In this document: piece after piece, positions 1 to 64,000 of the stretch
How positions within the stretch are numbered: position 1 is the stretch's first letter
Layout: each line of letters opens with the position of its first letter
From: Porodaedalea pini
Taxonomy: Eukaryota; Basidiomycota; Agaricomycetes; Hymenochaetales; Hymenochaetaceae
Direction: 5' to 3'
Assembly: GCA_002794775.1 (NCBI GenBank)
Contig: NBAY01000029.1
Span: 124,001-188,000 of the forward strand
Length of the DNA: 64,000 bases
Made by a program: the position numbers and the translations under genes
The notes under the pieces: generated by a model
The model's input: the letters and a program-made list of their open reading frames with translations, nothing else
What the model was told of the DNA's origin: nothing
Database searches by the model: none

Positions 1-2
1 AG

Positions 3-536
3 GCTGGAGACAAGGTCTTCCTTGACGGGCGAAACATCAGCACGGACTCGCCGACAAAGAAACTCGCAGACAAATGGTACGGCCCCTTTGACGTCGTCGA
101 CAAGATAGGAGCGAGCGCGTACAAGCTCAAACTCCCAAAGCGATGGAAAAAGGTCCACCCTGTCTTCAATGAAGCCCTATTGAAACCCGCCATCGAACCG
201 TCCTTTGAAAGCCAGAAGCAACCGGCGCTGCCGCCGCCAGACATCGTCGACAACGAGGAGGAATACGAACTCGAGGAAGTCTTAGACTCACGTCTGCACC
301 GAGGGAAACTACAGTACCTTGTCAAGTGGGTCGGCTACAATGAACCTACTTGGCAGCCTGAGACGGACTTCGGCGAGAACGCGAAGGAGGCGATCGCTGA
401 GTTCTACCTCAAACATCCCGGTGCACCTCGGAAACTTGACATCCCTCGCCAACGACTCCGTCCGCTCTTCGTCGACACCGAGCCCGACGACCACGATCAT
501 GGTTGGTCGGGACGCCCAACCTTGAAGGGGGGGTAA
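3..536 (+). CDS. pol: Integrase C-terminus with chromodomain (partial)
   Basis: This is the C-terminal 177 codons of a Ty3/gypsy polyprotein, open from the window edge. It starts with the GPY/F-type module (WYGPFDVVDKIGASAYKLKL), then a proline-rich linker, then a chromodomain (about residues 85-135) with EEYELEEVLDSR, the aromatic-rich YLVKWVGY and a following W in PTWQPE. In chromoviruses this module tethers integrase to chromatin marks and steers insertion, often to heterochromatin; that role is inferred from the family. The reading ends in a G-run coding for Lys-Gly-Gly and a TAA at 534-536 that touches the first base of the LTR, so the polypurine tract and stop codon overlap. Elements B and C have the same arrangement. 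No frameshift or stop is visible. Confidence 0.93.
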   Translation, partial: AGDKVFLDGRNISTDSPTKKLADKWYGPFDVVDKIGASAYKLKLPKRWKKVHPVFNEALLKPAIEPSFESQKQPALPPPDIVDNEEEYELEEVLDSRLHRGKLQYLVKWVGYNEPTWQPETDFGENAKEAIAEFYLKHPGAPRKLDIPRQRLRPLFVDTEPDDHDHGWSGRPTLKGG

Positions 537-949
537 TGTTAGAACCTGAACTTTCACCTTTTCCTTTATTTTCCCTTTTACCATTTCCTTTATTATATTC
601 ATCCTTTTCATTATATTTACCCATCTTACACAATCATTCCCACACTGCCTTCATTCGTTCCATTCCCACTTATTATGTAACATTAGGTAATATAGTCTCA
701 CGGTCGTCGCTATATAAGGTCTCAGGAATTGCATGAACTCCTTGTTCTGCTTTTCCTCTTACCTCCGCGACGACCTAGGTGAGACTCATCCCCCTTGTAT
801 TAGTCTAGTCTTGTATTAATCCTCTTACCTCTGCGACAACCTAGCCTGAGTAAACGTGTCCTGAGTCTACGCTCGAGTATAGCACGTCCCAGACAACAGT
901 CAGCCGAGGCCTGCCCAGCCCGAGTCGTCTCCCGGGCTCCCGCCTAACA
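537..949 (+). repeat. LTR of chromovirus A (3' LTR, 413 bp)
   Basis: Begins TGTTAG and ends CTAACA, with 5' and 3' short inverted termini. It matches, in reverse, the LTRs at 25878-26317, 31739-32178, 45596-46020 and 51409-51833. It carries a TATA box (TATATAAGG at 711-719) and, exactly 33 bases downstream, GTTCTGCTTTT (744-754), which is complementary to the primer-binding site found next to the 5' LTRs of the sister elements. Confidence 0.95.
711..754 (+). promoter_or_regulatory. LTR TATA box and putative transcript 5' end / self-primer
   Basis: TATATAAGG lies at 711-719 and GTTCTGCTTTT at 744-754. The spacing is the usual distance from TATA to transcription start. The 11-mer is the reverse complement of the presumed primer-binding site of the family, as in Tf1-type self-primed elements. 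The start site itself is inferred, not observed. Confidence 0.6.
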
Positions 950-2836
950 CATATCCTTGAATCGACGAATCTACGCAGAGGTGGACCAGTCTCCCACATT
1001 TGTAGTCGATCGGCCTGATGGCTCCAGACTCGGCAACTGCCTTCTTAAGTTGGTCCATCAATCGCTGTTCGAGTTTTCCGAATGAGAAGGGGACGTCTTT
1101 TCTGGTGAGTCGGTTCAGATCATATGCCAATCAAGTGAAGTCATTGATAAAATGCCTGAGGACTCCTGCAGTTCTGAGGAATGATCGAACATCCATAATG
1201 TCTTCACAAGGAGGCCAGTTGATGACCTTTTGGACTCGTGCTTCATCTGGGACTCGTCCTGAGTAGTTGCAGGTGTGGCCAACTATCACGGCTTCAGGTG
1301 CAGCAAGTACCAACTTTTTCCCAGACAGAGTCGCCCCAACTACTTTGAATCTTTGGAGGACTCGGTTGACATCATTTAGGTGTTCCCATATGAACCGGCG
1401 GATTCCTGAATTTTCTGGGATGGTCTCGTATGATCCGTCCTGTAACTCGTATCGCATGGCCGGCCCTTTTATGGGTACATCGTCAATGTATGGGAACGCC
1501 ACGTCCGGGATTTTGTCCTTCAGGATGAATGTGACATCGGCGTGCATGATTTGCTGGGAGTTCGTATACCCCATGGGAATTGATGTGAGTCGGAATGCTC
1601 CTAGTGGTGTCTGGAATGTCATTATGTCCCTACTTCGTATGGCGAGTTTCCTTTGGTCGAACGCTACAAATAAGTCCAAGGTTGTATAACAGGATCGGCC
1701 ACCAAAAGACTCGGCGATGTGTTCAGTTGGATACAGCACCGATGGATCTCGTATTGTGACTGCATTTAGTGGTTGAAGATCGTGGACTATTCTCAGCGAC
1801 TTTCCGTCCTTCTTTACTACGCAGAACCACCTGGATCGATACGACGAGTTTGACGGTTCGTAAACACCAGACATGATTTTGTCTTTGATGATTGCGACGA
1901 CCCTGTCGAATATCCCCGGTGGGATGAGAATATTCTTCAGTACCCATGGAATATGCTCAATCGTTGGGATAAGAACTGGAGCGAAGTAATCGTAGTCGAG
2001 TGCGCCCTTTTCTGTTTCGTCCCATGTGAACACCATTTCCTGTGTCCGAATAACCCACCACACGAGATCCTTTTCTTCAGGGAGTAGGAATCTGGCCGGA
2101 TCTATGTCCATTTTGTCGTATCGTTCCTGGGTGAGTCGTTTCCCAGGTGAGAATGGTGGTGGGTGGGTTGGTAATTCTGGAAGGTCCTTTAGAGGATCAG
2201 GGTGCTGTGTCCTGGTGATTCGGTATTCTTCGGGGAGTGTGGTTGGTACCGGCTTTATACAATCGGTGACCTTCTTGTACTTGAAGAAGGGTTGAGTCGT
2301 TTGGCGAGTTTGACTTGTTCGAGGAATTAGGGATTTGTTGTCATATGGGTGATTGATAGAGAATAGTCCTGTTGCGTCATCTGTTCGGGTTTTGTTGTTT
2401 TCCGTATTTTGTTTTGGTTTTATGCCTCCTTTTTCTGTGACAGTGATCTCGATAGACTGTCTGTCAAAAGAAATATGTACTGTGTTTGACTCCGGGGTAT
2501 CTGTGGTATAGCATGGTTGCGCCTCTGGTTCGTCTCGTCGATGTTGTACTGATTCATTGACTATCAAAAATCCTCGTCCTCGGCTGGTTGCTTTCGTCGT
2601 GTTCGTTCTCGAGTTGGAACTGATACATCTTCTTCTGTTACCGGGTGGATTAGTTCCAGTACCTGGTCGTTGATGTCTATATCCACCAACCGAGCCTTGC
2701 AGTGTGCGAGGAATGGTCGGCCGAGTAGAATGTTGAATGGTGCTGGGTGTACAACTTGTGCTTGTACGAGTACCGAGAATCCTCCGAGTCCTATCCTGAG
2801 TCATGGTATTAGTCCAAGCGATTGGGTCCTAGACGC
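950..2836 (-). pseudogene. pol: Gypsy-2 copy 1 pol: protease end, reverse transcriptase, RNase H start
   Basis: Read on the minus strand, the segment starts with the end of the aspartic protease (an ILLGRPF-type motif near 2710), then a linker, then reverse transcriptase from about 2300 to 1130. Landmarks are the palm strand WFCVVKKDGKSLRIVHDLQPLN, the finger TLDLFVAFDQ, the GAFRL/MGYTNS segment and the catalytic YIDD in PYIDDV. RNase H begins near 1080 (KCGRLVHLCVDSSI) and is cut at 950 by element A. The same protein is read on the plus strand of copy 2 (9836-12008). The frame changes near 2580, and in-frame stops (for example TGA near 1130 and in front of RNase H) show it is not functional as it stands. 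Confidence 0.9.
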
Positions 2837-3934
2837 TGTAACACCAACCGGTTCGTTGGGCACGGAACGAGCGGAACGCACGCGATGTACGTCACGAAGT
2901 CGAAGAGCCTCGACTCGGCAATCGAGCAAAGCGGTACACCCAGGTCGGCGGTGATTACCCGAACACGGAACGCACGCAACGGCCGGATTGCACGCATCAG
3001 CTACTCGGACCGACCCCGGTGCACTTATCTGTGCGCGTGTCCACTCGACCCTGCCAAAGGTTCGTTCATTTGCCTTTGTCTAACGAACATGTGGCAGCCC
3101 GGCATTGGTCGTTCCGGCTCCATACAAAGGATCCCGAAGCTCACCGACGCTACGCCAAGTCAACACGCGCCGTCCCCACCTTTCAGTAGTTCGGATCGTG
3201 GAGCCGCTCAAAGGAAACACTCAGGAGGCTCAGTGGTAGGACAATAGAGGACTTGTCTTATTTTATTTCGCCTTTCATGTTTACGCAGGACACTTGTTTA
3301 GTATTTATAGAGCGTCGAATGTTGTAGATAGAACAGCAATTCCACCCCCGAGTTTCGACGCCTAACTTCGTGCGCTATCTCTCAGGACTGTCTCTAGGTA
3401 CGCCTCGGTGCCTCAGTGACTCGAATCGCTCACCTCGACTTCGTTTTATTCGCGTTGCGCCCGTTGCGCTCGTTCCGTCCGTTCCGTCCTTACCTCGTTT
3501 CGCTTCGTTCTCGTTATCTCGACTTCGACTCCCTCTCGTCTCTTATCTTCTGAATTAAGTCCCGTATCTCGCCCTGCTCTCTGGTACTCCAGACGACGTC
3601 TGTTGAGCACAGGGACCAGCCGTCCATCCCGAGGACAATCCCGCTCCGAGAAAGTCGTGTTAGTATTAGCGCGTCTCCGTGTCTTCCGACACAGCCACCG
3701 ACGATCCCCCACACATCTCGAGTGCTCTGCTGGTGCTACGCTTCGAACACTTCCCTATTAGTACGCTTCATCGATTCCGTTGCCCCTGACACACCGGAAC
3801 GCACGCAACCCGAATCCTGCGATCCGGAACCCACGGAACTCGACCGGAACGAGGGTATTGACCCATTAGACACGTCTCCCTCGAACTCAATCATCTGATT
3901 CCTATTCACTAACAACCGGAACTCAGAATTATCA
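2837..3934. repeat. Solo LTR-like insertion (1098 bp) with 4-bp target duplication
   Basis: The block starts TGTAACACC and ends TTATCA (TG...CA) and is flanked by ACGC on both sides (2833-2836 and 3935-3938). Copy 2 of gypsy-2 has the uninterrupted site (near 9561-9570, gacgcgtct), so this is an insertion. It has no coding potential, a TATA-like TATTTATAG near 3300 and scattered CGGAACGCACGCAA-type repeats. A solo LTR is the best fit. Orientation is not determined, and no internal region of this family is present in the window. Confidence 0.75.
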
Positions 3935-6900
3935 ACGCGTCTGCTGTTTCGATAGTGATTTGTTTGTTATTTAGGGTCGGTGATCCTAGGTGTTTCCATA
4001 CATCCCGAGAAAGCCCTATAAACGAAGCTCCAGTGTCAAGTAGTCCTTCTACCTCGACTTTTCCATCCAGCCATACATCGATGACTCGAATTGGTACAGT
4101 CGCTGGTGCGATTGGTTCCCTTTCCGTTGTTTCATCTGGCGATCCTGGTCTGGGTCCCGCCGAATACATTGCCGCGCCTTCTTCGTCATGGTTTATCGGA
4201 CTCCGCTTCACCGTCATCATGTCCTTGCATTTTTGTCTGACCTCCGGCAAGGTTGCCAACAATTCTCGACCTGATATTGATATTGTGGAGTCCAAGAATC
4301 GGCAAAATACTGCATCGACCATTGCGGGGTCATTAGCCAGTGTGTTGTATTTGAACTGAGGTCTCTGTATGTCTATCACCAGGTTGGGATGTCCAGGCTT
4401 CGGTTCCGTTGTTTCCTGTGGTGGTGCTACATGTACTTGCGTAGGCTCGCTCAGTGGAATAGAGTCGGGTACCGATTCTTTGATTGCTCTGGGCTGGGCC
4501 GATACTTTCTCCTTTCCTTTATCTGTTTCTGTTTCCGGTATGCCCAAGTCTGTAGCCGTTTCACGTCCCTCTCGTTCTTTCATTGGTTTTGTCGTGCGCC
4601 TAGGTGAGGGAGAGTTGGCTTTTCCTATATTTGCCAGTCTCGCCGATCGCCTCTGCTGCTCGTGAGCATTGCCCGTATTGTCAAACCGAACCTTTCTTCC
4701 TTCCCCTACGTATTTGTCCTGAATTTCTTCGATGTGGGCTTCCCCCTTTCCTGGCTGGGTCGGCGTATACATACTTGGTCCTGATATGGCAGGATAGTAC
4801 GTATCGAACAAGTTCGCCGTTTGGTGTGGTGGTGGATCTCGTAGCGCCGTCATGTTGACAGGAATAGTTGTACCCGGAGGGACTTCGTTCGGGTGGTCTC
4901 GGTAGTACAAGTTCATTTGATCCAGTAGGGAAGAGCCTTGAGGTCCCGGCGGCAGTCATGTTCCTCCTGGCATCACAATGAATCCTTGCGCATCCAAGGC
5001 CAATAGTTGCCAGTTCAGCAATGTGTCCCTGATCGTACAGTCCCTGAATAGGTGTGCGGTGCTGTGGCACATTGCACACGTTCGGGGTCCTGTATTCCTT
5101 ACCTGCATATTTCTGACTGGAGGTGGGCCTCTCGGTGGTGCCCTGTATTCTTCGCATGGCCGTCCGTAATCGTCGGGTTGCTGGTACTCCCATGGTTTGT
5201 TATGGGCATACAGCCGATCTCGAGTGTACCAATCCTCGTAGTCTCGCCTTCGATAATCCTCCTTCCTTTCGCCCCAGAGATCCCGTATTTCCGCTTGTAA
5301 GTCCGATACCATGCGTGTGAGCAAGCTCAGTTCTGAGTCCTCTCGTTTGATGGGGGTCGGTGTGTATGGTCCAGATGCTGCGGTGACATGTTGCTGAGTA
5401 AAATATGGAGGCGCTGCGGGTATCCCGAATGTTCCATACTGCGGTACTGCATATCCTTGCTGCGCCCCAGGACCAGTTACTAGGACTCCTTCTGCTATAA
5501 GTCGGTCGAGTTCATTGTATAGTACCGGTATATCCCAAGGAATGCCAGCTGGGTGTCAAAAGTCAACCAACCAAAGTTGTTGTTTGAGATGCTGATTGGT
5601 GAGCCGGTTTAGACCTTCTCGATAGAACCGCTTTTGATCTAGATCTGAAATGACTCCTTCTTGAACCAGATATGATGTAATACACATAAAGCTTCGATGG
5701 TATTCTCCCAGAGCAGCCGTGCTCATCAGAACCTTGTTGGAATTCTCGGCGACGAAATTGATTAGATCTCCGTAAGTGTATCTTATCGTTGCCGCCGGAT
5801 AGAAGCCTAGGGCGGCTGTTTTGAATGATGCAAAATCATTTTGTCATGCCTGTGGGAGAGTCGACCATAGTAATTCCTCATGTACCAGTGCGTAGTAACG
5901 TGCCCAATTGATTTTCTGTAGATCGGTGATTCCTGCATTCGATCCTAAGATGTTAACCTCTTCGAAGAATTGTGGGATCCCTTCTGGTTCTGCATCGGCA
6001 TTCATTGCTGGTGCTCATTTGTCGTGTCTGTTCAGCATTGTTGCTCCTGGAACCGGAGGATTTGGTCCAGTAATCGGGAGATTTCTAGACTCGGCGAGGT
6101 CTGGAAGAGGATTGGCTACGATGGGTATGGGTTGCATTGGTGGTGCCGTTGGTGGGGCTTGTGAAGGTCCTTGGCTCGATCCTTGTGCAGTAGAATTAGC
6201 CATGACTGCTCTGACTATTGGTGGTGCCACAATATGGAAAGTCGGCAGAGCCGGTGTGGGTACGTGTGAGGGTGGAGTTGGTGTCCTTCTCGGCTGTTCT
6301 GGAGTCAAAGGGCAAGTTTCCGGGTATGGGTCTGCGATCCTTGATATCGCAATAGGTATCGATCCTTCTGGGGTTGGTGGCGGCGGTGGCGGGACTAGTT
6401 CTTCCTCCAATGTTTCAGACCGATTCTGTGGTGATTCCGGGGTTGATTGTTCTTCTTGGTCGGGGGTAGGATTCTCAGGTTCGGAGTTTCGTTCTGTTGG
6501 TACTTCTATTGGTCCTCCTGTTTGAATCAGAGGTTCGTCGATCCGTCTTCTGATGGCTTGTCTGCCCCAATTAAGTGGTGACCCTGGTCTTGTGGGTGAC
6601 AATGATCTGAGTGATTGGTTTCGATATGGCGTTGCCAATTCTCATGGTCCTGGCGATACCAGTCTCCTGACCACTTCTTCGGATCTGGAGCAACTTCGTT
6701 CCCTTGTTGGACTCCTGTATCCTTCGAGGCCTGGGTTCCTTTCCTCGCTTTCGGGTGTTCCCCTGGGTCTTTGTATCTGCTGACTGAGTGGTGTACTGGT
6801 GATGCTGAAATGCGACCTGTTGCTGGTTACGAAGCTTCCTGGGATATGAAGTGATATTGGTGTTTCGATGAGATCAGGTAGGATCCTTCTAGGTTCAACT

Positions 6901-7202
6901 GGTCGTCCTCGTTCTTGAGTGAGTTCTGGTTCGGTTACTGAGGGTGGCTGTTGTTGCTCGGTGTCTTGAAGTGTGTTTTCTGGGTTGGTGGTTCCAGATC
7001 GGCAAAAAGGTGACGAGGATGCTTCTCTGGGAATGTGTAAGATCTGAGGGGTGGCTGTGGTTGGTGGGCGTCCTCTTGGTCTTCCTCGGCCTCGTCCTCT
7101 GGGTGGTGGTGGTGGGTTGCTTGGTTCTTCCTGAACCTTTGCTTGTATGCGTGTAGAGCACCGAGGAGCTTCAGACGTCGACCTGATACTTAGGCGAGGC
7201 AC
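3935..7202 (-). pseudogene. gag: Gypsy-2 copy 1 gag with zinc knuckle and protease start
   Basis: Minus-strand gag-protease region. The reading starts at 7202 (MPRLSIRST) right after the 5' LTR and primer-binding site. The N-terminal third is rich in Pro/Arg/Ser/Glu. A capsid-like middle lies around 5900-5500 (for example INWARYYALVHEELL). A CCHC zinc knuckle follows near 5040-5100 (CAMCHSTAHLFRDC, C-x2-C-x4-H-x4-C). Then comes a hydrophilic linker and the aspartic protease, with active site LLDTGASF near 4040-4010. Several TGA stops interrupt it, after GP (about 6640), after DK (about 6015), after QA (about 5845) and after DF (about 5556). Each fits a CGA arginine codon turned into TGA. Gag packages the RNA and protease cuts the polyprotein. 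This copy can do neither without readthrough. Confidence 0.85.
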
Positions 7203-7210
7203 CTTGTCCC

Positions 7211-7227
7211 CCTCGTGGTGGGCTCCA
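7211..7227 (-). other. Putative tRNA primer-binding site of gypsy-2
   Basis: Three bases downstream of the 5' LTR end (minus strand) the sequence reads TGGAGCCCACCACGAGG. A TGG start just inside the 5' LTR is the classic mark of priming by a tRNA 3' CCA end. I cannot assign the tRNA. This priming mode contrasts with elements A, B and C. Confidence 0.5.
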
Positions 7228-7230
7228 ATG

Positions 7231-8082
7231 TGTAGGGGTGCAGACTCTTCTAATCCGAAGGGCGATTCGGGCTACGGCTCGTGATCGACCCAAGGGGGAC
7301 TGCAGTGACTCGGTATACCGAGAGGGACAACCTAAGTAGAGCGAGGTTCGAGATATGAAGACTCGGCGATACGGATACCTGCGGGATTCCAGTTGGACCA
7401 AGATTTGGATGGGTAGAATTGGCACTTGTGGCAGCGGCCGAGGGTGTTCGGTGATTGGGTGATGGAGTTCTGAGAGTCGGTGACAGAGTCAGTGTATACT
7501 GTTTTCAGAATGAGAGTCGGGCGAGTAGTGCATAGTAATGCATGTAGTAGATTGCGGTCTAGAGGTGGAGAGGGGACTGTCTGTCTCTGTACTTGTCTCG
7601 TATCTCCCTGTCTCTGTCCCTCTATGTCTGTCTCTATCTATCTACAAACTACCGCAAATTTATACTAAACTGAAGCAGAGAAAGCGGTGCAAGACTCGGC
7701 CGAGTTTGTGTGAACAGATGTGAAGGTGAGTCGACGATCAGCCTGCGTGATGTGCGCAGGCCGATCGTCGCGGAGTGATTTTATAGTGCCCAACCTGCTC
7801 TCTCATCTCCCACCACTGCACACCTGTATCCCACGTCCTTGTCCTACTCGCCTAAATCCTTCCACCTGTGCCCACGAGAGTCGGTCGTCCATGTGCTGAT
7901 CGAGTTCGTGCGACATCCATCCGTCCGATCGTGTCCATACCAAGAATTAATAATAAAGAGTCGGCCGCCGATTATGAATGAATAAATGGTAATGTTTGGT
8001 GGCCGGTAAAGGGAGTCAAAGGAGTAGTGTAATTGAAGGGAGAAAGACTTGGCCAGCGCGTAGGCGATGGTTAATCGCTACA
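7231..8082 (-). repeat. 5' LTR of gypsy-2 copy 1 (852 bp)
   Basis: On the minus strand it reads TGTAGCGATTAACC... to ...CCCCTACA. It matches the LTRs at 18254-19087 (opposite orientation) and 54919-55588 (truncated). It contains a TATA-like GTATAAATT near 7660-7670 on the minus strand and CT-rich tracts (tctctgtc) nearby. It ends at 8082 next to gag sequence of copy 2, which marks the boundary between the two gypsy-2 copies. Confidence 0.93.
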
Positions 8083-9835
8083 CCGCAGCGCCTCCATATT
8101 TTACTCAGCAACACATCACTGCAGCATCTGGACCATATGCACCGACCCCCATCAAACGAGAGGACTCAGAACTGAGCTTGCTCACACGCATGGTATCAGA
8201 CTTACAAGCAGAGATACCAGATCTCTGGGGTGAAAGGAAGGAGGATTATCAAAGGTGAGACTATGAGGATCGGTACACTCAAGATCGGCTGTATGCCTAT
8301 AACAAACCGTGGGAGTACCAGTGACCCGACGATTATGGACGGCCATGCGAAGAATACAGGGCACCACCGAGAGGCCCACCTCCAGTCAGAAATATGCAGG
8401 TAAGGAATACAGGACCCTGAACGTGTGCAATGTGCCACAGCACCGCACACCTATTCAGGGACTGTACGATCAGGGACACATTGCTGAACTGGCAACTATT
8501 GGCCTTGGATGCGCAAGGATTCATTGTGATGCCAGGAGGAACATGACTGCCGCCGGGACCTCAAGGCTCTTCTCTACTGGATCAAATGAACTTGTACTAC
8601 CGAGACCACCTGAACAAAGTCCCTCCAGGCACGACTATTCCTGTTGACATGACAGCGCTACGAGATCCACCACCACACCAAACGGTGAACTTGTTCAATA
8701 CGTACTATCCTGCCATATCAGGACCAAGTATGTATACGCCGACCCAGCCAGGAAAGGGGGAAGCCCACATCGAAGAAATTCAGGACAAATACGTAGGGGA
8801 AGGAAGAAAGGTTCGGTTTGACAATACGGGCAATGCTCACGAGCAGCAGAGGCGATCGGCGAGACTGGCAAATATAGGAAAAGCCAACTCTCCCTCGCCT
8901 TGGCACATGATGAAACCAATGAAAGAATGAGAGGGACGTGAACCAGCTATGGACTCAGGTGTACCAGAAACAGAAACAGATAAAGGAAAGGAGAAAGTAT
9001 CAGCTGAGCCCAGAGCAATCAAAGAATTGGTACCTGACTCTATTCCACCAAGCGAGCCTATGCAAGTACATGTAGCACCACCATGGGAAATGACAGAACC
9101 GAAGCCTGGACATCCCAACCTGGTGATAGACATACAGAGACCTCAGTTCAAATACAACACACTGACTAACAACCCCGCAATGGTCGACGCAGTATTTTGC
9201 TGATTCTTGGACTCCACAATATCAATATCAGGTCGAGAATTGTTGGCAACCTCACTGGAGGTCAGATGAAAATGCAAGGACATGATGACGGTGAAGCGGA
9301 GTCTGATAAACAACGATGAAGAAGGTGTGGCAATGTATTCGGTGGGACCCAGACCAGGCTCGCTGGTTGAATCACAGGAAAATGAACTGATCGCACCAGC
9401 AAATGTTCCAATCCAAATCATTGATGTATGGTTAGATGGAAAGATCGAGGTCGAAGGACTGCTTGACATGGGAGCTTCGTTTATAGGGCTTTCTTGGGAT
9501 GTATGGATACACCTAGGATCGCCGACTCTAAATAATGAATGAATCATTATCAAAACAGCAGACGCGTCTAGGACCCAATTGCTCAGACTAATACCACAAC
9601 TCAGGATAGGACTCGGAGGATTCTCGGTACTCATACAAGCACAAGTCGTACACCCAGCACCGTTCGACATCCTACTTGGCTGACCATTTCTCACACACTG
9701 CAAGGCTCGGTTGGTGGATATAGACATCAACGACCAGGTACTAGAACTAATCCACCTGGTAACAGAGGAAGATATAACAGTCCTGACTCGAGAACGAACA
9801 CGACGAAAGCAACCAGCCAAGGATGAGGATTTTTG
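8083..9835 (+). pseudogene. gag: Gypsy-2 copy 2 gag C-terminus and protease
   Basis: Homologous to copy 1 from its APPYFTQQH segment onward. The zinc knuckle is preserved around 8425-8466 (CAMCHSTAHLFRDC) but is preceded by a TGA where copy 1 has Arg (NTGP-R-TC), a clear CGA-to-TGA change. Further stops occur near 8257, 8927 and 9200. The protease active site, DTGA in copy 1, reads DMGA here at about 9465 (LLDMGASF), so a key neighbour of the catalytic Asp has changed. The region around 9553-9580 is the uninterrupted counterpart of the copy-1 site hit by the solo LTR. Not functional as read. Confidence 0.85.
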
Positions 9836-12800
9836 ATAGTCAATGAATTGGTACAATATCGACGAGATGAACCAGGGGCGCAACCATGCTATACCACAGA
9901 TACCCCAGAGTCAAACACAGTACATATTTCTTTTGACAGACAGTCTATCGAGATCACCATCACAGAAAAGGGAGGTGTAAAAACAAAATACGGAAAACAA
10001 CAAAACCTGAACAGACGACGCAACAGGACTATTCTCTATCAGTCACCCATATGACAACAAATCTCTAATTCCTTGAACAAGTCAAACTCGCCAAACGACT
10101 CAACCCTTCTTCAAGTACAAGAAGGTCACCAATTGTATAAAGCCGGTACCGACCACACTCCCCAAAGAATACTGAATCACCAGGACACAGCACCCTGATC
10201 CTCTAAAGGACCTTCCAGAATTACCAACCCATCCGCCACCATTCTCACCTGGGAAATGACTCACCCAGGAACGATACGATGAAATGGACATAGATCCGGC
10301 CAGATTCCTACTCCCTGAAGAAAAGGATCTCGCATGGTGGGTTATTCGGACACGGGAAATGGCTTTCGCATGGGACAAAACAGAAAAGGGTGCACTCGAC
10401 TATGATTACTTCACTCCAGTTCTTATCCCAACGATTGAGCATATTCCATGGGTACTGAAGAATATTCTCATCCCACCGGGGATATTTGACAGGGTCATCA
10501 CAATCATCAAAGACAAAATCATGTTCGGCGTTTACGAACTGTCAAACTCATCGTATCGATTCAGATGGTTCTGCATAGTAAAGAAGGATGGAAAGTCGCT
10601 GAGAATAGTCCACGATCTTCAACCACTAAATGCAGTTGCAATACGAGATCCATCGGTGCTGTATCCAACTGAACACATCGCCGAGTCTTTTGGTGGCCGA
10701 TCCTGTTATACAACCTTGGACTTATTTGTAGCGTTCAACCAAAGGAAACTCACCATACAAAGTAGGGACATAATGACATTCCAGACACCACTAGGAGCAT
10801 TCCGACTCACATCAATTCCCATGGGGTATATGAACTCCCAAAAAATCATGCACGCTGATGTCACATTCATCCTGAAGGACAAAATCCCAGATGTGGCATT
10901 CCTATACATTGACGATGTACTCATAAAAGGGCTGGCCACACGATACGAATTACAGGAAAGATCATACGAGACCATCCCGGAAAATTCAGGAATCCGCCGA
11001 TTCATATGGGAACACCTAAATGACGTCAATCGAGTCCTCCAAAGATTCAAAGTAGTTGGGGCGACTCTGTCTGGGAAAAAGTTGGTACTCACTGCACCCG
11101 AAGCTGTGATAGTTGGCCATACCTGCAACTACTCAGGACGAGTCCCAGACGAAGCACGAGTCCAAAAGGTCATCAACTGGCCTCCCTGTGGAGACATTAC
11201 TGACGTTCAATCATTCCTCAGAACTGCAGGAGTCCTCAGGCATTTTATCAACGACTTCGCTTGATTGGCATATGATCTGAACTGACTCACCAGAAAAGAC
11301 GTCCCCTTCTCATTCGGAAAACTCAAACAGTGATCGATGGACCAACTTAAGAAGGCAGTTGCCGAGTCTGGAGCCATCAGGCCGATCGACTACAAATGTG
11401 GGAGACTGGTCCACCTCTGCGTAGATTCGTCGATTCGAGGATATGGAGCGATTCTCTTACAGATCGGAGAAAATGGAGAACGATTCCCAGCCCATTTTAT
11501 GTCTGCAACATGGAACGAGAGGGAACAGAACTTCTCACAGCCAAAAGTAGAACTGTTTGGGCTCATGAGGGCACTCCACGATGCATGGATCTACCTAATA
11601 GGACTGGACCACTTCTACATTGAAGTCGACACGAAGTACATTAAAGGCATGATCAACAACCCAGATATCCAGCCAAATGTGACAATCAATTGGTGGATCG
11701 CTGGAATCTTACTGTTCCACTTCACGATTATCTATGTACTGGGCACTCGGCATACAGGCCCAGACAGACTCAGTTGGCAAAAGCGAGCAGACACTGACCC
11801 TCCAGATGATGAAAACTATGAAGAATGGATTGACAATCAGTATGCTTTCATATTCGTAGCATACACTGGAGACATTCCTCCCACTGCAGACCCTCCCACC
11901 ATTCCTTGGACAGCTGCAGCAGAATCGGCCAATCAAGAGTTGATAAAAATCAAGGAATTTCTCAGCGACCCAAAGAAACCAGAAGACATGACAGACAACA
12001 AATTTTGACACTTCGTAACAAAGGCAACTCAGTTTTTCATAGCAGATGGACAACTTTGGAGGAAACGATACTCAGGACTGCACCAACTCGTACTTGCACG
12101 AGATTGCTGATTCTCAGTCATGCAGTCAGCACACAATGACCTGGGACACAAAGGATTCTTTTCAGTACAACTACGAGTCCACGATCGATTTTGGTGGCCC
12201 ATGATGAGTTCTGACATACATTGGTTCCTGAAGACATGTCACTTGTGCCAGACTCAGCAATTCACTCACGTACGAATTCTGCCAAACGTCCCAACACCAG
12301 CACCACTATTCGCCAGGGTACACATAGACATGATGCTCATGCCCAAATCAGGGGGATTCAGGTATATCGTCCAAGCAAGAGACTCACTCACAGGCTACCT
12401 GGAATTCTGACTCTTACACACTGACAACTCAAGATCGATTGCCAACTTCATCTTCCAGGACATCATATGTCGATGGGGTTATGTACATGAGATCATTTCA
12501 GACAATGGTCCATCATTTGACGGCGAAGTAATCAAGATGTTGGCAAGATACGGAGTCCACAATATCCAAATCTCCCCCTATAACTCAAGAGCGGACGGAA
12601 TTGTAGAGCAGTGCTACAGGGACCTTAGGGAAACACTGATGAAACTTGCTGGGAACGATGAAACTCGATGGTCACAACACGCATACCATGCCATATGGGC
12701 GGAGAGGATCACAATTCAAAAAGCAACAGGATATTCACCATACTACATGGTCCATGGAGTCCAGCTGATCCTTCCATTCGACTTGGCTGAACAAACGTAC

Positions 12801-13340
12801 ATGTCACCAGTATATACATCAAAGGTATCCCAGTCAGAACTACTCGTGGCACAAGCAAGAGCACTCCAGCATTGACCAGAGGACTTGAAATGAGTACACT
12901 CAGCAGTCATGTGTGCTCGCTTCAAATCAATCCAGCAATTCAAAAAACACTACCAAAACACGATCCGAGACTACGACTTTGGCCCTGGAGCCCTAGTTCT
13001 GGTTTGAAACTCACGAATCAACACAGAACTAAGCTGAAAAGCCAAACCCAAATACCTCAGACCTATGGTAGTTGTTCACCAAACAACTGGAGGATCATAT
13101 ATTCTCGCAGAACTCACAGGCGCAGTCTCGGCACTATGATACACAGCCTTCAGAGTTATCCCATACCACCCCTGAGCAAACATATCAACCCCAGTCACCC
13201 AGATAGTTGAGAAAACCAATTCAGAACTCGATGATCTCACCAACAAACATTCAAAAATCGAAGGGGAGGAGCTTGGTGCCAAGGATCGGCCACAACCAAC
13301 AGAAATCCTCAACACCGACTCTGGAACTGAATCTGAATCA
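9836..13340 (+). pseudogene. pol: Gypsy-2 copy 2 pol: reverse transcriptase, RNase H, integrase
   Basis: The longest open stretch, 10284-11264, is reverse transcriptase with WFCIVKKDGKSLRIVHDL, TLDLFVAFN and catalytic YIDD (LYIDDVLIKG). RNase H follows (11337-12008), including VDSSIRGYGAIL, and then integrase. The integrase zinc-binding HHCC region lies around 12126-12255 (HNDLGH and CHLCQ). The catalytic core has HIDMMLMPKSG (first Asp), ISDNG near 12500 (second Asp) and a GIVEQCYRDLRE segment with the final Glu near 12605. The C-terminal part to about 13340 is broken by many stops. TGA codons at the RT/RNase H junction and inside integrase match Arg positions. No chromodomain is recognisable, unlike A/B/C. 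Confidence 0.87.
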
Positions 13341-13561
13341 TGATACCCCGCTATTCTCTTTGATATTCATACTCATTCCATTTCCTTTCACACAACAAAC
13401 CCCCACTCTCAAACTTTGAAACCATGAAATCCACAAAAAACAGTACCCTACCGAGCCTGGAAGGAAAAGCCGAGTCTTAAACTTCCATTGTAAAGCACAG
13501 TGTAATGCGGTACCAGCCATAGACCAAATTCCCTTAATAAATAACAAACAGCAAAACTACC

Positions 13562-15653
13562 CTATTTTCTACCCTTCCCTTTTCCCTTCTTCTTCTTTTC
13601 CTTTTCTTCCTTCTCCTCCTGTTCTTGAATGGTCCAATAGTTAATGAAAGATTCCTTGTCAAGGAATGGCATAGGCGGCATCCAGTCCTCAACCTCCTCG
13701 TATTCACCAAGATGACACGTAAGCTCATTGACACAAGCCTCATACACCTCAAGATGACAATGAATGGCAGCCTGGCGCTCATGAATCGACACACAAGACT
13801 CAGCAACATTCCTAGCCAACACCCTGACCAGGACATCAACGGAAGCCGTGTCTGAGTAGTTGGGCACGTCCCCAAACTTCCAGACTGCCCCACCAATACC
13901 AATCAGGTCCACCATGGAAAGCGTGAGAGGAGCAAGCTGGGTACCACCACGCTGCCCGCGGAACCTCTTGAAGACACAGCGCACCTTATTCCATGAACAG
14001 CAGGTGCACTGCCGACTCTTAGGGACACCATCACATGATGCGCCCACGACAATGCAAGTGTCGCAAGCGAGGGCAAACTGAACAGTCCACCCTAGGTGTA
14101 CCCTACCTCCGAGCAAATCCAGGTCTGGGCCATCAGAAACAGCCTCTTCAGGCTTCGCATCTCTTGCAGAGGACACACCTGCAGCACGCGGAACCTTGGA
14201 CAGACCAGGATGAGAAGGTCCTTCATTGCTGCTGGATTCAACCACAACCGGCTTTTGCTTCATCCCAGGCTTCATAGGAGGGACGTTAGCTGCCACCACC
14301 TCAGAACGCGTGCGCAAACCACCAACCTACACAGGAACAGTCAACCATGAAGATCAGGATTGGTACAGAAAGGAATGTTCACCTTCATCACCTCACGCGG
14401 TATCTTCGTGGATGAGGTGCTTCCACCAACTGTCGAAGGATCGGTTTTTACAGTCCCAGCTGGCACAGCCAGGAAAGGAGAGGTGGAAGTCCTATGAGGG
14501 GGCATGGCATGCCCACCAGTACCTCAACGAGACACGGCACTCGCATGCAAACCAGCTTGAGGCAACAACGTGGGAGAAATGACCTCCCTACTTTCTGCTC
14601 CCAAACACGCAAAGACAGGACGAGGGTGAGGCTGGCACATATGTGATCCACAACAGGGCAGAGACAGAATCGACTGAATAGGAGCAGAAGGGATCACAGA
14701 TGAAACCAGCAGAGGAGGACTGACCATATGTTGGAGTTGGCCCTGGAGCTCCTTGTCAGTTGCTGTAGGATACAGCATGTGCAACAACTCATGCATGCCC
14801 CTCAGTTTTGCTGTGCACTCCTCCTTTTCCCAAGCCTGTTTGGCCACCAGGAGATCTGTATGCTCAAGCCAGAATCGTGCCTCCTCTGCAGCCTGTTTGG
14901 CACACTCAGCGTCCTCACGAGCCCGACGCTCTACCCTCTCCTGGGCCTCAACAGCAGTGCGCACACACTCGGCAGCAACAAGCTCACATTTGCGCTTACA
15001 CTCGGCCACCTTCTCCTCCTCCTCAGCAATAAGGGACCAGAGATGCTTGGGCAGCATCTCCTTGGTCACATTCTCCACTGCCTCCTCGGCCTCAGTCCAG
15101 AACATGTCCAAAAGGACATCCATCGCGGTAAAAGAGATATGGGTGGCTTTGGCATGCTCAGAAATGCCATCCCATGCAGTAGAAAGGGAGCACTAGAAAA
15201 GGTGTATCAGAAGCAAAAACAAGAAAACAAAAACAAGCGGTGCACCCAAGTAGCCTGCACATATGCCATCGCCTCCTCACGAGCCTCTTCACTTGACTTC
15301 TTGAGATCGTTGAGAGCCGAGTTGAAGTCTTCCATATGTGACGAGAAAGGATCACGCTGGACGAGACTCGGCAGGACAGACTCGGCAGGGGGAACACCAA
15401 CTTCCCCAGTGGGTCCCCCCTCTCCACCCACTTCTCTGCCCAATGAGGATGACAGTAGCTGCAATGGACGTGGGAGATCCATGCTGACGAGCACGCCTCC
15501 CACGTCTCGGTTGCTGTTGTCAGTTTCCTGCAAAAAACCAGGGGCCACTGGTGTGTGATTGCTAGCCCCCAACTTCTCCTGTGGTGGTGTCGAAGAACCC
15601 CCCCCCCCATCCTTGGGAGATGCAGGGGTGCACGGGACGGTATCGGGAGTCAT
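13562..15653 (-). pseudogene. Antisense three-exon gene: coiled-coil plus Zn2Cys6 cluster protein inside gypsy-2
   Basis: I reconstruct three minus-strand exons: 15653-15261, 15192-14383 and 14326-13562. The two introns (68 and 56 bp) start GT, end AG and fall exactly between codons, so all three exon lengths are multiples of three (131+270+255 codons). The N-terminus is Pro/Gly-rich. An Ala/Glu-rich coiled coil spans about residues 155-260. A cysteine cluster near residue 480 spaced C-x2-C-x6-C-x8-C-x2-C-x6-C matches the fungal Zn2Cys6 DNA-binding pattern, and the tail is Lys/Glu-rich. One in-frame TGA near 14523 (SR-stop-GTG) fits CGA decay. The gene lies between integrase and 3' LTR, opposite to the element. 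Zn2Cys6 proteins are usually transcription factors, but a structural or gag-like role is also possible. Function unknown. Confidence 0.7.
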
Positions 15654-16434
15654 AATGTTGTCTATCGAATGGGTAAGGTGAGATGGAGGAGGTGGTAGTA
15701 AAAAGTAGAGGGGGGCATGTTTTGAAAACTACAATGATCTTTACCAACAGGAATCACACCCCCGCGTTACCAGACCGGAACAAGCACTGTGGTCGCACTC
15801 AAGAAGCACGACGTGGAACTCAGTCATTTCAAGATCACCGAAGCGCCTGAAACGGTTCTTGACAATCACACACCTCAAAAGCCAATCACACATGGATCCA
15901 GACCACACCAAATACAGTATGAACCTGCCGATCACTCACAACGAACCCAAGTACACACCGAACACCAGCATTCAACAACAAGGCCGCTCCAAAAATGAAA
16001 AGAAACCACGAGGCACACAACACACAGATGCTCAACCAAATGCAAACACCAAAGAAAATAACTACACCGAGGCAAGACCACCAAACAAAATTCACAACCA
16101 GCCAAACAGAGACACGGACTGGCACCAAACACATGAAATACAAAACAATGGACTAAAAGACAAAAATTTGCCAATCGACCAGCCGCCGACCACAAGAAAA
16201 TGACACTATCGCTGTCATGAATCACCCGCTGAAGGACCCAATTGAAGCATGCAAAAGAATCACCTGAAACACGCAATGAATGCAAACTCCGCTGACTGAC
16301 GGCATGACCAATACAGAGAGGTCCTCCCGAAACAGACACACAAACGACTCAGGCGATGCAACTGTCCTTAAAAAGACACACCATTACTAAAAGCGACAAA
16401 AAGGAAAAAGACACAACACCTGACCCTGCCCACA
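15654..16434. other. Divergent spacer between antisense gene and sense ORF
   Basis: About 780 bp, CA-rich on the plus strand (acaccaaac-type low complexity at 15880-16200). It lies between the start of the antisense Zn2Cys6 gene and the sense ORF starting at 16435. Its position suggests a shared bidirectional promoter region inside the element. No clear TATA box was found on either strand, only a cttaaaaag near 16370. Confidence 0.4.
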
Positions 16435-17312
16435 ATGGAAAGTACCGACATTACGCCTCCCCATGCGATCGTCCTCAAGGATATGGCACACTGTATGCCC
16501 AACCTGACTCCTGGCAACCTCGCATTAGCCAACCCTCACCTGATGGGTGTCTCGCAGATAGTCATATATGACCCCACAATGACCTCATTCGCCAAGTTTG
16601 CAGTGGAGCTACTGTTCGCATTCGACAAGCTTATGCCCACAGACCCGACTCTGATTTACGTGGCCTACATGTTCTGCACACAAAAATATAAGAGCGACTC
16701 TCAGAGTCACCTGCACTCACTGGAGGTTTGTGGTCTCAATTCTGTACCGCAGTTGCCATAGCCAGTCCTGATTACAAGGGCCTCACGCAACTCGTGTACA
16801 AAGAAGTATACCGCACGGTGTTCAGATGGATCACGAGCAGGAAGGCGACCTCATACGAATCAGCCCTGACCCTCTCTTGGTTTAATGCTGCAGCAACGGT
16901 TTCCTACGTCCAGCCAGCATACCTCAGCCAACTGTACAAAGCCCGAGAATTGCTGATTTCTGCAGAAGATGAGCAGGCCAACTTTGCAGCGATGCTTGAA
17001 GACGCTGAGCAAGAATGCACAGCACACGAAGCACAACAGTCGACCCTTCAGGAAACAGTGCTCAGGATGGCTCGCCTCGCCGAAGTCACTCAGGAACAAG
17101 CCATCAAAGCCCACGATCTACTCTCACAGTTAGTCAGTCAATTAAACAAGCTACATATTGCACTGATCAACCTGGGCGAGCACATGAACCTGATCGCATC
17201 CTGGAATGACTTCAATGCAACGTTCGCAACCGAGTACAGAAGGGTCGCACAGGAAGGATCAGCCACGACAAATGGGCAGGCCAAAGCCGAACACCTGGTG
17301 CATTTCTCTTGA
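16435..17312 (+). pseudogene. Sense accessory ORF 1 of gypsy-2 (unknown, coiled-coil), one frameshift
   Basis: Two overlapping open stretches, 16435-16761 and 16728-17312, read as one protein of roughly 290 residues if a single frame change near 16728-16740 is allowed. The first part (MESTDITPPHAIVLKD) is neutral and globular-looking. The second has a helical, Gln/Glu/Ala-rich region (about 16930-17180) with heptad-like spacing (LEDAEQECTAHEAQQSTLQETVLRMARLAEV). No known domain is recognised. It is co-oriented with pol and lies between the antisense gene and the next ORF, so it appears to be part of the accessory module of the element. The frame change may be a mutation or a missed intron, which I cannot separate here. 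Confidence 0.5.
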
Positions 17313-17491
17313 AACCCCCCTGATTCAACCGCCTCATGTTACATTAGGCAAAATAGAGTACCCCTCCATTTCCCTTAATAACAAGAACCCCGTTTTGTAT
17401 GACAACAAGCACTGACCCTCTCTATCATTACTTTCTCTCTGCCAAATTTTTTTTACACCAAACATCGCACTAACTAATAACCCCAAGTCTT

Positions 17492-17499
17492 TATAAAAT
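17492..17499 (+). promoter_or_regulatory. TATA box upstream of sense accessory ORF 2
   Basis: TATAAAAT sits about 100 bp upstream of the ATG at 17598, followed by a CT-rich leader (ctccctccttttcg), a typical fungal core promoter layout. It suggests that ORF 2 is transcribed separately from the LTR promoter. Inference only. Confidence 0.4.
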
Positions 17500-17597
17500 A
17501 CTCCCTCCTTTTCGTTCATTCAGAATCATCTGCTCTACAATATCCCCCTCTTGAATAACTCAACTTTGTTCTTCTTCACTTCTACCCTTCACTGACC

Positions 17598-18149
17598 ATG
17601 CATTCAGACCGAACCAGCGCCGAGTCTTTCTATGACAACCGAATCCTGTGCCCAGACGACATACGTGGGGTTCACAACTGGTCGATATCATTCACTCTCA
17701 CTGTTGCATGCCATCACTCACATCAGGCCACTCTCGAGGATGTCCTATGTCACTCCGGATCTCACCAGCACTTCTGGTGCTCAATCGCCAAGCCTGGCAT
17801 GAAGGTGCACGAGTTCTTCCTGCACCTGTACATGGTGATCGACATCCAGTACTGACCCCAACTGACCTTGATCAACAACCACACAAAATATGTCATTAAT
17901 CAAGGCCTGGAGCTGCCAGTGAATCAGCATCTATGTTCAGCAGTGACACATGACCTCATCCAGATCGCGATTATCCCATGGCACCTGGACCTCCAGATGA
18001 GCATACACCACCCAGCCCTGTCAGTCCAACTCGAGAACCTCTGTGACAAGGTTGTGCAGCAGATAGTGCACATCACGAAACTCCAGGGTGCGATTCTGGC
18101 ATTGATCGGTGAACTGTCAACCTCTTCCTCTTCTTCTTTGCACCATTAA
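17598..18149 (+). pseudogene. Sense accessory ORF 2 of gypsy-2 (unknown), one TGA
   Basis: A single reading frame of 183 codons plus stop, broken once by TGA at 17853-17855 (IDIQY-stop-PQLTL). The context fits C-to-T decay. The N-terminal half starts MHSDRTSAESFYDN and is rich in His/Ser. The C-terminal half is helical (LSVQLENLCDKVVQQIVHITKLQ) and ends in a Ser run. No family is recognised. It lies 105 bp upstream of the 3' LTR, in the position where some retroelements carry env-like or other extra genes, but there is no signal peptide or membrane span, so an env-like role is not supported. Confidence 0.5.
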
Positions 18150-18253
18150 ATACCACAGAATGCACCAAACCTCACCCATTACACATTCTTTAATTTCCAA
18201 TTCAACCACTTCTCATGTACACTGCAAACACTTTTTTCTGGCCCCCTGGGAGA

Positions 18254-19087
18254 TGTAGCGATTAACCATCACCTACGCACCAGCCAAGTCTTTCTCCCCT
18301 CACTTACACTACTCCTTTGACTCCCTTTACCAGCCGCTAAACATTACCATTTATTCATTCATAATCGGCGGCCGACTCTTTATTATTAATTCTTGGTATG
18401 GACATGATCGGACAGACAGATGTCATACAAACTCGATCAGCACATGGACAACCGACTCTCATGGGCACAGGTGGAAGGAATTAGGCAAGTAGGACAAGGA
18501 TGTGGGATACGGGTGTGCAGTGGTGGGAGATGAGAGAGCAGGTTTGGCACTACAACATCACTCCATGACAATTGGCTGTGTGATATGCACAGGCTGATCG
18601 CCGACTCACCTTCACATCTGTTCACACAGACTTGGCCGAGTCTCACACCGCTTTCTCTGCTTCAGTTTACTATAAATTCACAGTAGTTTGTAGACACAGA
18701 AAAATAGAGAGATAGAGGAGCAACAGTACAGAGACAGACAGTCCCCTCTCCACCTCTAGACCACAATCTACTACATGCATTACTACGCACTACTCACCCG
18801 ACTCTCATTCTGAAAACAGTATACACTGACTCTGTCACCGACTCTCAGAACTCTGTCACCCAATCACTGAACACCCTCGGCCACTGCCACAAGTGCCAAT
18901 TCTACCCACCCGAGTCTTGGTCCAACTGGAATCCTGCAGGTATCCATATCGCCGAGTCTTCATATCTTGAACCTCGCTCTACTTAGGTTATCCCTCTCGG
19001 TATACCGAGTCACTGCAGTCCCCCTTGGGTCGATCATGAGCCGTAGCCCAAATTGCCCTTCAGATTAGAAGAGTCTGCATCCCTACA
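18254..19087 (+). repeat. 3' LTR of gypsy-2 copy 2 (834 bp)
   Basis: Starts TGTAGCGATTAACC and ends CATCCCTACA. It matches the reverse complement of 7231-8082 along its length with small indels. TATA-like ACTATAAATT lies near 18669. It is preceded by a weak purine-rich tract (ctgggaga). It closes copy 2; the following bases (gcata) would be the target duplication if the 5' LTR could be seen. Confidence 0.92.
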
Positions 19088-20009
19088 GCATAGTTGCTGA
19101 TCACTTTGTTTCACTGGTCAGTTTTGCGCTGCAGGAAGAACAGCTTGGGAAAATGGACATGGTTTGCCATACTGCAGTATGTGTGTTGATAGTGGGTGTC
19201 AGTGATGAGAAACACACAGTGTGCCTTCCTACCGCACAACTGCTGGCCTTGTTTATGGATGCTTTCTTTGCTTCCCATGCAAGTAACATCTCTACCTAAA
19301 ATGAGACACAGATTCTCCTGCTGAAATATTCATTAGCACATTCACACAAACAGTATTGATACTCAAGCATTTTGTCTGGATACCATGTGTGTCAAAAGGT
19401 TATTCTTCAAGATGTTGGAAGACAGAAATGTATTTCCATATAAGTGTTTGCATGACTCAGAGAGGCTCAGTTATTTCGAGACATTTTCATGTGTTTCTTT
19501 GTAGCGTCCTTGCCCTAGAACTTGAAGGCTGTTATAGATGGCCATGAATAGAGAGCCTCTACATATAACACTTGTACTTTCATCCTCTGCCTTTTTTAAT
19601 TCCAGTAATATCAGTACATAGCATGTATACTAGTTTGGGTTTTGTTTAATAAAAAGTAAAATAGTATGCCCTTTGGAACAAAAAGAATTGCCTTACTGGA
19701 AAAGTGGTTATGAAGATACACTATCATTGAACATATATGTGAAGTTTTAGAGTCATCCCACTTTTATTCAGCACAGTAGAAGCTAAGCAGTTCATAATTT
19801 TGAAATTTGTGGCAAATCTGAGTCAATTTGTGGAACTGTTTACAACATAGGTGAGTTTCTAGAAATCCAGACACTCTGAAACTTAGGAAATGTCTTATTA
19901 ACTTGTTACTCTAACTGATTCAGGTGTTAGTTTTGTGTGTGTGAGGGGAAATGTTGTATATGACATGTTTGAACTCCTGATTCCAGTTCTGAGATTATAA
20001 ATGCACACT
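19088..20009. other. AT-rich spacer, no gene seen
   Basis: Between the gypsy-2 LTR and the first palindrome. Short open stretches exist on both strands (for example minus 19289-19101) but show no recognisable domain. CpG is scarce and TG/CA common, as expected for old decayed repeat sequence. Confidence 0.5.
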
Positions 20010-20011
20010 TA

Positions 20012-20860
20012 CAGCCTTTTTCATAAGTCCTGTGACATGTGCATGTCACATGAAGTGAGCCGCGTCAGAGCCAAAGTGTCGAAAATTTAGAATGAATGCC
20101 TATTTTCTCTGTGAATTCTGCACAGAACCTGCTCATTAAGTACTCAAAAAAAAGGCACGGTTCTCAGGAGAAGAAATATGTAAAATAGGGAGCAATAAAT
20201 TGACTGTGTAGGTGGGTGGAGATCAAACAAGTGCAGCTGGTCTGTTCTCTCACCCATTTCCACTGAGATTCAAAAATTATAGCTCCCCTACATCTACCTA
20301 TAAAATTCTTTCCTGTGTCTGTAAATTAAGTATATGACTATATCAACATCTCCTGAAAGTTTGAAGCCAATCCATTCAGTATTCATGGTCCAGCAGCAAG
20401 ATTTGTGTTCTACTCTGCAAGACCTGTTGTGAGAAAAGGAGGGTGGAAAGAGCTTGAAGTGGAACACAAATCTTGCTGCTGGACCATGAATACTGAATGG
20501 ATTGGCTTCAAACTTTCAGGAGATGTTGATATAGTCATATACTTAATTTACAGACACAGGAAAAAAATTTATAGGTAGATGTAGGGGAGCTATAATTTTT
20601 GAATCTCAGTGGAAATGGGTGAGAGAACAGACTAGCTGCACTTGTTTGATCTCCACCCACCTACACAGTCAATTTATTGCTCCCTATTTTACATATTTCT
20701 TCTCCTGAGAACCGTACTTTTTTTTTGAGTACTTAATGAGCAGGTACTGTGCAGAATTCACAGAGAAAATAGGCATTCATTCTAAATTTTCGACACTTTG
20801 GCTCTGACGCGGCTCATTTCACATGACATGCACGTGTCACAGGACTTATGAAAAAGGCTG
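20012..20860. mobile_element. TA-flanked palindromic (foldback) element, copy 1
   Basis: An 849-bp unit beginning CAGCCTTTTTCATAAG and ending CTTATGAAAAAGGCTG, with TA on both sides. The left arm (about 20012-20413) and right arm (about 20460-20860) are nearly perfect inverted repeats of roughly 400 bp around a ~46-bp loop (tactctgcaagacctg...). No coding capacity. TA flanks and CAGxx termini fit a non-autonomous Tc1/mariner-type element. Close copies lie at 37189-38038 and 58012-58860. Its termini differ from those of the mariner-like element at 60322. Confidence 0.88.
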
Positions 20861-20862
20861 TA

Positions 20863-21490
20863 AACATGCATCGGAAGACCATTTTCAAGAGCATATATTT
20901 GTAGGCTAGTTAATGAGAATCTAACTACATACTATTTTTCTACTAACTGTTTTCTTCTGCTCTCAAAAGGAACTACTCAATTCTATGCAACCAATCACTG
21001 AGAAAAAAATTGTTCTCTAAAACACTGGCTGGAATGATTTGGCAGGAGCCAACATTAGTGTTTGCAACACTACATTTCAATGCTTGCACTGGCTAGCTCA
21101 GAACTCTTTAGAACTAAAGTAGATACATAGATAAACTAGTATACAGAATGTTGTACTTTAATGCGCTGTACAAATAGCATGAAAAATTGAGACATTGGCT
21201 ATGTGAGAGACTTGCTCAAAACAGTCCCAGAAGATGCCAAGAACCTCAAGACAGCAAGCTCGAGTCAAAATGTTTCCTCCTGAAAATTTGTACTCATTGA
21301 TATAGAGCCAACAAGTAGTCTGTTTCTTGTACTGCACATGTAATGTCATTGTTGTATTTTTGTGATTAAGCTACAGTAGTCCATCCTTCCAAGTAAAGAC
21401 ACAGCACATATTTCCATCCTCTGACTCTATGCTCTCTTGGACATGACAAATCAATTAATAGAATGATAATTTACAATAATTACATATAAT
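20863..21490. other. AT-rich spacer next to KDZ 3' end
   Basis: No convincing coding segment. It probably contains the downstream flank of the minus-strand KDZ pseudogene, but I see no terminal inverted repeat that would close a KDZ element. Confidence 0.4.
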
Positions 21491-21734
21491 TATATGTCAG
21501 CCTCAGTGCATGACAAGGTGTCGAATGCTGCAGACACCACAGATAACACTGATAAGTCCTTGTCCCCATCAGACTGCTCGCCATTGTCTCCCTGCCCTCC
21601 TTTCACATATGGTGCAGAGCCATTTGTGTCTGTATACAATGAAGGTACACTGAAAGTGTTTTCTAGTCATGGATTGTTGATGGAGATGTCAGTGGCATTT
21701 CCATCCATTGTGGTATCTATTTTGCAAACTTGCA

Positions 21735-22990
21735 GTGGGTCTTGATTGCCTGAGAATTCTCTCCATCCTTCAATGTCTTGCAGGCAGTGCAGATGAGTCC
21801 AATTGACAGCTTGACACAGCATCTGTCATTTCCTCAGCTGTACAGCAAGTTCTGGGTCACTGCAATTGAGGTTCTTCAGGACATTGTCCACTTGTGTTTC
21901 TGAGTTGAACATGTACGTATGAAGCTGATGAATTTCAATGTTGAGGTGCTTGAGTTCTTCCTGTGAGCATTGAAGTTTGTAGTATGCAACAGATGCCTCT
22001 TGTTCTGCCTTCTGTGTCCATGGCTTATTGGTGATGTTGTGGCGACTAAGGTGGAGGATGTCGAATTGGCTAATGAAAACGTACTCTAGGACTTCCGTGA
22101 TTTCTAGCGATCAGTGAGATAGGTGAGTGGCGGTGTCATTGTATGCTTTTATGGCTGATCGAACAGCTTTTGATCAGGCCTTCAGAGCCTTTGCAATTGG
22201 ACCCTCATTTTGTAGCCCAGCAAACATTAGTATGGTTATTTAGCACTTATTTAGAAACTTACCAGTACCAGCCTGATTCATCTTTGTCAGTTCAAAGAGC
22301 CGTGAGACAACCAGTCCTTCAAGCTTGTCAATGGCCCTCTTGAAATCTCGCTCGGCTAAGCTCTTGTCCACTCAAAGCCAATCTTCACAGCCTTGTTTCC
22401 ACCTGGCAGTGATCTTGAGCTTTCATTCAAGTTCTCGCATGGTAGATTGAAGAGCAAGGAGCAAGTTGAGGCCTCGCACCAATCCCATCTTGGTTCACAA
22501 TGTTTCTGCAGAACTATTGTTGTATGAGCTCTGTGTTGTTTCAAAGTCTCTTGGCTATAGTAACACCCATTGCAAAGTCCAAGTTTTGTACCTTTCACTG
22601 CCAAAATATGAGTATGCATGAAAAATAAATTAGGAGAGCTCACCTATCTGTGCTTCGGTGTAGTACTATGCTACCACATGGGAGAGTTCGACCATTTCCA
22701 ACACATCACACTCTTTATCAAAGATGATCATACATGTGTCGGCGAGCTGTGCTCCTTTGCAGCTTGCGGTGCTTCCAGCCAAGCTGAAGATCATGAAAGC
22801 ACTTACTCTGCTATTGCAAGTTTCTTAAGAGTCTCAACATACTCCATCTCAAGAATCTCGACCTCAGACAGGCGATGTGACTGCAAAGCCTTTAAGTACA
22901 TAAGTTCTTCAGCATGCCACTGTGGGAAAACATTGTTGAACTCAATTTTGAGCAGCTGCTTCATGTTTGTGAGCTGTTTTGTATGTTCAT
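21735..22990 (-). pseudogene. KDZ transposase, C-terminal segment
   Basis: Minus-strand reading gives the C-terminal helical part typical of KDZ (Kyakuja-Dileera-Zisupton) transposases. Recognisable pieces are QWHAEELMYLKAL...LEMEYVETLKKL (22960-22810), a Trp/Ser-rich middle (22640-22360) and the conserved end EYVFISQFDILHLSRHNI...KPWTQKAEQEA (22110-21990), then HLNIEIHQLHTYM and WREFSGNQ. Family members have 'F L.EF.LLR..R.D....WA' and 'HRVNIE.RRLHT' at these places. Frames shift and stops occur, so it is decayed. It joins the segment at 24585-25877 once the hAT-like insertion 22991-24584 is removed. Confidence 0.72.
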
Positions 22991-24584
22991 TAGGGACTGG
23001 TATGGATGGCCTGATCCGCAATCCGTACCGCGGATAGGCTTTCTCACGGATGCCGCAGACTGCGGATGAAATTCCCATGGGTACCGCGGTTGTCGCGGAT
23101 GGGCACGAGCAGTGATTCCCTGCCTAAATGGGCATGAGTAGTTCTTATGTCATAAAAATCATTGCCAAATGGGTTATGGGTTTCTCACAACCACAGACGC
23201 GAAAATCATTTTTGCCTTTTGCGGTCAACCGCGGTTCATCCACCATCCGTGGGAATCTGTATCCGCGGTGTCGTATGCCAAAACTGTTTGACTATTCAAG
23301 ACTAGCCTTACAACACATGGATCAGATGGCCATTATTCAAATATTAAATTCTAGTCGCTTAGAATTCACATGGCAGAATTACCCCAGATCTCAGAAATTT
23401 TAATTAATTCAAAACAATTCATCGCTAACCAGGGGTATTAACCACTGCAAGGCACTAGAATGAAGGTACCAAATAGGCAATATAAATCTAGATACATGGC
23501 AAGGTCCCCGATCAAATTAAACCAAAAGAAAATATGAAAGTTCAGAAGACGAATAGCTGAAAGTAATAAATTACTCTGTTATCATGCATATTGTTGCATG
23601 GATATGTCAGCATTCCCACTGAAGTTTATGTAATATTATGGAAGGGAATAACAAGGAATAACAGATGCAAAACAATGGAAAAGCCTAGATCACATTCACA
23701 ATGAATCTAGAACTTAGAGGATCTAGGTTTGGATCACTCTCTAATGGAAATTGGGAAGGATCTAGAAAACAAAGAAAGGCTGTGCATAGATTTGATTGGT
23801 TCAGTCTAGAACACAGTAGAATTCTGGCTTAAAGTAGGCCAGAAACATATGGAAAGATCTAGTTATGGGAGCTAGAATATGTTGGAATGTACCAGAACAT
23901 TTTGGTGGTGGTCTGGAATGATATGTAAAGGTTGAGAAGGTTCTGGAACAAGTATGTCCAGACTTCTAGACCTATTTATAGAACACAGAAAATAGTATAA
24001 AGGAAGGGCCTCAGAGCTGCTAGCAGAGGGAAGCAGATGGAAAATTCCCCAATAAGACAGACAGCTAAGTGAATTGTCACCCAAGAGAGATACTCACTGG
24101 AGTATTCTAATAAGGTAATTCTCAGCTAACTGACAGCAAACTAACCCTCTATAGCTAGCTAGTGACCAGGTCCAACCTAATTAGCCAAACTCAAAACCTA
24201 AGTGTGAAAATCAGCAAGTAGTTGCTTGAGTTAAGGAAATTCAAGTATTCAGTAAAAGAGACTCAGGGAAAGTCTAAAGTAAAAGCTGGAAATCCTTGGT
24301 GGATTACTCAAGATCTTCAAGAAAGGAAATTGGTAAAGTGAATTAGGATATCTTAAACTGCTAACTTTTACAGGTTACAATCTATCAGTACAAGAAATCA
24401 AAATCCCTAGTAAAACGAACAACTGGGAAAAGTTTTGACTTAACGACTAGTCCATTCAACCCCAGTGGAACTGCAATCAACAAGATTCACTATTTGATCT
24501 TACTTGCAGTACCAGCAAGACAGCGGATGTGCTATCCGCGGTACGGATGCGGATGACTACGGATGGATACCGCACCAGTCCCTA
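22991..24584. mobile_element. hAT-like non-autonomous element inside KDZ
   Basis: Starts TAGGGACTGGTATGGATGG and ends ATACCGCACCAGTCCCTA, a short terminal inverted repeat of the hAT type. Flanks ATGTTCAT (22983-22990) and GTGTTCAT (24585-24592) form an 8-bp target duplication with one mismatch. Both ends carry CCGCGG/ATCCGC-type subterminal repeats (22998-23090 and 24515-24570), which probably bind transposase. The 1594-bp body has no transposase. A stretch around 23880-24160 with two TATA-like boxes looks LTR-like but has no clear borders. Confidence 0.8.
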
Positions 24585-25157
24585 GTGTTCATCAATACTT
24601 CGTAGTGCTTGCCTGTAGTTGTTGATAAGAAATTGTGCTGTAATGTAATCGAAGTTTTGAATAGTGCATGTAACTTAACTCATAATAAAACTCACCAAGT
24701 TCTGCATACTTATCAGAGTTCCAGCGAGAGAAGTACTGCAATATGGCCTGCCACCTGTGGAATTTTGTTGCATGTCGAGTGATGCTGGCCATGCAATTTG
24801 ACTCTGAGAAGACTCTCTTGCAGCCTTCAAAATCTTTGAGACCTTATGCCTTTAGTATAAAGCAGATGCCATTGTAACTGGCACATGCAACAGTGTGTGT
24901 GGCCATGAAATGCACTGCAGCAGAAATGACAAACCTTGTCCCTTACCTTCAGACTGACTAGATTGCTCTTGCTCATGGTCACAGAGAAGCCACAACCAAT
25001 ATCGTAGCCACCCAATAGTTTTTTCCTGAAGATGTCAATCAATTGGCTTGTCAAAGCCAATGGATATTTTGCACTACATGCCCATTTATAATCAGCTTTT
25101 TAATAATAGAAAAGAAAAAGAAGAGAAAAAGGAAAGACCTCATGAAAGGAAAGAGAA

Positions 25158-25188
<31 letters not shown>

Positions 25189-25877
25189 TAAAAATAAAGG
25201 AAAATAAGGAAAATAAAAGAAATGAAAAAGACTCACAGCTCTCCACTTTGAACCATATTTCACAGCAGCAGAATGACTCTGTGGCAACATGCAGTGACAA
25301 TGATGCCAGTCTCATCAAATGTACCTCACATTTTTTTTTCAACTCCTTCGCGAGGTTCGACCATCAGTCTGTACATGGAGTATTCTCATCTGCACCGTCA
25401 ATAGGAAAACCTTCCTCCTCTGCTTCCTCTGAAGGCGAACCATCTGCTACCAGTGTGGCAAACATCATGCTGCCACAATTCGACAACTCTGTATTGCCAG
25501 AGATCTTCTTAGTGTATTTATATGTATGTCAGTCGTCTTCATCTCATGAGATTGCCGCTCTCAAGGGGCTTACCTTGTTTAATCATTTCTTTACCTCATC
25601 CTTGAAGATGTCCACAGTGGCTGATTCAATAAAGATGAGCACCTCACAAGTGCGGCTATCTGGCTGCTCGACATTCCATACAAAGACCTTGCCATCTCCA
25701 TCTATTCTATGTCAGAGGTTCTGGTTTTGTTTCAGCAACTCATTTCTGTCCATGGTGAAGAGCAACCTGTGAGGTAGATCTTCTTCTCCAGGGAGTTCAT
25801 ATGTGCAGCAGGGGCACATGTCGTTATATTGAGATGTGTGGGACAAAAATAAAAGCGTGTTGAGCCTTGAGTTGATG
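24585..25877 (-). pseudogene. KDZ transposase, central catalytic segment
   Basis: Minus-strand reading from 25877 shows, in order: CPCCTYELPGEE and LLFTMDRNELL (family CPxCxYxLxGE and MDGN motifs) near 25800-25730, CTD-stop-WSNLAKELKKK near 25370, DETGIIVTACCHRVILLL-stop-NMVQSGEL near 25315-25236, a 165-bp intron holding an AAAAT repeat, then KYPLALTSQ and GGYDIGCGF (24990), CCSAFHGHTH...CQLQWH, and ITRHATKFHRWQAI. These match the KDZ transposase core common in basidiomycetes. Two or more in-frame stops and a frameshift make it non-functional. Its upstream part continues at 32184 after chromovirus B. Confidence 0.85.
25155..25198. repeat. (AAAAT)n microsatellite in KDZ intron
   Basis: About eight AAAAT-type units within purine-rich sequence. 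The minus strand gives a long Phe/Leu reading that is not a real membrane protein. Confidence 0.9.
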
Positions 25878-26317
25878 TGTTAGGCGGAAGTCCGGGAGAC
25901 GACTCGGACTGGGCAGGCCTCGGCTGACTGTTGTCTGGGATGTGCTATACTCGAGCGTGGACTCGGGACACGCTGTACTCAGGCTAGGTCGTCGCAGAGG
26001 TAAGAGGATTAATACAATATACACTACTACAGGGGGGGGACGCGGTCTCACCTAGGTCGTCGCGGAGGTAAGAGGAAAAGCAGAACAGGTGTTCAGATGC
26101 GATTCCTCTTCCTTATATACAATGATCACCTCATGAGAACCGGTTGCCCAATTGTCTAAGATTACATAAAAGGAGTGGAATGGAATGAATGAAGGTCATG
26201 TGGGAGGAGTGTGGGAAATGATTGAAAAGATGATTAATTATAATGAAAAGGAGCGATTAAAAGAAAAGAAATGATAAAAGGAAAATAAAAGAAAAGGTGA
26301 AAGTTCGAGTCCTAACA
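25878..26317 (-). repeat. 3' LTR of chromovirus B
   Basis: Minus strand TGTTAGGACTCG...CCGCCTAACA, 440 bp. It directly follows the TAA stop (26318-26320) of the polyprotein and a C-run on the plus strand (polypurine tract on the minus strand). Confidence 0.95.
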
Positions 26318-29300
26318 TTACCCCCCCCCCTCAAGGTTGGGCGTCCTGACCAACCAAGATCGAGGTCGTCTGGCTCAGTGTCGACGAAGCGTGGGCAGAG
26401 TCATTGGCGAGGGATGTTGAGCTTTCGAGGAGCGCCAGGGTGTTTTCGATAGAACTCAGCGATCGCCTCCTTTGCGTTCTCGCCGAAGTCCATCTCAGGC
26501 TGCCAAGTCGGTTCGTTGTATCCAACCCACTTGACAAGGTACTGTAGTTTCCCTCGGTGTAGACGCGAGTCTAGAACCTCCTCGATCTCGTACTCCTCCT
26601 CGTTGTCGACGATGTCAGGTGGCGGCGGTGCTGGTTGTCTTTGGCTCTTGAAGGATGGTTCGACGGCAGGCTTTAGCAGGGCCTCGTTGAAGACCGGGTG
26701 GACCTTTTTCCATCACTTTGGGAGCTTGAGCTTGTACGCACTTGCTCCCACCTTGTCGACGATTTCAAAAGGACCATACCATTTGTCAGCGAGTTTCTTT
26801 GTAGGCGAATCTGTGCTGATGTTTTGTCCATCAAGGAAAACCTTGTCTCCGGCCTTGTACTCAACCAAAATCCCTGCTGTCCGGTCATGGTAGCGTTTCA
26901 TGTCGTCCGCCGCCTTGACCAGGTTGTCCTTTGCGATACAATGAGTCTCCTTTATGTGTTTCGCAAATTCTTCTGCCAACATGTTGGCAGACGAGGTTCG
27001 TGTCGTGTCAAAGCTCAAGGGGTGACGTCCTGTGTTCGCGTAGAAAGGGGACATCTTCGTCGCTGAATGCTCACGGTTATTGTACGCGAACTCCGCAAGG
27101 GGGAGCCAGTCTTTCCAGTCCAATTGCTGATGGTTCACGAAGAGCCTAAGATACTGTTCAAGCTCTTGGTTAACGTGTTCCGTCTGACCATCCGTCTGTG
27201 GGTGATACGCCGTCGACGGGTTGCCTTCGATGTGTAGGAGTTTGTACAGCTCCTTCATCATCGACACATCGAACTGCGTGCCTCGGTCATGGATGATCTT
27301 CTTCGGCAAGCCGTGGAGGCGGAAGACGTGGTCGCAGTACAGTTGAGCCATGCCTTCCGCCGACAACTTTGTCGTCATCGGGATCGCGTGCATCTGTTTC
27401 GAGAACCTATCGACGAAAACACAGATCGTGTTGTGCCCCTTGGAGTCCAGGAGTTCTCCAATGAGGTTGACCGTGACAATTTCCCATGGGCCTTCCAGGA
27501 CCATGTTTGGGTGAAGTGGCCTCGACCTCAATGCCCTCAGAGCCTTTGTCCGCTGGCAGTGATCACACCCTCGGACATACGCTCTGACGTCGGAGAACAT
27601 CGATGTCCACCAGAAGTCTCGTCGGACGAGTTCCACCATTTTCAACGCTCCTGGGTGTCCAGCCAGTACCGAGTCATGACATTCCTGTAATATGACCTCC
27701 TTCATCGACGATGGTACGTACACCTTGCCCTTCATTCGCCACAAGCCGTTGAGCTCTGTCATCCCAGTCGGCCTCTCCGACTCATGTTGCGCCCTCTGCG
27801 CTTCACCCACTTTGTCTAACACCTCATCACATGACGTCCTCACCACTCCACGATTCAACCACTTCTCCTTGATGAACACGACGCCGTCGTTGTCATCCTG
27901 GCCCTTGTCGTAGCCTGCCTTGTGCGATAGTAGGTCTGCCTTGCCCATTGTCTTACCAGACTTGTGCTCGAGGTGGAAGTCGAACTCTTCGAGCTCTGTC
28001 CGCCAGCGAGCTTGTCGATAGCTCAGCTTTTGCGCCGACCTGAAGTACGTGAGGTTGGCGTGATCGGACCAGATCTCAATAGGGTGGCGGGTGCCGAGGA
28101 GGTACTGTCTCCACTCCTTGAGTGCCGAAATGATCGCGAGCATCTCCTTATTGTAGATCTCGTAGTTTTGTTCTGCTGGTAGGAACGCTTCCGACCTGTA
28201 GGCGACTACCCTCCATTTGCCTTCCTGCTTTTGCAACAATACTCCTCCAAGAGTGAAGTTTGATGAGTCCGCTTCAACGTGGAAAGGGCCCTCATCATTC
28301 GCGATGGCCAGGACTGGAGGTGAGCAGAGACGTCGTCTCAACTCCTCGAACGCCTCCTGCTGTTCGGTCTCCCATACCCAGTCCTTCTTGCCCATCAGCG
28401 ATGTCAGCGGATGGACCACCTTACTGTAGTCCTTGATGAACCGTCGCAGCCAGTTGCCCATGCCGAGGAATTGCTGCAGTTGCTTGAGGTTTTGCGGGAC
28501 TGGCCAGTCTGCAATCGCCTCAGTCTTTGCTGGGTCAGCTCTGATTTCGCCATTGCCGATGATGTGGCCGAGGTATTTCACGGTCTTGGCGTCGAACTCG
28601 CATTTTTCTGGCTTCAGGTACAGGCCATTTTCTCACAGAATCTGGAGGACATGCCTCGACATCTCGATGTGTTCCTCAAGAGTTTGTGAAAGAATGAGGA
28701 TGTCGTCGAGATAGACGATGATCAGGTTGTCGTAGATCAGTCCCTTGAAGATGTGGTTGATGAAAGCTTGGAATGTTGCTGGTGCGTTGCAAAGACCAAA
28801 GAACATGACCGTTGGCTCAAAGAGGCCCATGTTCGTGCAAAAGGCTGCCTTCCATTCATCACCTTCGCAGATCCGGACGTTGTAGTAACCCCAGCGAAGG
28901 TCAAGCTTAGTGATGTACTTCGCTTTCTTGACCTTGTCAACAAGTTCGTCGATGAGAGGGAGGGGATACTTATTCTTGATCGTACCATCATTGAGCTTAC
29001 GGTAGTCCTGGATCAGGCGTAGTGACTTGTCAGCCTTCTTGATGAAGAAGAAGGGCGATGCCATCGGTGAGATCGACTTTCGTATACGACCTGACTTCAG
29101 ATTCTCTTCGAGGAAGTCTTTTAGTGACTGCTGTTCCGTCGGTGTCAGCGGGTAGATCTTGCAGTCGCTAGGCTTGAAGTCGGGTTTCAGGTCGATGACG
29201 TGGTCCCATGGGCGGTGTTCCAGCAGCTTCTCAAATCCTTTCTCCAAGAAAACGTCGGCGTAGTCGTTGAGGTATGCAGGCCAGGACGTCTTGTCCATTC

Positions 29301-29991
29301 GCACCTCTCTTACCCTCCTCGTCTCTTCCACTGCTCTCAACACCTTCCGCATGCCTTCTTCTATGACCTTCTCCACCACACATTCGCCCGGACAGCGGGT
29401 GAAGTCGAGCGTACCTATCTTCCAGTTGACCTCAGGGTTGTGACGTCGAAGCCAGTCGTAGCCAAGGAAGATGTTTGACGATGCCAGGGACGTTACTGCA
29501 AGGATGATCCTTTCCTTGTGGTGTCCAATTATTAGCTCCACGTCAATGTACTTCTCAATCAAACTGGCCTCGTTGTGCATGCCATCCGCATTGAGCACCG
29601 TGAGGGGTCTGATGTAACACTTGGTCTCTAACCCGTATTTCTCGACGAACCTCACGTCGATGCACGATCCCGTGCACCCCGAATCCACGAGAGCATGCGC
29701 ATCCACCTCTTTCGCTTCACCTTCCACATTGTATCCCACGTTCAGGAGGAGGTCCAGCTGGCGTCCGCCAGTTCCCCTCATGAACAGCTGATCGTACTCC
29801 TTCTTTTCGTTCACACCGGTGGGGACTTCATAATCAGAAAAACCATTGATGTCGTTTGCATCTACGTGTTGTACAGACGGTTGGTTATATTTTATAGAAT
29901 CCAGATACGAGGTCCCTTGTTCTTCTCGGTCAGTCGCCCTGATGGCTACGCCTGACCACTCGCAATGCCCTGCGAGTCGACGACCTCTTCG
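26318..29991 (-). pseudogene. pol: Chromovirus B pol polyprotein (protease to chromodomain)
   Basis: The pol frame opens after a TGA at 29994-29992 and lies in the -1 frame relative to gag, overlapping it by about 46 bases. In order: aspartic protease (ALVDSGCTG near 29690), reverse transcriptase with catalytic YLDD ([10 protein letters not shown] near 28710), RNase H (FHVEADSSNFTLGGVLLQ near 28280), integrase HHCC (ECHDSVLAGHPGAL...CDHCQ), and core Asp/Asp/Glu in FVDRFSK, HDRGTQFD and TDGQTEHVNQELEQ. The GPF module (WYGPFEIVDKVG) and chromodomain (EEYEIEEVLDSR...YLVKWVGY, about 26480-26580) follow. Three TGA stops replace Arg of sister copies: QIL-stop-ENGL (28630), PK-stop-WKK (26710) and PRQ-stop-LCP (about 26403). 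Otherwise the frame is complete. Confidence 0.92.
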
Positions 29992-31327
29992 TCATCTCCT
30001 TCCTCTTCCGCATAGTCCTCCACCGTCGTCTTTCAAGTGTCCACGACTTCCTCGAAGGCTGACTCCTTCATCGCACCGAGCTCGTCGGCGATTAGGCGAC
30101 GTTCTCCTGGCGCCATCATCTGCAGCATGCGCTGCACAATCGTCTTCCCTTGCAGGCACGCGTCCTTGAAGTGACCGAGCTGGCCGCATATCCAACACGC
30201 ACGTTGGTGGTGCACCTCATTCATGGAGACGTCCATCGGCTGGCCAGCTCCTCCGAACGTGATGCCCGTCGCATCATGTTTGTCGACCTGGGGGGCAGTC
30301 ACCTGGCAACGAGCTGGGGGTCCCTGCTGCTGCTGTGGGCGTGGTGGGGGCGGGAAGGCGCGGCCTCATTGGATCGCGCGAATCTGTTGCTCGCCCCGGT
30401 CGATCTCGATCACCTTCTTCTTCCAGTCTTCATACGTCGTCGGGACTGGCGTCGATCGTAGTACCCCTCTTACTACTTCGATATTCATCGCCCGCTTCAG
30501 TCGGTCACAGATGATGCTGTCGTCCGTTAAACCTGCTCTTGTGATGACGACGTTGAGATCCTGGAAGAACTCATCGGCGGTAAGGTCCTTCTGAACCTTG
30601 GTCCGGAATTTCGCCAGCGCCTTTTCCTTCCAGTTTGGATTGTTGAACGAGGCGTCCAGGCGCTCTTGGAATCTTGTCCAGCTATCGGTGAAGGTTACGA
30701 TACCGGCCGTTGTCGATTCCTCTACATAATTCTGCACCCACGTTGCCGCATTACCACCCTTCAAGTAGGAGAGAGCAACGTAGATCTTACTCTCCGACGT
30801 GGGGTATCTGTTCGGGTTCGTGGAGACAAAAAGAAGGACTTCACACTTGAAGTCTAGGTAGTCGTCGCCGCCAGTGAATTCACGTGGCCGGGCGACGTCT
30901 ATGTTGGGGGTCGGGGGGTTAGCTGCCGCGACCGGTGCTGGGGCATTGTTCACCTGATGGGCGAAGGCATTTGCAATGATGGCCGCAATCTGCACCATCT
31001 GCTGTTGGCTGAAACCTTCTGCTGACATCACAGGTTCGGGTGCGGGTGTCGAAGGTTCTGGGGGAGTCGGTGGTGAGGGGTCTCTGTTAGTCTCGCAGTA
31101 AGGACCTGGGGTCGGTGGTAGGTTGACCGTAGACGTCGATGGTGCAGGCGATGATGGAGCGGCTGGGGGCCACCTTGCTCTCCTTCCCCATTCATCTGAT
31201 GAATACCAGCTGCGCCGGATTTCACTCCACCAGATGTCGTGAGTGACGCCACTATTATTGGTCGCAACGTAGCCTGGTCAGTCTGGATCCCAACAGGCTG
31301 AAGCAGGAAGGGCCCATTGCTGTTCAT
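29946..31327 (-). pseudogene. gag: Chromovirus B gag with zinc knuckle
   Basis: The main gag frame starts at ATG 31028 (MSAEGFSQQQM) and ends at TAG 29948-29946 (ASGQA-stop), as in element C. It contains a retrotransposon-gag capsid region (REFTGGDDYLDFKCEV..., DLTADEFFQDLNVVITRAGL) and a CCHC knuckle CWICGQLGHFKDAC near 30190. TGA stops at 30366-30368 (AIQ-stop-GRAF, Arg in C) and 30033-30035 (VVDT-stop-K, also in C) interrupt it. Upstream, a 99-codon ORF from ATG 31327 (MNSNGPFLLQPVG) ends in TGA overlapping the gag ATG as TGATG. Element C has the same first residues and the same overlap, so a short leader ORF or a frame change in gag is an inherited trait of the family. Confidence 0.88.
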
Positions 31328-31726
31328 CGGTGAGAGCTATCTTGACGTTGGCGGAGGGACAGGGATCAGTTGTGCGTTTGATCCGGGGTTACGCCAGCGT
31401 TGAACGGGTTCATCAGCGAAGTTGATGATGAGGCGGTAGGATCCGAGTGAGATCACAAACGAGATTGTCGTCAAAGTTTGGACTCGTCTGGTTACCCACG
31501 TCCACGTTAGGTGCGTGCTCCAGAAGAGGCTAATTCGTAGAGCCAGGGTCGGGAAATGTCGGTTTATATGTTTACGTAATACACGAACGTCCGAAAACGT
31601 CTGGGCAGGGTTGAGGGTTGTCGTTTAGGGGGTTTACACGTCAAGTCCATCAAGGGGAGCGCTCCTCTAGATCGAGTGAAGGCGAGTCGACAGCGACAAC
31701 GTACGCTGGGGATGAGCCTGGGTGCG

Positions 31727-31737
31727 GTTCTGCTTTT
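31727..31737 (-). other. Self-priming primer-binding site of chromovirus B
   Basis: One base inside the 5' LTR the minus strand reads AAAAGCAGAAC. It has no TGG start, so it does not fit a tRNA primer. It is the exact 11-base complement of GTTCTGCTTTT in the LTR (plus-strand coordinates 31937-31947), which sits 33 bases after the LTR TATA box. This matches the Tf1-type mechanism, in which the 5' end of the transcript folds back to prime reverse transcription. Confidence 0.65.
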
Positions 31738-31738
31738 A

Positions 31739-32178
31739 TGTTAGGCGGAAGTCCGGGAGACGACTCGGACTGGGCAGGCCTCGGCTGACTGTTGTCTGGG
31801 ACGTGCTATACTCGAGCGTGGACTCGGGACATGCTGTACTCAGGCTAGGTCATCGCAGAGGTAAGAGGATTAATACAATATACACTACTACAGGGGGGGG
31901 ACGCGGTCTCACCTAGGTCGTCGCGGAGGTAAGAGGAAAAGCAGAACAGGTGTTCAGATGCGATTCCTCTTCCTTATATACAGCGATCACCTCATGAGAA
32001 CCGGTTGCCCAATTGTCCAAGATTACATAAAAGGAGTGGAATGGAATGAATGAAGGTCATGTGGGAGGAGTGTGGGAAATGATTGAAAAGATGATTAATT
32101 ATAATGAAAAGGAGCGATTAAAAGAAAAGAAATGATAAAAGGAAAATAAAAGAAAAGGTGAAAGTTCGAGTCCTAACA
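31739..32178 (-). repeat. 5' LTR of chromovirus B
   Basis: 440 bp, nearly identical to 25878-26317. TATATAAGG on the minus strand is at 31980-31972, and the putative transcript start and self-primer GTTCTGCTTTT begins at 31947. Confidence 0.95.
31937..31980 (-). promoter_or_regulatory. LTR promoter and self-primer of chromovirus B
   Basis: Minus-strand TATATAAGG, then 24 bases, then GTTCTGCTTTT. The 33-base TATA-to-11-mer offset is identical in elements A and C although the sequence between differs. Confidence 0.6.
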
Positions 32179-32183
32179 TGATG

Positions 32184-32800
32184 CAATGGAGAATCTCAAG
32201 GTAAACAGTGAATGCGCAAGAGAATGCTCTTAAATAATGCAAACAAAATGGGACCTACATATTAGAATGAACATTAGACTCAACAAGCTCGATAAAAGAA
32301 AGACAAGTTTGTTTACTTACCAGGTGTATTTCGCATAAACTGTGGATGAAGGGTTGAATGCCAAGGTTCAGACATCGACTGTTAATGACTCTATATGCTT
32401 CAAGAACTTTGAGTGATATCCCAGACTCAGGGTGTTGAGGCAATGTCAGCATACATCTGTGGCTGACTATCATTATTGAGAATGGTTTTGCAGCCTCCTC
32501 AGGGAATGATGCCTCATGGCATTCTGTGCAATGAATAGCAATTGCACTCGGGCAAATTTACAGATATACCACATATGTTCAGATAGGATTTGCTCATTAA
32601 ACAGTAAGTGTCTGTAGAAGAGAAAGAAAGACATAAAACTGACTGTGCATGTCAAGACAAAGGATGGGTGCATGAAATGAAGTGTTCACTGGTGCTTCCA
32701 GAGCCCCATGTGCTTCCCACTTCAAAAACTCCTCTACAAGCCTTGAGTATAGTGCTTCCCATTGTTCATTTTCCCTCTGTATGTGGTGTGGAGATCCTGA
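32184..32800 (-). pseudogene. KDZ transposase, N-terminal segment
   Basis: The minus strand reads an N-terminal piece with RENEQWEALYSRLVEEFLKW (about 32770-32710), a Cys-containing stretch (ICPSAIAIHCTECHEASFPEEA, about 32560-32490) and VLEAYRVINSRCLNLGIQPFIHSLCEIHL (about 32420-32330). KDZ proteins have 'LELY..LR.R.PSFSVEAFAKVLC' at the last place. The segment ends at a GTAAGT donor near 32322, and the next exon lies beyond chromovirus B at 25877. Together with 24585-25877 and 21735-22990 it forms one decayed gene. The exact start is unresolved. Confidence 0.6.
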
Positions 32801-32802
32801 CA

Positions 32803-33795
32803 CCACCGGCCTCAGAATCGGCTCTATTAGGTTCGACTCAACTCAGGACAGCCCTACAAGTATCCCTGATGCATTCCAGGACAGTTTCAGTGTTTGGCTA
32901 GACTAACTCAACACATACAGCTTGGTTCTGCACTGGTGAGCCACTGAAGTCCATTTTGGGTCACATCTGGTATTGTTCCAAGCCTCCCAAAGCTTAATTA
33001 CTCATGTTCTTGAGTTCCGGCTCCGAGTTCTGGCTGTTTGGTGTTGTTTGGCTAGAGCCTCCAGTCTGTCTTTGTGTCCTTTGTACGCTGCTCAGAGGCT
33101 CAACCCTCTGCCAGTTATTTAAACACTCATGTAAATGTCTCAAAAATACAAGTTTAGTTCCCCCAAGTCAGTCCCAGTCTTTAGTTCTTGTCTCCATCAC
33201 TGTTCAGTGTCGTTCCATCTGTTCTGTCTCAAGTCCAGTTTTAGGTCAAATCTTGCTTTTACTATATCACCCTCAGTTCTAAACCGATTCTTGAGCTCTC
33301 TTCAGATTCATAATCTCGTCTAAAATCGCTTTCGAATACTGTCTTGTCTTGCATGATTCTGAGCCTGCATCATAGAGCTATGAAAATAGCTTTTGGTTCT
33401 GGGGGTTCTGTGCATTCTGCCAGCTGCAACAGTGCAACCACCATATCTCTGTCAATTCTGCATCGTGTCTCGAGATCTTTTCAGATTCGGAATCCTCTCG
33501 ACGAATCGGTTCGATTTCTGTCTTCGCTGGCGAGTTTCCGAGCCCAGGTTGTCAAGATCATAGTTGCCCTTTGTTCTCTGACCACATTTAGGCATGTTTT
33601 GCCGGTCACCCTTTGTACTCGCACCCCCAAGTCAACACCTAGCCCTGAGTATTCCCTACACTTCCCTACACTTCCTGACACTATCCCCTCCATCAGACAC
33701 ATTAGAGTGAACCCCTAGTGGCCAAACTCAACCAGGTCTGAGTCTGCCTGTAGACCCGTACCATCACCTTTCAGCAGTTCCTGCTTGAGGTGGTG
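32803..33795. repeat. Possible solo LTR (unconfirmed borders)
   Basis: About 1 kb of non-coding, CT-rich sequence begins TGACACCACCGGCC and ends GGTGGTGTTGTA, giving imperfect inverted termini. The start resembles that of the solo LTR at 2837 (TGTAACACCAACCGG). A TATA-like TTATTTAAAC lies near 33115. I found no clear target duplication, so this is tentative. Confidence 0.3.
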
Positions 33796-33831
33796 TTGTA
33801 CTCCCTTCATCTGTATTTTTGTCTTTCAAAA

Positions 33832-34269
33832 TCAAAGTGCAAAGGGACTTGTTTGTATGCACTGTTTTTGAGACTCAAAGTTCACATTTAGCTCCTCGAC
33901 CTCATCATCAGTGATGTCAGCATAGCCGTCATCCATCTCTTCATTGTTGATACACAAATTATCATCCATCACATCATAAGGTGTTCCATAAAGCTCTGAT
34001 TCGATCCAGAAGAGCACGTCTTCATCAGCTGTTCTGTCTTTCTCCTCCAAACCTCCTGGTCCATTCATTGCGATTGAGTCCTCCATTTGTCGACACTTTA
34101 TCTGTGCATGGAGCACTTCAGATGAATTAGAAAAACCATAAATTCTGTGGTTTGGCCACTTACTTCCAAGTTCCTCACTCTTTTGTGCTGCAGTTGCCTC
34201 TCGCTCTGATCGAGTCAAGGTGGTATTGCTGTCCCTTCTGTTGACAACTTGTCCTCTATTGCCATACAT
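33832..34269 (-). CDS. Hypothetical acidic protein, possibly N-terminal exon of the KDZ gene
   Basis: A 145-codon ORF from ATG at 34269 with no recognised family. It starts MYGNRGQVVNRRDSN. The second half is rich in Asp/Glu (DEDVLFWIESELYG, NNEEMDDGYADITDDEVEE). It lies on the same strand as the KDZ pseudogene and upstream of it, and transposase genes in these fungi often begin with such acidic low-complexity exons, so it may be the first exon of that gene. The ~1 kb between it and the KDZ segment is the possible solo LTR. Could equally be a chance ORF. Confidence 0.35.
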   Translation of the reverse strand: MYGNRGQVVNRRDSNTTLTRSEREATAAQKSEELGSKWPNHRIYGFSNSSEVLHAQIKCRQMEDSIAMNGPGGLEEKDRTADEDVLFWIESELYGTPYDVMDDNLCINNEEMDDGYADITDDEVEELNVNFESQKQCIQTSPFAL

Positions 34270-34274
34270 GATGA

Positions 34275-35326
34275 CACAAACCTTGATCTTGCAATTGACA
34301 CCTCACCATCCTTTTGTCATAGGTAGTGGTACAAAGTAAGCTGCAGTGATTGGCATTAATATTATTTGAGATTATTTAGCTTATATTTCCCATGCATTTT
34401 CATTACAGAATCTATTACTTGAAACTAGTGAACTCGCATTCCAAACTCATTGTATAAATTTGGGTGCCTTGTCTCTGGTATTGGTGAGGCACCAGCCCAA
34501 GTCTGAGGACAGTGAGCCTGCCAGGTGAGGCAATCGCAGTCTCATGGGAGCAAGCTCACCACAATGACTTGGAATCGCTTGCGTATGTCCTCATGTACTG
34601 GAGATGGAAGGACAGGTGAGGCCAGTTCTACAGGACATGTATGATGGCATCCAAGCTATCTCAAGTGAGGTGGCAGACATGGAGCATACTGGGCAGAGGA
34701 TGTGTGTCGGCATGCAGCCAACTTGCTTTTGTCAGTAAAGTAGACCATGTAGAAATAATATAGCTGCATCATAATAATGTACATGATTTTATATTAATTA
34801 ATCAAAAGAGACCAAGAAAAATGGTCCAGAAATGAGCAAGATCATTGAGCTTGCTGTGCACAACAATGAGCTTGGGTGTTTGACAATGCAGGGTAATATT
34901 TGATCAACACACGTAATGGTGGGGTCTGGATGTGTGTCCTTGGGGAACCAGAGACTCATGTTGCCAGTACCTGATTTCTTCATGACATCATGTGAATACC
35001 AACCGAATAGTGCTGTATATGGTATTTCTTTGATGGGCCCAGTTTGAGTTGATAAAACAAATATGTCATTCATTTTTTTATTTTTTACTTTACATAAATG
35101 AATTCTATTTATTATTAGCTACACATAGGTACAAAAATGATGAAATTTGGTTAGGAATTGAGTGAGATAATTGGGCTCACCATGGGCAACGGTGAGCCTG
35201 GGGTATTAATGATGCACATCATCATTTGATCAACACACGTGATGAGCAAAGACCCAGTGAGGCCCGATTTGGCAGGTGACACATGTCCCCGGTGACTGGT
35301 GCTCCCTAGTAACCGGAGCTTAGCTC
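34275..35326. other. Spacer with a diverged direct duplication
   Basis: No gene recognised. Two related stretches, about 34826-34935 and 35155-35262, share gatcaacacacgt(a/g)atg and flanking words, so an old tandem duplication is likely. A minus-strand ORF (35073-34798, with IPYTALFGWYSHDVMKK) has no known domain. Confidence 0.4.
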
Positions 35327-35334
35327 CCCGGTAG

Positions 35335-36018
35335 TATAGTTGCCATTGTCTGGTCTATCGACTGCTGGGCCCAGGACCGGACCTGGACCAGACCCAAAGT
35401 GGACCGGACCACAGTCCGGTCCACTTAAGGTCCAGATGTGGTCCAGTCCAGGGTCCAGCTCTCCATTTTTCTGGACCAAGCTGGACCCTGGACCGGACCT
35501 GGACCGGAAGAAATATTTGTAGGAGTTAGTTTGACATCATTACTGGCCTCAAGTTGGTTGACAAAGAAGTAGAACAGCTCTAGTGAGACCAGAAGATGTG
35601 CTTGAGCTTTGCATAGCACTGTGACATGACTACTTGCCTATGCAGGGGGTCTTCCATACTGTGTGAACAGGTTTTCTCAGGACTCAGGAGCAGGTCTGGT
35701 GGATACCAAGTGCCATATCCACCTTCTTTCTGAAACTTTTGAGTACAGAGATACTATAGATGTACTACATAGGCCTTTACAAATGCATGTCTTTGTCTCA
35801 AGCATAAATAGAATTAATTCAACTTTTTCTTCTCAATTTACCAGCGGTCCAGGTCCGGTCCTGGCCCGGACCTGGACTGGACCTCAGGTCCGGTCCAAAA
35901 GCGGTCCAGTTGGGGTCTGGTCCAGGTCCGAGCTGAGCAGGAAAATCCAAAACGGTCCAGGTTATGGTCCACCAACATTTTGCCTGGACTGGACCTGGAC
36001 CAGACCATGGCAACTATA
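35335..36018. mobile_element. hAT-type MITE with GGTCC subterminal repeats
   Basis: A 684-bp element with a 21-bp terminal inverted repeat (TATAGTTGCCATNGTCTGGTC; one mismatch) and a perfect 8-bp target duplication CCCGGTAG (35327-35334 and 36019-36026). Both ends, about 35380-35512 and 35845-36000, are packed with GGTCC/GGACC words such as ggaccggacctgg in both orientations, as expected of multiple transposase-binding sites. The middle is AT-rich and non-coding. No transposase with matching ends is in the window. Confidence 0.88.
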
Positions 36019-36026
36019 CCCGGTAG

Positions 36027-36869
36027 GTAAGCTCTGAAAATCAGCACAGTTTTTGTGCCAGTATGACAGAACAACTGGGAATAAACCTAAGTAGGGGTGG
36101 TCATCGCCCCCTTCACCACCCCTAATTAGGTACTAAAGTGTACGTACTTTAGGTGCTCATTCCATCGACAAATTTGTTTCTGACATCCTCACGAGCGAAC
36201 TCAGGCACTTCGTATATAGGGACGACACCTGTCATCGGATGTCTGTTTGGTTCATGGGGACCAACCCGAACAAGTTTTCCACAGCAGTCATAATAAGGAT
36301 GATCTATAAAATCCAACTGTGTGAAGGATTAGGCACCTCTCCGAGAACACAAGGCAGGGAAGAGCACTTACTTTTAGGTTTCCAAACAGTTTAGAAATTG
36401 ATCTCCTATACTTGTCCTATTCATCACGAGACAAAGGAAGTTCCTAGAGTCAAGCTGAATTCACTCTGAAAAATAGATAATGAAATGTAATTACATACTT
36501 CTTTATAATCACTTTCACCGTATTTGTACTGGTCGTGCCAGAGAGTCACCTGCTGCTCTATGGTGCACCATTCTGGACCAAACGATTCAGAAGTGCGATT
36601 GAGTGGCTCGTATGTGCAATCAGCCATGTTGGCATTGTGAACAAGGACTAGAAGATAGAGATCAGCCACATTAGTCTCAGAAAGAAAGGAGCTGCATTAC
36701 GCGACTCATTCTGAGAACCTGCTGAGGTCCCACTAGCTGCACTAGTGTTTGAGGACAACTCCAAGGGTTCAGATCAGGTGATAATTGATAAAGTACTTTG
36801 GTGCAGTACGTTCGTGGAGCTATGTAGCCTTATATATATATATTAGTAATTTTGTAACTTAGATCCACT
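36027..36869. other. Spacer with short minus-strand coding-like pieces
   Basis: The minus strand shows two coding-like stretches, 36669-36490 (MADLYLLVLVHNANMADCTYE) and about 36318-36160 (CGKLVRVGPHEPNRHPMTG), separated by a gap that could be an intron. No family recognised. A TATATATATA run lies near 36831. Confidence 0.35.
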
Positions 36870-39800
36870 CTTGTCCACACGCTCCAGTCTTCATATCCTC
36901 ATATTACAACTCTATGCATGAAAGAGAAATATTCATGACTGTGAATGGATCTGAAGAATGCAGAGTTCAGAAGCTAATTGCACACGGTCTGAAGGCCATG
37001 GTGTTCTGGAGAAGATCGACAGTATGAACATCTAGGTTAAGAACCAGAGAGCAATGTCCCCTTTCCTTCCCTTTACTCTTCTGCCAAGGCCCCGGAAGGA
37101 TCTTTGTGAAAGAACTTTTCTTCAGTGGGTGGAGGCACTGGGTAAATGCAAAATATGAATAGATGAGTGCAAAAGTCAACGAAGTTTACAGCCTTTTTCA
37201 TAAGTCCTGCGACACGTGCATGTCACGTGAAGTGAGCCGCGTCAGAGCCAAAGTGTCGAAAAATTAGAATGAATGCCTATTTTCTCTGTGAATTCTGCAC
37301 AGAACCTGCTCATTAAGTACTCAAAAAAAAGGCACGGTTCTCAGGAGAAGAAATATGTAAAATAGGGAGCAATAAATTGACTGTGTAGGTGGGTGGAGAT
37401 CAAACAAGTGCAGCTGGTCTGTTCTCTCACCCATTTCCACTGAGATTCAAAAATTATAGCTCCCCTACATCTACCTATAAAATTCTTTCCTGTGTCTGTA
37501 AATTAAGTATATGACTATATCAACATCTCCTGAAAGTTTGAAGCCAATCCATTCAGTATTCATGGTCCAGCAGCAAGATTTGTGTTCTACTCTGCAAGAC
37601 CTGTTGTGAGAAAAGGAGGGTGGAAAGAGCTTGAAGTGGAACACAAATCTTGCTGCTGGACCATGAATACTGAATGGATTGGCTTCAAACTTTCAGGAGA
37701 TGTTGATATAGTCATATACTTAATTTACAGACACGAGAAAAAATTTTATAGGTAGATGTAGGGGAGCTATAATTTTTGAATCTCAGTGGAAATGGGTGAG
37801 AGAACAGACCAGCTGCACTTGTTTGATCTCCACCCACCTACACAGTCAATTTATTGCTCCCTATTTTACATATTTCTTCTCCTGAGAACAGTGCCTTTTT
37901 TTTTGAGTACTTAATGAGCAGGTACTGTGCAGAATTCACAGAGAAAATAGGCATTCATTCTAAATTTTCGACACTTTGGCTCTGACGCGGCTCACTTCAC
38001 GTGACATGCACGTGTCGCAGGACTTATGAAAAAGGCTGTAACTGTCACCAAACCCTCGGTTCGATTTACAGTGAGTAGGATACCCCATAGTCTGTTGCCT
38101 TGAGCTGAGCAGCTCATCTAGCGCAATTTCCCACCATTACCCATTGCTATCTTCAGCTACATATGCATTGAACGGTTCGCCCACTCGAACCTACAGACCC
38201 AGCGACCAAGTTCTGGACCTGAACTCCCTCATGCACTCAGCTCGGATGACAACTGCACCTTCGGAGAGCGGCATACGAGCTCGGTGACTCACGGCCCTTT
38301 CTCGTGGTCCTACGTGTAGGAGAGACTCTGCTTCACATCGCCATGCAAGTACCTGCTCCGCAAGTCTATCACGAGCGAGTGACGTCGTTCATGGTGAGCT
38401 GTCGCCCTGTCCAGCATTTATGAGCATAAATAGCATAGGATATTGACTGTGTGTCTATTGTAGATCGGTCTGACTCTATCCGTGACTTGATGGAGCTCAT
38501 GAATGTGCCGCTAACGAAGGAGAGCTTCATACGAGATAGCCATGTAGGACGGACTTCAGAGTGTCAATCTATAATACGCGCACCTTTAAATTTGTCTCGG
38601 AGCCTCTCTTGCTGGTTACGCGTTGGAGTTTGCTTCTTCGAGGGTTGACATGCGCAGAGTCGCTTGGGACAAGCGAGACCATGAACTGGTCTGGAACGGC
38701 TCCACTGTTGGTTCATTCGATTTTCCTTCGAACGATGGGTTCTTCTAATGCTGACTTTCACTGCCGGCAATGCACGCATGTTTCGTCATTTCAAAACCCA
38801 TGCGCTTCACAATCACGGACCTGCTGCTCGTGAGAACAACTCCACTCAATACTGGATACTTGGGCCGAGCTCCATCGACGAGTGGCTCAAGCAAGATTGT
38901 CATACCGACACGGCGTCCATCTATCGACCGGTACTTCGTCGTCAGTAGGGACTGGTGGCAAGTTTGAGAGAATGTTGTGGTCGATGAAGACTGGTTTTCA
39001 TGCACGCAAAATGGTATATCTTGCTGTGAGTACTATGTTCTCTACTTTGTGTTTGATGTAATGTACCCACAATCGCTTGGCATCGCCTGTTGGAGGCCTC
39101 GCTACTGGCGGGCTTTCCAACGTCGGAAGGCCCTGCGATCTGTGCTGTTTAGTCCCGATAAGAGACGGAAGCCCGCTGGAGGCGGAGGTTATACCTTTAA
39201 GGGAAGGCTCCTCTGGACGTCATAGGAGCAGATGCCTAGTATGCTGCTCCTACCATCGCTGGTTGTCTATCTTATCTCTTCCCAGCTTGTCGATGGGTCT
39301 GCAGGATTTCACGCTCAAATGTAATCTGGAAAGGCCGGCCTCGAAATATCGCATCTCATGTTTAGGTACGTATTTTGTTTTTACGCTTACCGGTATGCTC
39401 TAATATCTCGCCGAAGGGTTACGTGCTTTCTTCCTCAAATCATTAAATACGATCACTTGTGTATTTACAACGTCTCCGTGTGATGAATCAGTTTTAAAGG
39501 ATTTATGGAGAGGTTCGCATTGGTATGAAAGTCCAGTTCATCATCAGAAATGATGACGTACTTTGCTGACCGTCCTTTCTCAAGGCTAGAAATAGACGTG
39601 TCGAATTTCTTCTACTTCCAACGGTTCCTGCTACACAGATCCCCATTGGTTCATGCATGGATGTCTCATTTTGTTGGTAAGCATAGATAGTCTCTTTTAC
39701 TTAGCTCCTCTCTAACCTCACTCCTTCAGCTATCCTTCTGACCTTGTGATCGTCAGCAAAACGTGCAAGCTCTACTAATACTATGGCATCGGTGCGGCGC

Positions 39801-40080
39801 CGAGTGGCATCACGTGACTTACATATACAAAGACGTATTGTCCTCGGAGGCCCACTGCTTCAGGAAGGGCATATATTCCTGTATGAGGACGACGACATTA
39901 ACGAGTACCTCGTTTTGAATGCTTGAAAGAGACCTTTTATATCACTGCACTGTCGAGCTAACGCGTTGATCGGGTTAGCTCATATTTTTCGCGTTGTACT
40001 TTCGTCAGGTCTTTCTTCTGATCTTTTCTTCGCTTCTTAGATCCTGTCCCCTTGCGGGACCAGATCCGATAAAAAAATTG
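36870..40080 (+). repeat. Duplicated segment, left copy (decayed intron-containing locus)
   Basis: Matches 44280-54250 in order once insertions are removed from both. Anchors: TTTCTTCAGTGGGTGGAGGCACTGGG (37110-37140) with 44490-44515; CCTGCTCCGCAAGTCTATCACGAG (38350) with 51838; GATGGAGCTCATGAATGTG (38490) with 51994; CTGCGATCTGTGCTG (39135) with 53410. Coding-like plus-strand pieces occur (YELGDSRPFLVVLRVGETLL at 38267-38328; DRSDSIRDLMELMNVPLTK at 38460-38520) with GT...AG joints, but no family is recognised and no continuous frame was found. The palindrome at 37189-38038 is inserted here. CpG is common from about 38050 on. Confidence 0.7.
37189..38038. mobile_element. TA-flanked palindromic (foldback) element, copy 2
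   Basis: 850 bp, same termini, arms and loop as copy 1, flanked by TA (37187-37188 and 38039-38040). The paralogous site at about 44558-44570 lacks it and reads gaagtt-TG-actgtcacc where this copy reads gaagtt-TA-[element]-TA-actgtcacc, so the exact insertion point and a 2-bp target are visible. Confidence 0.9.
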
Positions 40081-40091
40081 ACACATCAACG

Positions 40092-40956
40092 ATGGCTTTA
40101 ATCTGCCTCTTCGACTGTAAGGGCAGTAAAAGGCATTTTGACAGGTAAGTTTGTTTTAAGGCTTCAGGCTCGTTCGTCACCAGCTGATTCGGAATTCTCA
40201 CAGTTTCAGGTACTGCAAAACTTGCCTCGTCCTTGAATGCGATTCAATCTTCCTTGTCATCAACTGTCAGCGCTCCCACTCTCTCTGCTTCGGCCGACTC
40301 GCTTTCTGATGTAGGTGCGGAGCCAGTAGCGCCGAGCCGCGACATTGTTGTCACACCAGGGGAATTGGGCAAGGCGCGATATGCTTTTGACTACTCCGGC
40401 GGTGTCTCAAAAGCTGCGCCACTCCTCTCCCGGCCCACAGAGCGTGTTCGGCTCGCTTTCTAATAGCGGAGGGGTGCAGGGAGGGTCAGTTAAACTGGCC
40501 TCGAAGGGTAAAACAAAGACGGGAAGCACGATATGAACGTGAATGATATCGGAGCTCCGAAGCGATCAGGAGGTGAGTAGTAAGAAGAAGCGCTAGCGCA
40601 ACGGGATCAGTGTGCATAAGCCCTGGTACACAGATAAGGGTACGTTTGATCATTCGTACCTTCTTTCCAGCGCTCTCTCGCTTTCCGTCTATCCTAAGGA
40701 GATGCATATACTTCGTGTTTCATCCATCGCGTCCATTTCTTTTTCATTGTTCACTCTTCATACCTCGTTTCTCCTGTCTCATGGACGTTGTTTTCCACAT
40801 CCTTTCTACCTCCATCAGCTTTATTTCGCTTTTGAAAACAAATTAAAAGCTAAGCGATCTGATGTCCTACGTACAGAACGCATTTACGCGCTCCGAGACG
40901 ACATAGTTGACCACGACCTCCTGATCGACGCGATTCTACCGAGCTCAGTATCATAA
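40092..40956 (+). other. Unresolved coding-like region upstream of tyrosinase
   Basis: Plus-strand ORF 40233-40463 is Ser/Ala-rich (SSTVSAPTLSASADSLSDVG). A short exon 40092-40144 joined through a 65-bp GT-AG intron to 40210 is possible in another frame. A third open piece ends at 40956. I could not join these into one gene. CpG-rich base composition resembles the tyrosinase locus, so a decayed or unusual host gene is possible. Confidence 0.3.
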
Positions 40957-40959
40957 AGT

Positions 40960-41800
40960 CAGAACGCCGTAACGAAGAAGGCCATTTTTACAGGCTGCGC
41001 GAGCCCGATACTCCTACTACCTGCACCACTCTTCACTCTCGATCTCCATGTGCTCCCATCTTGGTACCTCTTATCTCAAGATTGTAACGCGTGGCGATGC
41101 GGGGGAGTAGCTAGTAACAAAATAGTTTGTACACTTCTTATACACTTTTGAGCGCAAATCCTTACAGTATCATGTCAATTTATTTTTTTCACGAATTACA
41201 GACGATACTCGTAAACTCGGAATATTAATCGTAGCTTAGCCACGGCAGTTTCTATTGGTGACTTGTACCACTTTCGTATGCGTAGGCATGCGCCCGAGAA
41301 GTAAGAACGACGGGCCTATCGAAGCAGGGCTATCTGTTAAGAGCTGAACTCCGCTCTGCTACAAAATAACGTGCGTGCCATCGTATCTTCAACAATTGTC
41401 AGATGACTGTTGAAAAGGAAGGACTGTATGCAACTCAAAAGCAATCGACCAACGGGGCCGCCATATGTTCCTCGAGCGCCAAGGCGGTGCCTATTTAACC
41501 GATGATGCGGATCAAACAACCGAAACATTCGTGCGACTTTGCTCTCAACCTCCTCTGAAAACGCCTCTGTAATCTCTCGCGGTCGTCGGCAGGCGATACG
41601 GATCCAAGCTCCTATTTGTCCGCCCTAGATTTCCTTGAAACATACGTGAGAGACATTTTGAATGTTTATGTGTTTGTTATTCTCACTGGTCCGGCTCCGC
41701 TGTGCATCGCTAAGCCGAGCCAGGTACGCTGCATTCGCTATAGACGGTAGCCATTGAATACAAGACGATGAACGTTTTGTCGAGGTTTCAAGACATATAT
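40960..41800. other. Intergenic region and upstream part of the tyrosinase promoter
   Basis: No convincing gene. Mixed composition with normal CpG. Nothing repeated elsewhere in the window was found here. Confidence 0.5.
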
Positions 41801-41807
41801 TACTGAC

Positions 41808-41816
41808 TATAAAAGG
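41808..41816 (+). promoter_or_regulatory. TATA box of tyrosinase gene
   Basis: TATAAAAGG lies 93 bp upstream of the tyrosinase ATG, a spacing that leaves a leader of about 60 bases. This is a strong core promoter match for a fungal gene. Confidence 0.7.
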
Positions 41817-41900
41817 GGGCGAGTCTCGTTACACGATTTAACACAGCGCCTCGAGCCCTGTGTTTCCTGCGATATCAAGCATCTCGTACTCCGCGCAATA

Positions 41901-43594
41901 ATGCTGTCTGTAGTCTTCAACTTCGTTTCTGCTGTCTGGGTTTTGGTGCTCGTCACAGGTCCTAGGCTTGTGAGCGCACAATGCACAGAGCCATCCGTTC
42001 GTCGTGAATGGAGGCAGTTTAGCACGGACGAGAAGACTGAATGGATTTCGGCGGTCAAGGCTAGTATCAAACCCTCCCCCTTCAAAAGGGATCCAATCCC
42101 CCCAATTTTGCATTATCTGACATGCAAAATTTTAGTGCCTTACGACGTTCCCGCATAACGACGCGCTCACACCATCCGTTGATCCATCAGTTTCAGCGAT
42201 CCCGGGCGTAAACACGTCGTCGACATACTACGATGGTAAGTAGTTCTTTATGTCCAAAGATCTACTCAAGAGCTGATAATAAAATGACGCATCTCCTAGA
42301 TTTTGTCTACATGCACATGGACCTCAACACCAGGGTAGGTTGTCTAAGTCTAATTTTGTTGACAGACGGCTCATTGGTGAGCTCGGCACTTTTTCAGATT
42401 CATTCGACCGGCTACTTTCTTCCCTGGCATCGTTGGTACGTGGCTGTATACGAGCAGGATCTCAAGGAAAAGTGTGGATATACTGGCGTTTCTCCCTACT
42501 GGAATTGGACGATCGGTACACATACCTAATTCACGTTCATCCGTTCCTTCCTATGCTTACTATATCAAATCTGTCAATCAGACTCGGCCGACGTCTTCGA
42601 TTCAGATTTTTTCAAGGAGTCTGACCCTAGCAGCGGGCTCGGTGGCTGGGGCGATTCCAGCAAGGACTTCAGCGTAACGGACGGTGCCTTCAGCGATTTC
42701 ATGGTTGCGTACCCTAACCCGCACATCCTGCGCCGCAACTTTTCGCTGCAGCCGTGGGCAGACCTTGGAGATCTCGGCGGCTTTAATCCTTACCCAGAAA
42801 TGTACGCGAACGCGACATTTACCCCTGACATGATGAACGCGATGATCAATGGCTATGTGGGAGACTATGTCGGCTTTCAGGCGAACTTTGAGAAAACGCA
42901 AGGAGCACACGGTGCGTACTCTCGTCTTCTGAGCATTTATTTTTCTCAACTGCCCGAATTTCTCGTTACCTTTTTTCTTCCTAGGCGCTGTGCATCTAAT
43001 GATGGAGGGGTGAGTGCCTAAGTGTTTAACGGGCTTTCCTGCTAGACCGATGGCTATTATCTCACAGTGATCTCGGCGGCACCTGCCCACAAGGCGCGTA
43101 TGAAGGGTGCTCAGGCAACAACCCAACCTGGTCCGCAAATGGTAGGTGTCATCTCCCTCTTTCCTTGCGCGTTGAAGTCAATATTTCCGGCCCCCACAGA
43201 GCCACTCTTCTGGATGCATCATGCCGTGCGTTCTTATGCACCTTTGTGGCGAAATAATACTCTTCTGAACATCTCATTTTGTTCCGTCTGGCTATCCAGA
43301 TGGTAGATAAAGTGTGGTCTGATTGGCAGAATGCCGACCCGAGTAACTTCTGGGACTTCTTCGGCGGCACTGTACAGGCGACACAGAACGTCAGTTACTA
43401 TGAGCAATACCCAAACGGTGGACCGCCCTTCCTATCTGTTCGTCTCTTTCTTTAGTCCGTTCTGTGGTGTCTGAGTGAAACGTATATATCAATAGGTTAA
43501 TGACACGATTCCGGCGGACGGATTGTTCAACGAGACAACGATTTATAATGTTATGAACACGACAGGAGGCTTCTTGTGCTACGTCTACGAGTAA
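41901..43594 (+). CDS. Secreted tyrosinase (polyphenol oxidase), 10 exons
   Basis: Type-3 copper enzyme oxidising phenols to quinones. Exons: 41901-42059, 42136-42235, 42300-42334, 42398-42515, 42582-42911, 42985-43009, 43068-43141, 43200-43225, 43300-43437, 43496-43594; they sum to 1104 nt (367 residues). A hydrophobic signal peptide ends near residue 26 (LVSAQ). CuA ligands are seen as His92 (YMHMD), His100 and His109 (FLPWHRWY). CuB ligands are His247 and His251 (HGAVHLMM) and His287 (PLFWMHHA). All six are present. Exons 3, 6 and 8 are only 25-35 nt. The first intron uses a GC donor (AAG|GCTAGT...TTTTAG), needed to give AVK-CLTTFPHND. The length fits the short secreted fungal tyrosinases without the long C-terminal activation domain. 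No in-frame stops, unlike all neighbours; the only clearly intact host gene here. Confidence 0.92.
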
Positions 43595-43711
43595 TGGCCG
43601 TTTTTTCCGTCAGAGGATATTTGTCCTCGTCCATTGTTCGATTCGTTGGTTGTCCTTTCGTTTTGTTCTTGACTATGATTAATAATCTCACGTCATCCAT
43701 TGTATAATATT

Positions 43712-43717
43712 AATAAA
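43712..43717 (+). terminator. Polyadenylation signal-like AATAAA of tyrosinase
   Basis: AATAAA about 120 bp after the tyrosinase stop, in AT-rich sequence. A plausible 3' processing signal. Confidence 0.4.
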
Positions 43718-43729
43718 TCGAAGGATTGA

Positions 43730-44280
43730 ATTGATTAATGTTCTACTTATATATCAATGTCTTCGGCCGATGAGAAAGTTTATGTCTAAAATTGAGAAGT
43801 CAAAAGGTTGAGGCCCGGCACCGCAAAAAATGGTTGATTGCATTTCCTCGTAGGCCGCCGGAGGGGGTGGGGGAGGGGGGGCAACGCGCCAACATCGTCG
43901 CTCAAAGCATATACATGTCCAATGCTGCTGTTTCATCTCCCGTTCCACTATTCCTCCAAGTTCATCCAGAAGCTCAACTGTCTAGCAGTCTATTAAATAT
44001 CAATTAGAGACCATCTGTCTTCTCAGATAAGTCCTTCGTCCTCAGGCGGAATACACAGTTGTCTCTTAACTGAAAATTTCCAAGTGCTTTTCGAATATGG
44101 CAAGATAGAAGGCGGGAAACAGGTCTAGGCATTGCTCGTGGATAGTGATGCAGCAGAGGTCTTGCTGTTCAAGTTGTCGTCATCGGCGAAGAGTCGGAAG
44201 CGTATTACGTGGCACGTGTCACTTATGTTGATCATTTCAGCGTCTCAAACTTGGACCCTGGTACCATCCTTATCCAGTCT
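43730..44280. other. Intergenic spacer with a G-run
   Basis: Downstream of tyrosinase. Contains a G-rich stretch (ggagggggtgggggaggggggg near 43860-43880). No gene recognised before the start of the duplicated segment. Confidence 0.4.
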
Positions 44281-44770
44281 TTTTGTCTTTACATCCTCGT
44301 ATCATACTTCTGCACCCAGGAGGGAACTTTCCACGTTTGCGAGGAAAACTAAGGAAGGCCTAATTCAGAAGGTCATGGTATTCCGAGGAAGATTGACAAT
44401 GTGAACGTACGAGTACTAGGTAATGAAGTCTCCTTTTTTTACCCTACACTCTTCTGTCAAGATCTCGGAATGAACTTCCCGACAGAACTTTTCTTGAGTA
44501 GGAGGAGGCACTGGGTGGATTTGGTTGAATGGATGAATGCTCAAGTCACCGAAGTTTGACTGTCACCAAATCCTGGGTTCGACTTACGGTGAGTAGGATA
44601 TCCTATCTAGAGGCCCAGTGCCTTGTGTATATGCATGAGCTGAGTGGCTCGTCTAGCGCGGCTATTCACCCTTATTGTTCTTGCAATCTTCGGTGACATC
44701 TGCGCCGGACGGTTCATCAAATCATTTCAACCCTACAGACCAGCAACAAGGTTTTGGACCTGAACTCTTA

Positions 44771-45458
44771 GGCCCCGTTTGGACATCGCCATTTCTGGCC
44801 CGGCCTCCAAAGACCGAGCGACACGAGAAAGCCAAGATCATGGGAAAAAAGTAGTCACATGTAGTCACATTATGTCATAGTTACTCCCTTTGGCCTGAAA
44901 GCACAGATGCTGCGCATTCGTCGTCCTGCTTGAAGCTCAGCTATCACTACAGTCAAACCTGTGTATAAGCATTGGCCTCGGTGGATGCATTGGCCAATGC
45001 TTATACACAGGAATGCTTGTCTGCATTTTTGTGTAATAAACAAATAAAGTTATTTCCATTTACGAAATGCTGTCTCATGCAATCCAATGCCAAGACCCAC
45101 GTGCACAGGTGAAGACATTTACATTATTTTCAGATGTTAGATAGCTGCAAAGGACACTTTAAGAGAAATAACTACAAATATCAGCCTGGTTTAGACCTTT
45201 CAAGTTGTTAATCTCCTTCTGTGGCTCCACTTGGCATGCACAAGAGTTGGGTGCAGAGGCAGGCATGCAATGGCTGCTCATGAAAGCAGGAAAAATAATT
45301 ACATAAATGGGATAGTAACATGAGTGACAAAAAAAAGAGACTGAGCCATGGTTACCAGGCGCAAATCATGCACATGGTCTCTGAAAATTGTGGGGAAAGA
45401 CTCAGCCTTCAAATTTTGCGGGAGGCCAGGCCAAAAGTGGCAATGTCTGAACAGGGCC
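44771..45458. mobile_element. PIF/Harbinger-type MITE
   Basis: 688 bp flanked by TTA (44768-44770, 45459-45461). Left end GGCCCCGTTTGGACATCGCC; the right end reversed reads GGCCCTGTTCAGACATTGCC, and similarity continues for about 40 bp. TTA duplication and GGCCC termini fit PIF/Harbinger. The left-copy paralogue near 38230 (gaactccctcatgcactcag) shows the empty site. Non-coding. Confidence 0.82.
44950..45011. repeat. Short hairpin, mariner-end-like, inside the MITE
   Basis: A perfect 20-bp inverted repeat (44958-44977 and 44992-45011, cctgtgtataagcattggcc) with a 14-bp loop. The left side starts ACAGTCAAACCTG, after TA, which resembles the TACAGTCAAACCT ends of many mariner elements. Probably a fragment of such an element. 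Confidence 0.6.
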
Positions 45459-45595
45459 TTAATGTGCACTCGGTTTGGACCATGGCTGTATTGTCAAAGA
45501 ATGATGTACAATCTCGATGAATTGCTGCATCTTCTTGTAGTCTTGTGCACAGGAGGGTCGCTCCTTCACCTGCTTGCATTGTTATGCAAGCATCT

Positions 45596-46020
45596 TGTTA
45601 GGCAGGAGTCTGGGAGACAACTTGGACTGGGCAGGCCTCGGCTGACTGTCGTCTGGGACGTGCTATATTTGAGCGGGAACTCGGGACATGCTGTACTCAG
45701 GCTAGGTCGTCACGGAGGTAAGAGGATTAATACAAGCCTAAACTAATACAAAGGGGATGAGTCTCACCTAGGTCATCACGGAGGTAAGAGGAAAAGCAGA
45801 ACAAGGAGTTCATGCAATTCCTGAGACCTTATATAGCAGCGACCGTGAGACTATATTATCTAAAGTTACATAAACAAACGGAATGGAACAAATGAAGGTC
45901 ATGTGGAGGGAGTGTGGGAAATGATTGAAAAAGATGATTAATTATAATGAAAAGGAGTGATTAAAAGAAAAGAAAAGATAAAAGGGAAAATAAAAGAAGG
46001 GAAAAGTTCGAGTCCTGACA
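45596..46020 (-). repeat. 3' LTR of chromovirus C
   Basis: 425 bp, minus strand TGTCAGGACTCG...TGCCTAACA. The TAA stop of pol (46021-46023) abuts its first base and the polypurine tract is a run of seven G on the minus strand. Confidence 0.94.
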
Positions 46021-49000
46021 TTACCCCCCCTCAAGGTTGGGCGTCCTGACCAACCAAGATCACAGTCATCTGGCTCGGTGTCGACGAAGAGTGGACGGAG
46101 TTGTTGGCAAGGAATGTCGAGTTTTCGAGGAGCGCCGGGGTGTTTCTGATAGAACTCAGCGATCGCCTCCTTTGCGTTCTCACCGAAGTCCGTCTCAGGC
46201 TGCCAAGTCGGTTCGTTGTATCCGACCCACTTGATGAGGTACTGCAGTTTTCCTCGATGCAGACGTGAGTCAATGACCTCCTTGACCTCGTATTCTTCCT
46301 CATTGTCAACAATCTCTGGTGGTGGTGGTGGCTGCTGTTTCTGGCCTTCGAAGGCTGATTTGACAGCAGGCTTTAGTAGAGCTTTGTTGAAGACGGGATG
46401 GACCTTTTTCCATCGCTTTGGGAGCTTGAGCTTGTATGCACTTGCTCCCACCTTGTCGACAATGTCGAAGGGACCGTACCACTTGTCAGCAAGCTTCTTC
46501 GTTGGCGAGTCTGTACTGATGTTTCGTCCGTCGAGGAAGACCTTGTCGCCAGCCTGGTACTCCATTGATGTTCCTGCCGTCTGGTCATGGTAGCGCTTCA
46601 TGTCCTCCACTGCCTTGACCAGGTTGTCCTTCACAACACGATGAGTCTCCTTGATGTGCTTCATGAATTCTTCCGTTGACATGTTGGTAGAGGAAGTTCG
46701 TACTGTGTCGAAGCTCATAGGGTGATGTCTGGTGTTTGTATAGAAGGGAGACATCTTTGTCACCAAGTGTTCATGGTTGTTGTATGCAAATTCTGCAAGG
46801 GGGAGCCAGTCCTTCCAGTCCGATTGTCGATGGTTAATGAAGAGTCTAAGGTACTGTTCGAGCTCTTGGTTAACGCATTCAGTCTGACTGTCTGTCTGCA
46901 GGTGATATGCTGTTGACGGGTTGCCTTCGATGTGCAGGAGTTTGTATAGCTCCTTCATCATCGATGCGTCGAACTGCGTGCCACGGTCATGGATGATCTT
47001 CTTCGGTAGGCCATGGAGGCAGAAGACGTGGTCACGGTACAACTGAGCCATGCCTTCTGCTGACAGCTTTGTCATCATCAGGATCACATGCATCTGCTTC
47101 GAGAATCTATCCACGATGATGCAGATCGCATTATGTCCCTTCGAGTCTGGGAGCTCTCTGATGAGATTGACCGTAACAATTTCCCAAGGACCTTCAGGGA
47201 CTGCGTTCAGGTGAAGTGACCTTGACCTCAACGTCCTCAGAGCCTTTGTTCACTGACAACGATCACATCCTCGGACATACACTCGGACGTCGGAGAACAT
47301 CAACGCCCACCAGAAGTCTTGCCGGACAAGCTCCACCGTTTTCAATGCTCCTGGATGCCCAGCCAGTACCAAGTCGTAACACTCCTGCAACACAGATTCC
47401 TTTATCATTGATGGGACGTATACCTTGCCCTTCATCTGCCACAAACCGTCGACCTCCATCATCACTGTCGACCTCTCCGACTTGTTCTGCGCCCTCTGCA
47501 CCTCACCCACTTGTTCCAACACCTCATCACATGACGTCCTCACCACCCCACGATTCAGCCACTTCTCCTTGATGAACACGACACCGTCATTGTCATCCTT
47601 TCCTTCATCATAGCCGGCCTTGCGCGACAGTAGGTCCACCTTGCTCATCGTCTTCCCTGACTTGTGCTCAAGGTGGAAGTCAAATTCCTCGAGCTCTGTC
47701 TGTCAGCGAGCTTGTCGATAGCTCAGCTTTTGCACTGACCTGAAGTAGGTGAGGTTGGCGTGATCGGACCAGATCTCGATAGGGTGATGGGCACCAAGAA
47801 GGTACTGTCTCCACTCCTTGAGTGCCGAAATGATCACGAGCATCTCCTTATCGTAGATCTCGTAGTTCCGTTCTGCTGGTAGGAGCGCTTGTGACCTGTA
47901 GGCGACTACCCTCCACTTGCCTTCCTGCTTCCACAACAACACGCCTCCAAGTGCGAAGTTTGATGAGTCCGCTTCGACGTGGAAAGGGCCCTCATCATTC
48001 ATGATGGCTAGGACCGGAGGTGAGCAGAGACGTCATCTCAACTCCTCGAACACCTCCTGCTGTTTGGTCTCCCATACCCAGTCCTTCTTTCCCGTCAGCG
48101 ACGTCAGCGGATGGACCACCTTGCTGTAGTCCTTGATGAACCGTCGCAGCCAGTTGCCCATGCCAAGGAATTGCTGCAGCTGTTTGAGGTTTCATGAGAC
48201 TGTCCAGTCTGCAATTGCTTCCGTCTTCACTGGGTCCGCCCTGATCTTGCCATTACCAATGATGTGGCTGAGGTATTTTATGACCTTGGCGTTGAACTCG
48301 CACTTTTCGGGCTTCAGGTATAGACCGTTTTCTCGCAGGATCTGAAGTACGCGCCTTGACATCTCGATATGTTCCTCGAGAGTTTGCGAGAGAATCAGTA
48401 TATCATCGAGATAGACAATGATCAAGTTATTGTAGATTAGTCCTTTGAAGATGTGGTTGACAAAAGCCTGGAACGTTGCCAGTGCATTGCAAAGACCAAA
48501 GAACATGACTGTCAGTTCGAAAAGACCCATGTTCATGCAGAACGCTGCCTTCCATTCATCGCCTTTTCGGATCCGGACATTGTAGTATCCCCAGCGAAGA
48601 TCAAGTTTGGTGATGAACTTCACCTTCTTGACCTTGTCAACCAGTTTGTCAATGAGGGGGAGAGGATACTTGTTCTTGATCGTGCCGTCATTGAGTTTAT
48701 GGTAGTCCTGGATCGGGTGTAGCGATTTGTTGGCCTTCTTAATGAAAAAGAAGGGTGACGCCATCAGTGAGATTGACTTTTGTATGCGGCCTGACTTCAA
48801 GTTCTCTTCAAGGAAGTCCTTTAGTGATTGCTGTTCCATCGGTGTCAGCGGATAGATCTTGCAGTTGCTAGGCTTGAAGTCGGGTTTCAAGTCAATGACG
48901 TGATCCCAGGGGCAATGTTCTGGTAGCTTTTCGAAGCCTTTCTCGCTGAAGATGTCGGCAAAGTCGTTGAGGTATGCAGGCCAGGACACCTTGTCCATTC

Positions 49001-49661
49001 GCACCTCTCTCACCCTCCTCATCGCCTCCACACCCTCCTTCTCGATCATGCACTCCTCTGGACAACGGGTGAATTCAATCGAACCTGTCTTCCAGTTGAC
49101 CTCCGGGTTGTGGCATCGAAGCCAGTTGTAGCCCAGGAAGATGTTTGACAACGCCAGGGATGTCACCACAAGGACAATCCTTTCCTTATGATGTCCAATC
49201 ATTAGCTCGATGTCGACATATCTCTCAATCAAACCAGCCTCATTGTGCGTGCCGTCTGCATTGAGCACCACAAGGGGTCTGATGTATTGCTTGGTTTCCA
49301 ACCCATAGCATTCGATGAACCTCACGTCAATGCACAATCCCGTACACCCCAAATCCATGAGTGCATGTGCATCTACCTCCCTCGTCTCACCCTCCATGTT
49401 ACATCTGACGTTCAGGAGGAGGTCCAGCTGGCGTCTGCCAGTTCCCCTCATGAACAGTTGCTCGTACTCGCTTTCCTTATTCACAATGGTGGGGGCTTCA
49501 TAATTGGGAAAACCATCGATGTTGTTTGCATCTATGTTTTGTACAGACAGTTGGTTATATTTTAGCGGATCTGGATTCAAAGTCCCTTGTTCTACTCGGT
49601 CAGTCGCCCCAATGTCTATGCCTGACCACTCGCAAAACCCTGCGAGTCGACAACCTCTTTG
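46021..49661 (-). pseudogene. pol: Chromovirus C pol polyprotein
   Basis: Pieces in order on the minus strand: protease region (49580 onward; the active-site motif reads ALMDLGCTG, so the catalytic DSG of element B is DLG here), reverse transcriptase with YLDD ([10 protein letters not shown] near 48410), RNase H (FHVEADSSNFALGGVLLW), integrase zinc region and core (IIHDRGTQFD; TDSQTECVNQELEQ), GPF module and chromodomain (EEYEVKEVIDSR...YLIKWVGY, 46330-46190). Frame breaks occur near 48195, 47995 and 47700, and a TGA replaces Arg after DRCQ near 47245. The final 429 codons, 47231-45942, are open through integrase core, chromodomain and into the LTR in the same frame as the TAA-less reading, but the natural stop is the TAA at 46021 in the chromodomain frame. 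Confidence 0.88.
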
Positions 49662-50997
49662 TCATCTCCCTCCTCTTCCACATAGTCCTCCACTGTCGAC
49701 TTTCAAGTGTCTATGACTTCCTCAAATGCCGATTCCTTCATTGTGCCTAGCTCATTGGCGAGGAGGCGATGTTTGCTGGGTGCCATCATCTGCAGCATAT
49801 GCTGCACGATCGTCTTCCCTTGCAGGCATGCATCCTTGAAGTGACCAAGCTGGCCACAGATCCAGCACACACAACGGTGTTGCACCTCATTCATTGAAAC
49901 ATCCATCGGCTGGCCGGCACCTCCAAAAGTAACGCCAGTCGCGTCGCGTTTGTCGACATGGGGGGCGGCAGTCTGACGGCAAGCTGGGGGTGCCTGTTGT
50001 TGCTGCTGATGTGGTGGAGGTGGGAATGCGTGACCTCGCTGGATTGCGTGGATTTGCTGTTCACCTCAGTCGATCTCGATGGCCTTCTTCTTCCAGTCAT
50101 CATACATTGTCGGAACTGGTGTCAACCTCAACACTCCATGCACCACCTCAATGTTCATCGCCCTCTTCAGGCGGTCGCAGATGATGCTGTCATCTGTCAG
50201 CCCCGCTCTTGTGATGACGACGTCAAGGTCCTGGAAGAATTCATCGGCGGTGAGATCCTTCTGAACCTTGGTTCGGAACTTTGCCAGCGCCTTTTCCTTC
50301 CGGTTCGGATCGTCAAACGAAGCATCTAGGCGCTCTTGAAACCTCATCCAACTGTCTGTGAAGGTCACGATGCCCACTGTCATCAACTCCTCCACATAAT
50401 TCTGCGCCCACATCACCGTATTGCCTCCCTTCAAGTAGGAGAGAGCAACGTATATCTTACTCTCCGATGTGGGGTATTGATTTGGGTTTGCAGAGACGAA
50501 AAGAAGGACCTCGTGTTTGAAGTCTAGATAGTCATTGCCACCAGTGAATTCACATGGCCAGGCGACGTCGATGTTGGGGGTCGGGGGGTTAGCTGCCGTG
50601 ACCAGTGCTGGGGCGTTGTTCGCCTGATGGGTGAAGGCGTTTGCGACGATGGCCGTGATCTGCTCCATCTGCTGCTGACTGAAACCTCCTGCTGACATCA
50701 CGGATTTGGGTGTGGGCATCGAAGGTTCAGGGGGGGTTGGCAGTGAAGGGTCTCTTCGAGCCTCACGGTAAGGGCCTGGAGTCAGAGGCAGAAGGACTGT
50801 GGACGTTGATGGTACCAATGATGATGGAGCAGCTGGGGGCCACCTTGCTCTCCTTCCTTGTTCGTCTGATGAATACCAGCTGTGCTGGATTTCACTCCAC
50901 CAGATATCATGTACGACACCACTGTTGTTGGTCGCAACGTAGCCTGGTCAGTCAGGATTCCAACACGCCAATGCAGGAAGGGCCTGTCACTGTTCAT
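49616..50997 (-). pseudogene. gag: Chromovirus C gag with zinc knuckle
   Basis: Homologous to gag of B. A leader ORF starts at ATG 50997 (MNSDRPFLHWRVG), the main gag frame passes MSAGGFSQQQM near 50695, and it ends at the TAG 49618-49616 (ASGQA-stop). The capsid region is well conserved (EFTGGNDYLDFKHEV; DLTADEFFQDLDVVITRAGL). The knuckle is CWICGQLGHFKDAC near 49860. TGA replaces Arg after EID near 50066 (Arg in B). The shared TGA after IDT near 49703 is the same as in B, so either it predates both insertions or the site is a mutational hotspot. Confidence 0.86.
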
Positions 50998-51396
50998 CGG
51001 TGAGATCTATTTTGACGATGGCAGAGGGACTGGGATGGGTTGTGCATTTGATCTGGGGTTACACCAACATTGAATGGGTTCGTTGGCAAAATTGATGATG
51101 AGGTGGAACGATGCGGCAGAGATTACAATCGACAACGATGTTGACGACTGAACACGTAACGTCACCCACGTCCAAGTTAAGTGGCCTCTCCACCAAAGGG
51201 AGATGCGGAGAGCCAGGGTCGGGAAAGGTCAGTTGGTGATATTATGTAATACACGAACATCCGAAAACGTCCGGGCAGGGTTGAGGGTTGTCATTTAGGG
51301 GTTTTACACGTCAAGTCCGTTGAGGGGAGTGCTCCTCTAGACTGAGTGAAGGCGAGTCGACAGCGATGACGTACGCTGGGGATGAGCCTGGGTGCG

Positions 51397-51407
51397 GTTC
51401 TGCTTTT
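51397..51407 (-). other. Self-priming primer-binding site of chromovirus C
   Basis: AAAAGCAGAAC, one base inside the 5' LTR, identical to that of B, and complementary to GTTCTGCTTTT in the LTR (51605-51615). Confidence 0.65.
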
Positions 51408-51408
51408 A

Positions 51409-51833
51409 TGTTAGGCAGGAGTCCGGGAGACAACTCAGACTGGGCAGGCCTCAGCTGACTGTCGTCTGGGATGTGCTATATTTGAGCGGGAACTCGGGAC
51501 ACGCTGTACTCAGGCTAGGTCGTCACGGAGGTAAGAGGATTAATACAAGCCTAAACTAATACAAAGGGGACGAGTCTCACCTAGGTTGTCGTGGAGGTAA
51601 GAGGAAAAGCAGAACAAGGAGTTCATGCAATTCCTGAGACCTTATATAGCGGCGACCGTTAGACTATATTATCTAAAGTTACATAAACGAATGGAATGGA
51701 ATGAATGAAGGTCATGTGGAGGGAGTGTGGGAAATGATTGAAAAAGATGATTAATTATAATGAAAAGGAGCGATTAAAAGAAAAGAAATGATAAAAGGGA
51801 AAATAAAAGAAGGGAAAAGTTCGAGTCCTGACA
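51409..51833 (-). repeat. 5' LTR of chromovirus C
   Basis: 425 bp, same termini as 45596-46020 with scattered C/T and G/A differences. Confidence 0.94.
51605..51648 (-). promoter_or_regulatory. LTR promoter and self-primer of chromovirus C
   Basis: Minus-strand TATATAAGG (51648-51640) and GTTCTGCTTTT starting at 51615, again 33 bases after the TATA start. Confidence 0.6.
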
Positions 51834-52386
51834 CATCTGCTCTGCAAGTGTATCACAAGCAAGTGAAGTCGTTTGCGATAGGCTTTCAACACACACCCAT
51901 ATTGAATGCACAGTAAGGTATGGCTAGGAATAAGGAACACTGGATATTGCCTGTGTCTGTAATAGACTGGTCTGTCTCTAGCATCTGTGAGTTGATGGAG
52001 CTCACAAATATGCTGTTAATAGAGGAGGGCTTCATCATGGGTTTCTGTGAGGGGTGAATGTCACGATCTCGCCACTGAGTACGTGCACCTTTACCATGAA
52101 GCATTGTTTCCTAAATGTTGAGTTTTCCTTCTTCGAGGCACAGGTAATGTTCCAACAAGCAACTCTGTGACTCTTGCTAGGATGATCAGGCTGGAGGGTG
52201 GCTCCATTATCCTTTTGAGCAATGAGGCCTTCTGATGGTGAATTTCATAGCCTGCAATGCATGCATGTTTCCTCATGTGCTTCACAATTGTGGACACACT
52301 GCTTGTGAGAGCAACTCCACTCACTACCAGATACTAGGGCCGAGCTCCGTGGGCCACAGAATGGTCACACAAGCATGGCGTTTGTA

Positions 52387-53178
52387 AGGTACATGAAAGT
52401 TAAACTCGACAAGCTGTGACACACGTGGTGCTAACCTTACCTGCCTAATCTGGCTTCACTCAACATCAACGAAACTGCCTCTTCAACTGGGCACAAAATC
52501 AAAATTGAGCCTCACAGAGTTGTTGGGATTGCATTCATCTACAGACCTGTGTTTTTAAATTTTATAAATAATAACTTTTGATGATTTTATAAGAAGAAAA
52601 AAGTCTTTTTGTTGCAAAGGCCTCAAATTTTACTTTGCAACAATCTGATGAACTTTTGATTTTTTGACCACAGAAATTTGACCGCTCTCGGCTAATTCTA
52701 TATGACAAACAACTTCTATATATAGTAGTATTATACAATTACTAATCATGCATATCCTCGACATTTTCTTGCCTTTGACAGTCTTGCCACAGAAAAAAGC
52801 ACCATGCCATGCCATTCAAACAAGGATTACAATGGGATAAAGAACATAAAGAGCAAAAAGAAGCTTGTGAGCAGTTTATGATATATTTTGAAACATACAT
52901 GTATACCAACCTGTATTTCATCTGTCAAGCTGCAAAACAGGAACTGGTCAAGACAATCTATGTCTCAGATGACAGTACCAGATAGAATTCTGACAGAGGT
53001 GGAGGCTCATAGAATATAAAAAAATGTATTTCTCATTCTACAACAGTTAACAAAACTTTTCAAAAATTTGACCTCACAATTTTGGCCACTAGGGTCCTTC
53101 CTAATGGGGTAAGCAAAGGGTTCAGGGTCCGTGACAGTGATGTGACATCAGCTTGTCAAGTTTAACTTTTGTGTACCT
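52387..53178. mobile_element. Tc1/mariner-type MITE (deletion derivative of the element at 60322)
   Basis: 792 bp flanked by TA (52385-52386, 53179-53180). Terminal inverted repeat of about 30 bp: AGGTACATGAAAGTTAAACT on the left and AGGTACACAAAAGTTAAACT reversed on the right. Its first ~600 bp closely match 60322-60920, the 5' end, first exon and first intron of the mariner-like transposase gene. The rest is the opposite end, so the transposase body has been deleted. Confidence 0.85.
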
Positions 53179-54249
53179 TATGCCGATCAGCACTTTGCTG
53201 TTTGACAACAAGTTTAAAAGAATGTTGAGATCAATGATGGTTGCTTTTGTGCACCTAAAATAGTATGACCTGTGGTGAGTTCCTTGTTCTGTATTTCATG
53301 TCAGATGCTGTATACCTGAGCAAAATAAGCTCATCTAGTTTGGTGCTTTGCCATTGTCTGCGAATGATCTGCTACATTAGATTTAAGTTACCAGCATCAG
53401 AATACTCTGCGATCCGTGCTGCTTAGTCCTGATAAGAGATGAAGGGGTGCCAGTGGCTGAAACTATAATTCTAGGGGCAATCTTTTCTGGAAGTCACAAT
53501 AGCTGATGTCCAGGATACTGTTCCCAGGATTACCGATGGTTCGTACTACATAGCTCGTCGATGGATCTGCAAGATTTGATGCTTGAATGTAATCTGGCGG
53601 TGAAACATGCTCTCTCATATCTGAGTGCATCTTATCTTATTGTGCTGACTGATATGTTCTAATGTTTCACCAAAAGGGCACTGGCTGTCTTCCTCGAACC
53701 TTTGAACACAATCATTAGGTGTTCGTGACTGCTCCGTGTAATGCATGGTTTTCTAATGATTCAAAGAGAGATTTGCATTTGTAGGAACCTCAAGTCTGCC
53801 TATGACCTCATACCTAGTTAGCTCACGCATTTCACGACTATGGGAGATGCATGAGACACTTTTACGTGCATCATGGTCTTACAATGATGGGTGTCTCTGC
53901 TGTCCAAGAGTACAAATGATTTCTGTATTCAACTTGGCTCTGACCCAGTTCTTCAGCTGGCCTTCTGAAAGTCAAGTACAACGTTCAGCCATGTTGTGGC
54001 TTCAGTATCAGTTGGTCGGCATCACGTGATATGCTCCAAGCACATAATCTGTCCTGGAAGGCCCACTGCTTCGAGAACGGTGTGTATTCCTTTATGAAAA
54101 GGATTACATTGACCAGTGCCTCTTTCTCAGTGCTTGGAATGGATCTCTATATCACACCATTGTCGAGCTATAGCGCTAATTGGGTTAGGTGATCTTTTTC
54201 AGCCTTGCCTGTCAAGCTTTCCTTCTGACCTTTGTCCCAGTTTTCAGGT

Positions 54250-54918
54250 CTCATATCCATTCTTATCATGCCAAACTGCAACAATCGAGTTCTGTCTCTT
54301 TGCCGTTCGTCACACAGGTGTGCCAATTGGCAGTGATGATATTCTACCACCTTGGTGATTCTGTATGGGTTCGCATGGCATCTGGTAACCGTTGGCTATC
54401 TTTGTGAAATTGACCACCTATTCTCATTGTTTTCTTGCAGGTGTATTATGTCACCTTTTACTTGCTGGGAAAGTCAGCTCGCACACACTTCTGGTCAGCA
54501 GGCGTGAGTATTCAAGCTCAGTCCTCTTCAGTGGAGGGCTCCATCAGACTTCTTCTATTAAGCCTGGTACGTCTGACGTGGTTATAACTTATAGGGGACT
54601 GCTCGCCAGTGACTTCTATGGTTCGCTTGAAGCCTTCAGTGACACTGAAGGAATCTGTATGAACTGTGGGCTCTTCATTGCGGGATGGTTATTCGGCGTG
54701 ACCTGGATTACTGTCCTTCTTGGAAATGTTCCTGCCAGGGACATTCGTCTGGCTCCTTATATTCGATGAGTTTTTCTGTACGGTACGTCTTGTCTTCAGA
54801 TTCTGTTTACTAGATTTTGTTCTTATTGACGGGCACAGGTCCGCCTTATCACACCTGCATTTTTCACCACTGACCAACTTTTGTAACCCTTTTGGTGGTC
54901 AGTACCATGCACCTGGGG
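54250..54918. other. Spacer with plus-strand open stretch, unknown
   Basis: An open stretch at 54392-54769 shows no known domain; another frame reads VYYVTFYLLGKSARTHFW with possible GT/AG joints near 54510 and 54438. It may be the continuation of the duplicated locus, whose left-hand counterpart I could not align this far. Confidence 0.3.
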
Positions 54919-55588
54919 TGTAGGGGTGCAGACTCTTCTAATCCAAAGGGTGATTCAGGCTATGGCTTGTGATCGACCCAAGGGGGACTGCAGTGACTTG
55001 GTATACCGAGAGGGACAACCTAAGTAGAGCGAGGTTCAAGATATGAAGACTCAGCGATACAGATACCTGCAGGATTCCAGTTGGACCAATACTCAGGCGG
55101 GTAGAATTGGCACTTGTGGCAGTGGCTGAGGGTGTTCAGTGATTGGGTGATGGAGTTCTGAGAGTCGGTGACAGAGCCGGTGTATACTGTTTTCAGAATG
55201 AGAGTCAGGCGAGTAGTGCATAGTAATGCATGTAGTAGATTGCAGTCTAGAGGTGGAGAGGGGACTGTCTATCTCTGTACTTGTCTCCTATCTCCCACTC
55301 TCTGTCTACAAACTACCATGAATTTATACTAAACTGAAGCAGAGAAAGCGGTGTGAGACTCGGCTGAGTCTGTGTGAACAGATGTGAAGGTGAGTCGGTG
55401 ATCGGCCTGCACACATCACGCAGCCGATCATTGTGGAGTGATGTTGTAGTGCCCAACCTGCTCTCTCATCTCCCACCACTGCACACCCGTATCCCACATC
55501 CTTGTCCTACTTGCCTAATTCCTTCCACCTGTGCCCATGAGAGTTGTTCATCCATGGGCTGATCGAGTTCATATGACATCCGTCCATT
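54919..55588 (-). repeat. Truncated gypsy-2 LTR
   Basis: Plus strand TGTAGGGGTGCAGACTC to about GACATCCGTCC, matching 7231 to about 7925 of the copy-1 LTR in the same orientation. The remaining ~150 bp are missing where the hAT end TAGGGCTC begins. CpG sites of the other LTRs often read TG/CA here, so it is old. Confidence 0.88.
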
Positions 55589-55767
55589 AGGGCTCTGCAC
55601 CGTATCGTATATGCATACGGTTGTATGTTCACGCCCTTATATGAATACGCCCATATGAGATACGGGTGTATATTTGCATTTATAGAGTAAATACGCATGT
55701 GGCCGTATTGTATACGGTGTATATGGCATATATGGACATGAAATTGTAAATACATGAACTAAAAAAA

Positions 55768-58700
55768 TTACTTCATATCTCTTTCCTTCAGTGCTTGCTT
55801 GACTAGCATGAGGTTACCGATTGTCCCTGGTTTAAGACTTGAGCGGCGAAGTGCAATAGTATCACGTCCACCAGAAAAGATCCATTCAACTGCAACAGCA
55901 GACCCTACAAAATATTATCTGAGTAGTATAATGAAAAGACATAGATATGACGCACCAGGAATACAATGGATATCATGAGCAAGTTGTGATAGACATGGAA
56001 ATTGAGCACGTCTTGCTGCCCACCACTTGACCAGTTCACCTTCTATCCAAGATCTCTCCAATTTCATTGAGAAATATTCATCAAGTTCATCACTTGCAGA
56101 TGAGGGTGTATCACTGGAGAAAAGTCTTGTGATATCATGCACAACGGTATCCATATCATCTTCATTGACCTTGTGCTGAGGCAAAGCATCTTGTTGAATT
56201 GGAACTATGTATGTTGCATTGAAATGAGCCTCAAGCTCTAGCTTTGAATCATCAATGAGTTGTGAGAGTTGCTTGTTACCCTCTGCATTCTTCTTCATTC
56301 CACTGTATGAAATGCGAGGATCCGACACTAGTTAATTAAGAGTAGTAAGAGTCATAACATATAGAGCAATGAAACAAAACGTACATGAAGCCCATAAATA
56401 ATATGGAGATGCATTGAAGCGATAAAGGTACTCGGCCAGCTTTTGATGAGCGGAAATGAGGCCATTTTTGAGTTGTGGCAGAGCACTATGAGGAATTTCC
56501 TTTATAGATTTACACAAATCATCCTGGAGAAATAGGAAGAACCCATATGTCGATGATAGCATTGGCATCTTAGTTGCTGACATTGCCGTTGTAGTGCGAC
56601 AAAACTGCTGCAACCATTTTGCAACAAGCTCAATAGCTGCCCAGTCTTTTGCGTCAAGTTCATATGTGTGAAACTTGTGTCTTGCACAGAAACTATCAAT
56701 AGCAGATTGAAATCGTAAAGCGCACCCTAAAAGACAGAGATTAATAAAGCATAGACAAGAAAACATTGACACTTGTGTAGCATCTGATGGGTAGATGACC
56801 AGTGTGTTGGAACATCAAGGATAAGCATTAATGACATGCTTTCTTTATTATCGGAGTCCTCCTTCAGTGTTGAGGTAACTTGTGACATCCATTCCTGACA
56901 ACACTGTGGACTTTTTCTGATTATACGAACAACTTGTCAAAGCTGAGGCTTAATCAGTATTGTTCTGCTATGTATATGTTCACTTTCTTACCTTTGCGAC
57001 AGCTGTCAAAACCTCAGTTAAATCATCCAAGTCATTAGCGACATCTTCATAAGTAGCTTTGTCATCTTCATCAGGTGGGTTCACATCATTCTGATAGTTT
57101 CCAGTGTTCTCTGTAACACTCTTCACAGCACCAATAGATTTGAGAAGCTGAATCAAGCTTGATTTAGAATAATAAGCAAATTAGTAAGTAAGTGCATACC
57201 TTCATTGCAGCAAGATGTACAGTGTGTGGCATGCATCGCATGTGAGCTTTCTTTGCTGAGAACTCTACTCCATCAGCATGCATATGTGTCTCCAGATAAC
57301 TGAGCATAGTATCATTATTCATAGCATTATCACAATTAATTGCAATCAGCTATAATATTAATCATTAGCGACGAACAGAAAGCTAACAATAGTAAAACCA
57401 GCACAGAACCTTTGATTTCAGTTCATACTGTTCTAATGTCTCCCAAACAATAGCACCTATATTCTCACCACTGTGCCGTCCTGTAATTTCTTCAAATGTG
57501 ATGAGTTTTTTGCCTACAAGTAATATTAGTTACACATTTTGTGCATTAGATTATCAAGCTTACCTAGTTTCCAGTCATTTGAAATATAATGCATCACAAT
57601 AGCGAGAAATGCATAACCATTACTTGATGACCATGCATCAAGAGAGAGTGCAATCTTTGAGTCAAGTTTCTAGTATGTGCAGCAGTTAAAAATAAAGTAT
57701 AAATGATATAATGGATACAATTCACATACTTTGATCATTTCCTTTGTCTCCTGAAAAGCATCTACTTTCATGTCCTTCACACCACATTTGACTGTATCTG
57801 CAGATGGAATAGCAAGATTCGTTTGTCCCCTATGTGTATAATCCAAGAATTCGCAAAAATGCTGGCCCTCGACTACAGTAAATGGCTGGTCATCAATAAC
57901 AACCCATTTCACTAGATGCCTCTTGAATTCCGCTTGATCCCAGGGTTCCTAAACATAATGTGTACTATCAGAAATTTGCCTGGTAAATAGATCAACATGT
58001 GTATTCTCTTACAGCCATTTTCATAAGTCCTGCGACATGTGCATGTCACGTGAAGTGAGCCGCGTCAGAGCCAAAGTGTTGAAAAATTAGAATGAATGCC
58101 TATTTTCTCTGTGAATTCTGCACAGAACCTGCTCATTAAGTACTCAAAAAAAAGGCACGGTTCTCAGGAGCAGAAATATGTAAAATAGGGAGCAATAAAT
58201 TGACTGTGTAGGTGGGTGGAGATCAAACAAGTGCAGCTGGTCTGTTCTCTCACCCATTTCCACTGAGATTCAAAAATTATAGCTCCCCTACATCTACCTA
58301 TAAAATTCTTTCCTGTGTCTGTAAATTAAGTATATGACTATATCAACATCTCCTGAAAGTTTGAATCCAATCCATTCAGTATTCATGGTCCAGCAGCAAG
58401 ATTTGTGTTCTACTCTGCAAGACCTGTTGTGAGATAAGGAGGGTGGAAAGAGCTTGAAGTAGAACACAAATCTTGCTGCTGGACCATGAATACTGAATGG
58501 ATTGGATTCAAACTTTCAGGAGATGTTGGTATAGTCATATACTTAATTTAAAGACACAGGAAAGAATTTTATAGGTAGATGTAGGGGAGCCATAATTTTT
58601 GAATCTCAGTGGAAATGGGTGAGAGAACAGACCAGCTGCACTTGTTTGATCTCCACCCACCTACACAGTCAATTTATTGCTCCCTATTTTACATATTTCT

Positions 58701-60027
58701 GCTCCTGAGAACCGTGCCTTTTTTTTGAGTACTTAATGAGCAGGTTCTATGCAGAATTCACAGAGAAAATAGGCATTCATTCTAATTTTTCAACACTTTG
58801 GCTCTGATGCGGCTCACTTCACGTGACATGCACGTGTCACAGGACTTATGAAAATGGCTGTAATACTTACCACTTTGATGCCTTGCTGATGCCAAAACAT
58901 TTTGGGTATCTGATTGGCATCAGAATGCTGCCCAATGATCTCACTAAGTTTCTCTTTCGTTGCCACCACTGTTAATAATAATGATATATTCATTTAATCA
59001 ACAAGTATTGTAATCTTGGAAAAGTAAAACTCACATTTACCACTAGTGATAGCTGCTTCATCCTTAGTGGGCAAGCGCTTCTTTGTAACATCATATAGGT
59101 ATTTGTATAGATTGAACAGTTCTGGGTGCTTCTCCAAGTGCTGTCTAAGACCTGTACGCAAATCAGAAACCATATAGCAGTACTAGAATTATGAAACCTG
59201 CCTGTAGCCGTCCCTCGCACCCCTTGACTGATCTTGAATATCTGTGGTGAGAGCCCAAGATGATAATGTGGGCACTTGTAATATGACGCTCCTTCCTCTG
59301 CATTTCCTTGCAAGTCAGCCAACACCTTCTGAAAGAAAAGAAACATTGGATTATTTCCAGGCTATGCATACAGTTAGATGAGAACAAAATATAGTTTACT
59401 AAGCACATACCTTGAATTCCTTCTGTTTTGTAGTAAGCGGACGTTCAATCATTACAACATCATTGTCTTCGGTGTCTTGCTGTGGTGCCAGCTGGGATGA
59501 CGATGTACTCCGACTTGCAACAGCACTCTCTGTAGTTATTTCACCTATCTTCTTTGCTACTGCATGAGGCTTTCCCTCTGACTTTTGGGCCTAATAATGA
59601 CTCATTATTTGAAAATGACTTCATCTGTCTGAAGTATTACATACCTTGTTCTTTCCAGATCGAATTGGCTCAGCAATTCGTGGCAGCTGATGTTCTATCT
59701 CCTAACTTTATAATAAGTAATGTTCTAATGAATTGGAAGAGTGATACATACCTCTTGATCATTGAGCAAGGCCTGAGTTGTTTCCTCCTCATTATATGAA
59801 CTTGACGAAACAGATGAGACAGATATTGGTGGACTTGAAGCTCGAGATTTTGTTTCCGACTGGCATGTATCGTCTGTACAGATCCATTTGTTACCTTCTG
59901 TACTTTCACGCATCTTTGCTGACATGGTACATTTACACAGATTGCAGAGGATGTTGTCTTTGTCAACTTCTTGGTGATGTTTCTGCTTTGCTGTCTTGGG
60001 AGCGATGTCTGCCATGTCGTGATCCAC
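55768..60027 (-). CDS. hAT family transposase, multi-exon, apparently open
   Basis: Starts at ATG 60027 (MDHDMADIAPK). First exons 60027-59752, 59701-59645 and 59590-59411 are in phase (92, 19 and 60 codons) with GT-AG joints; a further donor near 59204 may be GC. A zinc-finger-like region (YYKCPHYHLG...LRQHLEKHPEL) lies near 59280-59110. Downstream exons carry hAT-core segments: QPFTVVEGQHFCEFLDY (57880), ALSLDAWSSSNGYAFLAI (57640), NCDNAMNNDTML, LDVPTHWSSTHQML (56800), then KWWAARRAQFPCLSQLAHD (56015) and the C-terminal dimerisation end EWIFSGGRDTIALRRSSLKP, stop at 55770-55768. I met no in-frame stop in the segments read, unusual in this window. Exon borders between 59400 and 55900 are approximate. 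hAT transposases cut and paste DNA with 8-bp duplications. Confidence 0.8.
58012..58860. mobile_element. TA-flanked palindromic (foldback) element, copy 3
   Basis: 849 bp, TA on both sides (58010-58011, 58861-58862). Inserted in a hAT intron (57949-58870). Removing it with one TA leaves a 71-bp GT-AG intron. Both arms share copy-specific bases not found in copies 1 and 2 (for example cagccatttt / aaaatggctg and ggagcagaaat / atttctgctcc). Confidence 0.92.
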
Positions 60028-60321
60028 CTACAATCTATGCATTCAAAATGTCAAAAGCACTCTTTATAAAATTAAACAAGACTTACAAGAATCAACTGCA
60101 AACACAGGCAAAGCAGGGTGGCTTGAGCTGCAAGGAGGTGGGGAGGAACAAGGTCACCAGGAGAAAAGCCTTATATTAGCCTCAAACTTGAAGCACGCAA
60201 ATTACGATGAAAATTTCATATATTTCTGATCTACTTTCCAACAGTGAAAAATGAACTAAGATACTCAGCCCTGGACTGGTTGTCAGTCAGATATCTATAA
60301 TGGAAAAGATGAAAGAACTTA

Positions 60322-63300
60322 AGGTAGACGAAAGTCAAACTCAACAAGCTGTGACGCATGTGGCACTAACCTCACTTGCCTAATCTGGCTTCACTCAACA
60401 TCAACGAAACTGCCTCTTCAACTGGACACAAGATCAAAATTGAGCCTCACAGAGTTGTTGGGATTGCATTCATCTACAAACCTGTGTTTTTAAATTTTAT
60501 AAATAATAACTTTTGATGATGTTATAAGAAGAAAAAAGTTTTTTTGTTGCAAATGCATCAGATTTTACTTTGCAACAATCTGACAAACTTTTGAAATTTT
60601 GACCACGGAAGTTTGACCGCTCTCGGCTAATTCTATATGACAAATAACTTCCATTTATAGTAGTTTTAGACAATTACTAATTGTGCATATCCTCAGCATT
60701 TTCTCCCCTTCGACACTGCCTTGCCGCAAAAAAGCACTATGCCATGCCGTTCAAACAAGGATTACAACTGGATAAAGAATCTAACAAGCAGAAAGGAGCT
60801 TGTGAGCAGTTCATGATATATTTTGAAACACATACCAACCTGTATTTCCTGTCAGGCTGCAGAACAGGAACCGGTTGAGACAATCTATGTCTCAGATGGC
60901 AGTGTGGACAAGACAGAGCAGCCCAATAGCACAGATGACCACCTTTCAGTATCCAGCCAGGAGTCTGAGGATAGTGACTATGGAGCAGACCTTGACCGAG
61001 CAAGCCTTGTTGATGTTTCGGGTGCTAGGGCCTTCTTCCAGGTGCTTTCAGACAGGCTTGCAGTATGGACTTCTTGTTTGAAGGAGTGAGCCCAACCTTT
61101 CAAATACAACAAAGTTAGTCTGCCATCCCAGAAACCTGCACGTACCATTAGAAATCAGAAAGCAAAGGCGAGGAAGGTGGAGGGGAAACTCCAAAACCAG
61201 GGATTTGCAGACATTTGAAGATTTTTTCAGCCTCAAGTGAAGTCTCAAGCTAGCGGTGCTGAACTTCCAGCCTCTGGTACCAATCTGGCTTCTGTCAATG
61301 AGGAAATTGAGCATGAAGAATGACGTGCTGAGCATCCAGAGAAATGCATGCGGCTGTCCATTCTGGAGGAGGAGGAGGAGGAGGAGAACACATGGTCCTC
61401 CTCAGCTGGTTTCACAGACTCCCTGCGCACTGGCCCCCTTTCACCTGCCATGTTTGCTGGCCATCGACCCAGCACAAGCCCTCAGATGCCTTCTCCAGTC
61501 AACAATAACCACTCGCCGACAGTCTCCACTCGTGCCAGAAACAGTGCCTCTGTCGACAACGCAGACTGCGACTGCACACAGGACACAAATCAGAACCTGC
61601 CTCCCCACCCTCCACTCTGTAGCAACTTTGAGCTCGAGCCGAATCCATTCGAGCAGTCATTCTCCATCTCTTCATCGTCCTCCTTCGCCTCACTCCGCCG
61701 TGCCACCAACCAAAAAAGTAGCAGCAGCAGCAACGACGATGGCAATGGCAACAACGTTGGGCCCTCTCCACCCTCGCCTGAAAAGAAGTCCCCCTCCACC
61801 GTGTTGTCCTTGACCCAGGGGTCCACTCACTTGTGGAAGACATCAATGAGCAATGGATTCGCCCATCCAAACAGCGATGCTGTGAAGCCAACCTTGCCTC
61901 CACTTGCTTTGATCACCTCCCCCTCAGACCCAAGCTATGCATGGTTGTTCTCCTCAGCAGGTCTCACAAACTCCCTGTGCACTGGCCCTCTTTACCCTGC
62001 CATACTCGCTGGCCCACAGACGCAACAATGCGTCGCGTCATCTCAGCCTGCTGCCTCCATTGCCACTCTCACAGCAAACACTGGTTCTTTGCACCCCCCG
62101 CTCTTTGGCTTTGATGCCTCCAGCTCCTTTCGTATGGGTCTCACTCCCTCCACAGGCCTCACGCCCCTTGTTGGTGGGCCAGTCGCATTCCCACCACCAT
62201 CGCCCAACACCACCGCCTTTCTTGCTATGGTCAATTTGGGTGCTGCAGGTAGTGCGGCCGCGGTGACCATCACGCCCAACATGCTCGATGCACTCGCTGG
62301 TGTGCTTCAGCAGTCTACATCTGCAACACTGCAGGTGGGGCAACAATCAAATGGCAGCAATAATCCAGGCACTCCATCATCCTCAATGCAGTCACAGGCT
62401 GTGCTGCAGATGTTTGTCGTTCCGTTGCAGATGGCTGCATCTGCATCAATGACATATCAGAGCGGTCCATTGGCCAATACAGGTAATGCACTCACCGGTG
62501 TGCTTTAGCAGTCTACATCCACGATGTCGCAGCTGGAGGAGGAGGAGGAGGAGGAGGAGGAGGCACAGTCAAATCTGAACCTCAACGAGTGCACGTGACT
62601 GCAGGAGCAGAACCCAGGACTTCTGCAACCTATGATTCAACAGATCACACAGTCAAATCCAAACCATCTGAAGTTCCGTGCTCCTGATCGAAAGGACCCT
62701 GCCCTTGCTGATGCGATATGGTGACTTTATTGCCTATCAAAAGATGAAAGTCTTGACCTCTTTTTTCATGGACGTGTGTCAGGGATGCTTGTCTTTTTGT
62801 GCCTATATACTGAGTACACCGAGTTTGGCTGGGTTGAGGCATCAGTAATGGCAGCAACTGTTGCTGCTGGACGTGGTCCTCACCTGGCATGTTTGCTTCG
62901 AAAATGGGTCCAAGAACATCTTGAAGACCATTGTGTGCTGCCTGTGAACCTGTATGGTGAATGGAAGAGGTCAATAATTCACAATGAGGATTTTGCGAAC
63001 GAAATACATGCTCACCTGCAAAGCCTCAGTAAAAAATACCTCGACCCCCATGACATCCTCTCATATCCCAATCAGCCAGATGTGCTGAAGCGGCTTGGAC
63101 GGTCAAAGCCAGTGACATTGTAAACTGCTCAAACCTGGATGAAAGCCATAGACTATCAGTATGGAAAGGCACCTAGTAGGATGTATGTTGACGGTCATGA
63201 AAGAGAAGATGTAATCCAATATCACCAGGAGATCTTTTTGCCTCTGTGGGCAGAGCTCAAGAAGGAGATGGTATTGGAGGGAGACAATGAAGGAGATCGC

Positions 63301-64000
63301 CAAGGCCGTCTCATTCTCGTCATGCATGATGAATCAACATTTTATGCAAATGATCAAAGGACTTTGAACTGGAGCCATAAATCTACTACTCCTAAACTGC
63401 ACGTTAAGGGAGAAGGAGTATCTATTATGGTTTCTGATTTTTGCACACCTGAGGCAGGATGGTTGAAATCTGCAGATGGGTATGTATTTTCAGCACTTTG
63501 CTTGTACATTTATTGATAATTGGATTCTGTAGCACTTGAGAGGCTCATGTTTATTTCAGAGCAGGTAAAAACTGTGAGGGCTACTTCCAACATGAAGATA
63601 TCATCGAGCAAGTTGACAATGCCATTACAATTTTTGAGGATCGTTTTCTGAATTGCACTGCCCTCTTTGCATTTGACAATGCTACAACTCATCAAAAGCG
63701 CTCAGCTGATGCTCTGTCTGCACGACATATGCCAAAAAATCCCTGCTATTGGAATAGCAAGAAAGCACCAGTAGCTCCTGGAATGTGTCCTGGTCATCAC
63801 AAAGATGGCACTCTGCAATCCTTTTATTTTCCTGATGGGAGATTTAAAGGAACAGCTCAAATTCTTCAGGAGCAAGGTTACAATGTGGATTGCTTAAACT
63901 TGGAATGCAAGAACTTCAAGTGCATGGATACCAGTCCAAATGCATGATGCTGCTGTCAGCGAATTTTATTCAATGAGCCTGACTTCCGTGCACAGAAATC
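60322..64000 (+). mobile_element. IS630/Tc1-mariner-like transposon, 5' part
   Basis: Starts AGGTAGACGAAAGTCAAACT after TA (60320-60321). The terminus matches the ends of the MITE at 52387-53178. It carries a long transposase gene and runs off the window; the 3' end is not seen. Confidence 0.8.
60739..64000 (+). pseudogene. Mariner-like DDE transposase with long Ser/Pro-rich N-terminus (partial)
   Basis: Exon 1 60739-60801 (MPCRSNKDYNW...RKEL), a 54-bp GT-AG intron, then exon 2 from 60856 (AAEQEPVETIYVSDGS). The same frame continues to 62508 despite TGA at 61087-61089, near 61215 (GFADI-stop-RFF, where the family has Arg) and near 61321. The middle, about 61350-62508, is Ser/Pro-rich with an internal duplication (SLRTGPLSPAMFAG / SLCTGPLYPAILAG). 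A CAG-to-TAG change ends it. The conserved part follows: IHNEDFANEIHAHLQSL, TAQTWMKAIDYQYG, YVDGHEREDVIQY, first catalytic Asp in VMHDESTFYAND (63330), a short intron (about 63480-63560), second Asp in FAFDNATTHQK (63675), then CFKC-like LECKNFKCMDTSPNA-stop-CCCQRILFNEPDF. The third catalytic residue lies outside. Several stops mean it is inactive. Confidence 0.85.

Follow-up and report, generated by a model that had tools for sequence, protein, structure and literature searches.

Palindromic elements in the window

The window, i.e., the whole 64-kb stretch of DNA that was analysed, contains three palindromes, each built of two arms of ~403 bp that are 97–99% complementary and separated by a spacer of 43 nt. 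This confirmed the three near-perfect palindromes of ~850 bp claimed in the first-pass annotation. An inverted-repeat search placed them at positions 20001-20414/20458-20871 (97% complementary), 37186-37591/37635-38041 (found in two registers, at 98% and 99%) and 58009-58414/58458-58863 (98%). Copy 1 of the palindromic MITE occupies positions 20012-20860 of the forward strand (left arm 20012-20414, loop 20415-20457, right arm 20458-20860), with TA duplications at 20010-20011 and 20861-20862. Copy 2, on the same strand, extends from 37189 to 38038 (left arm 37189-37591, loop 37592-37634, right arm 37635-38038) between TAs at 37187-37188 and 38039-38040. Copy 3, the bearer of paired changes, also lies on the forward strand, at 58012-58860 (left arm 58012-58414, loop 58415-58457, right arm 58458-58860), between TAs at 58010-58011 and 58861-58862. 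Compared over 402 columns, the two arms differ at 10 positions in copy 1, at 8 in copy 2 and at 7 in copy 3. A search of the 64-kb window against Rfam at the gathering score gave no matches.

A family of MITEs and its 9.3-kb relative

The 19-mer of the loop, with up to 2 mismatches, matched the 53-Mb genome, which is apparently that of a basidiomycete, at 420 places, and its reversed control at none; some of these matches are ends of a larger element, described below. The left end carries TTA in 90/97 copies and the right end TAA in 83/97 (both in 78/97). Insertions inside other copies of the family (e.g., L014, L051, L088) turn TTAA into T-TA-element-TA-A, a TA target-site duplication as in Tc1/mariner elements. 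An array of alternating arm pieces at L118 (C128) was considered as a product of template switching and rejected, since the sequence on both sides of a copy there belongs to the family and surrounds a TTAA near arm position 127, which means that a copy had inserted into a copy. A similar array at L108 (C38), considered as a product of hairpin extension, has family sequence on one flank only, and nesting is likely there. L057 has 285 bp of identical inverted flanks, and its outer palindrome is 2.7 kb long; we set aside an inverted duplication of host DNA, as the flank is part of another repeat family (237 candidate matches) and is not clear host DNA.

The large element L119 is 9.3 kb long and has terminal inverted repeats of 2.0 kb each, with one transposase gene per repeat. 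In a Pfam profile search, three separate open stretches matched successive parts of DDE_3 (PF13358), one of them above the curated cut-off (E-value 1.3e-9) and two below it (2.8e-5 and 0.18). Counted by eye and with an intron assumed, 34 residues separate the second D from the E, and the DDE transposase agrees with Tc1/mariner. Transposase-word matches numbered 73. Five interior ORFs of L119 had no Pfam match above the cut-off, and the two that were searched for homologues found one and six, all nameless.

The arm consensus of the palindromes is identical to the L119 repeat at 375/405 positions. The palindromes thus have the features of MITEs: they are short (~850 bp), numerous, share their ends with a transposase-bearing element, and are non-coding, as judged solely by the absence of an ORF of at least 180 aa at the three window copies. 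On sequence grounds, they are TA-flanked non-autonomous Tc1/mariner-type MITEs, with that transposase as the putative source of their mobilisation, and they are probably deletion derivatives of the 9.3-kb Tc1/mariner-like transposon. Fungal Tc1/mariner MITEs are a general kind, with a TA duplication and with relatives that encode a DDE_3 transposase; unlike them, the elements described here are near-perfect palindromes of 850 bp, and each terminal repeat of their 9.3-kb relative carries a transposase gene. Among the papers listed in a search of part of the literature on MITE arm homogenization and on two-transposase Tc1/mariner elements, we recognised none as a description of this palindromic MITE family. 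The MITE copies also consist mostly of very long terminal inverted repeats, as Foldback elements do. This resemblance is a structural likeness only, and the repeats of L119 make up less than half of that element.

Arms are coupled within copies

Out of 125 loop-centred regions, 89 were used, after 26 of low identity (mostly ends of large elements) and 10 others had been dropped; the sample is skewed toward copies that resemble copy 1 or have a perfect loop word. The comparison proposed in the first-pass annotation, of arm divergence within and between copies, gave 1.34% within a copy at non-CpG sites, versus 2.83% between left arms, 3.03% between right arms and 2.93% between left and right arms of different copies. 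For 100/178 arms, no other arm was closer than the partner arm. In a tree of the 178 arms, 52/89 pairs were sister tips, and there were 12 other cherries (50 and 19, respectively, with non-CpG sites only).

The coupling is incomplete and patchy. The arms match at all 16 common transversion sites in just 26/89 copies, and common alleles are often split between arms. At position 402, four bases from the arm end, the arms differ in 85/89 copies; they differ at 406-409 as well, but these positions fall on the arm–loop junction or past it and were excluded as evidence. The two-site correlation of arm discordance was 0.13 at distances of up to 20 bp and 0.05 above 150 bp. The mismatched fraction of varying non-CpG cells ranged from 40 to 90%, depending on the bin. 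The matched share of varying cells was 0.10 at arm positions 3-40, 0.19 at 120-137, 0.60 at 150-200 and 0.17 at 385-400; as it is low at both arm ends and at 120-137, the profile is no clean test. A scripted count found 3 two-arm versus 36 single-arm deletions, many of them in the A-run or in noisy alignments. Deletion counts were not used as evidence; at face value they speak against coupling.

The sample contained 140 non-CpG variants private to a single copy, 34 of them present in both arms and 106 in one arm. In 1000 shuffles, the number of two-arm private variants averaged 0.44 and never exceeded 5. When four private variants were searched genome-wide as exact words, which miss copies with a further difference nearby, two were confined to both arms of one copy (L011 and L070, two matches each). 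The word of a third, L109, matched 13 times, in 3 two-arm copies and at 7 single places. In L011, a three-base change is present in both arms. Transversions accounted for 21/33 two-arm and 38/95 one-arm private variants (P = 0.026). No GC bias of conversion was seen (9 W>S versus 13 S>W among two-arm variants; 33 versus 43 among one-arm variants). The coupling and the two-arm variants bear out the earlier claim that the arms do not mutate independently. The 34 two-arm single-copy variants, with the two that are exclusive genome-wide, also contradict what would have spoken against it, namely a single ancestral subfamily with no further examples.

Paired and unpaired changes in copy 3

Copy 3 was compared with copies 1 and 2 at sites where the latter agree in all four arms. 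Four changes are present in both arms of copy 3 (arm positions 8 T>A, 71 C>T, 162 A>C and 357 G>T) and five in a single arm (55, 114, 272, 312 and 334). The first-pass annotation, according to which each change of copy 3 has its match in the other arm, is right for the former and left the latter unmentioned. One contrast that it listed, GTTGAAAAATTAG/GTCGAAAATTTAG, is not clean, as the two arms of copy 2 themselves disagree at position 77 (A versus T). Three of the four paired changes are common family alleles, two of which (8 A and 162 C) also occur in the large transposon. Beyond the window, 6.2 kb downstream of copy 3, lies a copy whose right arm is identical to that of copy 3 from position 250 to 402, including 357 T. 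Since the left arm carries 357 T without the right-arm bases at 272, 312 and 334, the copying of a short patch from the right arm to the left is suggested. The 357 T of copy 3, the fourth private variant searched genome-wide as an exact word, is likewise not exclusive and has two single-arm matches elsewhere.

One insertion present twice and the ends of large elements

One pair of copies representing the same insertion was found. L084 and L111 share flanks of 269 bp (99.3% identical) and 261 bp (97.7%), and differ in both arms at positions 171, 230, 347 and 381, as well as at 14 single-arm positions. The four two-arm differences at a single insertion would point to change in place. The alleles at 347 and 381 are common ones, and a third copy that converted both arms ectopically could also have caused the two-arm differences of this pair.

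In 10 large elements, the two ends differed on average at 4.4 positions per 640 within an element and at 14.4 between elements. Ends that lie 8.4–42.6 kb apart still agree within their element, which indicates that a short loop is unnecessary for coupling. Six of the 10 had no more than 2 differences between ends, and these six may just be young. Variants in a single end (19) and in both ends (18) were about equally many.

Origin of the arm agreement

We consider it rather likely that the palindromes are MITEs undergoing patchy arm-to-arm gene conversion inside resident elements, in addition to ectopic exchange. Read from the genome itself are the family, its TA duplication, its transposase-bearing relatives, the within-copy coupling, the exclusive two-arm variants and the two-arm differences of one pair at the same insertion; that the process is gene conversion by homologous recombination rather than template switching in replication is what we infer. 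An internal deletion of the 9.3-kb transposon would have given rise to the MITE, with the two terminal repeats as its arms and, judging from collinearity, a remnant of one transposon end as its loop. In the resident element, one arm would serve as the template for patches of the other, so that a mutation in one arm would either be lost or come to be shared by both, and each copy would evolve as a unit, while ectopic conversion with other copies would also bring in new alleles.

The first-pass annotation left two options, and the rewriting of one arm from the other explains the data best. The other option, the birth of each new copy from a hairpin, would give each new copy two arms identical over their whole length; this is not what we found, given the arm difference at position 402, the few copies that match at all 16 transversion sites, and the agreement of the far-apart ends of large elements. 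A noticeably weaker candidate than gene conversion, yet one to be taken seriously, is template switching in a hairpin during replication (quasipalindrome correction), in which the polymerase leaves its template and copies a short patch from the opposite arm. According to PMC8604942, template switching in yeast homogenizes the arms of short inverted repeats and causes multi-base changes; the seemingly short patch in copy 3, the three-base change in L011 and the transversion excess among two-arm private variants would fit it. However, it is described there for short inverted repeats, and the coupling seen here extends to the ends 8.4–42.6 kb apart. The matched share is also low near the loop (0.17), where a process nucleated by the loop should be strong, which is weak evidence, as the share is low at 3-40 and 120-137, too. 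Template switching may nevertheless contribute in short elements.

We regard it as unlikely that the arms are equalised solely at transposition, when either end could template the other in the repair of the excision gap, and then diverge independently. For Galileo, PMC4168063 considers gap repair that involves template switching, the distant ends of the same large element agree, and 106/140 private variants are single-arm; against this, L084 and L111 differ in both arms at one insertion, and the arms are mosaic, with common transversion alleles split between them in many copies. Descent from a few founders changed in both arms would account for the common alleles among the paired changes of copy 3 and for the L109 variant shared by several copies. 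As the sole cause it is contradicted by two-arm variants exclusive to one copy, by the tree of sister arms and by a within-copy divergence about half of that between copies, and it is very improbable. Two further explanations seem to us negligible. Selection for perfectly paired double-stranded RNA, for which the one argument is that the arms would pair if transcribed, disagrees with the 40 to 90% of varying cells that are mismatched and with the coupling in large elements. An assembly or polishing artefact, in which reads from one arm are used for the other as well, could arise in repeats that are so hard to assemble, but polishing among some 400 copies would be expected to favour the common base rather than a single-copy one, and the coupling holds for ends 8.4–42.6 kb apart.

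Relation to known systems

Galileo, a Foldback-like element of the P-superfamily in Drosophila, is among the closest known likenesses. According to Table 2 of PMC2775673, the within-copy difference between the repeats is 0.0018 in copy 1 and 0.0071 in copy 2, and these two copies differ by ~0.067–0.069 from each other, whereas the within-copy values are 0.0628 and 0.0570 for copies 4 and 5, which agree crosswise and are treated in a section on an inversion that arose by ectopic recombination. A passage of PMC3573991 gives repeats 98–100% identical within a copy and describes their extension by internal sequence. As in Galileo, where the two long terminal repeats of a copy often resemble each other more than those of other copies, the arms here resemble their partners; unlike Galileo, the family belongs to another superfamily, has a transposase gene inside the repeat and hundreds of palindromic MITEs, and shows two-arm variants exclusive to single copies. 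In the human Y-chromosome palindrome P6, as reported in PMC3723533, arm-to-arm conversion occurs in place with tracts averaging 2068 bp. Conversion there keeps the inverted arms of one large palindrome alike; the arms described here number in the hundreds, are 0.4 kb long and dispersed, and show patches. Hundreds of such short palindromes, nearly identical but scattered and marked by private changes, are a natural assay of sequence exchange between inverted repeats.

More tentatively, the large element might be a self-repairing palindromic transposon, in which arm-to-arm conversion over 6–40 kb would keep the inverted pair of transposase genes alike, so that either gene could repair its counterpart, as has been suggested for Y palindromes, and of which the MITEs would be a stripped version. 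With paired transposase genes alike over such distances, whether an inverted spare copy benefits a transposon becomes testable.

Palindromic MITEs of the Window and Their Genome-Wide Copies

The first-pass annotation had reported three 850-bp palindromes in the window, which spans C29:124001-188000, and inverted repeats were indeed found at 20012..20860, 37189..38038 and 58012..58860, where their sequences were read. The loop word of these palindromes had 420 matches in the genome (53.3 Mb, 201 contigs), 213 on one strand and 207 on the other, part of them representing ends of large, transposase-bearing relatives. We sampled 100 exact loop-word places (contigs C1–C23) and places from a best-match list, which gave 125 distinct loop-centred regions. 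Arms were analyzed in 89 copies, the 36 regions left out comprising a low-identity class of 26 and 10 others; the 26 matched poorly, most as one half only, and many lay in inverted pairs. A looser filter kept 97 regions for the scoring of element ends: 90 started with TTA, 83 finished with TAA, and 78 did both. Where one copy was inserted in another, the intact site was visible, indicating that the element targets TTAA and duplicates TA. The palindromes are TA-duplicating MITEs. A TTAA in CTCATTAAGTAC, at arm position about 127, was a recurrent insertion site for both MITEs and large elements.

Arms of a Copy Change Together

At non-CpG sites of the 89 copies, the two arms of the same copy diverged by 1.34%, as compared to 2.83% between left arms, 3.03% between right arms, and 2.93% between left and right arms of different copies. 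This pattern indicates that left and right arms are not separate lineages, and that each copy is homogenized internally. The arms of a copy were sister tips in 52 of 89 cases on all sites and in 50 of 89 on non-CpG sites. Among non-CpG variants private to one sampled copy, 34 occurred in both arms and 106 in a single arm (1 and 10, respectively, at CpG sites), while 1000 shuffles of right arms among copies gave a mean of 0.44 two-arm private variants and a maximum of 5. The earlier proposal that the two arms change together largely holds.

As the sample was partial, four of the two-arm private variants were searched for genome-wide as exact words. Two had exactly two matches each, namely both arms of one copy. 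The third had 13, representing three copies with both arms and seven single occurrences. The fourth, the T at 357 of copy 3 (58012..58860), had four: both arms of this copy and two single arms elsewhere. Over positions 250–402, the right arm of copy 3 is indistinguishable from that of another copy, which lies 6.2 kb away; the left arm of copy 3 has the T at 357, but lacks the right-arm bases at 272, 312 and 334. This suggests that neighbouring copies exchanged sequence, and that right-to-left copying within copy 3 followed.

Two copies, L084 and L111, have both flanks in common (269 bp at 99.3% and 261 bp at 97.7%), and therefore go back to a single insertion event. Differences between the two affect both arms at positions 171, 230, 347 and 381, pointing to change in place, and a single arm at 14 sites. 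For the common alleles among these differences, a third copy may instead have converted both arms. Matching was patchy: common transversion alleles were often split between arms, with 26 of 89 copies matched at all 16 such sites. The matched share of varying non-CpG cells was 0.60 at arm positions 150–200 and 0.37–0.48 in most other bins; it was lowest at the outer end (0.10 at 3–40), and also low at 385–400 (0.17) and 120–137 (0.19). The low values at both arm ends would be compatible with recombination dependent on similarity of the flanks, but the drop at 120–137 is not, and we give this idea little weight.

Probable Gene Conversion and Its Alternatives

The ends of 10 large elements, with loop words 8.4–42.6 kb apart, differed by 1, 0, 1, 1, 5, 2, 12, 0, 6 and 16 per 640 bases, whereas 243 other end comparisons, some with three unpaired ends, averaged 14.4 differences. 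Element-private variants occurred at both ends in 18 cases and at one end in 19, of which 13 lay in the outer 145 bases of one pair (L075/L076). As agreement extends over such spacings, the coupling is not spacer-limited.

Taken together, the observations are probably best explained by gene conversion, in which patches of one arm would be copied onto the other, and some exchange would also occur between copies. Descent from subfamily founders alone is contradicted by two-arm variants exclusive to one copy. Template switching during replication, in which the polymerase would copy a short patch from the other arm, seems a rather unlikely explanation and would apply to short elements; in its favor are a three-base change in one copy (L011) and an excess of transversions among private variants in both arms (21/33) over those in one arm (38/95; P = 0.026).

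Large Elements and the Origin of the MITEs

In the L119 region (C7:7000-16700), an inverted pair forms a 9.3-kb element whose 2.0-kb inverted ends are identical at 2000 of 2003 bases and each carry a transposase-like gene in open stretches. Among the open stretches searched, one passed the curated cut-off for DDE_3 (E 1.3e-9); two more matched neighbouring parts of DDE_3 but fell short of that cut-off (E 2.8e-5 and 0.18). The five interior ORFs searched had no Pfam family above cut-off. A 32-base transposase word had 73 genome matches, 60 of which make 30 facing pairs, spaced by 6.2–8.1 kb in 22 cases and by 12–40 kb in 8; one of the 13 unpaired matches (C30) is at a contig start. Of 42 candidate places for an interior ORF of the large element, 40 were scored, and these yielded 45 matches.

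The arm consensus of the MITEs is identical to the L119 repeat at 375 of 405 positions. The right arm and loop are collinear with about 450 bases of an L119 end, and the left arm ends near 405. Judging from this collinearity, one internal deletion, with a breakpoint in each end of a large element, would yield the MITE structure.

Two of four tabulated copies of the Drosophila Galileo repeats show within-copy likeness and the other two agree crosswise (PMC2775673), within-copy likeness reaches 98–100% and the repeats grow inward (PMC3573991), and Y palindromes undergo arm-to-arm conversion (PMC3723533). The family described here differs from these in combining a Tc1/mariner-like type, a palindromic form, and two terminal transposase genes in the large form, one in each end.

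Other Structures

At C8:717000-727800 (L057, with L122 and L123), a MITE copy is central in a 2.7-kb palindrome, for which another repeat family supplied part of its sequence; the flanks are identical for the 285 bp adjoining the MITE, and their likeness falls further out. Two copies, L007 (C115) and L106 (C34), have one flank in common (284 bp at 99.6%), the match stopping at the other element end, as after between-copy recombination. In L055, L073 and L083, the final 13–14 bases of the element are repeated at one end, and in L055 at both, with changes.

Inverted 1.5-kb repeats, 92% alike, occupy window positions 3935-5419 and 8083-9567; an ORF at 3909-4916, overlapping the left one, resembles a retroelement aspartyl protease. 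Retrotransposon ORFs at 26713-29814 and 45942-49580 match reverse transcriptase, RNase H or integrase, and one of them has a chromodomain. A protein-coding ORF at 61348-62508 matches Aft1_HRA. The named homologues of its product are presumably nearly all from basidiomycetes, with one record from a fern, and the genome is probably that of an agaricomycete-like fungus. The best named homologue, 47% identical, is from Phellopilus nigrolimitatus.
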